Part shown: positions 1 to 64,000 of the stretch, piece after piece
Numbering within the stretch: the first letter of the stretch is position 1
Layout: the number at the start of each line of letters is the position of its first letter
From: Siphonodentalium dalli
Taxonomy: Eukaryota > Mollusca > Scaphopoda > Gadilida > Siphonodentaliidae
DNA length: 64,000 nt
Assembly (NCBI GenBank): GCA_032622095.1
Contig: CP136062.1
Location: 197,787,887-197,851,886, forward strand
Direction: 5' to 3'
The notes under the pieces: generated by a model
Database searches by the model: none
What the model was told of the DNA's origin: nothing
The model's input: only the letters and a program-made list of their open reading frames with translations
Position numbers and translations under genes: made by a program

Positions 1-81
1 GCAGGGAGGGTGGTTTGGGGGGCTAACCCCGGGATCTTCGAAAGGGTCGAGTGACCCTTTCCTTAATTCTCATTTTGAGCT

Positions 82-87
82 TTTATT
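82..87 (-). promoter_or_regulatory. Polyadenylation signal AATAAA
   Basis: The plus strand reads TTTATT, so the minus strand reads AATAAA, 33 nt downstream of the stop codon at 120. It is the expected 3'-end signal for the minus-strand exon. Confidence 0.55.
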
Positions 88-119
88 ATGAGAATCACAA
101 CAAAAAAAGAGCATTTTGT

Positions 120-392
120 TTAAGAGTTCATTTTCTCTTTTTTCTTCTTTTTTTTTTGATGTTTCGACGAGGATGGTGGTGGTGATGCTGGTGCTGTTTG
201 GAGTTTCTCCAGCTCAAGGTCTTGTTCTTTGCTCACTTGAGCCAATTTGGTGACCTCATCTGTAGCCCTATCCAGTTGTGATCGGAGTTCCATTAAGGCT
301 TTCTGTGCTTCTTCATCCTCAAAGTTGTTGGAACTCCGGTGTCCGAGGTGGAAGACAGTCCAACTCCACGTCGAAGCTGGCGGCAGGAACAT
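120..392 (-). CDS. Probable 3'-terminal coding exon of an unidentified coiled-coil protein
   Basis: The minus-strand frame ends in a TAA at 122-120. An AATAAA polyadenylation signal lies at 87-82, about 33 nt past the stop, as expected of a real gene end. The last ~65 residues look like protein: an acidic, heptad-like coiled coil (from NNFEDEEAQKAL to about LELEKL), a Pro/Ser linker, then a run of six lysines and the end EKMNS. The family is not recognised. The true exon start is uncertain: the first ~25 residues (MFLPPASTWSW...) look non-coding and probably lie upstream of a splice acceptor around 340-375. In the next frame, 319-480 also reads protein-like (around DTTPDVPAASFDVELD) and stops exactly where the coiled coil begins, so a single-base frameshift or a splice junction there is an alternative. 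The rest of the gene would lie at higher coordinates, but I could not identify further exons. Confidence 0.5.
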   Translation of the reverse strand: MFLPPASTWSWTVFHLGHRSSNNFEDEEAQKALMELRSQLDRATDEVTKLAQVSKEQDLELEKLQTAPASPPPSSSKHQKKKKKKEKMNS

Positions 393-399
393 CTGGGGT

Positions 400-1435
400 G
401 GTGTCCACGTCCCTGTCTCCGCTCGCGTCGACGACGACAGCAGGGACCCGGCAGATCCACCGAGTCCCTGCTAGCTGGTGCAATGTCGCCTGTCTCCATG
501 CAGGTCGGGAGTTCTGTGCGTCTCTCAGACAACTCCGACCTGCCGACTGCGACACTGGACGGCTGGACCACACGGGGGAGGGGTGATCGGTCGATCAACG
601 GTCACCCCCATCCTGCTCTTCCACTTCGCCCGTCTGTCAGCGTCCCAATAGTTGAGTTTGACAATGCGTAGGAAAATTGTCAACACGTCATTGACCTCTG
701 ATCTCTGACGTGATCTGCTATGCCATAAACCAATGAAATCGCGCGCTGTCTGCGCCACTCTCCAATGAAATGGAGGGAATCCCTTCAATACGGAACCTAA
801 TTTTAATAGACAGTTCTAGAAACGTAATTCCGATATAGGACTTTCGTCGGCTTTTCAAAGAGAATGCTGAAACTATATAACCAGAGAAAGCCGATCTGAA
901 GATTGGAAATACCCCGCCCAACTGATGTGTAATCAATCACAGTATTCATATATTTCTAATGTCCAATACAAATGGAAATTAGTCAAAACACAACGCACAA
1001 CTTAGTCGAGAAATTGTTATGAAATGAGTTGCGGACGACGCGTAGGATATATGTCACGAAAGATGAAATGTGACTATTCGCCGCTTACTGAAAGTTCGAT
1101 AAAATATTTAATGATGCGCTGTCTGATTTCACACTAAAGTATAGTCAATATGTCCTGAGTAAATTTTCAGCTTACCAGGCCAAATAAAATAAAAAATACT
1201 TGCCATCACCGCCATTCGTGCAACACATGCATCGCGAAAATCGACAACAGCATCAACCAGTTCGAGTTTAAAACGCGCCCAAAGGAAGACATAATTGAGA
1301 ACTTTCTTTATTTTATATACTTCTTTTGGTAAACGAAAGCATGGGTTCTCGCTCTTTATAAGAAACGACCATTGAAATGCTAGCATGACAAAACGTATTA
1401 AAACTTCCTCTTTCGAAAGTCGATATCTCACCATC
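400..1435. other. No recognisable gene; GC-rich to 650, then AT-rich
   Basis: The segment 350-650 is clearly richer in G+C and CpG than its surroundings and could hold upstream exon or intron sequence of the minus-strand gene ending at 120. From 700 to 1435 only short chance frames are seen, with no repeat structure. Confidence 0.4.
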
Positions 1436-2085
1436 AGAATCTCACATTAATGGGCTCATGTGTAAGATCTAATTAAATCTCATATTAATTAGCTCATGTG
1501 TAGAATATAACCAAACCTCGTATTAATGGGTTCATGGGTAGAATCTAATTAAATCTCATATTAGTGGGCTCATGGGTAGGATCTAATTAACCATCATATT
1601 AATTAGCTCATGTGTAGAATATAACCAAACCTCGTATTAATGGGTTCATGGGTAGAATCTAATTAAATCTCATATTAATGGGTTCATGGGTAGGATCTAA
1701 TTAAACCGCATATTAATGGGTTCATGTGTATGATCTAATTAAACCGCATATTAATGGGTTCATGTGTATGATCTAATGAAACCTCATATTAATGGGTTGA
1801 TGGGTAGGATCTAATTAAATCTCATATTGATGGGCTCATGTGTAGGATCTAATTAAACCTCATATTAATGGGTTCATGCGTATGATCTAATTAAACCTCA
1901 TATTAATGGGTTGATGGGTAGGATCTAATTAAACCTCATATTGATGGGCTCATGGGTAGGATCTAATTAAACCTCATATTAGTGGGTCATTGGTAGGATC
2001 TAATTAAACCTCATATTAGTGGGTCATGGGTAGGATCTAATTAAACTTCGTTATAATTAGTTCATGGGTAGCATCTAATTATTGG
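1436..2085. repeat. 38-bp tandem satellite, about 17 units
   Basis: Head-to-tail copies of a 38-bp unit containing CTCATATTAATGGG and TAGGATCTAATTAAA run across this block. Units differ by point changes such as GGGCTCATG/GGGTTCATG and TGTAGGATC/GGTAGGATC. Higher-order similarity is visible: the pair of units around 1480-1560 recurs around 1600-1680. The array is non-coding. Confidence 0.9.
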
Positions 2086-3409
2086 TCTAGAACACGCACC
2101 CATTGTAGTATTTTGTGTCAAATCCGATGGGGCATATTTAAGATTTTGAAGCAAGATGTGTTCTGTATTTATACCACACCTTTGTACAATGGTCAATGGA
2201 AGCACATCCGTGATTATAACTTCCATTGATACCAAATATATACCATATACTATCAGCAACCACCGAGGGTTCTTTTACCTAAGGCATGTGAATGACGTCA
2301 TATAATTTTTTCTATATCTATCAGTGATTTTTCAAGATCGCGGGTATAATTTTTGAGAAAATGTCATGTGAATTCCGGTTAGCAACCGTGTGGAGATTGC
2401 AAAAAACGCGGAATTGGAAATGAAGCATCGCAATAAAAATGAAAGTAACTACTTTTAGACCAATTTCGTTGGTCAGCTTAATGAATACGAAAAATGAAGA
2501 AGTCATGACGATAATCCAGACAAGATTTTACAATCCACGACACGTCTTGTCAATTTGGCATGTCGTCTCCGTCGTGACCACTGCATGCTGTTACATAAAT
2601 TATTCTTAGCGTTAGTTATGTCTCCGAAAAAAGCATATTTGAGGCACATCATGTGTGGTTGCTCCACTACGTGTCACGTACGATTCATATTATTACACTC
2701 TTGTTCCTATACAGTGTTGTTGCTGTTCCATTTTACAAATCCGTATGGAACGTCCGTTACATACGATTGTCGTTAATGTCAAATGACGTCGTATCAGCCA
2801 TGAAACGGAACTATCAAATAAAATCATGATCACACATGACAATATATACAAACCGTATGTGTGCTTAAATACACATTGTAAGCATGTATGCTTAATGCAC
2901 GGATTCTAGGACGGGTGACGTGTAATAAACACAGAACGTCGCGTGTGTTGTTGGGTTTATTGATAAAGCACATGTGCGCGGAAGGGTAGAACTCGAGGCT
3001 GCGCCCACTCGTTCTGTCATTCCGCGCTAGCACTCATGTCATATCAACAAATCCATTAACACACACGTGTCATTATGTGTATTTATTGCACCGCATTGGT
3101 TATTTCTTCAATTTATACAGACAAATACAAAAGGTTTCAAAAAATAATTCAAAACAATCCGTTTCAGTCTACCGTACACTGCCAGATAATTGCCTCAAAT
3201 CTGAGGAGAAACACAGTGCAAGGTCATTAAAATTATTCCTTCCACAACACAGTTCCTGGGCATATACGCTATACTGGTTTGCCCTTGCACAATACGGTCC
3301 CCAATAAGACTCAAATATCAATATTAAATCAGTTTCCCGATATGTTTGGCAAATTTAATTGATATGAGATTATGATTTATACCAGGCGATTCCCGTTTCA
3401 TTACAGTTC
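2086..3409. other. Unannotated AT-rich intergenic DNA
   Basis: I see no gene, RNA gene or clear repeat here. All open frames are below 80 residues and have no protein-like composition. Confidence 0.4.
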
Positions 3410-3927
3410 GGTACAGACACAGGCCCCTGGGGAAGAATACCAGATATACAAATATATACTATACCAGTGACAAGGTTCACAGGTCCAATTTTGGGGAAAA
3501 CACACCATCTATCATATTCCTCATATATTCTCAAAATCTTTCTTTTCAGTCACAATGTTTCATTGTGTCTTATTAGCCATGACATTTCCTTTCATTTGAT
3601 GTATAATTCGATAGTATCAAAAGAAGGGAAGTCGAGATATCGTATCGAAAACTAGCAAAACCTACCGACGAAAGGGGGTCGTCAGTTTCCCTGCCCGGTA
3701 ATAATTATACACGGGTACCAATTCAATTATTACGATCCCAATTACCGAACCTGCGAATTCCCCGTACGATATGTCGACTTCGCTTAAATAGACTTCGTCA
3801 GGTTTTATATCAAACGAACGAAAATGTTAAGTGAGGGTTAGGGCACAAGAATTGTTTTTTGACCAGAATCAATCGAGTCGAAGACGAGATTTATTCTGGT
3901 AAAGAACTATTCGCGTGCTCTGACCGA

Positions 3928-4278
3928 CTTAGAGCACAATTGATCCCACATAATTGCAATCAACTGGAAATGTGCCGTTGAGCGTGTTTTGACCACGACG
4001 CATAATCCGTGCGCTGGCCGTGGTTGGACACAATAGCCGGTTAGCCACGCCCAACAACGTGATTAACATGAACTGATCGCCGTTAAATGTGAATAGATAT
4101 GTCCAAAACAACACGGATTGGTCCCACTTTGAAGCGCCCGTGCGATTTGTCTGTTATGAGTTGTGTGTGCCTGACACTGGGATAATCACTGAACTATTCC
4201 TTTGCCATATATCCTTGGGAATTGGTGTGCTTTAACAAAAATCAGGGAACGATTGTAACAATGGGATTGTGCTCTAAG
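3928..4278. mobile_element. 350-bp inverted-repeat element, copy 1
   Basis: It begins CTTAGAGCACAAT and ends with the complement ATTGTGCTCTAAG. The interior carries TGCCGTTGAGCGTG, CACGCCCAACAACGTG and a closing CAGGGAACGATTG segment. It is preceded by a conserved flank (CAGAATCAATCGAGTCG) also found before copy 2, so the duplicated unit is really ~440 bp. It is non-coding and MITE-like. Confidence 0.65.
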
Positions 4279-4372
4279 TAAGGGTTGGAGCACATAATTG
4301 TTCTTTACCAGAATCAATCGAGTCGGAGACGAGATATATTCTGGTAAAGAACTATTCGCGTGCTCTGACCGA

Positions 4373-4722
4373 CTTAGAGCACAATTGATCCCACATAATG
4401 CGATCAATTGGAAATGTGCCGTTGAGCGTGTTTTGACCACGACGCACAATCCGTGCGCTGGCCGCGATTGGATACAATAGCCGGTTAGCCACGCCCAACA
4501 ACGTGATTAACATGCATGTACTGATCGCCGTTGACTGTGAATAGATATGTTCGAAACAACACGGACTGGTCCCACTTTTAAGCGCCCATTCGATTTGTCT
4601 GTTATGCGTTGCGTGTGCCTAACAATGGGATAATCACTGAACTATTCCTTCGCCAGCCTTGGGAATTGGTGTGCTTTACCAAAAATCAGGGAACGATTGA
4701 AACAATGGGATTGTGCTCTAAG
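4373..4722. mobile_element. 350-bp inverted-repeat element, copy 2
   Basis: Direct tandem copy of 3928-4278 with the same terminal CTTAGAGCACAAT / ATTGTGCTCTAAG, differing by scattered substitutions and small indels. The pair arose by tandem duplication or by side-by-side insertion. Confidence 0.65.
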
Positions 4723-5244
4723 CCCTATAACAGACACTGGGTCATATTTTGGCTGAGTTGACAATTGTTTAGAATATCATGGAATTATACAGCAAAAGAA
4801 AGGAAATTTCATGGCCAATAAAACACATTGAAATATATTGTGACTGTTGTGAACGATTGTGAGAATATGCTAGATGGTGTGCCCCCCCCCCCCCCCCCAA
4901 TCGGACTTGTGAACCTTGTCACTGATGGTATAGTATATATTGGTATATCTGCTATTTTTCCCCAGCGGCCTGTGGGTACAGGTAGGTTCAAGGAATAGCT
5001 CTTGCATGTTTCGAATACGGTAAACCGAATAGCAAATATGGTGAGCTGCGTTTTCAACAAGGAGCGGCGACTCATATTTGGAATTCATGCCAACTTGGTA
5101 CCTCACCAAGTTGGCTGAGATAATATCCTAATATCCTGGGTTAAATTTTCCAAATTGAGAGTTCATTTTGGAAATATGGCTTGGCGAATGAAGTGACAGT
5201 AATAATGAATCGCATATAATCATAAAGCATGGATCGTCTAAACT

Positions 5245-5880
5245 GTATAGATCATCTCACTCGTGTCTTCATAATTAAGAAGGGTGACGTCAGTCTTGAT
5301 TGGGAGTTATTAACCCTTTACCCAACAGAACGGCCCTGTGCCAATGCATTATCTTATATATGCGAGTCGACCATAGGTCGCCTCGCATATATAAGAGAAT
5401 GCATTGGCTTAACACATTAAAAATTATAAAATTGTTAAAGAATGTAAGAAAAAATGGTAAAAAGTGTTAAAAAAAGATTTTTTTTAGGCCAAGGCATTCT
5501 CTTATATATGCGAGGCGACCTATGGTCGACTCGCATATATAAGAGAATGCATTGGCACATGACATAACTGTAACCATCACAATATGGTTAATGAGCCGGT
5601 TCCAATGATATCCATATTTGTATGGTTTTATTGAGACAGACCCAAGATAATTTAGGCTGTTGCAGCTTTATTTGACCGTTTTTGGCCGGTTTGTTGGGTA
5701 AAGGGTTAACTCTACTCACTCGTGCTGCGCACGCGTCTAATCTGTAATGTATGTACATTAATTAATGTTGTCTAAATGTCATTACTTGATATAGATAATA
5801 AACTTGATTGAGATAATAACTTCCAATCAAGACTAACGCCACCCTTCTAAATTATGAAGACACCCGTTTAAGTTATCTAT
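5245..5880. mobile_element. Host MITE split by a piggyBac-type MITE
   Basis: The arm 5263-5309 (GTGTCTTCATAATTAAGAAG ... TCTTGATTGGGAGTTAT) is repeated in reverse complement at 5816-5863 (AATAACTTCCAATCAAGACT ... AATTATGAAGACAC). These are the terminal inverted repeats of an older element whose left arm is interrupted by the TTAA-flanked element at 5310-5709. Confidence 0.6.
5310..5709 (+). mobile_element. piggyBac-type MITE, full-length copy (PB1)
   Basis: TTAA target duplications (5310-5313 and 5706-5709) flank ends reading CCCTTTACCCAACA and TGTTGGGTAAAGGG. A TTAA target next to a CCC-starting inverted repeat is the established signature of the piggyBac superfamily. The body has two near-perfect 67-nt hairpins (5341-5407 and 5489-5555) built from CATTCTCTTATATATGCGAG and its complement, joined by an AT-rich linker. 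Left and right subterminal parts differ (AGAACGGCCCTG against AACCGGCCAAAAACG). It encodes no transposase. Confidence 0.85.
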
Positions 5881-6535
5881 CCAATACTTATACCGAGCAC
5901 CATGTTGTGTTTGTTGACAAATCTCTAGTATTCTGTATAGTATTTATTAATTTGTTTAATAGTCTCAGTCATTTTTATTTTTTTATTTATACTTTCATAT
6001 TTATTGGAGATATGTTTTGAAAATTTACAGACATGTTTAGAATTGGAAGACATTTGAAATAAAATTGGAAGACATTAGAAATAATCCTGTCGTGGGAAAA
6101 CATATAACATAGTAACTAATATATATTTGTTCAGTATTTAGTATATAATTAAAACACAGGTGTAAGATCATTTGTTCATGAATTCAATTTTCATTAGACA
6201 CATGCGCGTGTAATTGCAGGTTGGGAGAATAATCATTTCACACAGATTCATTTGCAGGTTGAGAGAATTTACTCAAGAAAGCTAATCGTCGGACACAAAT
6301 CCAACGATTTTGGCTTTAAATAATACTCTTAAAATGTAGTTTATGTGGTAGTAAACGCGTTGTGTACATAATGTGTTTGAGGGGATAACTCAACATAAGC
6401 GACGACTCGCTTGTTGTTAAATCATCTTCACCCTCATCTATTCTAAATCATGTCATAAATAAAATTTATATATGTTCTATGAGGGTAGAATTAAATATTG
6501 TTTAAACCATAATGTGTTTGTACCGATGCATATAT
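5881..6535. other. Intergenic DNA, nothing recognised
   Basis: AT-rich. A short partial duplication (TTGGAAGACATT) occurs near 6050 and 6070, and GCAGGTTGAGAGAAT-like sequence appears twice near 6220-6265. No gene is seen. Confidence 0.35.
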
Positions 6536-6606
6536 TGCGACTCGGCTCGTTTTCGCGCAAGATCTCCTCGCCGCTGTGTTACCACGAAAACAAGCCGAGT
6601 CGCGGT
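6536..6606. repeat. Short inverted repeat around GCGACTCGGCT
   Basis: GCGACTCGGCTCGTTTTCG on the left pairs with CGAAAACAAGCCGAGTCGC on the right across a ~30-nt loop. The function is unknown; it may be the end of a small foldback element. Confidence 0.5.
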
Positions 6607-6861
6607 ACAAGATATGAGCTAAGTTTGGTTGCCAAAACATCCTTACAAGGACTGTATGCATTTATAATAACATATCAATTTACATTGTGTAGTGAACAGT
6701 ATAATACATGATATTAATATAGGTAATGAATAACCTCAGAGAAGCTGCATGTATAAAGGATCGTCTCTCATTGTGTGCGGAGAATAATCTTCGGATCATA
6801 TAACAAACTAAAGTGCATGTACAGTAATGCCATAAGTAATCGACTCCTTAACCACAGCATA

Positions 6862-6993
6862 ATTATGGGTGACTTTTCAGGATTTAGTCGGAAATATGGC
6901 TTGTTGCCATTCACCGGAAAGCTCTAGTGAGAGCTTTCCTATGAATGGCAACAAGCCATATTTCCGTCTAAATCCTGAAAAGTTACCCATAAT
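6862..6993. repeat. 132-bp foldback palindrome
   Basis: ATTATGGGTGACTTTTCAGG to GGCTTGTTGCCATTCA forms a nearly perfect inverted repeat with TGAATGGCAACAAGCC to CCTGAAAAGTTACCCATAAT. The loop contains a second small palindrome (GGAAAGCTCTAGTGAGAGCTTTCC region). The two ~52-bp arms differ at only a few positions. Confidence 0.75.
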
Positions 6994-7927
6994 GGAAATC
7001 AGTTGGAAAATCTCCAACTTTATGGGATGTCGGGTTGAAAATTGGAAAGCGTGCATGAAGTGAAAGTTATAATGTTCCAACCCAAGAGTTGGGTGCAATG
7101 GAATTTAGCGAACTTGAGCGTTGGTCTGGTTCTAGGGGGGTGCTGTTGGAAAATTTAAATTTGGACCCCCCCCCCCAGATACCCTATACCCACGTCCCTG
7201 GTGTCGCTCTATCTAGTTGTAGTGATTTAACCATTTCTTTATTATAATTACTAAATTCTTTCATTCAGTTATAATAGTATACATTGGAAATTTCTATTTT
7301 TTCGTTGGGATGTTCAGGAAATATAAGCAGACGAAAATATCATTCGAGTTCAGAAGGATTGCTATTCATCGGTCGCAAATGTTTAGATAACAAGTTCAAT
7401 AAACGGAAATTGTAATTTACACGAAGTAGCTTTAATTAGACGTGTGTGAGACAGCATTATGGATTCGATGGCTGTGGTTTTGTTCAATAAATGTGCCTCG
7501 CGCTAAGGAGTGTGACATAAAACACCACACCCAAAGACTGAGGACCTATTATTTATTACCCAATGGTAACAAAGAACGATATAATACATACATTGTTCAG
7601 TTTCATGTAATTCTAAAGGTTCACACAGACGGCGTCGTGAGAGGCCATGGGATTACTGCGTTGCCGATGTAAGATATGAAGTCGAAATATTAGACGCCAT
7701 TCGCATAATGAACTACTACTTATAACACTTACGAATACGGTAATACGTCACTATAATTTGTGTTATTTCCACCAACTCATTGCACAAATACATCATATAG
7801 TAATAACTTCGAGATAGTTTCTCCTGCACTGAATGTGGGAGCTCCCCCACTCAATCACCAGTTCTCTGTAATTTTGATCTACCGTATGTACTGTCTTCCA
7901 GAGTAGCTGACCAACACTTGACTAACA
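6994..7927. other. Intergenic DNA with a dispersed repeat and a G/C-tract hairpin
   Basis: 7133-7182 is a hairpin-like segment: a G6 run, TTGGAAAATTTAAATTTGG, then a C13 run. 7255-7420 resembles 26560-26730 (shared ATAGTATACATTGGAA, GTCCAGG-like and AATAAGCAGACGA-like stretches), so it belongs to a dispersed repeat. No gene is seen. Confidence 0.4.
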
Positions 7928-8713
7928 TCTATTATATATTTTGGAAGATATGTGTGTCTGTGTGTCTGTGTGTGTGTGAGGGTGTGTGTGTGTGAGGGTG
8001 TGTGTGTGTGTGTGTGTGTGTCTGTCTGTCTGTTTCCAATGGACTCGAAAACGACCGAGCCGATTTCGATGAAACTTGCTATGTGGGGGTATTTTCGGCC
8101 GGGGAGTGACATAGGCCTATTAATTTGCCCGTGCGACGTGACCTTGACCTCGAAATCGGATCATTTCAAGGTCAAATGCACGAATATCACGGGATTTCGA
8201 TGAAACTTGGTATGTGGGGTATTTTCGGCCGGCAGTGCCATAGGCCTATTAATTTGCCCGTGCGACGTGACCTTCACCTTGAAATCGGGTCATTTCAAGG
8301 TCAAACGCCCGAATATCACGGGATTTTGATGAAACTTGGTACATGGGGGTACTCGTATGGGGAGTCTCATAAGCATTTTCATTTGCCCGTGCGACGTGAC
8401 CTTGACCTTGAAATCGGGTAAATTCAAGGTCAAATCGCCAATATTGATGGGATTTCGACGAAATTTGATACGTAGGGTTACTTTTGTCCACTGAGTGTAT
8501 TAGACGGGTCGAGTCGTGACCCCGACCTGACCTTCAAAATGATCAATTCGAGGTCAAATCGGGTAAAACTGGATGGATTTCGACGGGCACGTTTGTCGGG
8601 TACTTTTGTCCGGGCAGTGTTTTGGACTGGTCAAATCGTGAACCCACTTGACCTTGACATTCAAAATGGACAATTCAAGGTCAAAGCCCGGACGAAGTCG
8701 GGTCACCTTCTAG
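7928..8713 (+). mobile_element. Non-autonomous Helitron, family H1 (array A, copy 1)
   Basis: It begins TCTATTATATATTTTGG immediately after an A (7927) and ends CTAG (8710-8713), preceded by the hairpin CCCGGACGAAGTCGGG. A 5' TC, a 3' hairpin followed by CTRR, and insertion between A and T are established Helitron hallmarks. After the 5' end comes a (TG)/(TCTG) run, then ~100-bp modules of the type GTGACCTTGACCTTGAAATC ... TTTCAAGGTCAAA. There are no Rep/helicase codons; the open frames seen here are repeat artefacts. Confidence 0.85.
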
Positions 8714-9814
8714 TCTCATATATATTTTGAAGACCTCTGTCTGTATGTATGTTTGTTTGTTTGTTTGTTTGTCTGTCTGTCTGTCATTTATACAAATCTA
8801 CGGTTCTCGACCGATCGGGACGAAACTTGGTACGTGTGTGTAGTTTGACCGGGCGGTGAACGTTGTCGTATTGGCGAGCCCGTGCGGCGCCCGCTTCGCG
8901 CATGCGCAGACGAGATCTCGGAAACGGGTGGAGCTATCGACTTGAAATTTGCTATGTGAATGTATCTTGCCCCGGATACGAATTTTATCGGGTCGCCGAG
9001 CCCGTGTGACACCAGCTTCGCGCATGCGCAGACGAGATCTCGGAAACGGGTGGAGCTATCGACTTGAAATTTGCTATGTGAATGTATCTTGCCCCATATA
9101 CGAATTTTATCGGGTCGCCGAGTCCGTGCGACGCCAGCTTCGCGCATGCGCAGACGAGATCTCGGAAACGGGTGGAGCTATCGACTTGAAATTTGGTATG
9201 TGAATGTATCTTGCCCCGGATACGAATTTTATCGGGTCGCCGAGCCCGTGCGACACCAGCTTCGCGCATGCGCAGACAAGATCTCGGAAACGGGTGGAGC
9301 TATCGACTTGAAATTTGCTATGTGAATGTATCTTGCCCGGGACACGAATTTTATCGGGTCGCCGAGCCCGTGCAACGCCAGTTTCGCGCATGCGCAGACC
9401 ACATCTCGGAAACGGGTGGAGCTATCGACTTGAAATTTGGCTTCGCGCATGCGCAGACGAGATCTCGGAAACGGGTGGAGCTATCGACTTGAAATTTGCT
9501 ATGTGAATGTATCTTGCCCCGGATACGAATTTTATCGGGTCGCCGAGCCCGTGCGACGCCAGCTTCGCGCATGCGCAGACCAGATCTCGGAAACGGGTGG
9601 AGCTATCGACTTGAAATTTGCTATGTGAATGTATCTTGCCCCGGATACGAATTTTATCGGGTCACCGAGCCCGTGCGACGCCAGCTTCGCGCATGCGCAG
9701 ACCAGATCTCGGAAACGGGTAGAGCTATCGACTTGAAATCGTCGGGCTGGGTAGAGCTATCGACTTGAAATTTGTTTTTTGAATAGCCCGGGCAACGTCG
9801 GGCTCATCGGCTAG
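8714..9814 (+). mobile_element. Non-autonomous Helitron, family H2 (array A, copy 2) with 122-bp minisatellite
   Basis: It starts TCTCATATATATTTTGAAG directly after the CTAG of the preceding H1 and ends CTAG at 9811-9814, behind a terminal hairpin of the form AGCCCGGACAACGTCGGGCT (here with one substitution). Inside are a (TGTT)/(CTGT) run and about eight copies of a 122-bp minisatellite unit (8890-9720) carrying CTTCGCGCATGCGCAGAC, GAGATCTCGGAAACGGGTGG and GCCCCGGATACGAATTTTAT. One unit is shortened near 9440. Other H2 copies in the window hold only 2-3 units. Confidence 0.85.
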
Positions 9815-10428
9815 TCTATTATATATTTTGGAAGATCTGTCTGTGTGTCTGTGTGTGTGTGTCTGTCTGTTTCCAATGGACTCGAAAACGACCGAGCCGA
9901 TTTCGATGAAACTTGCTATGTGGGGGTATTTTCGGCCGGGGAGTGACATAGGCCTATTAATTTGCCCGTGCGATGTGACCTTGACCTTGAAATCGGGTCA
10001 TTTCAAGGTCATACTCACGAATATCACGGGATTTTGATGAAACTTGGTATGTGGGGGTACTTTCGTATGGGGAGTCTCAAAAGCCTATTCATTTGCCCGT
10101 GCGACGTGACCTTGACCTTGAAATCGGATAAATTCAAGGTCAAATCGCGAATTTTGATGGGATTTCGAAGAAATTTGATACGTATGGTTACTTTTGTCCA
10201 CTGAGTGTATTGGACGCGTCGAGTCGTGACCCCGACCTGACCTCGACCTTCAAAATGATCAATTCGAGGTCAAATCGGGTAAAATGGATGGATTTCGACG
10301 GGCACGTTTGTCGGGTACTTTTGTCCGGGCAGTGTTTTGGACTGGTCAAATCGTGACCCCACTTGACCTTGACATTCAAAATGGACAATTCAAGGTCAAA
10401 GCCCGGACGCAGTCGGGTCACCTTCTAG
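9815..10428 (+). mobile_element. Non-autonomous Helitron, family H1 (array A, copy 3)
   Basis: It begins TCTATTATATATTTTGG directly at the CTAG of the preceding H2 and ends CTAG at 10425-10428, followed by T. It is close in sequence to the H1 at 7928 but has one internal module fewer. Confidence 0.85.
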
Positions 10429-10629
10429 TATGTATATATATATGTGTATATGTATATGTATGAGGGTGTGTTTGTTTGTGTGTGTGTGTGTGTGTGAGGG
10501 TGTGTTTGTTAGGGTGTGTGTGTGGGGGGTGTGTTTGTTTGTGTGTGTGTGTGTATGTATGTGTGTATCTATATAGCTATATATATATGTATATATATAT
10601 ATATGTGTGTATATGTATGTATATGTGTA

Positions 10630-10682
<53 letters not shown>

Positions 10683-10760
10683 CTATATATATGTATATAT
10701 ATGTATGTATATGTATGTATGTATATGTATATATATATTTATTTATATATGAAGAAAATA
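10429..10760. repeat. Microsatellite block (TG)n / (TATG)n / (TA)n
   Basis: Long simple-sequence tract following the last Helitron, with TGTGTG, GTATATG and TATATA stretches. The open frames across it (Tyr/Ile, Val/Cys or Thr/His repeats) are artefacts. Confidence 0.95.
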
Positions 10761-11060
10761 CCCCTTTGACAAAACCCTGCTCCAACATCAGTTAAGACGA
10801 ACCAAAAATCACATAAACCCCACCAAATGTTATAGCTATCAAATCATCCATAACCCATATATAGCAATATGCTCTGGAAGGCACTACAGCAATCACCATA
10901 AAATCACAAAATCTTGCATGTAAATATGTTCAGCTGTCATCTTGTAAACATTTTGTATCTAAATCGATTGTATTGGGAGAGGGGCTTCATAAGTTGAAAA
11001 AACTTGTGCCCCGATCCCTTTTGTATTATATGCAAATAAAAAGTCAAGTCACGTGGGAGC
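10761..11060 (+). other. Possible LINE 3'-untranslated remnant
   Basis: The segment 10976-11045 (GGGAGAGGGGCTTCATAAG ... CTTGTGCCCCGATCCC ... ATGCAAATAAAAAG) resembles the 3' ends of CR1/Jockey-like LINEs from invertebrates, with an AATAAA close to its end. This is from memory of the family and unverified. No coding part was found upstream, so a relic 3' end is the most I can propose. Confidence 0.3.
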
Positions 11061-11106
11061 TAACTCCGATATTGTGTTCTTAAATTGTAATCGTCATGTG
11101 GCCACT

Positions 11107-12706
11107 TGGCGATTTGCGCTCCAAAATACACCTAATAATATTCGCTTTTAAATTTATCCCCGGTATCGAAATAGGTCGATAAATGCTTGAACTACCTTTC
11201 TACGAGCATTACACGTCCCATACAGACGCATTGAAGTCATAAAAAATACAACTTTGAACATGATGTTTTGGTCCCAAACAAAAACAGCCATTTGCACGAC
11301 ATGGAACAGAAAAGAGTTCCGTGTTATAGTTTATTCATGATATGGTAGAACAAACAGAACCATATCACCTTACTCAAAGTGCATGGTAAGAAGTTTGAAT
11401 TGTACGACTTTCTATAACAAACGGACTCGTAGTCGACAGTTCTGCGGAAAACGTTTTTGACCATTTGTATAAACAAACAGTTGTATAACATCTACACTTG
11501 GACGGACCAAAAACAGCTTCATTGATTCCCAATCCATTCTGATGATACAAGAGATGCCGGTTTCAATTTATTTTTGATACTGATATACTATTAGCTATTC
11601 GTAATTCTTATCAGTTGTATTTCATTATAAGAAAGCTGTCTATTAGCTCCGAATTAATATAATTCGGGCTTCGTGTTTTGCATTATTCTTTAAATGTGCC
11701 CACCATTCAATCAGAAGCGATTTGGAAGTTACCGGTATCACAACTTTTACTCTAAATGCGTTGACAGGTCTGATCAATTTCCGGCACCGCCGTCACTCTC
11801 CGTAATTGTAAGTGACGGAAACGTGCGAGTAAACACGCCGCACGAGATGTCCAATTACCGCACTTTCCTGTTCTTGCGTTTCACGCTTTCTTGATGACGC
11901 ACGCATAGTCCATGGGCAAAGACCACAAACATCGAAAACCGGTGTCAAATTAGGAACAAAGGTTGGTGTGTGTTCAATACAATACCTATATACTGATTGC
12001 TGAAAGTTGTCACATTCAGCCGACCTGTATCGGTATTTGTATCACGTATATAGCGCCCGTTACGACAGAGAGGGAGGTATTGTATTTTAAACGGACATAT
12101 ACTGCAAATTGTCACACCGATCAGCACCAATTACCGAACCGTGGCGGACTCGGCTGTATCCGACTAACCTCTTTAAAATACGCATCAATTGAGATATACG
12201 CACCCGTTCCCTCATTAAAATCAACATAGTTCGACCATTTTAGGGGAACTCCGCGAATTCGGGGACTTTCGCAAATATCTCCGCAAATAGGGGACCATGG
12301 CTCATTCGAACCTCCAATTTTTTTCTACGTAATTTGGAGCGACGGATATGATAGGTCGATAAATAAACGAACTATTGATATACCGACTTCATGTGCTCTG
12401 AAAAACACTTGCCGTTTTCAACTTTTCGCCAGGTCAGACAAACGCTCTTTATTGCTACCACATCAGAAATAGACTAACACGGAACGCTCTTTTCTGTGCC
12501 ATGCATGTCGTGCAAATGGCTGTTTTCTGTTTGGAACACACAAACACCGTATTCACAGTTGTATTTTTCATTACTTCAATGCGTCTTTTTGGGTTACACA
12601 ATGTCCTTAGAAAGGTAGTTAAGATATTTATCGACCTATTTCGATACCGGGGAAATTTAGAAGCGAATACTATTATGTGTATTTTGGAGCGCAAACCGCG
12701 TGTGGC
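11107..12706. mobile_element. 1.6-kb element with ~220-bp terminal inverted repeats
   Basis: Arm 11107-11335 (GATTTGCGCTCCAAAATACA ... TATCGAAATAGGTCGATAAA ... GCCATTTGCACGACATGGA) is matched in reverse complement by 12475-12706. The interior has no long frame. A sub-segment at 11360-11620 (CAGAACCATATCACCTTAC, AAGAAGTTTGAA, AGCTATTCGTAATTCTTATC) recurs at 24078-24230, so part of the element is dispersed. No clean target duplication was identified. Confidence 0.65.
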
Positions 12707-13119
12707 TTTAAGAAATCGACATAATGAGCCTTTGTCCCTAATTTGATACCGATTTTACGTCCGGCCCACGGACAGGCAACTCCAGCGACGTGCGCCATGG
12801 GAATGCCCAATGATCTTACATTAATTTGTTCAACAATTCAGCGTCAGACGTACAGGAGTCGCGGGTGAAACGACGCCGCCCACATGAGCCTTCAGGCTAA
12901 TTCCATCTCAGTCATCTCATAATACGACAGAGCGACGCATCTGTGTACAAATATGCATGGTAACGAGGAGCATGAATACATGTATTTCTGTAATTGAAAA
13001 CACATTACAGCCGCTATAGACAATATTTCATAATATCAATCAAGAAACACATTTACATAATAACATAGTTTTTTACTTCCAGCACAAAAATGCCCGCCGC
13101 TAAGCCTGTTCAATCTCCA
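12707..13119. other. Downstream flank of the receptor gene
   Basis: No repeat or gene is seen. On the minus strand this would contain the 3'-untranslated region of the receptor, but no canonical AATAAA was found within ~150 nt of its stop. Confidence 0.4.
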
Positions 13120-14415
13120 TTATTCTGGTAACATGAGGGTATAATCAGAATTAGCCTTAGATGTGTGCTGCGACCCATTGCATTTGGGATATGTTATTCG
13201 ATCGTTTTCTTGCTGCGGCACAACGCAGGATTCGGGGCGGCCATTATTTATTTCTAGAAGCGAAATTCCTTCTCCGGGGCCACCAATGCATGTAAATCTC
13301 TGATCACTGCTGTTGAGTGAACTGTTATATGTTGTTGACGTATAAAGTGTTTTGCGCGCATTTGCAGTATCATCTCTCCCATACACCCGTCGTTTCCTGC
13401 ACCACGTATAGCAACAACCGAAGGCTGTTCTATAGCCCACTTGAATATCGCTAAGTCTCAGTGCATATATGATTGGGTCCAACAAACAATTAAGTAACGT
13501 CAAAGCATATAAATACCGCGCCATTGTAGTCAGAGTTAACGCGTTCGTCGCCAACCAAACAGGATCCGTTAACGCCTTAACTACCAGAACAAATTCACAT
13601 ATTATCTTAGGCAAATAACAGATTGCGAAGGCGGTGATTATGATCAACGTCGTGACGGAGGCTTTCATTGTATTGTTCAGATTTCGGTTCATCGCTGGAG
13701 CCTCTCGGTTGAGTCTCCGGACGACACAATATACCCTTAGGTAAATGTATGAGATCAATGTAACACACACTGGTACGAGGCCGTACACTATATAGTCACT
13801 GTGAAATTTCGATGAGAACGTCAGATGTTCACAATAATTTAGGAATGGGTCTTCAGTGTAGCCTATTCCGCTAAGAAAGTTTGAAAATCCTCCCAAAATG
13901 GAGAGAAACCACATGCAACAAATGAGAATGACACCATTCCGTTTTCTCATTGCTTTCTGATACATGAAAGGCCAATTTATTGCGATATGGTGGTCGATTG
14001 CCATGGCAGCGAGATTCAGAAGAGATATCAGATGCGACATCACGTTGAACGCGTGAACAACTGAGAATAGACATGCCGCAAGCAGACGGTCGTTTGGTTC
14101 CGGTGAAGACGCGATATTGAAGATTTTGTTCATTTCGTGCAACAGGACACTAAGGCAAGTGCACGTGTCTGACACGGCCAAGCTTATTATGAGCTTCTTG
14201 TGTGTGGTCACTCCTCCGTGACAGTACTGGGTAGCTATGATGAGAGAAATATTCGTCAGAGCAGCAACAAATATTAGGATGAGCGTCAGTATCGGTGTAG
14301 GGTGCCATAGATACTCCCGCGCACGATCGCCGATATCAAGCGGAGGTTGGAAATAAGAATCATCAGTGCTGTTCCAAGTAGGAAACTGAGTGGATGTGTT
14401 TAAACTTGCCATCAT
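13120..14415 (-). CDS. Intronless class A (rhodopsin-like) G-protein-coupled receptor, DHH in place of DRY
   Basis: The 431-residue frame is complete. An in-frame TGA lies 18 nt before the paired ATG-ATG, which fixes the start region. Seven membrane segments are visible, roughly 42-63, 75-95, 112-140, 162-183, 208-230, 254-278 and 300-320. Family landmarks are Asn55 (TM1), LAVSD with Asp83 (TM2), Cys115 and Cys195 for the extracellular disulfide, Trp169 (TM4), Pro215 (TM5), FAICYLP with Pro269 (TM6) and DPIIY at 313-317 (TM7). N-terminal NTS (6-8) and NST (15-17) are glycosylation sequons. Cysteines 334, 335 and 339 could be palmitoylated. The motif after TM3 is Asp-His-His (141-143), so the otherwise near-invariant Arg3.50 is absent. 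Overall style (no Pro in TM2, short loops) recalls MECA-type or orphan invertebrate receptors. The ligand is unknown. It would act at the plasma membrane. Confidence 0.9.
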   Translation of the reverse strand: MMASLNTSTQFPTWNSTDDSYFQPPLDIGDRAREYLWHPTPILTLILIFVAALTNISLIIATQYCHGGVTTHKKLIISLAVSDTCTCLSVLLHEMNKIFNIASSPEPNDRLLAACLFSVVHAFNVMSHLISLLNLAAMAIDHHIAINWPFMYQKAMRKRNGVILICCMWFLSILGGFSNFLSGIGYTEDPFLNYCEHLTFSSKFHSDYIVYGLVPVCVTLISYIYLRVYCVVRRLNREAPAMNRNLNNTMKASVTTLIIITAFAICYLPKIICEFVLVVKALTDPVWLATNALTLTTMARYLYALTLLNCLLDPIIYALRLSDIQVGYRTAFGCCYTWCRKRRVYGRDDTANARKTLYTSTTYNSSLNSSDQRFTCIGGPGEGISLLEINNGRPESCVVPQQENDRITYPKCNGSQHTSKANSDYTLMLPE

Positions 14416-15911
14416 CGAATGGAAATCACGTCATCAACACAAACTCCAACTAAAATCACTCAAAATATTCTAAAGTTGTGGTCTCAATTTGTGTCTGTTC
14501 AGTCAAGTTGTTCATGTGAGACGTGAAATAACATGAAACATAACGCAGGCGACACTACCACGTGACTGATAAAGTTTATATCATATTTGATCAGATCCAA
14601 CAGTTTCCATAATCTGCCTACACTAACATGTAAACATCAATATTCAGCATTATCCTTTCATAATCTCGCCGTAGAATGGAATTATATATATACCGACACA
14701 CACGTTATTCCTGTGAAATATGGTATGGAAATGATCACTGCAAACACTATTCCAATGCGAAATGCAGATAGAAGTCTTAGGATGCAATTCCACAAAAACA
14801 CGTAGCTTCGGTTATCGGTATGATGATGCACCTGTGGAATGTACTTTCACAGAAAATTGAAGGCGTTAAAACAAAGACATCCGATTATTCCAGAATTGCA
14901 ACATATCGTTACTGTGTGGTCTCCAAAGCGCAATTATTTGCAGTTAGTCTTGGAAAATGCATTTATGACCCTCCATAAACGTTATCTTTAAACGAAAACG
15001 CGCCACGCACAACTAATGCCACCATGTGTAATAGCAATATCCCACCTAATGCCACCATGTGTAATAGCAATATCCCACCTATTTCTGCCCGTAATATTTC
15101 CAAAATAATACACGGTGTGTGGAATATTAATCTTATCTCGTCTTGTACTATCCGGTTCTTGTTAGGTAAAGATAATCAAGGTCTTAATCGTTGTTTTATG
15201 TCGATCACACACACTCGCTGATCCAATAAGACAATGGTGACAGCGGTGGTTAGTAACTAGTTCCCAAGCACCATAGCACCACAGATGAAGTAAAATAGAT
15301 CTCCTTGTGAGAATACGAGGCGAATCACTGTATAATAAATCGAGTATCTCCAAAATTCAGATGTTTAAATTGGCTTTGGTGTAATGCAGATTCGTCGCGT
15401 CAGCAACGACAGGGCACATAGTAAATCATCGGCCATACATAGAGATACCATATGGTGCTTAAACGATTTCCCGAAGGCGTCTAAAAAGTCGCATCAAGTC
15501 ATCTCGAGCATCGACAACAGACAGGAAGCGATGAACTGTAAACCACGTCTGGAGGAATTCGCCGATATACAGTGAAGTATATTAATCCCAAACACGGACA
15601 AGAATTAAACATATCGGTATCTCCAAATACAATGCGTCATGCACGAGCCACAGTAGTCACTCTGAATGATAGTGGTAATATATAACAGCTCTCCACCTGA
15701 ACGCTCGATACATAGTCGGTCAGCTGACCTGTTGAATTAATGCACACGACTTTCGACAGAGCCCGCGACGTTGCATTTTAAAACGGTTTAAGCAGCATAC
15801 CCAAGTTTACGCGAGGAGGGTGGTTTTGACACCACAAATATATCCGTTGTACTTTAGAAATCTTATCCAACATGTTCTGGCTCATCTTAGAGGTTTATCG
15901 TATAAACCGTT
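14416..15911. other. Upstream flank of the receptor gene
   Basis: No second gene is seen. A 33-bp direct duplication (AATGCCACCATGTGTAATAG ...) lies at about 15017-15082. The receptor promoter and any 5'-untranslated exon would be here, but no motif is distinctive enough to call. Confidence 0.35.
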
Positions 15912-16170
15912 TTAACCCTTTACCCAACAAACCGGCCAAAAACGCCCAAATAAAGCTTCAACAGCCTAAAATATCTTCGGTCTGTCTCAATAGAACCATA
16001 CAAATATGGATATCATTGGAACCGGTTCATTGACCACATTGTGGTAGTTACAGTTATGCCATGTGCCAATGCATTCTCTTATATATGCGAGGCGACCTAT
16101 AAAAGCCAATGCATTCTCTTATATAAGAGAATGCATTGGCACAGGGTCCTTCTGTTGGGTAAAGGGTTAA
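15912..16170 (-). mobile_element. piggyBac-type MITE, short copy (PB2a)
   Basis: TTAA (15912-15915 and 16167-16170) flanks CCCTTTACCCAACA ... TGTTGGGTAAAGGG. The subterminal AACCGGCCAAAAACG is on the left, so the copy is reversed relative to 5310-5709. The centre is collapsed: the first hairpin is incomplete and the second is shortened. Confidence 0.8.
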
Positions 16171-16629
16171 AGAATGTAAGAAAAAATGGTAAAAGTGTTA
16201 AAAAAGAATTTGTTTAGGCCAATGCATTCTCTTATATATGCGAGGCGACCTATGGTCGACTCGCATACATAAGAGAATGCATTGGCACAGGTCATAACTG
16301 TAACCATCACAATGTGGTCAATGAACCGGTTCCAATGATATCCATATTCGTATGGTGTTATTGAGACAGACCGAAGATATTTTAGGCTGTTGAAGCTTTA
16401 TTTGGGCGTTTTTGGCTGGTTTGTTGGGTAAAGGGTTAACAATTTTATAATTTTTTCTTACATTTTTTAACAATTTTTATAATATTTTTCTGCATTCTTT
16501 GACAATTTTATCATTTTTAATATGTGTTAAGCCAATGCATTCTCTTATATATGCGAGGCGACCTATGGTCGACTCGCATATATAAGAGAATGCATTGGCA
16601 CAGGGCCGTTCTGTTGGGTAAAGGGTTAA
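16171..16629. mobile_element. piggyBac-type MITE with its two halves in opposed orientation (PB2b)
   Basis: 16171-16435 is the right half of the element in forward orientation, ending TGTTGGGTAAAGGG-TTAA (16436-16439). 16440-16625 is the left half in reverse, also ending TGTTGGGTAAAGGG-TTAA (16626-16629). In the intact relative at 60080 the two halves join at an internal TTAA (AAAATTG-TTAA-AGAATG). Here that internal TTAA became the inversion point, so one half has flipped between two TTAA sites. The 16171 side directly abuts PB2a through a shared TTAA. Confidence 0.75.
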
Positions 16630-17099
16630 CGGCTTGGACAAATCGGTCCTATCATCTTACTACCTCCATCCGTCGAAAGCACCAAGCTGTGAAAGTAACT
16701 GCATGCCAGTCTAGTTATGGGTAATTAGAGTCCATTGTGGCGCATCATAATACATTTAGAAAGTGACTCGCTCTCCCAACAAAGACGGCTTGAATCTAAA
16801 ATAGAATACGCGTTATATTACACGCGCCATCCATCGTAGTTGTAGGTCATCCCTGTATTGCGCGTTTATCATTCAAGCTATTGGTTATTATCAAATGTCT
16901 GACCTTGGCGATAAGTACCACGGAGCATTCGCTTTCACAATACCAAACAAACATATTTGCTTACCCGAAACTCCACCCACCCATCCATTCAAGGATAACT
17001 CAATGGGTGAAGGGTACGGTCACACGGTGACAACTTTTCCTGCCGATTTTTCAGTTCCGGAGCCATTTTAATCCTTCCATGACTGGAGCTTTCTGAAAT
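16630..17099. other. Intergenic DNA, nothing recognised
   Basis: No gene, repeat or RNA was identified. Confidence 0.35.
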
Positions 17100-17290
17100 T
17101 TTTCGAAAACCCTGTACCAATGCTTTTTCCTATATATGCGATATTTAACTGGACTGTGAAAACCAATGCATTCTCTTATATACGCGAAACTCCCTATGGC
17201 AGACTCGCTGCTATATATAAGGGAATGCACGGGCCCAGGATCTTTATTGCTGCATCAGCGCAGCTCCATTTACGAAAGGGTTAAACCATC
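17100..17290. mobile_element. Degenerate relative of the piggyBac-type MITE
   Basis: CCCTGTACCAATGC, AACCAATGCATTCTCTTATA, GCAGACTCGCTGCTATATAT and ACGAAAGGGTTAA match the MITE family's hairpin and end in order but are heavily decayed. This appears to be an old copy. Confidence 0.55.
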
Positions 17291-18881
17291 GTTTCAAACG
17301 TTCGGTCAGCTGCTTTCTGGAACTCATGCAGTGGATGAGCCAGATATTGTTTGCAGCAGTTACTGTACTTACCAAGTGAAAGGGATTATTTTACGAACAT
17401 CTATTAAATGGTTGTGGTTTGTTTGTTGTTCAAAATCGGGGCATAATCAATACATATTTTCCTTTTAAACTTCAGTTATAAATATGACTTTTTAATGATT
17501 ACTGATTATTGATTATTGATTTTTAATGATTACTGATTATTGAATGTGCATTGTGAATTTCCTCAGCTCATGTATTATTTATATTTTAATATGTTTAAAC
17601 AATTTAAAATCAAAACCGCTTTGGGTTAGAGACTTGACTGGTGACGTAGGTTCCTGGTCCTGAGTTGGTTAGAAGGAACTAAATGTTTTCCATATATTGC
17701 ATTGTTATCGTTTGACTTCGCCCCCACTAAATCATCGAGTTCCGAAGTACACGATGTATGCGCTCGTGAAGACCAACCCTTTTCGGCATCTGTTCGCACA
17801 GAGTAACTTTCGAGCCATGCATTTTTCAAAAATCAACATACGTTTTCCACACTACCCCATGCACTTTTTGCACAGAATTTCAGTCTGACGAAGGCAATAC
17901 ACACCCACAATCTCCGCCGTTGTTTGGAGACGGACGCTTTTCTGACTAGGAAACGACCACGTTTTTACATGCTATGGATATTATATTTCTTGAATTTGTA
18001 AATTTATTTGTCATTTTATATAAGCCAATCGCGCGCCATTTTTTTTAACTCGTGTTCGAGATACCATGTAAAAACGAAAGGGACGTAATTCTACTTATTT
18101 AGTTCCTTCTAACCAGTTAGACGTACATGCATGTAGTGGACTATATGCACCAGGATACGAAGAACAGACTACATATAAAATGAACATGGCCCACCGTATA
18201 CAGCGAATATGTGATACCCTATTTTTAAATTCTCATTTGTGTGACCTTCTGAATTTCACCTTACTCTTAACTAATTGGACTGGCTATTTCCAAAAGATCT
18301 TGATTACCATACATGATGTACAACAGAATATTCTTCCATAAACAATGCTACATCTTCAAACTGCAGTCGATTCATTGAAAAGCTACATCACTCAGCTGGT
18401 GCAATCATGGACCAAATGCCATCGGCCACAACAGCCTGTGGTTATCACCCTGAACAGTTCGCCCTTCTAGACAGCCATGTGTCATGCACGGCGGCGTCCG
18501 TGAATTGTCAAAATTGAACTAGTATGATATTGTGATATTTCTCACTATTTGTATATCGTATTTTCAGTGGGAAAATTATTTCACTGACAAACTTATCCGC
18601 TATAAACCAGACTTTCCCCAATACATGTCGAAGTATAATCCCGTGTACAATGGGCAGATCATTAATAACAAACACATTGTCAAATATATCCGCATGGTTT
18701 AATATTGCGGCATTAATTACAGTCCTATTCAATTCTACCGTGTATATAGTTATGCTAATCTAGCATTGTTTGTAACTTGGAAACTTTCACAAACACACAT
18801 GGATAAAAAGCTACGGTAATTTTCGATAGGGACGGGGTATCCATTTAGATACTGGTATACGATTGTTATGCTAGATGTATG

Positions 18882-18915
<34 letters not shown>
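17291..18915. other. Intergenic DNA, nothing coding
   Basis: A small repeated block (GATTACTGATTATTGATT) lies at 17490-17545. (TA)n at 18885-18915 marks the insertion point of the next Helitron array. No gene is seen. Confidence 0.35.
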
Positions 18916-18919
<4 letters not shown>

Positions 18920-19331
18920 ATATATATTTTGAAGACCTCTGTCTGTTTGTCTGTCTGTTTGTCTGTTTGTTTGTTTGTCATTTATATATTTGGTATGTGA
19001 ATGTATCTTGCCCCGGATACGAATTTTATCGGGTCGCCGAGCCCGTGCGACGCCAGCTTCGCGCATGCGCATACGATATCTCGGAAACGGTGGAGCTATC
19101 GACTTGAAATTTGGTATGTGAATGTATCTTGCCCCGGATACGAATTTTATCGGATCGCCGAGCCCGTGCGACGCCAGCTTCGCGCATGCGCAGACCAGAT
19201 CTCGGAAACGGGTAGAGCTATGGACTTGATATTTGGTTTTCGAATATCCCGGACAACGTCGGGCTGGGTAGAGCTATCGACTTGAAATTTGGTTTTTGAA
19301 TAGCCCGGACAACGTCGGGCTCATCGGCTAG
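18916..19331 (+). mobile_element. Non-autonomous Helitron H2 (array B, copy 1)
   Basis: TCTCATATATATTTTGAAG after an A inside (TA)n starts the element. CTAG at 19328-19331, preceded by AGCCCGGACAACGTCGGGCT, ends it. About two 122-bp units are present. The terminal hairpin segment is partly duplicated (19240-19265 and 19303-19322), as at 9740-9805 and 41215-41295. Confidence 0.85.
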
Positions 19332-19353
19332 TCTCATATATATTTTGAAGACC

Positions 19354-19390
<37 letters not shown>

Positions 19391-19735
19391 TTGTCTGTCT
19401 GTTTGTCATTAATACAAATCTACGATTCTCGACCGATCGGGACGAAACTTGGTACGTGTGTGTAGTTTGACCAGGCGGTGGTCGTTGTCGTATTGGCGAG
19501 CCCGTGCGACACCCGTGCAGCGCATGCGCAGACGAGATCTCGGAAACGGGTGGAGCTATCGACTTGAAATTTGGTATGTGAATGTATCTTGCCCCGAATA
19601 CGAATTTTATCGGGTCGCCGAGCCCGTGCGACGCAAGCTTCGCGCATGCGCAGACCAGATCTCGGAAACGGGTGGAGCTATCGTCTTGAAATTTGGTTCT
19701 TGAATAGCCCGGACAACGTCGGGCTCATCGGCTAG
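19332..19735 (+). mobile_element. Non-autonomous Helitron H2 (array B, copy 2)
   Basis: It follows the previous CTAG without a spacer (CTAG|TCTCATAT). It carries a long (CTGT/TTGT) run and about two minisatellite units, and ends CTAG at 19732-19735. Confidence 0.85.
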
Positions 19736-20434
19736 TCTATTATATATTTTGGATGATCTGTCTGTGTGTCTGTCTGTGTGTTCGCGATGGACTCGAAAAC
19801 GGCCGAGCCGATTTCGATGAAACTTGGTATGTGGGGGTATTTTCGGCCGTGCGGCGTCACCTTGACCTTGAAATCTGGTAATTTCAAGGTCAAACGCCCG
19901 AATATCAAGGGATTTTGATGAAACTTGGTATGTGGTGCCACTTTCGGCCGGGGAGTGGCATAGGCCTATTAATTTGCCGTGCGATGTGACCTTGACCTTT
20001 ACATCAGGTCATTTCAAGGTCAAACGCCCGAATTTCACGGGATTTCGATGAAACTTGGTATGTGGGGGTACTTTCCTATGGGGAGTCTCATAAGCATATT
20101 CATTTGCCCGTGTGACGTGACCTTGACCTTGAAATCAGGTCAATTCAAGGTAAAATCGCCAATTTTGATGGGATTTTGACGAAATTTTATACATAGGGTT
20201 ACTTTTGTCCACTGAGTGTTTTGGATGGGACAAATCGTGACCCCGACCTGACCTTGGCCTTCAAAATGATCAATTCAATGTCAAATCGGGTAAAAACGGA
20301 TGGATTTCGACGGGCACGTTTGTCGGGTACTTTTGTCCGGGCAGTGTTTCGGACTGGTCAAATCGTGACCCCACTTGACCTTAAAAATGGACAATTCAAG
20401 GTCAAAGCCCGGACGAAGTCGGGTCACCTTCTAG
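19736..20434 (+). mobile_element. Non-autonomous Helitron H1 (array B, copy 3)
   Basis: TCTATTATATATTTTGG directly follows the H2 CTAG. Modules with GTGACCTTGACCTTGAAATC and TTCAAGGTCAAA are present. It ends CTAG (20431-20434) followed by TATATA, and the hairpin CCCGGACGAAGTCGGG precedes the end. Confidence 0.85.
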
Positions 20435-20462
20435 TATATATATATATATATATATATATAGC

Positions 20463-20498
<36 letters not shown>

Positions 20499-20499
20499 G

Positions 20500-20545
<46 letters not shown>
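20435..20545. repeat. (TA)n microsatellite
   Basis: About 110 bp of TA repeats with two AGCT interruptions, forming the right flank of Helitron array B. Confidence 0.95.
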
Positions 20546-20546
<1 letters not shown>

Positions 20547-21068
20547 CTGCTGTTAAATCTGTTGATCCATGTACAAATTAAAATGACTAATTCCCCGACT
20601 CTGATCTGTCTTCTTGAAATCTACAACCCGGAAATCAGCTCTATTACACTAGTATATTTGGTGAGGCAAATTATGTACGACTTTATGTTGTCATAAAAAT
20701 CTACCTGATTGCCTGGTTTCCGCCGTCCACTCTGTTTGATTCAAAAACAATATTATATAGGGCCGTCGCGACCAAACAATATTATTCCGATTTAGTTTTT
20801 CTAACTTATCCATCAAACCCAAAATATTATAAGATATCTACTCTTAAGTTCACAATTTATACCATTTTCAATTAAAATATCGATATAGTATATTTAACAT
20901 TAACACCAACCAGCAAACCTGAAACTACATACGCCATCATATTTTCTTATTGTATTATTTATTCAAGGGCAGCAGGAAGACGGCCAGTAGGTCATGCTGC
21001 TCCTGTACAATACTATTATATCAATGCTTTGTTATTAATTCTTATTTATTGTACAAATAAACATCTAC
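20546..21068. other. Intergenic DNA
   Basis: No gene or repeat was recognised. Confidence 0.35.
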
Positions 21069-21577
21069 ATCGGTTGGGATGATGTTTTGGCCCAGTCCCG
21101 CCTCGTCGCTCTTCTGTAACGGACTTTTCAAAAGATGTACTATATGTATACGTGTGGCCGAGGCATTCACATACATCCCTGAAGACGTCTAGTCAACTGA
21201 TGTGTCCACGATTAATCTGTCTTCAAATTAATATAGCAATTATCGTGATAGAAAAATGTATAGTGATGATATGATCATTTAATGTATTGTTTGCATGCAT
21301 TTTCTGATAGCGCGATACTCGAAATTCTCCGAAAAACAAGGCTTTGTTTACTTATAAGTATTGTTGCTTTGATAGTTTACCGACTCTCGTATATGTGCAA
21401 GTTTACTATCATCATGATTGAGAAAGGCTGCCCTCTATGTTCATATACACAAAGTTTCCATTTGACCTAATCCGAAGACAAAGCAAGATAACTCCCGCCC
21501 ACTATTCTGGGCGTAAAGTCCGTTATAGAAGAGTAACGGGATGGGACTCGGTCCAAAACAGCATCATCCCAACCGAT
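21069..21577. mobile_element. MITE-like element with ~65-bp inverted ends
   Basis: ATCGGTTGGGATGATGTTTT, CCCAGTCCCG and CTGTAACGGACTT at 21069-21135 are mirrored by AAGTCCGTTATAGAAGAG, CGGGATGGGACT and CATCATCCCAACCGAT at 21505-21577. The interior is non-coding. Confidence 0.6.
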
Positions 21578-22044
21578 ATTCCAAGCTGTTGTAAATTATC
21601 TCGCTTCAGTTCAGAAGAGATGTCTATTTTAATATGAATTAAAGTCAGTGAATTCAAATCTATTAAATTGCCCGCTGTGATGAATTGAGATTTACATGTA
21701 TGCATGCGAGTGTGTGACAAATTAATCACCGCATCGCCATATTAAGTCGTCGTTAGTTCTGTATGTGCTTATGGCTTTGGTCTCCGGAATATGCGGGTCT
21801 CGGGATATCAGCTGAAGATGATGAGGTTTAGTGTACACAATATTTTATTTCTCGAGCAGGCACATAAATATATTTATCACATAATTAATCCACAAAACCA
21901 GTTTCATAATTATTGGTAAGGCACACGTGTAATATTAGCGCGTGCGATGACGTCACGCCATTATTCAAATGACTTGCGACTCCTGAAGTTTATGATTCTT
22001 GTTTTCGATGAATGCTTCGCGTTTATTTGATCATGTGATAAAAG
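21578..22044. other. Intergenic DNA
   Basis: No gene or repeat was recognised. Confidence 0.35.
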
Positions 22045-22190
22045 GTATCTCAAACTCGTTCTATTTTATACGTAATTTACCAACCTCGTCCACTAAATTC
22101 TATTTGAGTTTCGGTAAATCTCGGCTCAAATCGAATTTAGTGAACTCGGTTGATAAATTCCGTATAAAATAGAAACTCGTGTGAGATCCC
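22045..22190. repeat. ~145-bp foldback
   Basis: GGTATCTCAAACTCGT..TCTATTTTATACG..ACTAAATTC pairs with GAATTTAGT..CGTATAAAATAGAAACTCGTGTGAGATCC. The arms are about 55 bp with a short loop. Confidence 0.65.
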
Positions 22191-22470
22191 CTATTCATAA
22201 CGTACGCAATAAGACATAATAGATAAAGGAATCTGGCAGTAAGCCTAGGCTTTTTCGTGGCCATAAAATTGCCGCGATATCAAAATTACTTCCTGGTTTG
22301 TTTTGGTCTCGAATAATAAATTGTTCGCCCCATGCACAAACACCCGCGAGCATACCCGTGGCTGATCGCTGCGTGTCCGACACCCCCCACCCCCTCCACA
22401 CATACACACACAACATCATTTTGCTATGTGAATGTGAGAGTACGCTTAGTTGATTTCACTACTCTGTAGA

Positions 22471-22990
22471 TGATATATAAGGATTAACTGTCATGTGGAC
22501 TGTTTTTATGGAGATGTAACCGTGAGGTAAGTGGACATAACTTGTGTAAAACCCGAAGGGTTTTACATACAAGTTATGACCACTTACCTCACGGTTACAT
22601 CTCCATAAAAATAGTCCACATGACAGTTAATCCTTATATTTATATACATTTAGCGAAAAAGCCACTTTTGTAAATGTATTTAAAACTAAAAGTGTATCGT
22701 GACAAAAACAGCCCAAAATACCCAATAGCACCCTTGGCAAAAGTTAATAGGAACAATTTCTTTTCATATTGAAACCCGATGATGTATTAAATCAATCCTG
22801 CGCGAGTCCAAATGCGCCCAAAACATTACGCGTTCGTCTTTCCAAACCCAATGACGTATCGATTGTGTTATGAGCTTGGTATTATGAGCCGTTGCGCATT
22901 CACCGAGAAATAACTGCAACTAGCCACGTGGGCGCCGACCAATCAGAATGCTGGATTTAGTGATGACAACACTTAGTATGTAAATATATG
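22471..22990 (-). mobile_element. ~510-bp TTAA-associated element with palindromic core, copy 1
   Basis: 22484-22630 is a near-perfect palindrome bounded by TTAA (TTAACTGTCATGTGGAC ... GTCCACATGACAGTTAA) with TTTTTATGGAGATGTAACCG inside. Another ~350 bp follows (CACTTTTGTAAATG, CCCAAAATACCCAATAGCAC, GCCACGTGGGCGCCGACCAA) to about 22990. The same arrangement, reversed, is at 27480-28000. Confidence 0.7.
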
Positions 22991-23480
22991 TATATAAGTT
23001 TGTGGTGGTGCTCAGTTAAATCGTTTGGTTCTTCTATATGAAATTTTGTAGTGAAATGAAAATGACTGCATTTTCACTGTGCGTTAATTCAACCGATCCA
23101 TTAACCAAAGTGTTCATATTTAATGTCAGATTATGATCCACAAGACAGATGATGAGGCCTGAAGATGTTTGTTTGTTTTAAATCCGCCAATGGGCTCTAA
23201 TTGGCCATATAGGTAACATGTGTGATCAGACAGATTTCGGACAGCTGTCATATCCACCAATATCCTGGAGAAAAATGTCGCGGTTCGTGACATGACCCAA
23301 ATTCCAGCGGTCGTGTCAACATTATATGACATTGTTTTTATGTCACTCATATATACAAGCTACGTCGGTTGCACCTTAGTAATATAAGTAATAGTTGTAT
23401 TTACTCGGACACAATATGTGCAACATGAGATGAGAATTAGATAAATAACATGGCTAAACTACACTCAATATACAGAAGAC
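22991..23480. other. Intergenic DNA
   Basis: No gene or repeat was recognised. Confidence 0.35.
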
Positions 23481-23489
23481 AACAAAAAT

Positions 23490-23850
23490 ATAAGCATCAC
23501 CCATCATCACCATCATCATCACTATCGTCATTTCCATCGTCGTGATCGTCGTCGTCCTCGTTGGTAGTATCATCGTCATAAGTGTCGTCATCGTCTACGT
23601 CATTTTAACCATCATCATCATCATCTTTATCATAATCAATATCAACATCACCATCATCAGTATCACCGTCATCATCATCATCATCATCATCAGCACTCTA
23701 TAGTTATATTGTCATAATTGCCTACATCGTCATAAGCATCATAATTATCATCATCATCAACATCTATATCATCATTATTATCATCGTCGTCGTAATCATC
23801 TTCATCAACATCATCATCATCTTCATAATCAGCATCATCATATAGCCATA
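23490..23850. repeat. Imperfect (CAT)n trinucleotide repeat
   Basis: Long degenerate ATC/CAT/CGT repeat. It carries no gene-like frame. Confidence 0.9.
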
Positions 23851-24069
23851 ACGAATACTGGACACCTTTCGCATATTAACCTGCTCCTGATAAGATTTAC
23901 GAATAACTATCCTACTTCAATAAAAGGTGTGTTCTTTGTTCGATATAAGTTGTCGTTTTGCCATATCCGTAGTTTCGAGATGCAAATCATGGGCACGATA
24001 GCTTTGCATGCGTTAATCATGACTACCACCGGTAATGACCTGATAGCAGCACAAGTAAGTACAAATTAC

Positions 24070-24235
24070 TCACGACAAACAGAACCCTATCACCTTACAT
24101 CGACTGGCAAGAAGTTTGAACGGCACTATTTTCACAAAAACGGACACGTCAAATCTGCGGTAAGGTTTTTCGACCATACGAAAACATTACGACTATACCA
24201 GTAGCTATTCGTAATTCTTATCAGTATATTAGTTC
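24070..24235. repeat. Dispersed repeat shared with the interior of 11107-12706
   Basis: CAGAACCCTATCACCTTAC, AAGAAGTTTGAA, TCTGCGG and AGCTATTCGTAATTCTTATC occur in the same order as at 11355-11625. Confidence 0.55.
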
Positions 24236-24719
24236 ATCCCAATTATTTCGCCCTCCGGTGTATTATCAGCTACAGTTTCTATGGGCGCATGGGGGTTTTA
24301 TTTATAGAAATTGGGATTTTGGGACGCATTATAAGTTATTAAACATGTTATTTAATATCGTTGAACTTTTTCATTTAGGTATACGCGACAAATATCGGCA
24401 TGTTATATTCTAAATGAATTGGGATGGTAATTATTAACCAATTCCCACGTTACTCCTTCCTGCTCTTTGTAAATATTGACTTTTTATTTCTTAGTATGCG
24501 GAATATATCGGAGCTATGAATAGAGATGTTATTAAGAAAAGTTCCAACACTAACCCTTCACATTGGTTGTTTAACATACAATGTGGCCTAATTCTAAACA
24601 TCATTTTTATTTATGTGTACCGAGGATATATCAGAATGTTATATGAATTGAAGAATATTCAGAAGTTACCCCCTTCCTGTGACCATGTTTTAATTGATCC
24701 GCATGGGGAGGGGGCATAT

Positions 24720-25165
24720 TATAATTAGTCCTCATTGGACCATATTTTAATTCACCCTCATGGGATTATATTGTATTTCACCCCAGTGGGACCGTAGTTT
24801 AATCAACACTGATGACACCATATTTTAATTTTAATTAACCCTCTTTAATGAAGTCACGTTGCCATATTTTAATTTCAATTACCCCCCCCCCCCCCCCCCC
24901 GTGGGTCCTTATTTTTATTAACCCTCATGGGACGATATTTTAATTAACAATCAAGGTACAATTTTAAATAACCATCCATCATGGGACCATATTTTTATTA
25001 ACCCTCATTGGACGATATATTAATTAACTCTCATGGGACCATATCTTATTTAACCGTGATGTAAGCATATTTTAATTACCCTCATCGGACCATATTTCAA
25101 TTAACCCTATCTGGGTGTGACCATATTTTAATTTACCCTCATGGAACCATACATATATTTTAATT
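24720..25165. repeat. Degenerate ~30-bp tandem repeat, interrupted by C19
   Basis: Units of the type CATGGGACCATATTTTAATT-AACCCT repeat with substitutions and length changes. A pure C run at 24882-24900 sits inside one unit. Confidence 0.75.
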
Positions 25166-25837
25166 AATCCTTATGATGGGTCATATAAGGAGTGCATTAC
25201 CTGGGGCCCATTCTTAGATCAGCAATACGCCCTCCTAGGGTGTATATTGGCAAGTATATCTGACCCGGTGGTGATCTAAATGTGATTAAAACATACTCGG
25301 CATTTGCGTAATTGGATACTAAATGTGATTAGAAACGTGCTCGTACTTGAACCAAGTTGCGAAGATCTCAATTTTTTGCCCGATTGTTATTCTGCATGCC
25401 ATTTCATGCGCTACTCAGACCACTTTTTCAAATGAAATTAGAAACAAATAAAACATATAATCAACTACATAGGCTTTACATATATAGACATATTTTTCAC
25501 GATCACCACATTAAAGTTGTTATATTGTATATATGGCTAATATTATGATCTTGAGGGCGTTACCGTTACTGACTATGGTTTTCTTGTCCATAAATCAATC
25601 GTTGTTTCGCATCTACGCACAACAGATTTACAGCTCCGCGTAAGTGTTTTATGTTGGCGTCTTGCATGCTCTATTTTAAGTCACATTACACGAAATTGGG
25701 TTGAGGATAGTAAAATGTCCCAAATACTAAACATGCAGCGCGATATGAAATATTCAATTGCGAATCAATATACAAGGACATCAAACATGTTCAGTTGATA
25801 CAACATAAATATCAGCCAACCCTGCATGCACATACAT
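25166..25837. other. Intergenic DNA
   Basis: No gene or repeat was recognised. Confidence 0.35.
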
Positions 25838-26265
25838 GTAGTGTGTCTGTCATTTGCAGAACGAGGTTCCGGGAGGGTGAATTTAGTTATGATATCCCAC
25901 ACATCGGGGTAGAATCACCAAATTCGCCCTCTGGGGACCTCATTCTGCTTAGTCCTCATCTTCTGGGAAGTATCTATAGTCTCAAATTAACATAGTTTTA
26001 GTTACTATTTCCCTTCTGAAAAGTTTCTGTATCCCCTAATTTGCAGAAGATATAATGCATAATCATCGCGGTGACTAATGGCTGAACATCACCAACTTCA
26101 ACTGGGGAACGTCAATCTGATTCTGGTCTACTATTGCAGTTGAGGGCTAAGCAGAATGAGGTTCACAGAGGGTGAATTTGGTTACGCTAGCCCGCCGTGT
26201 GGGATAGCGTCACTAAATTAACCCTTTGTGGACCTCATTCTGCAAATGACAGACACACTATTTGC
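25838..26265. mobile_element. Foldback element with ~125-bp arms
   Basis: Arm 25838-25965 (GTGTGTCTGTCATTTGCAGA ... GGGTGAATTTAGTTA ... GACCTCATTCTGCTTAG) pairs with 26137-26262. Each arm is itself partly palindromic (CAGAATGAGGT ... ACCTCATTCTG). Confidence 0.65.
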
Positions 26266-27130
26266 AGGCTTGATATCAGCACTCGTAGTTGAGTACTATA
26301 GCACACAGCACTAAGTGTGCTGTCAATATTCATCGTATACTGACGGCACTGTATGTTATATTGGACATTTCGTTGCCGACGAATACCCCAACAAATCGTC
26401 CACGCCGAACCTCCTGTAATTCGATTACCCTCTTAGTTGCTTTTAACTCATTGAAGAATGTGCCACTCCCAACACCCTACCTTTATATTTGTTTTTTGGC
26501 ACGGGCGATTCAGGCCATTTCCGGGCGGTACATGGGGTCATAACTGTCTTAACTCTTTCTATACTAAATGGATTCTCCCACTCAGTTGTAAAAGTATACA
26601 TTGGAACGGTATATTATACATTTAGAGGGGTGTCCAGGTAATAAACGCAGACGACAGACACAAAACATAATACAAGCAGAATGATTCATATTCATTGGTG
26701 GGAAATATTCAGATAACACATCCAATAGGGTCGTTTGTTGAACTAATTATCTGAACATTTCCTCAGGGAAATGAGTGTTTAGTATAGAAAGGTATACGTG
26801 ATTAAAATAAAAGGCTGGTACGCGAATTTGATTGACAAATTGTGGTATTTGCTGGTTAGAAAGGTCCTTTTAGCCATATTTAATCTTTGTACTGGTTTCG
26901 TTCTGTTAAGCGGGCGCTATTGTGTCAGTGACAGGCATTCGGGTACCAACCGCGCGCACCTCATACGAGCATCACTGTGTCTGGAATAGAGTGACATGAT
27001 TGTGTCTATCAGGAGGACCCTTGTCCTCAAAGTGGTTCAGTTTGGGAGATTGCTATTGAAACACTTTATGAAGATAGATGATATTGAAGTGTGAAATCTA
27101 TGTCCATCACATAGTCACCCTGACTGGTAT
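26266..27130. other. Intergenic DNA with one dispersed repeat
   Basis: 26560-26730 resembles 7255-7420. Nothing coding was found. Confidence 0.35.
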
Positions 27131-27365
27131 TCAGGATTCGCCCCCTATATAGCTCTCTTGACTGATATTCATGATTCGCTCCCTTTCTTGACTGGGATTC
27201 ATGATTCACCTCGTGTTATCTTGTATATAGGATTCAACTCTCATGTTGTCTGGTATTCATGGTGCACCCCTCTGTTGGCTGACATGCATGATTCACCCCC
27301 TCTGTTAACTGGTATTCAAGATTATTTGATACTCATGATTCACCAGTAAACCCTCTGTTCACTGA
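27131..27365. repeat. Degenerate minisatellite of the CCCTCTGTTAACTGGTATTC type
   Basis: Units of about 30 bp (ACTGGTATTCATGATTCACC ... TCTGTTA) match the minisatellites inside the large inverted-duplication arms (32690-33080, 34505-34830, 58120-58385, 58910-59250), although this copy lies outside them. Confidence 0.7.
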
Positions 27366-27460
27366 CATTCAGTGGTTGATTGTTGATTGGTTGATTGTGG
27401 GTTTTACGTCGATTTAGCCACTATGCCATATCACGACCAAGAACAGAATCATGTATCAAA
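27366..27460 (+). repeat. Possible SINE-like fragment
   Basis: (TTGATTGG)-type repeats followed by GTGGGTTTTACGTCGATTTA and ATGCCATATCACGACC resemble a widespread invertebrate dispersed repeat (GTTTTACGTCG ... ATATCACG). The call rests on memory of the family and is tentative. Confidence 0.3.
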
Positions 27461-27479
27461 AAATATCGTAGCGACGCAA

Positions 27480-28000
27480 CTGTGTATATTTACATACTAA
27501 GTGTGATTATCACTAAAGCCAGCATTCCGATTGGTCGGCGCCCACGTGGCTAGTTGCAATTATTTATCGGTGAACGCGCAAGAGGTCATAATTGCAGCCT
27601 CATAATTACATCGACGCGTCATTTGTTTTGGAAAGACAAACGCGTAATGTTTTGGGCGCATTTGGACTCGCACAGGATTGACTTAATAAATCATCGGGTT
27701 TCAAAATAAAGAGAAATTGTTCCTGTTAACTTTTGCCAAGGGTGCTATGGGATATTTTGGGCTGGTTTTGTCACGATACACTTTTCGATTTAAATACATT
27801 TACAAAAGTAGCTTTTTCGCTAAATATATATAAATATAAGGATTAACTGTCATGTGGACTGTTTTTATGGAGATGTAACCGCGAGGTAAGTGGTCATAAC
27901 TTGTATGTAAAACCCTTCCGGTTTTACACAAGTTATGACCACTTAGCTCACGGTTACATCTCCATAAAAACAGTCCACATGACAGTTAATCCTTATATAT
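27480..28000 (+). mobile_element. ~510-bp TTAA-associated element with palindromic core, copy 2
   Basis: Reverse-orientation relative of 22471-22990. It starts near ACATACTAAGTGTGATTATC, runs through GGCGCCCACGTGGCTAGTTG, and ends in the palindrome 27843-27989 bounded by TTAA. Confidence 0.7.
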
Positions 28001-29057
28001 AAAACAGACAGTGTGTTAGATTAAAACAATGAGGTATGTACAAATACAAATATTTCCACGTGGAGTCAGGGGGGGGGGTCGGGCGAAAAAAATTACATAT
28101 ATAGGGCGAAAAAAATGTTTTTGCCCCTCTCGGGAACCCACCACCCCTCTACCTGCAATTATTTTTTTTCGCCCAATTTTTGGGACCAACCCCCAAAATC
28201 TCACAAAAAAACATAAAATATAAACCAAATCATAGCCTAGCAAAGAATTGTTCCGTTTCTTATTATTTAATACTATTCCAGCATTTTAATAAACCTCTAA
28301 ATGGAGATAATTCTATTAGTATAAAATGTGGAAATGCTGAATGCATGCACTTGAACACATTGGGCATAATGCCATAAAACATAATAATTATGAGGTAATA
28401 CATGTCCTGATATCCTAAATAACTCCATATTCTTTAATTTAACAATAGTATAAGATGTTTTAGAGCTAAGGCCCAATAGTAATACTGTAGTAATAGGGGT
28501 AGAATAAATTTTACCTCCCCTATTTCTGTGATATATATATCTGCACATGGGTATGATGGGACCCAAGGAAAGTCACCCTCACAGCAGCTCACAGTCTAAA
28601 TACATATTGTTATCCAAATAGTATGAACTTTTTGTAAGAGTTATTTTGTTTTATAGTTTTAAACCAGTGGAATATGGTGGAATTGTTATTTTTGTTTATA
28701 TCATCAAGTTTATCTTGATAACAAATAATATCCATTATGTGGATTAAGAACAGAAGATGGTAATCATTTCATAATTATGCTTATATGTAAGCATTGTCGA
28801 CTGATCGTGTCTGAGCATATAATTATGTTATAACAGTAAACAAATTTGTCAAAAGTAATTGCAAAATTCATCACAGAATTCATCAATATAAACTCAGCTT
28901 TATATCTTGTTCATACCCTTAAAGGGATACACATGTGTATATATATAGCTATAACATACACTTTGACATCCAATTGATAGGTTATCTTGGATATGCATAT
29001 TATAAATGTTTATTCTTGAGTTTTAATGTTTGTTATATGATTTGTTTATATATATAA
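28001..29057. other. Intergenic DNA with a G/C-tract hairpin
   Basis: 28069-28200 has a G10 run and GGGCGAAAAAAATT facing AATTATTTTTTTTCGCCC and a C5 run. Otherwise AT-rich DNA without a gene. Confidence 0.4.
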
Positions 29058-29871
29058 CTAGCAGGTGGACCCGACTTCGTCCGGACTGTTTCCCCTCTGC
29101 TTTTCGGCGAATTGCGCGATTTGACCTTGAATTGTCCATTTTGAAGGTCAAGGTCAGGTGGGTTCACGATTTGACCCGTCCAAAACAATGCCCGGACAAA
29201 AGTACCCGACAAAAGTAACCGTCGAAATCCATCCGGTTTTACCCGATTTTACCTTGAATTGATCATTTTGAAGGTCAAGGTCAGGTCGGGGTCACAATTT
29301 GACCCGTCCAAAAGACTCAGCGGACAAAAGTAACCCCACGTATAAAATTTAAGGTTAGGTGGGGTCACGATTTGACCGTCCAAAACATTGCCCGGACAAA
29401 AGTACCGTCGAAATACATCCGGTTTTACCCGATTTGACATCGAATTGATCATTTTGAAGGTCAAGGTCAGGTCGGGGTTACGACTCGATCCGTCCAAAAC
29501 ACTCAGTGGTCAAAACTTCGAAATCCCATAAAAATTCGCGATTTGACCTTGAATTGACCCGATTTCAAGGTCAAGTTCACGTCGCACGGGCAAATGAACA
29601 GGCTTACGACACTCCCCATACGAAAGTATCACCAGATACTAAATTTCATCGAAATCCCGTGATACTCGGGCGTTCGACCTTGAAATGACCCGATTTCAAG
29701 GTCAATGTCACATCGCACGGGCAAATTAACAGGCCCATGCCAGTCCCCGGCCGAAAGTACTCCCACATACCAAGTTTCATCGAAATCGGTTCGGCCGTTT
29801 TCGAGACCATCGCGAACAGACAGACAGACACACACACACACACACACATATCTTCCAAAATATATAATAGA
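29058..29871 (-). mobile_element. Non-autonomous Helitron H1 (array C)
   Basis: Read on the minus strand, it starts TCTATTATATATTTTGG at 29871 and ends CTAG at 29061-29058, followed by T. The GTGACCTTGACCTTGAAATC modules are present with internal rearrangements (29340-29400). Confidence 0.8.
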
Positions 29872-30381
29872 CTAGCCGATGAGCCCGACGTTGTCCGGGC
29901 TATTAAAAAACCAAATTTCAAGTCGATAGCTCTACCCGTTTCCGAGATCTGGTCTGCGCATGCGCGAAGCTGACGTCGCACGGGCTCGGCGACCCGATAA
30001 AATTCGTATCCGGGGCAAGATACATTCACATACCAAATTTCAAGTCGATAGCTCCACCCGTTTCCGAGATCTGGTCTGCGCATGCGCGAAGCTGGCGTCG
30101 CACGGGCTCGGCGACCCGATAAAATTCGTATTCGGGGCAAGATACATTCACATAGCAAATTTCAAGTCGATAGCTCCACCCGTTTCCGAGATCTCGTCTG
30201 CGCATGCGCGAAGCGGGCGCCGCACGGGCTCGCCAATACGACAACATCGACCGCCTGGTCAAACTACACACACGTACCAAGTTTCGTCCCGATCGGTCGA
30301 GAATCGTAGATTTGTATAAATGACAGACAAACATACAGACAGACAGACAAACAAACAGAGGTCTTCAAAATATATATGAGA
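29872..30381 (-). mobile_element. Non-autonomous Helitron H2 (array C)
   Basis: On the minus strand it starts TCTCATATATATTTTGAAG at 30381 after an A, has about 2.5 minisatellite units, and ends CTAG at 29875-29872, immediately abutting the 5' TC of the H1 copy. Confidence 0.85.
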
Positions 30382-31003
30382 TTAATATATCTTTCATCCG
30401 TCGAAATCTGGTACATTAATTTTGACATACATCAGCATACATACACCCCTAAATGGTAGTTAGTACTGGTTAGTATGTTTTAAATAGCCTAGTGGGTCAT
30501 ATGGTTGATATTAAGATTACATGAGCACAGAAACTGAGTGATTTTAAGTGGACGAAAAAATTAGCATTTTTTGTCGTCATTTACACATTGTTTCCGGGTC
30601 CAAATGACCCACCCACCCCCGCCCTGTGTACGGAATTTTGTGCGCGACCCCCCCCCCCCCGGTGGAGTCAGAAATATAAATAAAGCATAATATAAGCATA
30701 ATATAAAACGCATAAAAGTAGTACAATAATACATAATTAATAGCAAATAAATAAAATAAAATTACCAAAACTTCACAGCGAAATATGTAAAGTAATTTCT
30801 AACATAAGATTTTGCATTGATAATGTATTTATAATATTTGATGAATCGCGCACGAACCTTTATCAATACGTCAAGCTGACGGCCGAATGGGTAAGACAGA
30901 GTATCATCTTTCATCCAGCTGACAGCATACCCACCGCCAACGCCGCCCGTATCTTTAATTGATGGTCGAGCACTAACTATATTTTCTTTGCATCGAAATA
31001 GGA
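30382..31003. other. Intergenic DNA with a possible TTAA-element end
   Basis: A C13 run is at ~30648-30660. 30920-30958 (GCATACCCACCGCCAACGCC ... CCGTATCTTTAA) resembles the right end of the TTAA element at 58428-58893. No gene is seen. Confidence 0.4.
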
Positions 31004-31005
31004 TA

Positions 31006-31857
31006 CCTTACTCGTATTTAAATTCGCGCAGTACTATTTTTCGCTCAGTTTTGAATTCGCGCACCTAGCTGCGCGAATTCAAAACTGACAACAATATTTT
31101 CGTAAATGTCTTGGATCTCATGACAGTTTCAGTTCTTAATCATTCCTGGTGATATATATTTGTATTCAACACCATCACAATGGATTTATATCATGTAAAA
31201 CATATCTGCATCATCAATTTGTTGAAAAGATGGGTGTGTGTGCATGTGCTCTAAATAATTATTCTGACATTGAAATATTTATAGACATCATTGACATGAA
31301 CTCGAAAGAAGTAAAACCACAACAGCTGTCTCCAGAACAAAATCAACAATTGCGGGTTGTGTTCACATAACTACAATCCAGGCTGTTTGGTCACCCCACG
31401 GTTGTCCCGAGGACATGCTTTCGCACATCTTCAGTCTGGAACGTGTGTTTTTTTAAATTACAAGTACATGTATTTCAACATCGACGATGTTATGATGATT
31501 CATCGCTTCGTATATTAGTAATGTTTTTTATGTTGTTTGCCCGTACGTAAATATAGTCATACAAGCAGGCGTAATTGTCTATTCAGTCTATAACCTCCCG
31601 TATTGTAAGTGAATCATCAACACAGCGCTTGTATTTTGCCTGTTATTTGGTATATAAACTCAGGAGTCGTACTATATTTTTCGCTCAGTTTTAAATTCGC
31701 GCACCGATGGGTAAGAATCCCCTGATGTGGCACTCTGTTTGCCGTGAGGTACATCCCGTGATGTGCGGTGTATGAGTGGATACTAGGGCGGTCGTATAAC
31801 GCATGCACCGATGGGTGCGCGAAAAATAGTACTGCGCGAATTTAAATACGAGTAAGG
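31006..31857. mobile_element. 852-bp TIR element flanked by TA
   Basis: Terminal CCTTACTCGTATTTAAATTC ... GTACTATTTTTCGC is mirrored at the other end (GCGAAAAATAGTAC ... ATACGAGTAAGG). TA lies on both sides (31004-31005 and 31858-31859), compatible with a Tc1/mariner-like TA target. A small hairpin of TTTTGAATTCGCGCA lies near 31050-31090. 31705-31800 (TGTGGCACTCTGTTTGCCGT ... GGATACTAGGGCGGTCGTAT) is shared with both outer ends of the large inverted duplication. No transposase is encoded. Confidence 0.7.
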
Positions 31858-31859
31858 TA

Positions 31860-32241
31860 GATGTTGCGCAGCCTTACACCTTTTATTTTTGAATTCATAG
31901 TCCCATATGGAACATGAGCGATCAGTTGCAGCATGTTAGACAGTTAGAACATGTTTTTGGTTTTGTGCAATCCTTATGGTCATGCATGTCCAGAATCAGA
32001 ACAGCGTGTTCAATGCTGGTGGATGTCCGCACCGATTGATGGACATAAGGTAACAATTCAAGGGTAATTTTTGTCCACCAACTGTCTTTGAAAGTCTATG
32101 GACTTCTGTAACTCCTTGCGGTGCCAACTCAGCCAACTTCTCCGACTCAGAAGAATCATCGATATCGTGAGTTCTCACCACAGCTATGCTACTGTCCAGT
32201 GTCTTGTGAAAAGACCAACACTGGTGTTTGTGGAATATATG
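31860..32241. other. Intergenic DNA
   Basis: Only chance frames of 60-100 codons are seen. No repeat or domain was recognised. Confidence 0.35.
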
Positions 32242-32341
32242 TTAACCCTTTACCCAACAAACCGGCCAAAAACGCCCAAATAAAGCTTCAACAGCCTAAA
32301 ATATCTTCGGTCTGTCTCAATAACACCATACAAATATGGAT
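32242..32341 (-). mobile_element. Truncated piggyBac-type MITE, right end only (PB3)
   Basis: TTAA-CCCTTTACCCAACAAACC ... CCATACAAATATGGATA is the right-end ~96 bp of the family. It breaks off exactly where homology between the two inverted-duplication arms begins. Confidence 0.8.
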
Positions 32342-32689
32342 ACGAAAGAAACAACACACAGGAAAAAAGATCACACAACTAGAAACCAGGAAAAAAACAC
32401 AACAAATGACATATATTTAATCTGATAATCTGAAACACTGTGGAGAGGCATGCCTAGCCGATTGATTGAGTCAGGTCGACTAATCACCCTTTTGTAAGAG
32501 CTGTATGACCAAAGAGGATCATGAAGATCGATTCCTCACGTTATGCGACCGCCCTAGTATCCACATGACTCATACACCGCACCTCACGGGATGTACCTCA
32601 CGGCAAACAGAGTGCCACATCGGGGGATTCTTACCCCTCGATGTGGGGCGGTAAGCCTATTCTACACCGGGACCACACAGAGTATGACA

Positions 32690-33080
32690 TTCAGTACTCA
32701 CCCTCTCTTAATTGGTATTGAGGATGCATCCCCTCTGTTAACTGGTGTTCGGTATTCGCCCCTGTTAACTTGTATTCATGGTTCACTCCGCTGTTCACTC
32801 ATATTCATGATTCACCCCTACCTTAACTGATACTTCGGGATCCGATCTCCTATATATTATCTGGTATTCAGGATACATCCCCTCTGTTAACTGGTATTCG
32901 TCATTCACCCCATATTTTAATAGGTATTCAGTTTTCACCCTCTGCATGTTAATTGGTATTCGAGATTCACCCCCACTCATTTAACTTGTATTCAGGATTC
33001 ACCCCCACTCATTTAACTTGTATTCAGGATTCATCCCCACTCATTTAACTTGTATTCAGGTTCACAAACTATGTTAACTG
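32690..33080. repeat. ~30-bp minisatellite in the left arm
   Basis: Degenerate units of CCCTCTGTTAACTGGTATTC with a GATTCAC stretch. Three cleaner copies of CCCACTCATTTAACTTGTAT lie at 32970-33060. The same array appears in reverse at 58910-59250. Confidence 0.8.
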
Positions 33081-33103
33081 GTATTCAGAAGAATCCCTAT
33101 ATC

Positions 33104-34490
33104 ATAAGGCCTGTTTTATACGACGTGTAATACACGTGTAACGTTAACTCGTCGTCAACACGACTTTTTAACGTTTGATTTATATGACGTGTTAACTTTA
33201 CACGTGTAATCTAGACTGGCGTCATGTAATTAATGTTAAAAATCCAACCGGCTATAAGAAAATGTGAAATATCCCAGATGTATCGGTCTCACTGATAACT
33301 CTCCGCCGAGACAAGAATATAGTTATGTAATGCCACACGGCGACCACGCGAAATTATAATTGATGACCGCCGCCGCTGATTCTTACATCTAGATTTCAGT
33401 TCAGCCCGACCAAAACAAGTTGTCATAACTCTTCTGCGCACGTGCGATCGCCCTGGGGCTCAAAATGGGGTGAAATATTATGCCATATTGTGTTCCGTTA
33501 CTCGTGTCATACCCGTCGTATAAATTGACGAACAAGTGATGAGTTACGCGTCCAGGCCAGTCCACAGGCGCTTGTGAATTTTTTTTTATATATATACTAT
33601 ATACATAGAAGGCCTGACAATCTGATGGCAAGATTGAGCAGCCATTGTTGATTCGGCCGTGTAGGAGTTAATGTGCACCGATTTTGTTCGGGTAAATGGC
33701 AAAATGTTTTATGACTTACGTTAAAAAACACATTAGTATACGAAATGTGCTACCTTGTGCCCTCTCTGCTTGAATTTTACAATATTTGGTATTACTAACT
33801 GTTGACAACGATAAAACATTGCACCTTGATCGGGAATCCATCCGTATTTCATCTTGAACCCGCAGTGAATTATTGATGTTCACCGATTGGCCGAGCTATT
33901 TCTGGATTATTTGCGGGAAATTTGAACTTACTTCCTGGTTGCAACTTCGAGCGTCCATATTTGACAGCATGTCGTTTTGTGTATCAACAAAAGTCATGTG
34001 ACATACGGAAAAAAAATAAAGAGGTATTTTTTTATTTCAACCAATCAGCGGCCAGCTACAATTCACTGTGAATATACGGACAAAATATTGACTTGTCACT
34101 TATATAAAATCATCTAAGATATCAAATACATACACTTTTGATTGGAATAAGGAAATAAGCAACATATGCAGTGGTAATCGCATATTGTACTGCATGTATA
34201 CGTAAGTTATTGTATATTTAGCCGTTTACCCGAATTAAATCGGTGCAGATTAACCCCCGCCGGCCAAGGCGGCAAACCAAATTTAAATTTGGCCGCCAGA
34301 ATGGCATACCTTTCTTTTTTTATAGTAAGTAATAAAATATTTGTTACATGTACCTGTGGGCCAGTCGTGTAATACGTCGACACGTGTAAGGACGAATTTC
34401 GACGAGTATCGTGGTTTTATACGACGTGTAATACACGATCAATTGCCGACTCTCTTATTTCACCAGGAAAATAGCCAGTTATACACGTGT
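33104..34490. mobile_element. 1387-bp insertion private to the left arm
   Basis: The right arm reads straight from CCCTATATC to CTAATTGACAG, while the left arm has 1387 bp between them. Near its ends the insert carries several ACGTGTAATACACG-type motifs (33115-33215 and 34360-34440). It contains the TTAA element at 33668-34253. No coding sequence was found, and neither clear terminal inverted repeats nor a target duplication was seen. Confidence 0.7.
33668..34253. mobile_element. TTAA-flanked MITE with ~38-bp inverted ends
   Basis: TTAA (33668-33671 and 34250-34253) flanks TGTGCACCGATTTTGTTCGG and its mirror CCGAATTAAATCGGTGCAGA. It is a piggyBac-like target choice but a different end sequence from the CCCTTTACCC family. 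The 578-bp body is non-coding. Confidence 0.7.
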
Positions 34491-34504
34491 CTAATTGACA
34501 GTCC

Positions 34505-34830
34505 GTATTCACCCTATGTTATCTAGTATCTAGTATTCACCCCTGTGTTAGCTGGTATTCAGTATTCACCCTTCTGATAACTGATATTAAGTATTGACCC
34601 CTCTGTTAACTGATGTTAAGTATTGACCCCTCTGTTAACTGATTTTAAGTATTTACCACCTCTGTTAACTGATGTTAATTATTCACCCCCTCTGTTAAGT
34701 GATATTAAATATTCACCACCCTATGTTAACTGATGTTAAGTATTCACCCCCAGAGGGGTCAATACTTAATATCAGTTATCAGAAGGGTGAATATTAAATA
34801 TTCACCCCCTCTGTTAACTGGTATTCAGTA
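34505..34830. repeat. Minisatellite, second block of the left arm
   Basis: Units such as CCCCTCTGTTAACTGATGTT with AAGTATT. One stretch at 34755-34790 is inverted relative to its neighbours. Reverse copy at 58120-58385. Confidence 0.8.
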
Positions 34831-34839
34831 TTTATGGAG

Positions 34840-37561
34840 CAACACCCTCCATGACAGTAGAATTCCTACATTTGATAAATAGGTGGACACGTACTTTGCA
34901 AAAAACTGATTTTCCAGAATCCTCGTTAACGTTTTTATTTCTCAGATGCGAAACGAGTTTATAATCCAGTGACGGTTTGAAACATGAACTTGTGCTCCTT
35001 TTTGTTTCATACGGACATTATGTGGTAGAGACAGATTTATTTACGCCATAGAGTTACATGGTCTATTTCCAGCTGATTGTTCCATATTTGAATGGACACG
35101 CCTGCATAGCAACATGTGTGTTCATTGGGTTGTCTTTATTGTGATATATGGCTGTATGATGTTATATTATGCAATTAAACATTGCTGACCTAACGGACCG
35201 AAACAGAAATGATATTTCAACCTGTCAAATGTACTAACATAATTGTTTTTAAGTTTGTTTTCTACATTGTTCTAATTGTTCAGATTTTATGTACAATCAA
35301 TATAAGGATATTGAAATTCAACAGTGTTCGCCGGATAGATCCAGAAGACTTATGTGTTGAAAATGTCTTGCATTTTGTGTCTCGAATTATTGGAAACGCG
35401 TGTCTGGCCCTTATACATGCGATTTTAAATATGAAGATACAAAGTATCAAAATTTATCGATAGAGAGTTCTATAAATATGTTATACGAAGTTTAGTTGCC
35501 GTAGAAATACTTATTCAAGTCATAGAAATTTTTCTTCGGCAAGAATAAAAAATTCGTTCCTTGTAGGTCTATTCGTTGTTCGTTGCAAAAGAAATCTGCA
35601 AGATCGCCATGACGATATATATGGTTATAATACACCAAATACAAATTAGTAGAGTGACTTCTCATGGGACCCCAAGCTAGGATCAGCATAAAAACAATCC
35701 TGGCAGCTGAATTGTCAATGACAGATGGATGAAAAGTGCACGAAAAAATTCACAAACGTGTTTCCCGACGAGAAACATCAAATATAGCCACATAGTGAAC
35801 GGTTACGGCTGTCAAATTGCTGAATAATTTATGGGAGGGGTTGGTGTTTTTTTTCGATGTCATTTTTTCTCCATTTTAAGGGTAGTGTGACGCAGTACGT
35901 TGACAAGTACTTTTGGACACATTTTCGTGTGTTTAAAATGACGTTCTTCAATTTTTGATACTCATGCAGAGTCAAATCTGTCCTGCGAATACAGGCCAGC
36001 GGGATTTGTTAACACTGAGGCCTATGCAAATCATTTGGTGTTTGTAACCATATGATGCAACGATATTTGATCCCAACTATAGACTATATGTGTAGCATCA
36101 TGCTTATGTAGGATGTAACCTGATTCCCTGCATGTCACATCGAATCCATATTTGCTGATGTACCCTTGAAGCAGACACAATGGCACCAAGGTTGTCTTTT
36201 GAACGTGTCTTTTTGCGACGATTGGAGTATAGTTTCACTTGCACTTGAAAGATATGATAACATACAGTCTAATTTGTCAGCCAAGGAACATTAAGCGCAA
36301 ATACAACTTGAGTGCGCGGGCGGCTATTTACGGCCTTGCCAGTCTACACGGTACACATGTGCTAGATCATGACATGAATCTCGACTCTGGCAAACGCCCG
36401 TAGAGATCATATTCCACCAGTACATAAAATCTTTGAACTTTTTGAAGTTTTGACAGGGAACCTTATAAAGTTGAGAAAAAAATAATGCAGAAAAGCATAC
36501 AATTTAAAGTTCACCTTCAGCGAAGTACATTATTAAGGAACATGCAGATAATAACTAAGAAATATATTCCCCGCGTTATTTTATCAACTTCATATCATAA
36601 GGTTCCCTGTCAAAACTTAAAAATTTCCAAGGTTTTGTACTGGTGTGATGTGATCTCTACGGACGTTAGCCTATCTCAGTGTAGTTTCGTGGCATGATCT
36701 ACAACTGTGCGTGTTATAGTACCCGCGTAAGAAGCCATGTATAAATCGTACGTACCGTTGTATAGGCTTACTCGACAGTACTCGTCCAAGTATAGCTTAC
36801 TAGTGTTATATACATGTAGTACTGAGTTAGACTTGGGCTGGAGGTCGGGGAATGGCAGACTATACACGAGCGTGAGTGTTTAGCGAGCAGCGGATCACTG
36901 GATTATATTGAGGTGTTTTCGGCATTGATGTCTCGCACCGAGCATGTATATTTATTTCTGCGATCCACAAGTCGGATTACGCACATGCATGTATCGAGCC
37001 AAATTTGATATGTTTTGGCTTTCGAAAGTTGGCGATGATGTAGGGTGACCACAAGCGGCTTTATCTCCGTCCGATGAGTACCCCATACTAACCGGTATAA
37101 TATAATGAGTTCCCAAATTATGGACTTGTTCCGGTACGTGAAACTGGTAAGTTAGTATTCAGGCACCATGCCAACTGGGAGAATGTAGCATTCCAACATC
37201 ATAGCCGAAAATGTGAAGCAAATTGACCGTACCACTCCAAAGAAAACATCGTCCGAACTACGCTCAAATGTAAATATTTACGTCTAGATTCGGGACGTAA
37301 CTATCGGCGATAAACTTACGAAAATGATTTCGCCATCGAAAGTCTCTGGATTTCATTAATATATAAGTATGATGGCGTGTGTTGTCAAATTAATATTTGT
37401 AAAATATAACCTCTTTGAGGAAGATTATTCACCATTTCTATGTGGTCACCCTACTGGAGTGTTTCATATCACTTTAATAATAAAGGCGCAAACAATTCGA
37501 AAGGCTCCGGTGCTAAAATGATACAGATTCAGACACAAATAGGCGATTGGGTGAGGATGTT
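34840..37561. other. Left-arm body, non-coding
   Basis: Matches 55700-58110 in reverse. It includes an internal inverted pair (36395-36465 with 36598-36670, AAGGTTCCCTGTCAAAACTT). A weak frame at 35209-35463 and its diverged partner in the other arm (57166-57468, minus) share FNSVRRIDP and ENVLHF but do not agree in frame elsewhere. No conserved protein is claimed. Confidence 0.45.
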
Positions 37562-39112
37562 GGAGTTTGATAAGTTTATTATGCCTTAGCTGCAAATCAA
37601 TACAGAACATAAGTGCATTAGTACATGAACAAAACATATTTACATATATATAATACAAATAGATATATACAAGAAGTGACCCCCGATTTGCCTATATTAT
37701 ATTATTTGTTTGTTTGTTTGTTTGTCTTTTTGGCCACGCTCATTCGCCTTTTGTGGTGTCAAATAAAATGCCGTCCGATTTAGTCAATTTTGTCAAGCTG
37801 GGTTTTCCCCTTTGCATGAAGCTGTATCCTGTATATTTAGCATCGATTGTGTGTATTACATGGGGTAATTTCTTAGCGATAACTTTAGAAAAACACATAC
37901 TTTCTTAAGGAGGCTCATATTTTCCACTGTTACTAGCCCACAAAATTTTGTCAGGTTAGGCGACTCCCAGTAGTACGTAGGTATATATTTAGCCCTCAGA
38001 GTTTGAAATTCTTTACAAATTAACACATGGTGGTATTCATCTCCTAATCCTTCCCTACATGCCCTGCATATTCTTTTCTCTTTAACCTGGTCATGCCATC
38101 GTCCTGACTCTATAGATAGTCTGTGGTTAGCTGTTCTAATCTTAACAAGATACTCAGATAATGTTCGCGGTAACTCAGTGAGGTATTTGCTAAAATTCAA
38201 TTTTGGTTTAATTTGTCGATATAGTAAACCCCGAGATGAATTCCCTATTTCAATTCGCCAACTGTCTTCAAACTGTTCAATCAAAACTGTTTTAACTTTC
38301 CTTATTTCCGATTTCGACAAGGGTGTTTGTGCGGTGAATGTTTCACTTAAACCACTTTCATTCATTATACATCTAATATTTTCTATCCATCTTATCTTTC
38401 CCGCGAATGAATCTGTGTCACTGCATGCGAACACAAGTTTATATATGTCTTTCGCTAATATAGACCCCTCTTGTGAAACTAACTTAGACCAATAAGAAAT
38501 ATTTCTGCATTTAATACCAATATTCATCGGGTATCTCCCCAACTCACCATAAACCATATAACTTGGCGTGCTTGATTTCATTCCCAGTAATATTTTACAG
38601 AATTTCAAGTGAACATATTCTATGTCTTTGATTAGTTCGAATCCCCACACTTCGCTCCCATATAACAAAATTGGAGCGATTTTATGTTCGAAGAGTATCA
38701 GCATGATATCAATTGGGAGGTCTAATTTTCTGGTCTTATCAAAAAGGCCGTACATGGCTTTTATCGCAACCTCTTTATTTCTTTTTATGGCTCTACAGAA
38801 CCGACCATTAAAAAAGAACTTCACTCCTAGATAATTAAATTCCTTGACGGTTTCAAGGACATTTTCATTGAAGGAGAATTTTGGTGGATTTTTTGGGAAT
38901 TGTTTGCAGAATATAGTAACTTTAGATTTATTAATATTGACATGTAATTTCCATGCTTCTGAATAATCTTCAAATGCCCGGAGTGCGCGTGTCATATCTC
39001 CTTCATTTTCTGTGAGTATTACAGTATCATCGGCGTATAACAAGCATAATAATTTTACATAGCACCCTATGTTTTTTAACATAATTTCATCCAAATATTT
39101 AAGGCTATTTAT
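37562..39112 (-). mobile_element. 5'-truncated non-LTR retrotransposon insertion
   Basis: The insertion is absent from the right arm, where GAGGATGTT-ACATGTATGC is continuous at ~55690-55707. A TGTT duplication (37558-37561 and 39113-39116) fits target-primed insertion. On the minus strand the element holds the 3' part of a reverse transcriptase frame and a 3'-untranslated region. AATAAA lies near its extreme 3' end (around 37576-37582), and a (CAAA)n tract is at ~37708-37727. Confidence 0.85.
37856..39112 (-). pseudogene. LINE reverse transcriptase, C-terminal part (5' truncated)
   Basis: About 412 codons remain open to a natural stop. The start is the truncation point, not a real initiator. 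Near residue 20 is LLYADDTVIL, the catalytic YxDD palm motif of reverse transcriptases, followed by the LHVNINKSKV helix and FNYLGVKF, as in LINE RTs. The middle section (LLYGSEVWGFE, LKFCKILLGMKSSTP, VYGELGRYP) is the typical post-RT region. The end carries a cysteine-histidine knuckle (CRACREGLGDEYHHVLIC). The fingers and most of the palm, and any endonuclease or ORF1, are missing, so it is inactive, though the remainder lacks stops. Recent insertion is inferred from the intact frame and the empty site in the other arm. Confidence 0.9.
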
Positions 39113-39518
39113 TGTTACATGTGTGCATAAGTGGTTCGCACGTGTCCTTTAATCCCATTGACAACTTGTATCGTAATACGTATTGGCAATAACTATGTTT
39201 AAGCGATATAGAATGAATAAAAACACCCAGCATCGAAGGGAACAACTAATATACAATATATACAAGTCTAGGCAAAAAGTTATGAACGAATCTTCGCTCG
39301 TAGCTTTGCAGTCTTATATATAAATGAGGCTAAAAATGCAAGAACTAGTTGTATGCCGCTTTTGTGCTCCGCTACCCTGTCCCGAGTCGTATACAACTGT
39401 AAAAAGACACATATACCCGGCAGTCGTATAACTCGTAAGTTCATAGTATTAATTTGGTTGTACAATTGGGAATAGCGGCTAATTTCGTACAAGTACAACT
39501 GCCCAGAGCTTTATATCG

Positions 39519-39611
39519 CAGGTCCCCAGAACAAAAATTGACCCCACCCCAATAGTACTTATTCCTATTAAGTACTATTGGGGTGGTGTCAAATTTTTTT
39601 CTGGGGACCTG
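39519..39611. repeat. 93-bp foldback, left-arm copy
   Basis: CAGGTCCCCAGAACAAAAAT..CACCCCAATAGTACTTA pairs with TAAGTACTATTGGGGTG..CTGGGGACCTG. Its partner in the right arm is 55201-55293. Confidence 0.75.
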
Positions 39612-40465
39612 CTCTTTATATCACATGGTCCTGGTCGGCTATGGATTTGGCTATGGACCTATCAGTTAAAAACTCTTCTCAGTCTCAATGTTTTAATTGC
39701 TCAGCAAGTACGACGTCGTGACCATTCTCAGATACAGTAAATTATTGATGGGTGGGTTTCTTTCTAAATGAGAACACTTATGAAATATCCTGAATCAAGA
39801 AAAACTAAGTGTCCTATCATGACCTTCGGATATGATACATGTATTACGGCTATATAAACTGCTCTTTTTGAAAAAAGTTCTAGTTTACAGAAGTTCTTCA
39901 AAAGTTGGCACCTGAAAATAGCAAAATTTTAAATATTGCTCATGCCATAATAGTATTGCACACGGGGTTATAATTATCAACGATTTGATGGTTCCTAAAT
40001 ATTGAATCACAATAATTGCCTGTACCAAATTTCAAAATACTTACAAACAGATTTTTAGAAAATTATCTTCATTGATAATAACAGTTATTATGAAAACACC
40101 AATATACAATACATTATTAAGCTTGCACATATCTTGTTCTTATTTATCCCTAATTGGGTACAATAACTGCGAGAATAAAGAGATTTTGATTGTAAAAGCA
40201 TAAACTTCAAACTTCGGTCGCTATTGAATACCGACGGTCAGCTGATTCAAATGGTCGCCGGACGTTTTCGTTGTGCTGCCAAAACTGGGCCCTGTACATA
40301 AACTGCACTTGTATACAACTTCTGAATGCGCGGGATGGCTACTTACGGGCGTGTGAGTCTAGCGTCTAGGGCCCTGTTTAAGGGTTAAAATTCCGTTCAA
40401 ATTACACGTTCGATCTATATTAAACTACCAAGATGTAGACACCCACGGTCACGTTATATATGATA

Positions 40466-41150
40466 CTAGCAGGTTAGCCCGCCACTGGCGTGGTTCGTCT
40501 CATGGCTTTGCAATTGCAACAGCTTCCGAGACACGTATGCTCTGTTCGAAAAAGCAATTGCAACAGCTTCCGAGACACGTATGCTGCACCTAGGTGTAAA
40601 ATTTCGTCGAAATCCGCCAGTTTTACCAGATTTGACCTTGAATTTATCATTTTCAAGGTCAAGGTCAGATCGGGGTCACAATTTAACCCGTCCATGACAC
40701 TTTCTGCACACAAGTAGCCCTAGGTAGCAAGTTTGAGCTCAATCGGTTCGAGTCTATAAAGGACACAGACATATATATCATGTGTGGGTATATACCCGTT
40801 TCAAGGTGAAGATTACATCAGGCGGAAAAAGTGACCCGATGAAAATCTCCCCCGTTCCTAGGAAGCCCTTAGTACGTAAGAATCACACAACACGCTCATG
40901 TCTGGATACAGTCATGCTCACGCCCGGACCCAGACGTAACAATTACATTACACGCATACGCTCTTTATCAACGACACTGTGGATACGAACGCTCTTTAAC
41001 TATCAACGCGATTAAACCCACAGTGCCGTTTTGTGTGACTGGGAGTGAAGAACGGGTGCTCGGAGCTTCTCCAAAATGCCGCGACGACCATTCCCGCGAG
41101 TTTTTACCATTAGATGGGAAGTTTGGTCTCGATCGGTGCAGCCGTTTTCG

Positions 41151-41157
<7 letters not shown>
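40466..41157 (-). mobile_element. Helitron-like element, family H3, left-arm copy
   Basis: On the minus strand it ends CTAG at 40469-40466 followed by T, preceded by the hairpin CGCCAGTGGCG and GGCTAACCTG. The 5' part (AGAATCGAAAACGGCTGCAC) merges with (TA)n, so the 5' end is not resolved. It contains one GACCTTGACCTTGAAAATG module as in H1. The same insertion with the same flank (GTGACCGTGGGTGTCTACA) is in the right arm, so it predates the duplication. Confidence 0.65.

Positions 41158-41204
<47 letters not shown>
41158..41204. repeat. (TA)n microsatellite at the inner end of the left arm
   Basis: Pure TA tract between the H3 copy and the next Helitron. Arm homology ends here. Confidence 0.95.
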
Positions 41205-41205
<1 letters not shown>

Positions 41206-41644
41206 TAGCCGATGAGCCCGACGTTGTCCGGGCTATTCTAAAACCAAATTTCAAGTCGTTAGCTCTACCCAGCCCGACGTTGTCCGGGCTATTAAAAAAA
41301 CAAATTTCAAGTCGATAGCTCTACCCGTTTCCGAGATCTGGTCTGTGCATGCGCGAAGCGGGCGTCGCACGGGCTCGGCGACCCGATAAAATTCGTACTC
41401 GGGGCAAGATACATTCACATACCAAATTTCAAGTCGATAGCTCCACCCGTTTCCGAGATCTCGTCTGCGCATGCGCTGCACGGGCGTCGCACGGGCTCGC
41501 CAATACGACAACGACCACCGCCTGGTCAAACTACACACACATACCAAGTTTCGTCCCGATCGGTCGAGAATCGTAGATTTGTATTAATGACAGACAAACA
41601 GACAGACAAACAGACAGACAGAGGTCTTCAAAATATATATGAGA
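41205..41644 (-). mobile_element. Non-autonomous Helitron H2 (array D, copy 1)
   Basis: On the minus strand it starts TCTCATATATATTTTGAAG at 41644 and ends CTAG at 41208-41205. The terminal hairpin segment is duplicated (41215-41235 and 41272-41293). Confidence 0.85.
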
Positions 41645-41655
41645 TATATATAATA

Positions 41656-42201
41656 CTAGCCGATGAGCCCGACGTTGTCCGGGCTATTCAAATTTCAAGT
41701 CAATAGCTCCACCCATTTGCGAGATCTGGTCTGCGCATGCGATAGCTCTACCCGTTTCCCAGATCTGGTCTGCGCATGCGCGAAGCTGGTGTCGCACGGG
41801 CTCGGTGACCCGATAAAATTCGTATCCGGGGCAAGATACATTCACATAGCAAATTTCAAGTCGATAGCTCCACCCGTTTCCGAGATCTGGTCTGCGCATG
41901 CGCGAAGCTGGCGTCGCACGGGCTCGGCGATGCGATAGAATTCGTATCCGGGGCAAGATACATTCACATAGCAAATTTCAAGTCGATAGCTCCACCCGTT
42001 TCCGAGATCTCGTCTGCGCATGCGCGAAGCGGGCGCCGCACGGGCTCGCCAATACGACAACGTTCACCGCCCGGTCAAACTACACACACGTACCAAGTTT
42101 CGTCCCGATCGGTCGAGAATCGTAGATTTGTATAAATGACAGACAAACAAACAAACAAACAAACATACATACAGACAGAGGTCTTCAAAATATATATGAG
42201 A
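41656..42201 (-). mobile_element. Non-autonomous Helitron H2 (array D, copy 2)
   Basis: CTAG 3' end at 41659-41656 and 5' TC at 42201. It has ~2.5 units plus a scrambled partial unit at 41690-41745. An 11-bp AT spacer separates it from copy 1. Confidence 0.85.
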
Positions 42202-42651
42202 CTAGCCGATGAGCCCGACGTTGTCCGGGCTATTCAAAAACAAAATTTCAAGTAGATAGCTCTACCCGTTTCCGAGATCTGGTCTGCGCATGCGCGAAGC
42301 TGGCGTCGCACGGACTCGGCGACCCGATAAAATTCGTATCGGGGGCAAGATACATTCACATAGCAAATTTCAAGTCGATAGCTCCACCCGTTTCCGAGAT
42401 CTCGTCTGCGCATGCGCGAAGCTGGTGTCGCACGGGCTCGGCGACCCGATAAAATTCGTATCGGGGGCAAGATACATTCACATAGCAAATTTCAAGTCGA
42501 TAGCTCCACCCGTTTCCGAGATCTCGTCTGCGCATGCGCGAAGCGGGCGCCGCACGGGCTCGCCAATACGACAACGTTCACCGCCTGGTCAAACTACACA
42601 CACGTACCAAGTTTCGTCCCGATCGGTCGAGAATCGTAGATTTGTATTAAT

Positions 42652-42687
<36 letters not shown>

Positions 42688-42727
42688 AACAAACATACAG
42701 ACAGAGGTCTTCAAAATATATATGAGA
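42202..42727 (-). mobile_element. Non-autonomous Helitron H2 (array D, copy 3)
   Basis: Its CTAG (42205-42202) directly abuts the 5' TC of copy 2. The 5' end TCTCATATATATTTTGAAG is at 42727 and preceded by A. (CTGT)/(TTGT) run next to the 5' end. Confidence 0.85.
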
Positions 42728-43055
42728 TATATACACATACACACATATATATATATTTATATACGAAGTCTCAAAATATATAGTAGATGTAGTGGTACAC
42801 CTATAATCTCTATATCTCTTATGTACTTTCGGGATTGTGCTCATTTTGTTCCAGGAACCTGTGACCAAAAGCGATTTTGTCTCCGTCCGATGAGTACGCC
42901 ATAATAACTTATATAGTTATAATGGAATGAGTTCCCACATTATTTTCAGCGTGTATAAATGAGATCTGGAGAGGGTGTTATGCATAAGTGGCTGGCACGC
43001 ATCATCCAATCCCAATACCAACTTGTATCATAATACGCATTGGTAGTCAATATGT

Positions 43056-43430
43056 TTAACCCTTTACCCAACAAACCGGCCAAAAACGGCCAAATAAAGC
43101 TGCAACAGCCTAAATTATCTTGGGTCTGTCTCAATAAAACCATACAAATATGGATATCATTGGAACCGGCTCATTAACCACATTGTGATGGTTACAGTTA
43201 TGCCCTGTGCCAATGCATTCTCTTATATATGCGAGTCGACCATAGGTCGCCTCGCATATATAAGAGAATGCATTGGCCTAAAAAAAAAATTCTTACATTC
43301 TTTAACAATTTTATAATTTTTAATGTGTTAAGCCAATGCATTCTCTTAAATATGCGAGGCGACCTATGGTCGACTCGCATATATAAGAGAATGCATTGGC
43401 ACAGGACCGTTCTGTTGGCTAAAGGGTTAA
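43056..43430 (-). mobile_element. piggyBac-type MITE (PB4) at a provable TTAA site
   Basis: TTAA (43056-43059 and 43427-43430) flanks the 367-bp element, reversed relative to 5310-5709, with one substitution in the right TIR (TGTTGGCTAAAGGG). The uninterrupted related sequence at ~39200 reads ATGT-TTAA-GCGATATAG, so a single TTAA was duplicated on insertion. Confidence 0.9.
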
Positions 43431-43565
43431 ACGATATAATGAATAAAACATCCAGTATCGAAGTAAACATCTGATATACAAGTGTAGGCAAAACAGTATC
43501 CGAACGAATCTTCGCTCGTCGCTTTGCAGACGTAATCGAGGCTAAAAAATACAAGGACGCTGTGG

Positions 43566-43872
43566 TTGTATGCCGTTGCAGTATTCAGAATTCCTCGTGT
43601 CCCGAGTTGTACACAACTGCTGTAAAAAAAAGACACCTGTACCCGACATTCGTATACATAACTCGTACGTATGCCGTTGCAGTATTCACAATTCCTCGTG
43701 TCCCGAGTTGTACACAACTGCTGTAAAAAAAGACACCTGTACCCGACAGTCGTATACATAACTCGTGCGTATGCCGTTGCAGTATTCAGAATTCCTCGTG
43801 TCCCGAGTTGTACACAACTGCTGTAAAAAAAAGACACCTGTACCCGACAGTCGTATATAAATAACTCGTACG
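43566..43872. repeat. ~106-bp tandem repeat, three units
   Basis: Each unit holds GCCGTTGCAGTATTCA, CTCGTGTCCCGAGTTGTACA and ACACCTGTACCCGACA. The single-copy form is at 39355-39440 and 55375-55460, so the amplification is private to the third copy. Confidence 0.85.
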
Positions 43873-43990
43873 TTCACAGTATATATACATTTGGATGCGC
43901 ACTTGGGAATGGCGGCACATTTCCTACAAGTACAACTGCCCAGAGCTTTCTACAGTACAAGGTCCTGGTTAATGTCATTCCCAATTCATA

Positions 43991-44269
43991 TGTTAACTTC
44001 AAACTTGTAGCAAGCGCGATAACTCTATGCATATAACCGTACGCATGAAAACTAAATAATAAAGGTCAGTACAACTAAACAAGGTTTATAACATGAGTGA
44101 TATTGATATACCAAGCTATAACTAGTAACCTCAGGGCCGTCGCTATATGGTTTCAATGGTGATGCACGTTTTGGATTTTACAAATCATCACCCCATGCAT
44201 GATTTGCTCAAAAATGGAGGCAAGATGTTACACCTGACAATTGTAACATTCGTCGATATGTTTTAAAGA
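43991..44269. other. Intergenic DNA
   Basis: No gene or repeat was recognised. Confidence 0.35.
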
Positions 44270-46205
44270 TTTTTTTTTTTTTTTAATTTATTCATATTTT
44301 TGGTTACATTATACTCATAGTATTACATATTTTTATGAGTTTTATACATGAATACAAAATACAATACAATACAAAAATGTATAGATATTTAGCTTTATTT
44401 ACTTACTATTATTAATATCAATTTGTTAATATCATTTTTTGTTTTGTTCATATGAATCCTCTTCATCTTGCAATGCCAATTCAGATAATTTTAGCTTGGT
44501 CTCAATATTCTTTGATGTGTATCATCAGCCAATTTAACGTGGTTGGGTGTTGAGTTTCAACTTTCTGAAAGATTTCAGATAGTGAAATTTTCTTCATGGG
44601 ACGGTACATGTATGTGTACAGTCTATGTAGGATTTGCTATGTATATAGCGCAACACTTTATTTTTAAATAGTAAATGGAATTAAATTGTTTGTTAAAAGG
44701 CTAATATATATTGATTTTGGTCTAAGAAAACCACATGGTACTGCAGAGGTTTGGCTTTTTTTATTTTAGTTTTGTTTGTGTTATTATTTATTGAGTATAG
44801 TAATTTTTTTTCTTCTTTTTTGTATTTATCTGTGTTTTATTATACAAGGTTGCTGTTAATGAGCCGAAGGACACTGTCCCATTTTATACCTAAGAGTTTA
44901 GCTGTATGTTTGTTCCATTTACGGCTTGTTTCTCAATTTTGTATTCCTGTGAAATATACTGGTTGGCACCTTTTAATGAGAGCTCGGTCATTTTGAATCG
45001 AGTTATGTAAATATATCTTTTTGTTAGAAGAATTATATTATTTATTGCAAGAGAATGCTACTCTTTAGTACAGCCAAATATTATTTCTTCTTTTTTCAAG
45101 GGTTGGTCTAGCTCACATTTTTTAACAGTAATTTCGAGAAATGGTGCCATATTGGTTTTACTTTGTTGCATTCTACTAACAGTTATTGAATATTTTCTTG
45201 TTCTTCCCCACAAAAAGTACAAGCATTGCTTGTTACTATTTTACATTTTCTATAAAGACATTGGTAACTAACATATGGTTTATTTGGTACTGGAATGCTT
45301 GTAATTTAGTATTTGATGTTGTTTTAAATGTCCTTTTATATATTTGTTTCCAGTCGCTTTTTGAAAAGGTTTGGTCTAATTTATAGTTCCATCCAATTTG
45401 TGCACTGGGTTTATTTGGGAACAAAAGTTTCACAAATTCCCAATATAGAAAATGATTGAGGTTTTCCTTGTGTGCAATGGTCTGTAGGATCTTATTGACT
45501 TTTGGTTCATCAAGTTTGTGTTTTATATGTTTAAAGTCTTGTCGCCAGGCTGAGGGGATGGATAGCACCACGCCCTGTAAGGTTAAGTAATAAATTTTTA
45601 AGCCATGTATTTGAAAGAATTCCTCATTATTCATAAATGTGCCATCATCTTTTAGAATATCATTTATATATAATATATGTCTATCAGTCCATGATTGAAA
45701 GTAAATCGGTTTATACTGCCTTTTTATAAGGCTATTGTGAAATATTGGTTGGCTCATGTACTCGTCAGTGGTTTCTGGTTCTTTTTGTAATAAGGCATAG
45801 GCAAATATGACATCTTTCCAAAAAGGGTTGAAATGTTTTGCTAAAGTGATAAGACTGGCTTTATTTAAATTCAGTATTGTTGTGCCACCATATTTATTAA
45901 TTTTTTCCAGAAGGATCATTTTCCATTCTGAATAGTTAAGAGGGTCCATTATTTTTTTTAGCCATGTCACCTTAAGTGATTTCAAAAAGCATTTTACTTC
46001 TGGTAGCTTCAGTCCTCCATTATATTTTGAATGAGAGTCTCTCTTTTTAACCTATCCCTTTTACTATTCCAAAAAAAATTATAAAATATGTTTTGAATTT
46101 CTTTAATTAGAGAACTGGGTGTGTTATGTAGTACAGTCATGATTGGTATGAGGATAGGTAGTGCTAACATTTTAATTACTGTTATTTTTAGAGAAAAGTC
46201 CAATA
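44270..46205 (-). mobile_element. 5'-truncated L1/Tx1-like LINE with poly(A) tail
   Basis: T15 at 44270-44284 is a poly(A) tail on the minus strand. Coding remnants run from 46203 down to about 45060, followed by a 3'-untranslated region of ~780 nt. The 5' end is truncated near 46205, inside the thumb/connection region after the RT domain. No certain target duplication was found. Confidence 0.8.
45060..46203 (-). pseudogene. L1/Tx1-like ORF2, C-terminal region, frameshifted
   Basis: 46203-46009 reads SLKITVIKMLALPILIP, IKEIQNIFYNFFWNSKRD, the conserved segment just after the RT domain in L1/Tx1 clade elements. The frame then shifts near 46020-46030; the continuation GLKLPEVKCFLKSLKVTWL begins at ~46020. 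45985-45239 is open (NPFWKDVIFAYALL, WTDRHILYINDIL, IPSAWRQDF). After a further frame break at ~45240, a terminal knuckle CTFCGEEQENI is recognisable at ~45180-45225. Frameshifts and the missing catalytic domain make it inactive. Family assignment is from motif style. Confidence 0.8.
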
Positions 46206-49129
46206 TTTTTTGGTGATGTCAGTGGTGGCAACAGTAACAATTAACCATGGTGCAGCAGACATGTTAGTATTCAATGTATAGAAGGCATACAAGCCAATTT
46301 TGTACATCAACCACAACTTGTAAGCGATTGCAGGACACCCTAGGGCAATATTTACCATTTTCCATATTTTGGAGGCCATTTTGAGCCAAAGTAAGAATTT
46401 TGGTTCCAGTGAGTTGGAATATTCATAAGTAATGGTATGCCTCACTTAATTGCAACCTTCTGTTCATTTCTTGTTGAAATATGACTAGAATCCCATTTGT
46501 GATTTTTTGTGAAATTTTATACCGCGTTCTGTAAAATCGAATTTTTGAGGGATCACAAGCGGATAGGACACCAATAATTGCATATTTAATTGCTCCAATG
46601 ATCAGTTAATGTATAAAATACAAAATAAAGTCATATTACTCAACCAGTTCCAGACAGCATGAACTGATCTAGAAGATATTTGTGAAAAAATGTAATATTT
46701 TCAACTTCAGGCGGCCATTTTGGTGGCCATCTTGGATGGTGAGTTTCAATTTTGGCCCAAAATAGTGTCATTATGTCTTAGCTTCATGAAAATATCTACA
46801 TTTTACTAGATTAGTCATGTGAATTTGCAACAAATTCCAAGTAACTGGTTTTACGTCTGGGGAAATCTGGGGGGGGGGGTGTATACTTTTTAGGGCGCTA
46901 TAAAAAAAATTGCTCAAGGCTGACAGATGGCCAGCCGATAAAATCTTGATGCCGGATACCTGAATTTACAAAATCAGCAGAGAAAAAAAAACACGAAAAC
47001 ACGCATTCATACTGTCCGAAGTAACCTCGCTGTCCAAAGTCACCCCATTTTATATACGGTACAGCAAATTTACCTGAACATTTTATTATGCATTGTATTC
47101 CCGCAATAAACTCGCCAAGAGTCGTCCAGCCATTGTTCGCACCAACATATCGAAAGCAATTACACTGTCATAAAATTTACATACCGCAACAATGAGCATC
47201 CGCGAAGATACATGGGCGAATACATACATCCTGCAAAAGTCTGCCGATACCGAAATTGCTAGTACCTTTTTAATCACATTTCTATAAATAGAACCCCCAT
47301 GTCTCCGCTGACATCCCCAGATGAAACACGCAATCAAAAAGCAGAATAATCGTCGGTCCAACGTCCTGTATAAGCAGTTCACATGCACCCTAACGCCCAC
47401 AATTATAAAAAAAAGGGAAACTTCATTTCCACCGCATGAAGTTCGAATTTTTAACTGATATCGCGAATGTTTACAACTGTTCGAACTCCCAAATGAACTC
47501 CTATATAGTATATGGTATGTGATTGATATGGACACGAACTTTCAAATTGTTGAAATACCGATCAAATGAGCGTGACGTCCAAATCCCCCTCTCTACGACC
47601 CTGTTTGCAAATATGCTCTCTGTTGTCCATGCATTTGATACTGTCACGTTATCGTACTATATGCCACGCTAATGGCGTTCGTCACACAATGGATGTATGC
47701 CCCTAAATGATAAATTATGTAATGCTCTTATAAGAGAACATGTACACGAATTCCAAGTAGATACGGCCGGTGTGATGGAAGATAAATTCATCACTATATA
47801 TTACCCCACACAAACTCCCACATCGTTGCCAAACAAATTATTATCTTTAAATGTACTCAATCCGATTCGATGGTCGCCATATTATCAGATTCCAACAACA
47901 GCAACAACAACAATTTTTTTTTTGAAATGCCGCTTCAATTATCAGAATCGAGTATTTTCCAAAAAATAATGCTAACCACAGTCAACTAAAGTATAAAATT
48001 GCCAAAACCTGTTATTTATCAACATTTCGTTCAACGAAATTTTGCCGGTTTGTCAGATATCTGACACAAAAAAGCCACTTGATTTTAGAGTTATCCATCT
48101 TCGTCCGCAATTTGGTCAGAGAAATTCTTCTCGTCGACTGCATGTTTACTGGGCTACTTAAAATTATCGGTGGTAAAATATAATAGATTGCAAACATCGA
48201 TATTTGATCACTCTGAGCTTTGATGGGCGGGTTCCTCGACTCGAATAAAATATTTTTTACACCCGAAGCTAAGGAAATGGTAATTTCCAAGGGTTAATTC
48301 GGATTATGCATCTTTAATAAATTGTAATATGTCTAAGAGATATGAACACCCCAAATTAGTTTCTCTTATTCTCAAAAGTAGCGTTTAACTGTTGCAATAT
48401 TCACGAAGGTGAGATGCTATGCTTTTGAATGATGTATAATATATATTGTTTCATTGCGTAAAACGCGAGAAAATTTAGCATATATTATTATATTTCTGTT
48501 CCTGTTCCTGTAAATATACTCGGAATAGTCACTTGTTAGTTGGAAGCTTTTCCTGTTCGTGGTGCCGTTCCTGTTACTCGAAATAGTCAATCCCTATATT
48601 ACAATTAAAAATGCACGAATGTGAGAACATTTACCAATTGTTTAGCTGAGATCAGTGGTTTGTACGTGTAGGGCTCAGTTACATTGTGGAAATAACCATG
48701 AACGCAGTCTTCGTCACCAAAACTGACAACATTGTGATATGGCTGAGCGGTCGAAACGAACACTAAAAGCCAAACCACACAAGATGAACGCCATAAGCGA
48801 AGTAACTCTACATATATACGAACGATAAGCAACGACACTGCTTGTGAACTACCGTCCACACGAATTGGTTGGTATGATCATACCCGGAACCAAAGCCATA
48901 ATTTTCTTTTAACAAAAAGACGGCCAGATATCTAAAACCGAAGTGAGTAGTAATCGTGTTTTTCACCTATATACACAACTCAACCAAAAATGTATACATT
49001 TTGCTATCTCATTGGGACTCATATACACATGTGCACATGACTGTTGAGAACATATATGTATATATAATAAGTGACTTAGATCACAATTTTCCGAAGTTGT
49101 GAATTTGAACGCTATAATTTCCTAGCCAT
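46206..49129. other. Intergenic DNA, no gene supported
   Basis: 46690-46740 (GGCGGCCATTTTGGTGGCCA) echoes the AAGATGGC dispersed repeat further right. A G9 run lies at ~46869-46878. The longest frame (47086-47535, minus, 149 codons) is cysteine-rich without recognisable domain features and I do not call it. Nothing else is seen. Confidence 0.4.
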
Positions 49130-50700
49130 AGACGTCACCCGGAAGATCCATATGAAGTTTGGTGACGACCGGATGATAGATGTAGCCAATAGGGCGTACC
49201 GAAGGAATGAGTCACGTGAAGAGCAAAGTCCAAGATGGCTACCGGTGGCCATGTTTTTGATAGATATTCGTTAAAATTCAATAGCGCCCATCTAGATGTG
49301 ATCATAAACATGCCTGTAAATTTTAGAAACATTTATCAAATAAAAATGGGCTTCATGTAGGCCGATAGATTCAAATATAAGATACAAGATTGCCGCTAAC
49401 GGTCAAATGTTTCTACGAAACACGTAAACGAGAGAAAGGTGATGATTTTAATTTAATTTTAGTTTTGGCTCAATACATTAGATTTGTTTACAAGTTGGTA
49501 TAATAATGCTGTTTTCGTTGTTCTGTGCAATTCAATGTCCAACAAATAGGGATCAGAGGTCACCCAGAAGAGCCATATGGAGTTTTTGGGGATGAACAGG
49601 ATGAAAAACGTAGTCTGTACGGCGTCCGGAAGCATTTCGCCATGCATAGAATAAAATTCAAGATGTGTGTCAGCGGCTATGTTTTCATCAATAACTCTGG
49701 AAATTCAACAGCTGCCATCTAGAGGCGATACTAAACGTACCACGAATATTTAAAAAATATATTTCTCCTACAAATCTGGACTGCTCAGGGGGGGGGGGGG
49801 GGTGAAACAAAATTTTCCGGCACATATGCCGGGGTGGGTGGGTGGTCAAAGCCACCAACAAGCAATTTTTTCCGCAACTAAAAAACAAATTTCATGCTTG
49901 TTTTTTAGTGTTTTGGCAATGAGTTGGGCTTCAAAACCACTTTGAATGAGAGAAATAATGTAATTCTAACTGTAAACTGACTGCAGGCAGTTATCGTGTT
50001 GTATTTTGTTGCAAATTTTGAAATCCAAGATGGCCGCTGTCAGCCATGTTTTTTTGGCCGAATGACCTCAAAATGACTCATTCCTATTTACATGTCCATG
50101 TTAACATCCATGATAAATAGTATGCACAGAAATTCATATACAGCTGTTTACAGTGAATTTCCCCCCGCAAATCTCTGTTTTAGTGTTAAAAGGGGGGGGG
50201 GTGTCAAAAAATGGTCGGAAAAAACTGCCGAAAACGGAAACAAATTTGGCGGTGGGGGTGGGTGGGTACAAAAAATGATCGAAAGGGAAAAAATGCCATA
50301 CGTGCCTGAAAATTTTTTCCGACCCCCCCCCCCCCCCTGGACTGCTTGGAAACAATTGACGGCTCTCATCTTGATGTCACCTCGGAGGTCCAATGAAGTT
50401 TGGTGAGGATCTGAGGAGGGATGTGGCATGTAAAGTGTGCTAAAGTTTTAGTCTAGCTGCCATGATTTCACGAAATTCTGAAAAATATTGATGACTTCCA
50501 TTTAGTGGTCACCCCGCGATGATCCATATGAAGTTTGCATGGTGACGATCGAATGAGGGATGTGGCATGTGGGGTGTGCCGGAATGAAGTTTAGTGACGA
50601 CCGAATGAGGGATGTGGCCTGTAGCATGTGCCGAAATGAAGATTCGTGACGATCGGGTGAGGGATGCGGCCCGTATACCGTGTTCTGAGGGAAACGTGCG
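49130..50700. repeat. Cluster of AAGATGGC / GGCCATGTTTTT dispersed repeats
   Basis: Diverged copies at ~49130-49335, 49545-49735, 50020-50060, 50370-50450 and 50500-50690 share GTCACCCGGAAGATCCATAT, AAGTTTGGTGACGA, GGGATGTGGC, TGCCGAA, CAAGATGGC, GGCCATGTTTTT and TAGCGCCCATCTAG. Two G/C-homopolymer foldbacks (49788-49870 and 50160-50338) sit between copies. Another copy is at 61020-61320. Confidence 0.7.
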
Positions 50701-50816
50701 TATACGTCCGTCCGTGCGTCCGTCAACAGTTTCCCTCATGCAGCAACACATGGCAATAGCTCGAACTTTACTTTGTCAAGTTGAGCAAAAAACAAATCTG
50801 TTCGATGTCAGGTTTT

Positions 50817-51480
50817 TATACGCCCGTTTGAACAAAACGGTCGTATTATGTAAATGGGTTGTCCGTCCGTCGTCCGTCATCCGTCACTGTCCGCTTTTGG
50901 TTTCCGGATGATAACTTTAGATTGAATCGAGTGAACTGAACCAAATTTGGTTTGTTTGACCTGCCGGCTCCCGGGCGAACCCGCTCGCGTCGGTTTCCGG
51001 CGCCGGGGCAGTCGTTCGCCCGCGGGGCGGTTTACCTCGACGCAGATCAAGTTCGAATATGGGTTTCGTCCGCATTATTTTGACTGAGTTATGCCCCTTT
51101 TTCGACTTAGAATTTACCTGATTTGCGATTTCCGGATGATAACTTTAGATTGAATCGAGTGAACTGAACCAAATCTGTTATATATACATATCAAGTTCAA
51201 ATATGGGTCCTGTCTACATGATTTTGCAGGTCAAGTTTGAATTTGAGTCCGATCCGACCATATTTGCCAGAGGTATAGGATTGTTTTGTCTGAAAATAGC
51301 CGAAAATAAATATTTTAAATTGTGTTTTCGGTTTTTAGTCAAAATTACCACACTTGAAGTTATTGAGTTTTATTTTTGTTACTATTTCGTCTTAAGTCAA
51401 AGGTTTCAAACAAAACCTTGCCCCACTCTACTCCAGAAACGGGCGTATTATGCCACCCCCCGACGGCGTGCACTTGTTTT
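50817..51480. repeat. Dispersed repeat with (CCGT)n and CGTATTATG ends
   Basis: It starts with a hairpin ATACGCCCGTTT..AAACGGTCGTAT, then GTCCGTCCGTCGTCCGTC. TTTCCGGATGATAACTTTAG is duplicated at 50909 and 51127. It ends AAACGGGCGTATTATGCC near 51455. No coding content; a MITE or similar non-autonomous element is likely. A GC-rich stretch at 50960-51030 stands out. Confidence 0.5.
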
Positions 51481-51785
51481 GGCTGTTTTCGAGATGAGTT
51501 CGCGGGATAACTCATTAGTTTAGTAACTTGCTGATATCTTTAAAACATATGGACTTCCGGTATGACACGTGAGCGGTAAGGACGTTTTTTGGACCACGAG
51601 CTCCGGAAAAACATCATTTCAAATGATTGAAACGCAAACCAGCGTATACAAACAGATAACTAATGTCGGAAAATAGTCAAGAACATTAGTCAAGTCGGCA
51701 GTATTTCGAGACGACTAGTAAATACGAGCAGTTAGCTAATTTTAAAACGAACTCACGAAAATAGGTGACAAGAATCGGGGTGAAA

Positions 51786-52602
51786 ATGGGAACGAGACGA
51801 AACCAAACCGAAAAGAATAAGGACAAAGACAAGGAAAAAGACAAGGAAAACATGTACCAATGTAAGTCATTTGAGGACATTACCAAGTGCTTCCAAAATC
51901 CTCATACTTCAATCATTGGGCAAATAGGTGAAGTTGAAATCAAGGTGGAAAATCTGACTAAAAAGGTGATTGACATTGAAAAAGTAACCGATGAATCGAC
52001 AAAGCGAGTCTCCAAAATTGAAGACAGGATGGAGGAATATGAACAACGTTTCGCTGAAATAGAATCGACATACGAGCAGAAACTTACTGAAATGGAAAAT
52101 AAACTGAGTGAAACTAAAATTTCAGACGAATTGGTTGAAGATAAACTACAAGAATTAGATAATTCATTGACAAAGCTAGACCTGTGGGGACGCAAATGGA
52201 ACGTTATAGTTAAAGGTGTTATTGGTAGCAAACACGAATTAACATCAGAAACTTTAAAATTAGTGTTGTCATCCTTCAAAAAATCTCTCAGAATTTCAAC
52301 AAATCGAGTAGAAGAGATGTCAGGTTTTGCGGCTTGTCATAGACTGCCTTCAGGTAAACCAGATACCCCAGATATAATAATAAGATTCTTGAATCTCGAC
52401 GATAGAGACTTAGTGCTGGAAGCAGCTAAAAAAAACTCAAAGCGGGGACAGGATATGGCATATCGGTTGACCTGCCACCAAACATTGGGAAACTTCGTTC
52501 ACAACTTTTAAAACAAAGAAGTGAACTGCCTGATGACGAGAAGAAAAAAACGAAACTAATGTACCTCAAGAAACAACCAAGGCTTATCTTAAACTGGGAA
52601 TA
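51786..52602 (+). pseudogene. LINE ORF1-like protein (coiled coil plus RRM-like domain), frameshifted
   Basis: The likely start is the ATG giving MGTRRNQTEKNKDK. A Lys/Asp/Glu-rich N-terminus is followed by a long coiled coil (about residues 45-130: VENLTKKVIDIEK, EYEQRFAEIE, VEDKLQELD). Then comes an RRM-like core as in L1/Tx1 ORF1 proteins (LDLWGRKWNVIVKGV, FAACHRLPSG, DIIIRFLNLDDRDLVLEAA). Around 52470 the frame shifts. The continuation in another frame (DLPPNIGKLRSQLLKQRSEL ... PRLILNWE) reaches a TAA at 52600-52602, matching the expected ORF1 C-terminal domain. ORF1 proteins bind the element's RNA as trimers; this copy is broken. No ORF2 follows within 1 kb. Confidence 0.8.
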
Positions 52603-53300
52603 AAATGACTTCAGTGAAATGACTTTTGTAGTTTGTTATATTTCTCCACATACAGGTTCATGTTAATGGGAAAGGTTTATTACACATTACATTTTTTCTT
52701 TTCATTTTGTTTTGAACAGTCAAGACAAAAGAATACTTTAAATAGGGTCTGCTGGATGTGGAGAAGAGGGGCCGGAACCACGGCAATATATGTACTAAGA
52801 AAAATAATTTATTTATAACAAATCTGACATTGGTGTGCAGAAGTGATGAAAAGATTAACAAAGACCTTGGTCTAAATATTGCACAAAAACTGAATTTACC
52901 TTTACATATATCTCAGGATTTTGAATTTTAAATGTTGATATTGAGTAAGCGGTTTTAATTAGAAGATATAACCCATAATCAGTCTTCGTCATGCAAACAT
53001 ATTCCCAAATTAACAGTATTTATCACAATAAAACCAGGTCCCCCTAATGTCGGTCTGTAACACTGTCAGATATACACTACCGATAATTTAATTGCATATA
53101 TCTATTAAAATATTCATTCCGCGCAAAACTATCGACAGTTGGTGAATAATAGTGTCACAGAGATCACACATGACAGGAAAAATATATAAATTTGCATGTT
53201 AAATTCACTTAAAAAACACGCTAAACATTAGGGGGACACACAAAAAGTCGCCCTAATGTAAAAGTCGCCCTAATGTGGGTTATTTACACACAAATGTCTC
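52603..53300. other. Non-coding DNA with a small inverted-end element
   Basis: GTCCCCCTAATGT (53039) and ACATTAGGGGGAC (53226) form inverted ends of a ~200-bp unit. Three further CCCTAATGT motifs follow to 53310. Confidence 0.5.
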
Positions 53301-53318
53301 CCTAATGTGGCTTCCGCG

Positions 53319-53319
<1 letters not shown>

Positions 53320-53379
<60 letters not shown>

Positions 53380-53387
53380 TTTATAGA
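53320..53387. repeat. (TA)n microsatellite at the inner end of the right arm
   Basis: TA tract bordering the H3 element and marking the end of arm homology. Confidence 0.95.
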
Positions 53388-54073
53388 ATCGAAAACGGCT
53401 GCACCGATCGAGACCAAACTTCCCATCTAATGGTAAAAACTCGCGGGAATGGTCGTCGCGGCATTTTGGAGAAGCTCCGAGCACCCGTTCTTCACTCCCA
53501 GTCACACAAAACGGCACTGTGGGTTTAATCGCGTTGATAGTTAAAGAGCGTTCGTATCCGCAGTGTCGTTGATAAAGAGCGTATGCGTGTAATGTAATTG
53601 TTACGTCTGGGTCCGGGCGTGAGCATGACTGTATCCAGACATGAGCGTGTTGTGTGATTCTTACGTACTTAGGGCTTCCTAGGAACGGGGGAGATTTTCA
53701 TCGGGTCACTTTTCCGCCCGATGTAATCTTCACCTTGAAACGGGTATATACCCACAAATGATATATATGCGTGTGTCCTTTATAGACTCGAACCGATTGA
53801 GCTCAAACTTGCTACCTAGGGATACTTTTGTGCGGAAAGTGTCACGGACGGGTTAAATTGTGACCCCGATCTGACCTTGACCTTGAAAATGATCAATTCA
53901 AGGTCAAATCTGGTAAAACTGGCGGATTTCGACGAAATTTTACACCTAGGTGCAGCATACGTGTCTCCGAAGCTGTTGCAATTGCTTTTTTGAACAGAGC
54001 ATACGTGTCTCGGAAGCTGTTGCAATTGCAAAGCCATGAGACGAACCACGCCAGTGGCGGGCTAACCTGCTAG
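53388..54073 (+). mobile_element. Helitron-like element, family H3, right-arm copy
   Basis: Ends CTAG (54070-54073) followed by T, after the hairpin CGCCAGTGGCG and GGCTAACCTG. It has the GACCTTGACCTTGAAAATG module and duplicated ACGTGTCTC(G/C)GAAGCTGT stretches. Reverse partner of 40466-41157. Confidence 0.65.
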
Positions 54074-55200
54074 TATCATATATAACGTGACCGTGGGTGT
54101 CTACACCTTGGTAGTTTAATATAGACCGAACGTGTAATTTGAACGGAATTTTAACCCTGAAACAGGGCCCTAGACGCTAGACTCACAAGCCCGTAAGTAG
54201 CCATCCCACACACTCAGAAGTTGTATACAAGTGCAGTTTATGTACAGGGCCCAGTTTTGGCAGCACAACGAAAACGTCCGGCGACCATTTGAATCAGCTG
54301 ACCGTCGGTATTCAATAGCGACCGAAGTTTGAATTTTATGCTTTTACAATCAAAATCTCTTTATTCTCGCAGTTATTGTACCCAATTAGGGATAAATAAG
54401 AACAAGATATTTGCAAGCTTTATAATGTATTTTATTACATATCTATCAACGTAATTCGCATGATTGCACGAGTTTCCAGGCGTGTGATAATTCTCAGAAT
54501 CGCACTAGTGCAATCTGTCGACGGAACTATTTCATTCAGTGTTAAAACTCAATTAAATTCACATTTTCTGTACCGGAGATGTACGATTGTGAGTCAATTT
54601 ACTATGATACGGAGATATGTAATAAAAATAGAACCGCATGAGTGTCTGGATTTTGACGTAATTATCGCACGAGATTTGTTGGCGGAGCGATACCTCGAGT
54701 GCGGGACGCAATATACATGCGGTTCTATCTATGTATATTGGTGTTTTCATAATAACTGTTATTATCAATGAAGATAATTTTCTAAAAATCTGTTTGTAAG
54801 TATTTTGAAATTTGGTACAGGCAATTATTGTGATTCAATATTTAGGAACCATCAAATCGTTGATAATTATAACCCCGTGTGCAATACTATTATGGCATGA
54901 GCAATATTTAAAATTTTGCTATTTTCAGGTGCCAACTTTTGAAGAACTTCTGTAAACTAGAACTTTTTTCAAAAAGAGCAGTTTATATAGCCGTAATACA
55001 TGTATCATATCCGAAGGTCATGAGAGGACACTTAGTGGGTGTTCTCATTTAGAAAGAAACCCACCCATCAATAATTTACTGTATCTGAGAATGGTCATGT
55101 CGTACTTGCTGAGCAATTAAAACATTGAGACTGAGAAGAGTTTTAACTGATAGGTCCATAGCCAAATCCATAGCCGACCAGGACCATGTGATATAAAGCG

Positions 55201-55293
55201 CAGGTCCACAGAACAAAAATTTACACCACCCCAATAGTACTTAATAGGAATAAGTACTATTGGGGTGGGGTCAATTTTTGTTCTGGGGACCTG
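55201..55293. repeat. 93-bp foldback, right-arm copy
   Basis: Partner of 39519-39611 with a few substitutions. Confidence 0.75.
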
Positions 55294-58119
55294 TGATATA
55301 AAGCTCTGGGCAGTTGTACTTGTACGAAATTAGCCGCTATTCCCAATTGTACAACCAAATTAATACTATGAACTTACGAGTTATACGACTGCCGGGTATA
55401 TGTGTCTTTTTACAGTTGTATACGACTCGGGACAGGGGTAGCGGAGTACAAAAGCGGCATACAACTAGTTCTTGCATTTTTAGCCTCATTTATATATAAG
55501 ACTGCAAAGCTACGAGCGAAGATTCGTTCATAACTTTTTGCCTAGACTTGTATATATTGTATATTAGTTGTTCACTTCGATGCTGGGTGTTTTTATTCAT
55601 TCTATATCGCTTAAACATAGTTATTGCCAATACGTATTACGATACAAGTTGTCAATGGGATTAAAGGACACGTGCGAACCACTTATGCATACATGTAACA
55701 TCCTCACCCAATCACCTATTTGTGTCTGAATCTGTATCATTTTAGCACCGGAGCCTTTCGAATTGTTTGCGCCTTTATTATTAAAGTGATATGAAACACT
55801 CCAGTAGGGTGACCACATATAAATGGTGAATAATCTTCCTCAAAGAGGTTATATTTTACAAATATTAATTTGACAACACACACCATCATTCTTATATATT
55901 AATGAAATCCAGAAACTCTCGATCATTTTCGTAAGTTTATCGCCGATAGTTACGTCCCGAATCTAGACGTAAATATTTACATTTGAGCGTAGTTCGGACG
56001 ATGTTTTCTTTGGAGTGGTACGGTCAATTTGCTTCACATTTTCGGCTATGATGTTGGAATGCTACATTCTCCCAGTTGGAATGGTGCCTGAATACTAACT
56101 TACCAGTTTCATATACCGGAACAAGTCCATAGTTTGGGAACCCATTATATTATACCGGTTAGTATGGCGTACTCATCGGACGGAGATAAAGTCGCTTGTG
56201 GTCACCCTACATCATCGCCAACTTTCGAAAGCCAAAACATATCAAATTTGGCTCGATACATGCATGTGCGTAATTCGACTTGTGGATCGGAGAAATAAAT
56301 ATACATGCTCGGTGCGAGACATCGATGCCGAAAACACCTCAATATAATCTAGTGATCCGCGGTTAGCTAAACACTCACGCTCGTGTATAGTCTGCAATTC
56401 CCCGACCCCGAGTCCAAGTCTAACTCAGTACTACATGTATATAACACTAGTAAGCTATACCTGGACGGGTATTGTCGAGTAAGCCTATACAGCGGTACGT
56501 ACGATTTATACATGGCTTCTTATATACGCGGGTACTATAACATGCCACGAAACTCCACTGATGTAGGCTAACGTCCGTAGAGATCACATTACACCAGTAC
56601 AAAACCGTGGACATTTTTGAAGTTTTGACAGGGAACCTTATGATATGATGTTGAAAAAATAACGCGGGGACTATATTTCTTAGTTATTATCTGTTCCTTA
56701 ATAACGTACTAAGGTGAACTCGAAATTGTTTTTTCGACTTTATAAGGTTTCCTGTCAAAACTTCGAAAAAGTTCCAAGGTTTTGTGTACTCGGGTGGAAT
56801 ATGATCTCTAAGGGCGTTAGCCAGAGTCGAGATTCATGGCATGATCTAGCACAGGTGTACCGTGTATATTGGCAAGCCCATAAATAGCCGCCCGCGCACT
56901 CAAGTTGTATTTGCGCTGCGTGTTCCTTGGCTGACAAATTAGACTGTATGTTATCATATCTTTCAAGTGCAAGTGAAACTATACTACAATCGTCGCAAAA
57001 AGACACGTTCAAAAGACAACCTTGGCGTCATTGTGTCTGCTTCAAGGGTACATCAGCAAATATGGATTCGATGTGACATGCAGGGAATCAGGTTACATCC
57101 TAGAGAAGTATAATGCTACACATGTCTATAGTTGGGATCAATACATCGTTGCATCATATATGTAGTCATGGCGATCTTGCAGATTTGTTTTGAAACGAAT
57201 AACGAATGGACCTACAAGGAACGATCTTTTTTTCCTTGCCGAAGAAAACCTTTCTAATTTCTATGACTTGAATAAGTATTTCTACGGCAACTAAACTTCG
57301 TATAAAATATTTACAGAACTCTCTATCGATAAATTTTGATAATTTGTTATTATGGTGTGTAACATAGGAGAGGATATCTTCATATTTCAAATCGCATGTA
57401 ATGGATGTATAAGGGCCAGACACGCGTTTCAATAATTCGAGGCAAAAAATGCAAGACATTTTCAACAAAGAAGTTTTTTGGATCTATCCGGCGAACACTG
57501 TTGAATTTCACATATCCTTATACTGATTGTACATAAAATCTGAACAATTAGAACTATGTAGAAAAAAATTATGTTAGTACATTTGACAGGTTGAAATATA
57601 ATTTCTTTTTTGGCCCGTTAGGTACCCAGACCTCCTAAAATAATTAATAATTTAACAACAATCATGTAGCTCATTGTCTTGACAACGAGATGAGGCTTTA
57701 TTTGAATCATAATAATTACAGCAATGTTTAATTGCATAATATAACATCATACAGCCATATATCACAATAAAGAATAGTGTCTACACATATATCAGCCCAA
57801 TGAACACACATGTTGCTATGCAGACTTGTTCATTCAAATATGGAACAATCAGCTGGAAATAGACCATGTAACTCTATGGCGTAAATAAATCTGTCTATAC
57901 CACATAATCTCCGTATGAAACAAAAAAGAGCATAAGTTCATGTTTCAAACCGTCATTGGACTATAAACTCGTTTCGCATCTGAGAAATTAAAACGTTAAC
58001 GAGGATTCTGGAAAATCATTTTTTTGCAAAGTAGGTGTCCACCTATTTATCTGCGTAAACAGATACACTGAACAAAACCCCGAAAATGTAGGAATTCTAC
58101 TGTCATGGAGGGTGTTGCT

Positions 58120-58385
58120 CCATAAATACTGAATACCAGTTAACAGAGGGGGTGAATACTTAACATCAGTTAACATAGGGTGGTGAATATTTAATATAAC
58201 TTAACAGAGGGGGTGAATACTTAACATCAGTTAACAGAGGTGGTAAATACTTAAAATCAGTTAACAGAGGGGTCAATACTTAACATCAGTTAACAGAGGG
58301 GTCAATACTTAATATCAGTTATCAGAAGGGTGCCAGCTAACACAGGGGTGAATACTAGATACCAGATAACATAGGGTGAATATGG
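58120..58385. repeat. ~30-bp minisatellite, right arm block 1
   Basis: AACATCAGTTAACAGAGGGG units with TAAATACTTA spacers, the reverse of 34505-34830 with fewer units. Confidence 0.8.
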
Positions 58386-58423
58386 ACTGTCAATTAGGAT
58401 ATAGGGATTCTTCTGAATACCAG

Positions 58424-58897
58424 TTAAAGGCACGTGAGGCCTTAATTGTCGAAAATATTCATATTTGTTCCAATCACCGTAAACAGAAAAACATTAAAAC
58501 GCATACAGTTTCGTTCATATATACCATGACCATCGCGTAAACAGCATGTTATCACAAAGACCTACTATATTTTACCTAAGCAAGAGCCTGATTGTGTTAC
58601 AGAAGACAGCACAATGCTACTGGCTAATCACACACAAATGGCATAAACGCTCTTTATTAGTTCCATATCAGGAATTCACCAACAAAGAACGCTCTTTATG
58701 TTTACCATCATAATATAAACAAACACCAGAAAAGTAACTTTTTATACTTTTGTTTACATAACAATGGTCAAACAGATGACAATACCATACTGTTTATGCG
58801 ATATTTCTTATTTGTATACGGACAAAGTCTGTCTACATTTTGACGGGTGTAAATATTTTCACAGGATACCCACCGCCAAGGCCAACCGTACCTTTAA
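58424..58897. mobile_element. TTAA-flanked element private to the right arm
   Basis: TTAA (58424-58427 and 58894-58897) flanks 466 bp with imperfect inverted ends AGGCACGTGAGGCCTT and, from the other side, AGGTACGGTTGGCCTT. The left arm holds the empty site at 33074-33077 (ATG-TTAA-CTGGTATTCAG). No coding content. A similar end occurs near 30958. Confidence 0.85.
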
Positions 58898-58909
58898 CAG
58901 AGTTTGTGA

Positions 58910-59250
58910 ACCTGAATACAAGTTAAATGAGTGAGGGTGAATTCTGAATACCAGTTAACATAGGGGTACATTTTGCCTATCAGTTAACGGAGGGGGTGAA
59001 TCTCGAATACCAATTAACATGCAGATGGTGAAAACTGAATACCTATTAAAATATGGGGTGAATGACGAATACCAGTTAACAGAGGGAATGTATAGGAGAT
59101 CGGAGTACCAGTTAAGACAGGGGTGAATCATGAATATGAGTGAACAGCGGAGTGAACCATGAATACAAGTTAACAGGGGCGAATACCGAATACCAGTTAA
59201 CAGAGGGGATGCATCCTCAATACCAATTAAGAGAGGGGGTGAGTACTGAA
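58910..59250. repeat. ~30-bp minisatellite, right arm block 2
   Basis: Reverse of 32690-33080 (GAATACCAGTTAACAGAGGG units). Confidence 0.8.
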
Positions 59251-59593
59251 TGTCATACTCTGTGTGGTCCCGGTGTAGAATAGGCTTACCGCCCCACAGC
59301 GAGGGGTAATAATCCCCTGACGTGGCACTCTGTTTGCCGTGAGGTATATCCCGTGAGGTGCGGTGTATGAGTGGATACTAGGGCGGTCGTATAACGTGAG
59401 GAATCGATCTTCATGAACCTCTTTGGTCATACAGCTCTTACAAAAGGGTGATTAGTCGACCTGACTCAATCAATCGGCTAGGCATGCCTCTCCACAGTGT
59501 TTCAGATTATCAGATTAAATATATGTCATTTGTTGTGTTTTTTTCCTGGTTTCTAGTTGTGTGATCTTTTTTCCTGTGTGTTGTTTCTTTCGT

Positions 59594-60075
59594 GTCATGT
59601 CTCTTTGAATTTCGTCTTCATGACTGTTAAATGTTTCAATCTTGTAATGTTCAAACCTGTCTCGCTGTGGGGAAGTATCGGGAGGCTGCTATATGCAGTG
59701 GCTAAACGGATCACCGCTTCAGCTTTGGCCCGACCATAATTCGAAGTCCGAGGCGGCTGCTGGGCTAGTTGTCGATTATTTGCTTTTCATATGGCAACTC
59801 AAAAAGCAAAACGTAAGAATGATAACTCGTTCAGTTCCACTCATGTTGAGGTATATCCTCACTCAGTACTTGTTCTTGGTTTTGATTCGAATGTCAAGAG
59901 ACCATCTGTATTTGGTATCGATCTGTATTTGGTATCGATCTGTATTTGATATCGATAAAATGTCACAAGGCATAGCCCGACAATTAAAATATGTCAAACC
60001 AATTTGGACCTGGCCAATAAGTGGCTCTATCTGGTTGAATGTTCAAGAAACATTCAATCTGACACTCTTTTGCAA
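59594..60075. other. Unique DNA outside the right arm
   Basis: A short frame from ATG at ~59790 (MATQKAKRKNDNSFSSTHVE...) reads briefly protein-like but enters a triple repeat of GGTATCGATCTGTATTT (59915-59950) and stops. It is not called as a gene. Confidence 0.35.
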
Positions 60076-60476
60076 TTAACCCTTTACCCAACAGAACGGC
60101 CCTGTGCCAATGCATTCTCTTATATATGCGAGTCGACCATATGTCGCCTCGCATATATAAGAGAATGCATTGGCTTAACACATGTTAAAAATGATAAAAT
60201 TGTCCAAGAATGTAGAAAAATATTATAAAAAATGTTAAAAAATGTAAGAAAAAATTATAAAATTGTTAAAGAATGTTAGAAAAAATGGTAAACAGTGTTA
60301 AAAAATAATTTTTTTAGGCCAATGCATTCTCTTATATATGCGAGGCGACCTATGGTCGACTCGCATATATAAGAGAATGCATTGGCACAGGGCATAACTG
60401 TAACCATCACAATGTGGTCAATGAACCGGTTCCAATGATATCCATATTTGTATGGTGTTATTGAGACAGACCGAAG
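60076..60476 (+). mobile_element. piggyBac-type MITE lacking its right end (PB5)
   Basis: TTAA-CCCTTTACCCAACA at 60076-60093, both hairpins intact (60106-60173 and 60319-60386), and a longer AT-rich centre than PB1. The right ~75 bp is lost after GAGACAGACCGAAG, where LINE-like sequence begins. Confidence 0.85.
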
Positions 60477-60740
60477 CATGTATATGATCAAGTTTGGTTA
60501 AAAGTGTTTGTGTCGCATTATCCCATACTACATCTCCATACTCCTTTATGGGGGCGGAAATGTATATGTTTTAAACATAATTTCTATAGTTTTACGAAGC
60601 TGAGAAAGACGACTCGAGAATCTATACCGACTTCATGTTTGACTGTATTGTTACACCTACGAGTTTGTGACTACTTACTTGTACGATTGGTTCATTATCT
60701 AGGCTCAAGTTTAATAATGTGTCGTTTGTCGGGTAAGTGA
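60477..60740 (-). pseudogene. Degenerate LINE reverse-transcriptase fragment
   Basis: Read on the minus strand with stops and a frame change, two conserved blocks of CR1/Jockey-type RTs appear in order: PIVQVSSHKLVGVTIQSNMK (around 60690-60635) and SAPIKEYGDVVWDNATQTLL (around 60555-60495). Both fall after the catalytic motif. It abuts the broken end of the MITE at 60476, so this insertion or a rearrangement probably removed the MITE's right end. Confidence 0.65.
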
Positions 60741-61019
60741 CATATTTATCGATTTAGTTTTTGTAACATATAAAAGTGACCAACCACTGCTCCGACGAAA
60801 TGGATCTGTCAATGTCATATTTGAGAACTCTGGTGCATAGGTCTAATGAAAATTGTTTGGCGAAAAACATGTACCATCTGCCTAGATCAGAGTAGGGGAT
60901 TTTATCGAAGAAACAATATCGTGAATGTATAATTTACTCTGCTGATGTCACACAGACAGGACCACGCACAGTGATTGATTGTGACAAGTGGAATTCTGCA
61001 GTAGTACTATGCTATATTT

Positions 61020-61320
61020 GATGACTGTCGGCGGCCACGTTTTTCGTCGAAAATTGTTCAAATTTGATAGCGCTCATTTAGAGGTGCTTCTAAACATTCA
61101 TGTAAATTTTCAAATAAATTTTCAAATAATTGCGGGCTCCGGGGTGAATTTGAAATTCAAGATGGCTGTTGGTGGCCATGTTTTTAAAAAAATTCGGTCA
61201 AAATAGGAAGCTCCCATTTAGCGGTCACCCCGAAGATCCGTATGATGTTTTGTGATTATCGGAGAAGGGATGTGGTTTGTAGAGTGTGCCAAAGGATTTA
61301 GTCATGCAAAGAGTAAAATC
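61020..61320. repeat. AAGATGGC / GGCCATGTTTTT dispersed repeat copy
   Basis: GGCGGCCACGTTTTTCG, CAAGATGGCTGTTGGTGGCC, GCGGTCACCCCGAAGATCC and GGGATGTGG match the cluster at 49130-50700. Confidence 0.65.
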
Positions 61321-61350
61321 CAATATCATCTGAATGGGGGTTTAAAACAG

Positions 61351-61690
61351 AATTGGCTTCTTTTTCATCTCAGTCGCTAGGTGTGGCCATTTTATTCAGT
61401 CAAAATCTCGACTTCGAAATACACAACTCTATTAAAGATGTCTCTGGAAATTACATAATAATTGACGTAACTGTAGATAAACTTAGAATGACTATAGCTA
61501 ATATATACGGCCAAACGAAGATAACCCTGAGTTCTACAATAATTTGAAGGATAAGCTTCTTAAAGTCGGTAACACCCAAATAAAAATATGTGGCGATTGG
61601 AATATGGTTCAGGACCAATCGATGGATACTTATCATTATAAACATATTAGTCCGTGGGCCAATTCTCAGAAAGCCTCTAGTGTAGAAGTT
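61351..61690 (+). pseudogene. LINE ORF2 endonuclease-domain fragment
   Basis: The frame from ~61335 reads SQSLGVAILFSQNLDFEIHN, GNYIIIDVTVDKLRMTIANI, YGQTK. After a one-frame shift near 61525 it continues as EFYNNLKDKLLKVG, ICGDWNMVQDQSMDTYHY. The RGVAIL, NIYGP and GDWN blocks are hallmarks of the apurinic-type endonuclease of L1/Tx1-like LINEs. The catalytic N-terminal part and the rest of ORF2 are absent, so it is inactive. It is cut at its right side by the foldback element starting at 61700. Confidence 0.75.
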
Positions 61691-61699
61691 CGCTGAACA

Positions 61700-63796
61700 C
61701 CCCCCCCCCCTCCAACAAAGGTTTGTATATATCAAATTGAAGGTCATTGTATGACGCATCCGATTTTGCTTGTTGCCCGCTTCAGATTGTGTCCCAAAAT
61801 AGATTTTTCAGGGAAGACAACTCCTAACCCTAAAATAAAATAAATTTTCTTCGAGTACAAGTGTCAGCGTATAAAAAAATGACTGCGGTTATAAAGTGAA
61901 CAAGATATTGTTTATATTAATTATAGATCACCATAAAACAACTTGAGATACAACACTGGACCAATGTACAAGCTAGTTCGAAAAAAATGCGATAAATATT
62001 TTGAAATTGCGAAAAATTACTTGGATTTAGAAAAATAGTGTCACATATAATTGGCTATAACTTGTGAAACACAAGGGCTATTGACGCGCAACATATCTGA
62101 AAAATTGCCCCAAAGACATAGCAAAACAATTTGGATGATGGAATGCCAATTATATTTCTGTGAAAATGCGCTGTGGGCATAAACTTAACCCCAATCCCTA
62201 AAATATAATTTTTCTCAGAAAAATTAATTGTATAGTTTACACTTAGAATGCCGCATGCAAAGAAGGCTTTAGGGGCATAAAATGACACATTGTAGAGATT
62301 TATGAAGGTGAATCATAAACAATCTTGTCTGAACGTATTCTAAGATGAATATTTGGGGGGAAATGGTGAAAAATGGTAATTTTGACTAATTTCTCAAAAA
62401 TTGACAACACTGGTCCAGAATTTGTAAATTTATTAAACCTCATGAGGTTTTATGAATTGCACATGATCACTGTTTTGTCAACTATTTTATATTTTTATTT
62501 GAATTTTTGTACAAAGCCGATTATATATTTTTATATTTCAACTGGTCACATATAGCTACCTGAGGCTGATGAGTGAGACTCACGTTTTAGGGAGGTATTT
62601 TCTTATTTTCTGGCGCATTTTGTGACACTAGACACAAATTACGATATATACAGCATCGGACACTTCAGTTTGATAATTGTTTTAAGATGGCGACCAAAAC
62701 GGCCACCAACATCGAATATTTTCAATCTTACCGACACAAATTAAACTGGGTTCGTCATATGCGGATAAGGGAATTAGTCATTAAGAAATGCATTCACTGG
62801 TGCTCCGTATCAAGTATTCCCCCAATAAATGAGTATCTATAGTCCTTAAGATAATCAATTACCCATTAGCTTAAATTAATTGAAACAATAGTAGGGTTCT
62901 TCGGTTTGTTTACGGGTACCAATTAACTCATCATTAACAATTCCCTTGTCCCCAGATAACGAACTCAGCCACGTTTGTGACGGAAAGTGTGAGAAAGTTC
63001 GATTTTGTTGGCCGTTTTGGATGCCATCCTAAACTTATTGTCAAATATGTAGCGCATGTAATGCCATATCTATTGTCATTTGTGATCACTCTCCCGACAT
63101 GCGCGGCACTAGTTAAAATTCTCATTTTTTCATAAAAAAATATTTCAAATTTTAATCTTAGATCACATTCAGACACCGTTATTTATAATTCCCTTCATCA
63201 CTCTATACACTCTTTCAGTTTACGCTTCTAAAAACAACTTGACATGCAGCATTCTAAGTGTAAACTACATAATTCGTTTTTCTGCAAAAGTTATATTTTA
63301 GGGGGTGGGGTTAAGTTTACGCTCATATAACATTTTCACAGTAACACTCTTGGCATCCATTATAAAAATCGTTTTGATATGTCAATGGGGCAATTTTTTA
63401 GCCATGTTGCGGATCAATATCCCATGTGGTTCACAAGTTATGGCCATTTATATGTGACAATTGTTTTCAAAATCCAAGTCATTTTTCGCGATTTCAAAAT
63501 ATTTATCGTAATTTATTCTAACTAGCTCTAAGAATGGTCTAGTTTTGTATCTCGTGTCATTTTATGATCATTTCGTAATAATGTAAACGATATATTGTGC
63601 AGTTTATGACCGCAATTATTTGTTTATGCCCTGACACATGTACTCGAGAAAATTTTAATTTTGTTTTAGTGGTAAGAGTTGTCTTCCCTGAAAAATCTAT
63701 TTTGGGACACTTTCTGAAACGGACAACAAGCAAAATCTGATGCGCCATATGATGACCTTTAATTTGATATATAAAAACCTTTGTTGTGGGGGGGGG
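61700..63796. mobile_element. 2.1-kb foldback element with ~585-bp inverted arms
   Basis: Left arm 61700-62285 starts with C11, then TCCAACAAAGGTTTG and TCATTGTATGACGCATC. The right arm 63215-63796 is its reverse complement ending in G9. Matching inner blocks include TTTACACTTAGAATGC / GCATTCTAAGTGTAAA, AACTTAACCCCAATCCC / GGGGTGGGGTTAAG and ATTTTGAAATTGCGAAAAAT / ATTTTTCGCGATTTCAAAAT. The ~930-bp centre has no long frame. Arm identity looks like 75-85%. There is no transposase. Confidence 0.8.
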
Positions 63797-64000
63797 ATTG
63801 AAGCCAACTCGAAAAATATCTGGTTTGGCCCACGGACTATCATGGGTCTTATCAGTCTTCAATCTGTAAGTTCAGGACTTTGTCTGCTAGTACCAACTCT
63901 TATGTATTGGAACCGTTTTAATTTTGATAATAAAATCACCAAATTATCTTCAGTAAATTATGAAGAATAATAACTAGATTCAGATTGTACATGTAACTTG
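63797..64000. other. Right edge flank
   Basis: On the minus strand 63862-63800 reads DKTHDSPWAKPDIF, echoing YKHISPWANSQKA of the LINE fragment at 61640-61680, so this may be related LINE sequence in reverse. Too short to call. Confidence 0.3.

Follow-up and report, generated by a model that had tools for sequence, protein, structure and literature searches.

A large inverted duplication in Siphonodentalium dalli, very probably one of three in a tandem segmental duplication later rearranged by inversion and deletion

The 'Inv + Del' haplotypes of NAHRwhals exemplify serial structural variation at segmental duplications in people and apes (PMC11393467). The locus described here resembles them in that the repeats lie in segmental duplications and that inversion followed by deletion appears to have left a shortened inverted version beside longer ones. 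However, those versions are alleles in people and apes, whereas here they are paralogous units of one chromosome, and the present deletion junction has only ~2 bp in common. Fold-back inverted duplication has been attributed to annealing at short inverted repeats (PMC10622511). Self-complementary (TA)n likewise marks both inner ends of the present arms, but the duplications in that account are centred on the short inverted repeat, whereas the daughter copy here is ~54 kb away and a comparable origin may only be proposed. Long inverted repeats in C. elegans are kept alike (PMC1803023). The present arms share the arm-to-arm homogenisation, although it is only partial here (45 fixed sites in the mid-arm and 2 in one inner block) and the spacer is large. 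In kind, the locus is an ordinary large-scale rearrangement, the general mechanism of which is already known.

The window is the whole stretch of S. dalli DNA that was analysed (64,000 nucleotides). It was compared with the same assembly (2.2 Gb in 9 contigs), with 200 kb read rightward of it and with three 10-kb stretches. Positions given as reg are those on contig C2 minus 197787886, such that reg 1-64000 is the window. The 264,000 bases read (reg 1-264000) contain no N. Genome searches scored the best 40 of thousands of candidates each, and hits to those portions of a query that are dispersed repeats were removed prior to counting; copy counts are of copies found, and partial or diverged ones may be missed. 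For the third of the units described below, 20 kb around the arms and 10 kb of left flank were read, and the remainder is known from search matches.

Self-BLAST of the window gives a collinear minus-strand chain between ~32339-41204 and 59596-53322 (Table 1). The top self-match pieces score 2159, 1860 and 1622 bits, far beyond chance. Outside a minisatellite at 32.85-34.75 kb, where the alignment of the left arm (L1) and right arm (R1) is ragged, global alignment of the larger blocks gives identities of 92.8-100% over aligned bases. Homology is lost abruptly at both ends of both arms. The large inverted duplication put forward in the original prediction is therefore real by both self-BLAST and global alignment, and its low-copy inverted arms around a spacer are those of an inverted segmental duplication.

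Table 1. Coordinates of the inverted pair, its insertions and junctions, and the arm copies (window positions unless stated otherwise; L and R are left and right arms, numbered by unit)
Feature	Position	Strand	Basis
Chain block	32339-33077 / 59596-58894	minus	window self-BLAST
Chain block	34491-35187 / 58397-57719	minus	window self-BLAST
Chain block	35188-35623 / 57623-57155	minus	window self-BLAST
Chain block	36050-37561 / 57159-55697	minus	window self-BLAST
Chain block	39113-40108 / 55700-54732	minus	window self-BLAST
Chain block	40104-41204 / 54435-53333	minus	window self-BLAST
Truncated MITE with TTAA/CCCTTT tips, L1 outer end; 0.78-kb deletion junction near 32339-32342	32237-32342	+	MITE copies, unit 2 comparison
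Left arm L1, insertions included	32339-41204	+	self-BLAST, global alignment; matches unit 2 reg 144558-152829
Insertion also represented in L2 and L3 but in no R arm	35624-36049		arm alignments
LINE fragment (RVT_1), carried by L1 and by neither L2 nor L3	37562-39112	-	arm alignments, Pfam
(TA)n, inner end of L1, perfect	41155-41204		sequence
Helitron-like element carrying a minisatellite; inserted within the (TA)n and missing in unit 2	41206-42727	-	empty site; exact ends by eye
Segment A, LINE 3' part; single in window, inverted pair in unit 2 (reg 152798-156179, 169803-166587)	42730-46189	-	unit comparison
Spacer core, in the opposite orientation to that in units 2 and 3	43669-52923		unit comparison, genome search
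Insertion in spacer core, absent from unit 2; 540 bp common with palindromic transposon centre (reg 118706-119244)	49750-50336		sequence comparison
Deletion junction joining unit 2 reg 160441 and 206789; ~2 bp microhomology by eye	52906-52923		unit comparison
(TA)n, inner end of R1, perfect	53322-53378		sequence
Right arm R1, L1-matched part	53322-59596	-	self-BLAST, global alignment; matches unit 2 reg 207206-213474
Insertion in R1, R2 and R3, absent from L arms (~300 bp)	54436-54731		arm alignments
Outer R1 part with MITE at 60076-60476; L partner deleted in window, present in unit 2 (reg 143743-144558)	59597-60476	-	unit 2 comparison
Arm copies (positions on C2)	197826999, 197842618, 197936729, 197996491, 198084533, 198144202	+,-,+,-,+,-	inner-arm query

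With 2038 bases of the inner left arm (window 39113-41150) as query, the best 40 of 9212 candidates give 88 matches. A dispersed repeat occupies the final 700 bases of this query (from ~1340), and matches to it, mostly at 85-93%, were excluded. The first part (query 1-996) has six copies among the candidates scored, all on C2. A mid-arm query (window 36050-37557; best 40 of 12095 candidates) recurs at full length at each of these six places, with orientations unchanged and identities of 96-100% for the three plus-strand copies and 91% for the three on the minus strand; its other matches are to a dispersed stretch (query ~1060-1435) or an internal inverted repeat. When window 33000-34000 was used, pieces 106-563 and 563-1001 proved dispersed and a match at C2:197933072 is the neighbouring unit. 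The search for the unit elsewhere in the genome, proposed earlier as a check, found six arm copies with two separate arm queries and, among the candidates scored, none beyond one stretch of ~320 kb at C2:197.82-198.15 Mb.

The arms follow one another in the order L1-spacer-R1-tail-L2-spacer-R2-tail-L3-spacer-R3-tail, in units of ~150 kb, and the window holds the first of the three inverted pairs. The stretch 52906-110287, counted from the start of the window, recurs at reg 206789-264000 (the end of the read sequence) with 0.17-1.39% substitutions per 3-kb bin, a range that leaves out the 102-kb bin (1.62%), inflated by tandem cross-matches. A second copy of window 27363-46189 lies at reg 138120-156179. 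The junction between tail and left arm is the same before L2 and L3 (unit 3 left flank against reg 130809-143601), and these two arms with their left flank are 0-0.4% apart in the blocks compared, as is most of T1/T2. L3 has an outer-end deletion of its own (~2.2 kb, reg 143601 to ~145872), and a LINE of 3.1 kb at reg 132525-135666 is present in unit 2 and not in unit 3. To the left of the array, a GPCR gene (window 13123-14430, 7tm_1) is single-locus; both of its 2 candidates were scored, the other being a 68% match on C8. The six arms, the three spacer cores and the duplicated 52906-110287 are low-copy, local blocks of more than 1 kb and more than 90% identity, as in a tandem segmental duplication. 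Order and junctions are the same in successive units, and the spacing of PAN exon, core and arms agrees. Unit 1 departs from units 2 and 3 in its inverted, shortened spacer. Some of the insertions that had been called private to one arm are indeed so, namely the LINE fragment at 37562-39112 and the Helitron, both absent from unit 2, but that at 35624-36049 is in all left arms and the ~300 bp at 54436-54731 are in all right arms.

As had been predicted, the inner ends of both arms fall at (TA)n, which is perfect at both places; (TA)n also adjoins A', the second copy of segment A in unit 2, from reg 169803 onward. Helitrons have TC...CTAG ends with a 3' hairpin and insert at A/T, and the element beside the inner end of L1 has all of these features (ends by eye). 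Its empty site is preserved in unit 2, where 40455-41192 and 42730-43081 abut at reg 152829/152798. At the outer end, the MITE piece at 32237-32342 is 94-98% identical to three other MITE copies in the window and also matches 38 bases of a fourth, at 60439-60476. These elements are multi-copy and bear TTAA and CCCTTT tips; a TTAA target with CCCTTT-like tips is typical of piggyBac-type elements, and the left outer MITE is assigned to that type. L1 is without the counterpart of reg 143780-144558, and the junction is inside the MITE. Placing the left outer end at a truncated piggyBac MITE was thus correct as to the element, but the end is the scar of a 0.78-kb deletion and not the true boundary of the repeat. 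Nor does the right arm end at 59593 as first claimed, for homology between the arms of unit 2 continues to window 60476, equivalent to reg 143743 and within the MITE (58894-60476 against reg 145250-143743, 91.9%). Among the left arms the outer MITE tip is kept in the window and the inner tip in unit 2, the MITE of which has lost the terminal bases of its outer tip. Because the L copies jointly keep both tips and the MITE of R1 is cut at 60476, the comparison suggests L as the parent copy and R as its daughter, unless the tip was lost from R at a later time.

The arms are ~54-56 kb apart in units 2 and 3 and 12 kb apart in the window. A spacer query from 46300-48300 (best 40 of 17249 candidates) is found at full length three times, in the window (+), at 197952364 (-) and at 198099061 (-); a dispersed repeat makes up bases 1-709 of the query. 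A narrower query (47020-48300; best 40 of 12543 candidates) is found at the same three places, with another dispersed repeat from ~base 815. In unit 2 the pieces of a LINE are ordered on the minus strand: an ORF1-like frame (161593), endonuclease-like pieces, RVT_1 (157360-156449, 1.5e-28) and a C-terminal frame. The labels ORF1-like, endonuclease-like and C-terminal come from reading the translations, and the sole Pfam match of the ORF1-like frame is MAD at 3.4e-5, below the cut-off. The window copy of this LINE is broken: its middle is gone, and the ORF1-like frame (51765-52508, +) runs opposite to the C-terminal frame (45239-46051, -). Because unit 2 keeps the pieces in order and on one strand across the cut point of the window, the window spacer is judged to be the derived form. 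It is without ~44 kb as counted on unit 2, a figure that assumes a prior inversion between A and A', as proposed below. A query from the D segment, itself a transposon with other copies genome-wide, finds plus-strand copies in units 2 and 3; between the window and the whole D segment there are 36 matches, the longest of which does not exceed 514 bp. Outside the window, at reg 111483-126447, lies a dispersed transposon of ~15 kb that is palindromic almost throughout.

A and A' of unit 2 differ at 158 sites, at which the window agrees with A' at 126, with A at 28 and with neither at 4. Beyond 45.4 kb the window differs from A' by 0.38% and from A by 1.27%, and leftward it is not clearly nearer to either. 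The crossover point would be a loose one, because the left part of A sides clearly with neither A nor A'. Units 1 and 2 diverge unevenly, at 0.1-0.8% over 44-49 kb of the spacer core, 1.6-2.6% over 49-53 kb and ~0.3% just past the deletion junction, so the inversion and the recent duplication are not datable by one clock.

In the mid block (36050-37561, six arms), 45 sites split all three left arms from all three right arms, identically in all units. Distances there are 3.85-4.27% between L and R, 1.56% between L1 and L2, 0.20% between L2 and L3 and 0.14-0.34% among the right arms. The inner1 block (39113-40108, six arms) has 2 sites fixed between L and R, with L-R distances of 1.34-1.76% and an L1-L2 distance of 2.39%. 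A Fisher test of fixed sites in these two blocks, treating sites as independent, gives p = 2.6e-8. The inner2 block (40455-41150), which is part of a dispersed repeat family and omits R3 with its broken homologue, has 1 fixed site and L-R distances of 1.01-1.87% in five arms. The outer block, minisatellite included, omits L3, which is deleted there; its five arms have 1 fixed site, L-R distances of 1.86-4.56% and an L1-L2 distance of 5.10%. The lower divergence near the inner end is best read as sequence exchange between arms, and gene conversion would be the simplest reading of the homogeniser. The outer block is not neatly explained in this way, and the exchange picture would not be a simple one because that block has a single fixed site yet large distances. 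In its mid-arm, the inverted duplication appears older than the tandem array enclosing it.

The tail includes, at reg 81632-81913, an exon in which a PAN_1 domain is matched (1.6e-6, above the cut-off); the start of the exon is, in our own reading, a signal peptide. Among the best 40 of 6482 candidates it is found at three places, one per unit and one unit apart, and in the unit 3 tail, C2:198179744 matches the stretch with the PAN exon at 94%. Pfam was run on partly overlapping sets of 10, 10, 116 and 77 frames. The first three sets covered 136 of the 205 addressable frames of at least 90 aa (210 listed, reg 1-206800), and the others are for the most part from satellites, from Helitrons or from the region to the left of the array. 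Five families with one member each were matched in the set of 116, in which PAN_1, PAN_4 and Fungal_lectin are one exon, and RVE6 (0.0057) and Tenui_PVC2 (0.0017) are weak matches somewhere among the frames. That set includes the right-arm and outer-part frames 54400-54768, 54562-54834, 56758-57027, 57169-57483 and 59648-60076. The second set of 10 holds six window frames, two of them from shared arm sequence (58958-59377 and 40873-41205), and neither of these has a Pfam match. Of the arm frames scanned with Pfam, none was assigned a host domain. The only transposon coding match in the left arm is RVT_1, in the insertion absent from L2 and L3. PDB searches with two frames and a PHROGs search with one found nothing.

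An assembly artefact, in which divergent haplotypes were joined head to head or in tandem, is improbable. The differences of 0-0.4% between L2 and L3 and over most of T1/T2 are within the range of heterozygosity, insertion differences such as the 3.1-kb LINE could likewise separate haplotypes, and units 2 and 3 could be two haplotypes of one unit. However, two haplotypes of one pair would give four arms and six were found, in three pairs, with the same 45 mid-arm differences in each; the left flank is single-locus, as the GPCR gene indicates, and the 264 kb are free of N. A head-to-head join of alleles would also retain homology at the arm ends. For the inverted pair itself, which recurs three times with abrupt ends and no N, head-to-head haplotigs were rejected on these sequence grounds. 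That the arms are the ends of a very large composite or fold-back transposon is scarcely conceivable, even though they are long, inverted, placed around a TE-rich spacer and bounded by (TA)n and a MITE. The six arm copies and three spacer-core copies found are confined to the one ~320-kb stretch, the outer end is inconstant (32342 in the window; 60476/143743 in unit 2), and the RVT_1 match lies in an insertion peculiar to L1. With the copies found being local and an outer end that varies, in place of dispersed copies with constant ends and a target-site duplication, this origin was rejected.

Recombination between the left and right arms themselves, which are long and inverted and have low-divergence tracts in common, might have inverted the spacer, but this is highly improbable. 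It would swap the inner neighbours, whereas R1 keeps the neighbour of R2 (52906-53333 corresponds to reg 206789-207206), and it requires extra deletions, unlike the route through A and A'; it was rejected on the former ground. Also unlikely, though less so, is one replicative template-switch event (FoSTeS/MMBIR) as the source of the inverted core and the large deletion, perhaps also of the tandem duplication. An inverted core beside a deletion is a usual signature of template switching, and both this arrangement and the ~2 bp common at the junction would fit. A single such event for inversion, deletion and recent duplication appears weakened because divergence is uneven across the core and the junction.

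The inverted pair is thus, very probably, one of three in a tandem segmental duplication that was later rearranged by inversion and deletion. The true inverted segmental duplication offered among the three original explanations was right but incomplete, the larger array, the inverted short spacer and the deletion scar having gone unseen; neither the composite element nor, for the inverted pair, the haplotype join is supported. The copies with their order and orientations, the boundaries, the empty sites and the patterns of L/R sites are observed directly, and from them we infer the following order of events. An ancestral segment L of ~9 kb would have been copied in inverted orientation as R, ~54 kb away. 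The inner breakpoints would lie in (TA)n, and R would break off at its outer end within a MITE retained on the L side; this first inverted copy may have arisen at (TA)n by fold-back or template switching. A unit of ~150 kb, comprising L, spacer, R and the tail with the PAN exon, would then have been duplicated in tandem to give three units. In the window unit the spacer was presumably inverted in part, most simply via recombination between A and A', two inverted segments of LINE origin, before the deletion of ~44 kb shortened it. The same unit probably gained the Helitron and the LINE fragment and lost the outer 0.78 kb of L, and the L and R arms would meanwhile have exchanged sequence near their inner ends.

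The neighbouring units explain the odd ends of the pair: the break in the MITE, the (TA)n beside a Helitron and the 12-kb spacer would be later events that have intact counterparts nearby. The locus offers a worked case of serial rearrangement with internal controls, comprising inverted duplication, tandem duplication, inversion, deletion and probable conversion. It is possible, although unlikely, that it is a still-active small amplicon, in which arms exchange sequence, spacers flip and shrink, and a PAN-domain gene varies in copy number. If so, individuals of the species would differ in the number of units and in the orientation of the spacer.

A dispersed palindromic transposon of ~15 kb is located on the contig to the right of the window. 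The palindrome spans nearly its whole length, with two arms of ~6.9 kb that are 99.6–99.7% alike and flank 1.1 kb of sequence. The tips start TGATGATAGG, with small variation. Each arm carries one frame of 202 amino acids, for which nothing was found in Pfam under 0.1, in the PDB or in PHROGs. When the genome was queried with a 301-base tip, 40 of the 198 candidates were scored and 40 matches were obtained; 34 of these form 17 convergent pairs spanning 10.1–17.2 kb (seven within 14.80–14.97 kb), and six are single. With a mid-arm query, +/- pairs predominate, at 98–100% (40 of 1524 candidates scored). Both ends of nine copies were inspected by eye, and the 6-bp target-site duplication is perfect in all nine; a scripted test restricted to one motif was positive for 2 of 8 fetched pairs. 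The element appears to be a non-autonomous transposon of young age, bounded by giant terminal inverted repeats.

The centre of this transposon (118706–119244) shares 540 bases, 96.7% alike, with window 49795–50331. In the window this segment is an insertion within the core of the spacer between the inverted arms, and the second of the three tandem units has no counterpart, so it is probably a small element in its own right.

Features of the window and of the contig to its right (positions count from the first base of the window)
Feature	Position	Location	Basis
Rhodopsin-type GPCR, 436 aa, one open frame	13123–14430	window	Pfam
Palindromic transposon, ~15 kb, dispersed	111483–126447 (CP136062.1:197899369–197914333)	outside window	self-similarity
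LINE, 3.1 kb, long open frames	132525–135666	tail before L2, the left arm of unit 2	alignment of L2 and L3 left flanks
Tandem array, units ~1–1.5 kb	171212–188959	unit-2 spacer	self-comparison
DDE_Tnp_1_7 transposase frames, three pieces	191677–193088	unit-2 spacer	Pfam

Repeats of the tandem array in the unit-2 spacer are mostly 89–95% alike, and part of the right arm in the window (58424–58909) is ~90% like parts of the adjacent stretch at 179–182 kb. The transposase frames are possibly related to the TTAA/CCCTTT-tipped piggyBac-type MITEs of the locus. Within the window, the GPCR gene is single-locus in a genome search except for a 68% match on C8.

The LINE has open frames of 292 and 638 amino acids, the shorter with an Exo_endo_phos_2 match below the Pfam cut-off. 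It is present in the tail preceding L2 and missing from that preceding L3, and its ends share ~16 repeated bases, judged from alignment overlap. The LINE was probably inserted later than the last tandem duplication.
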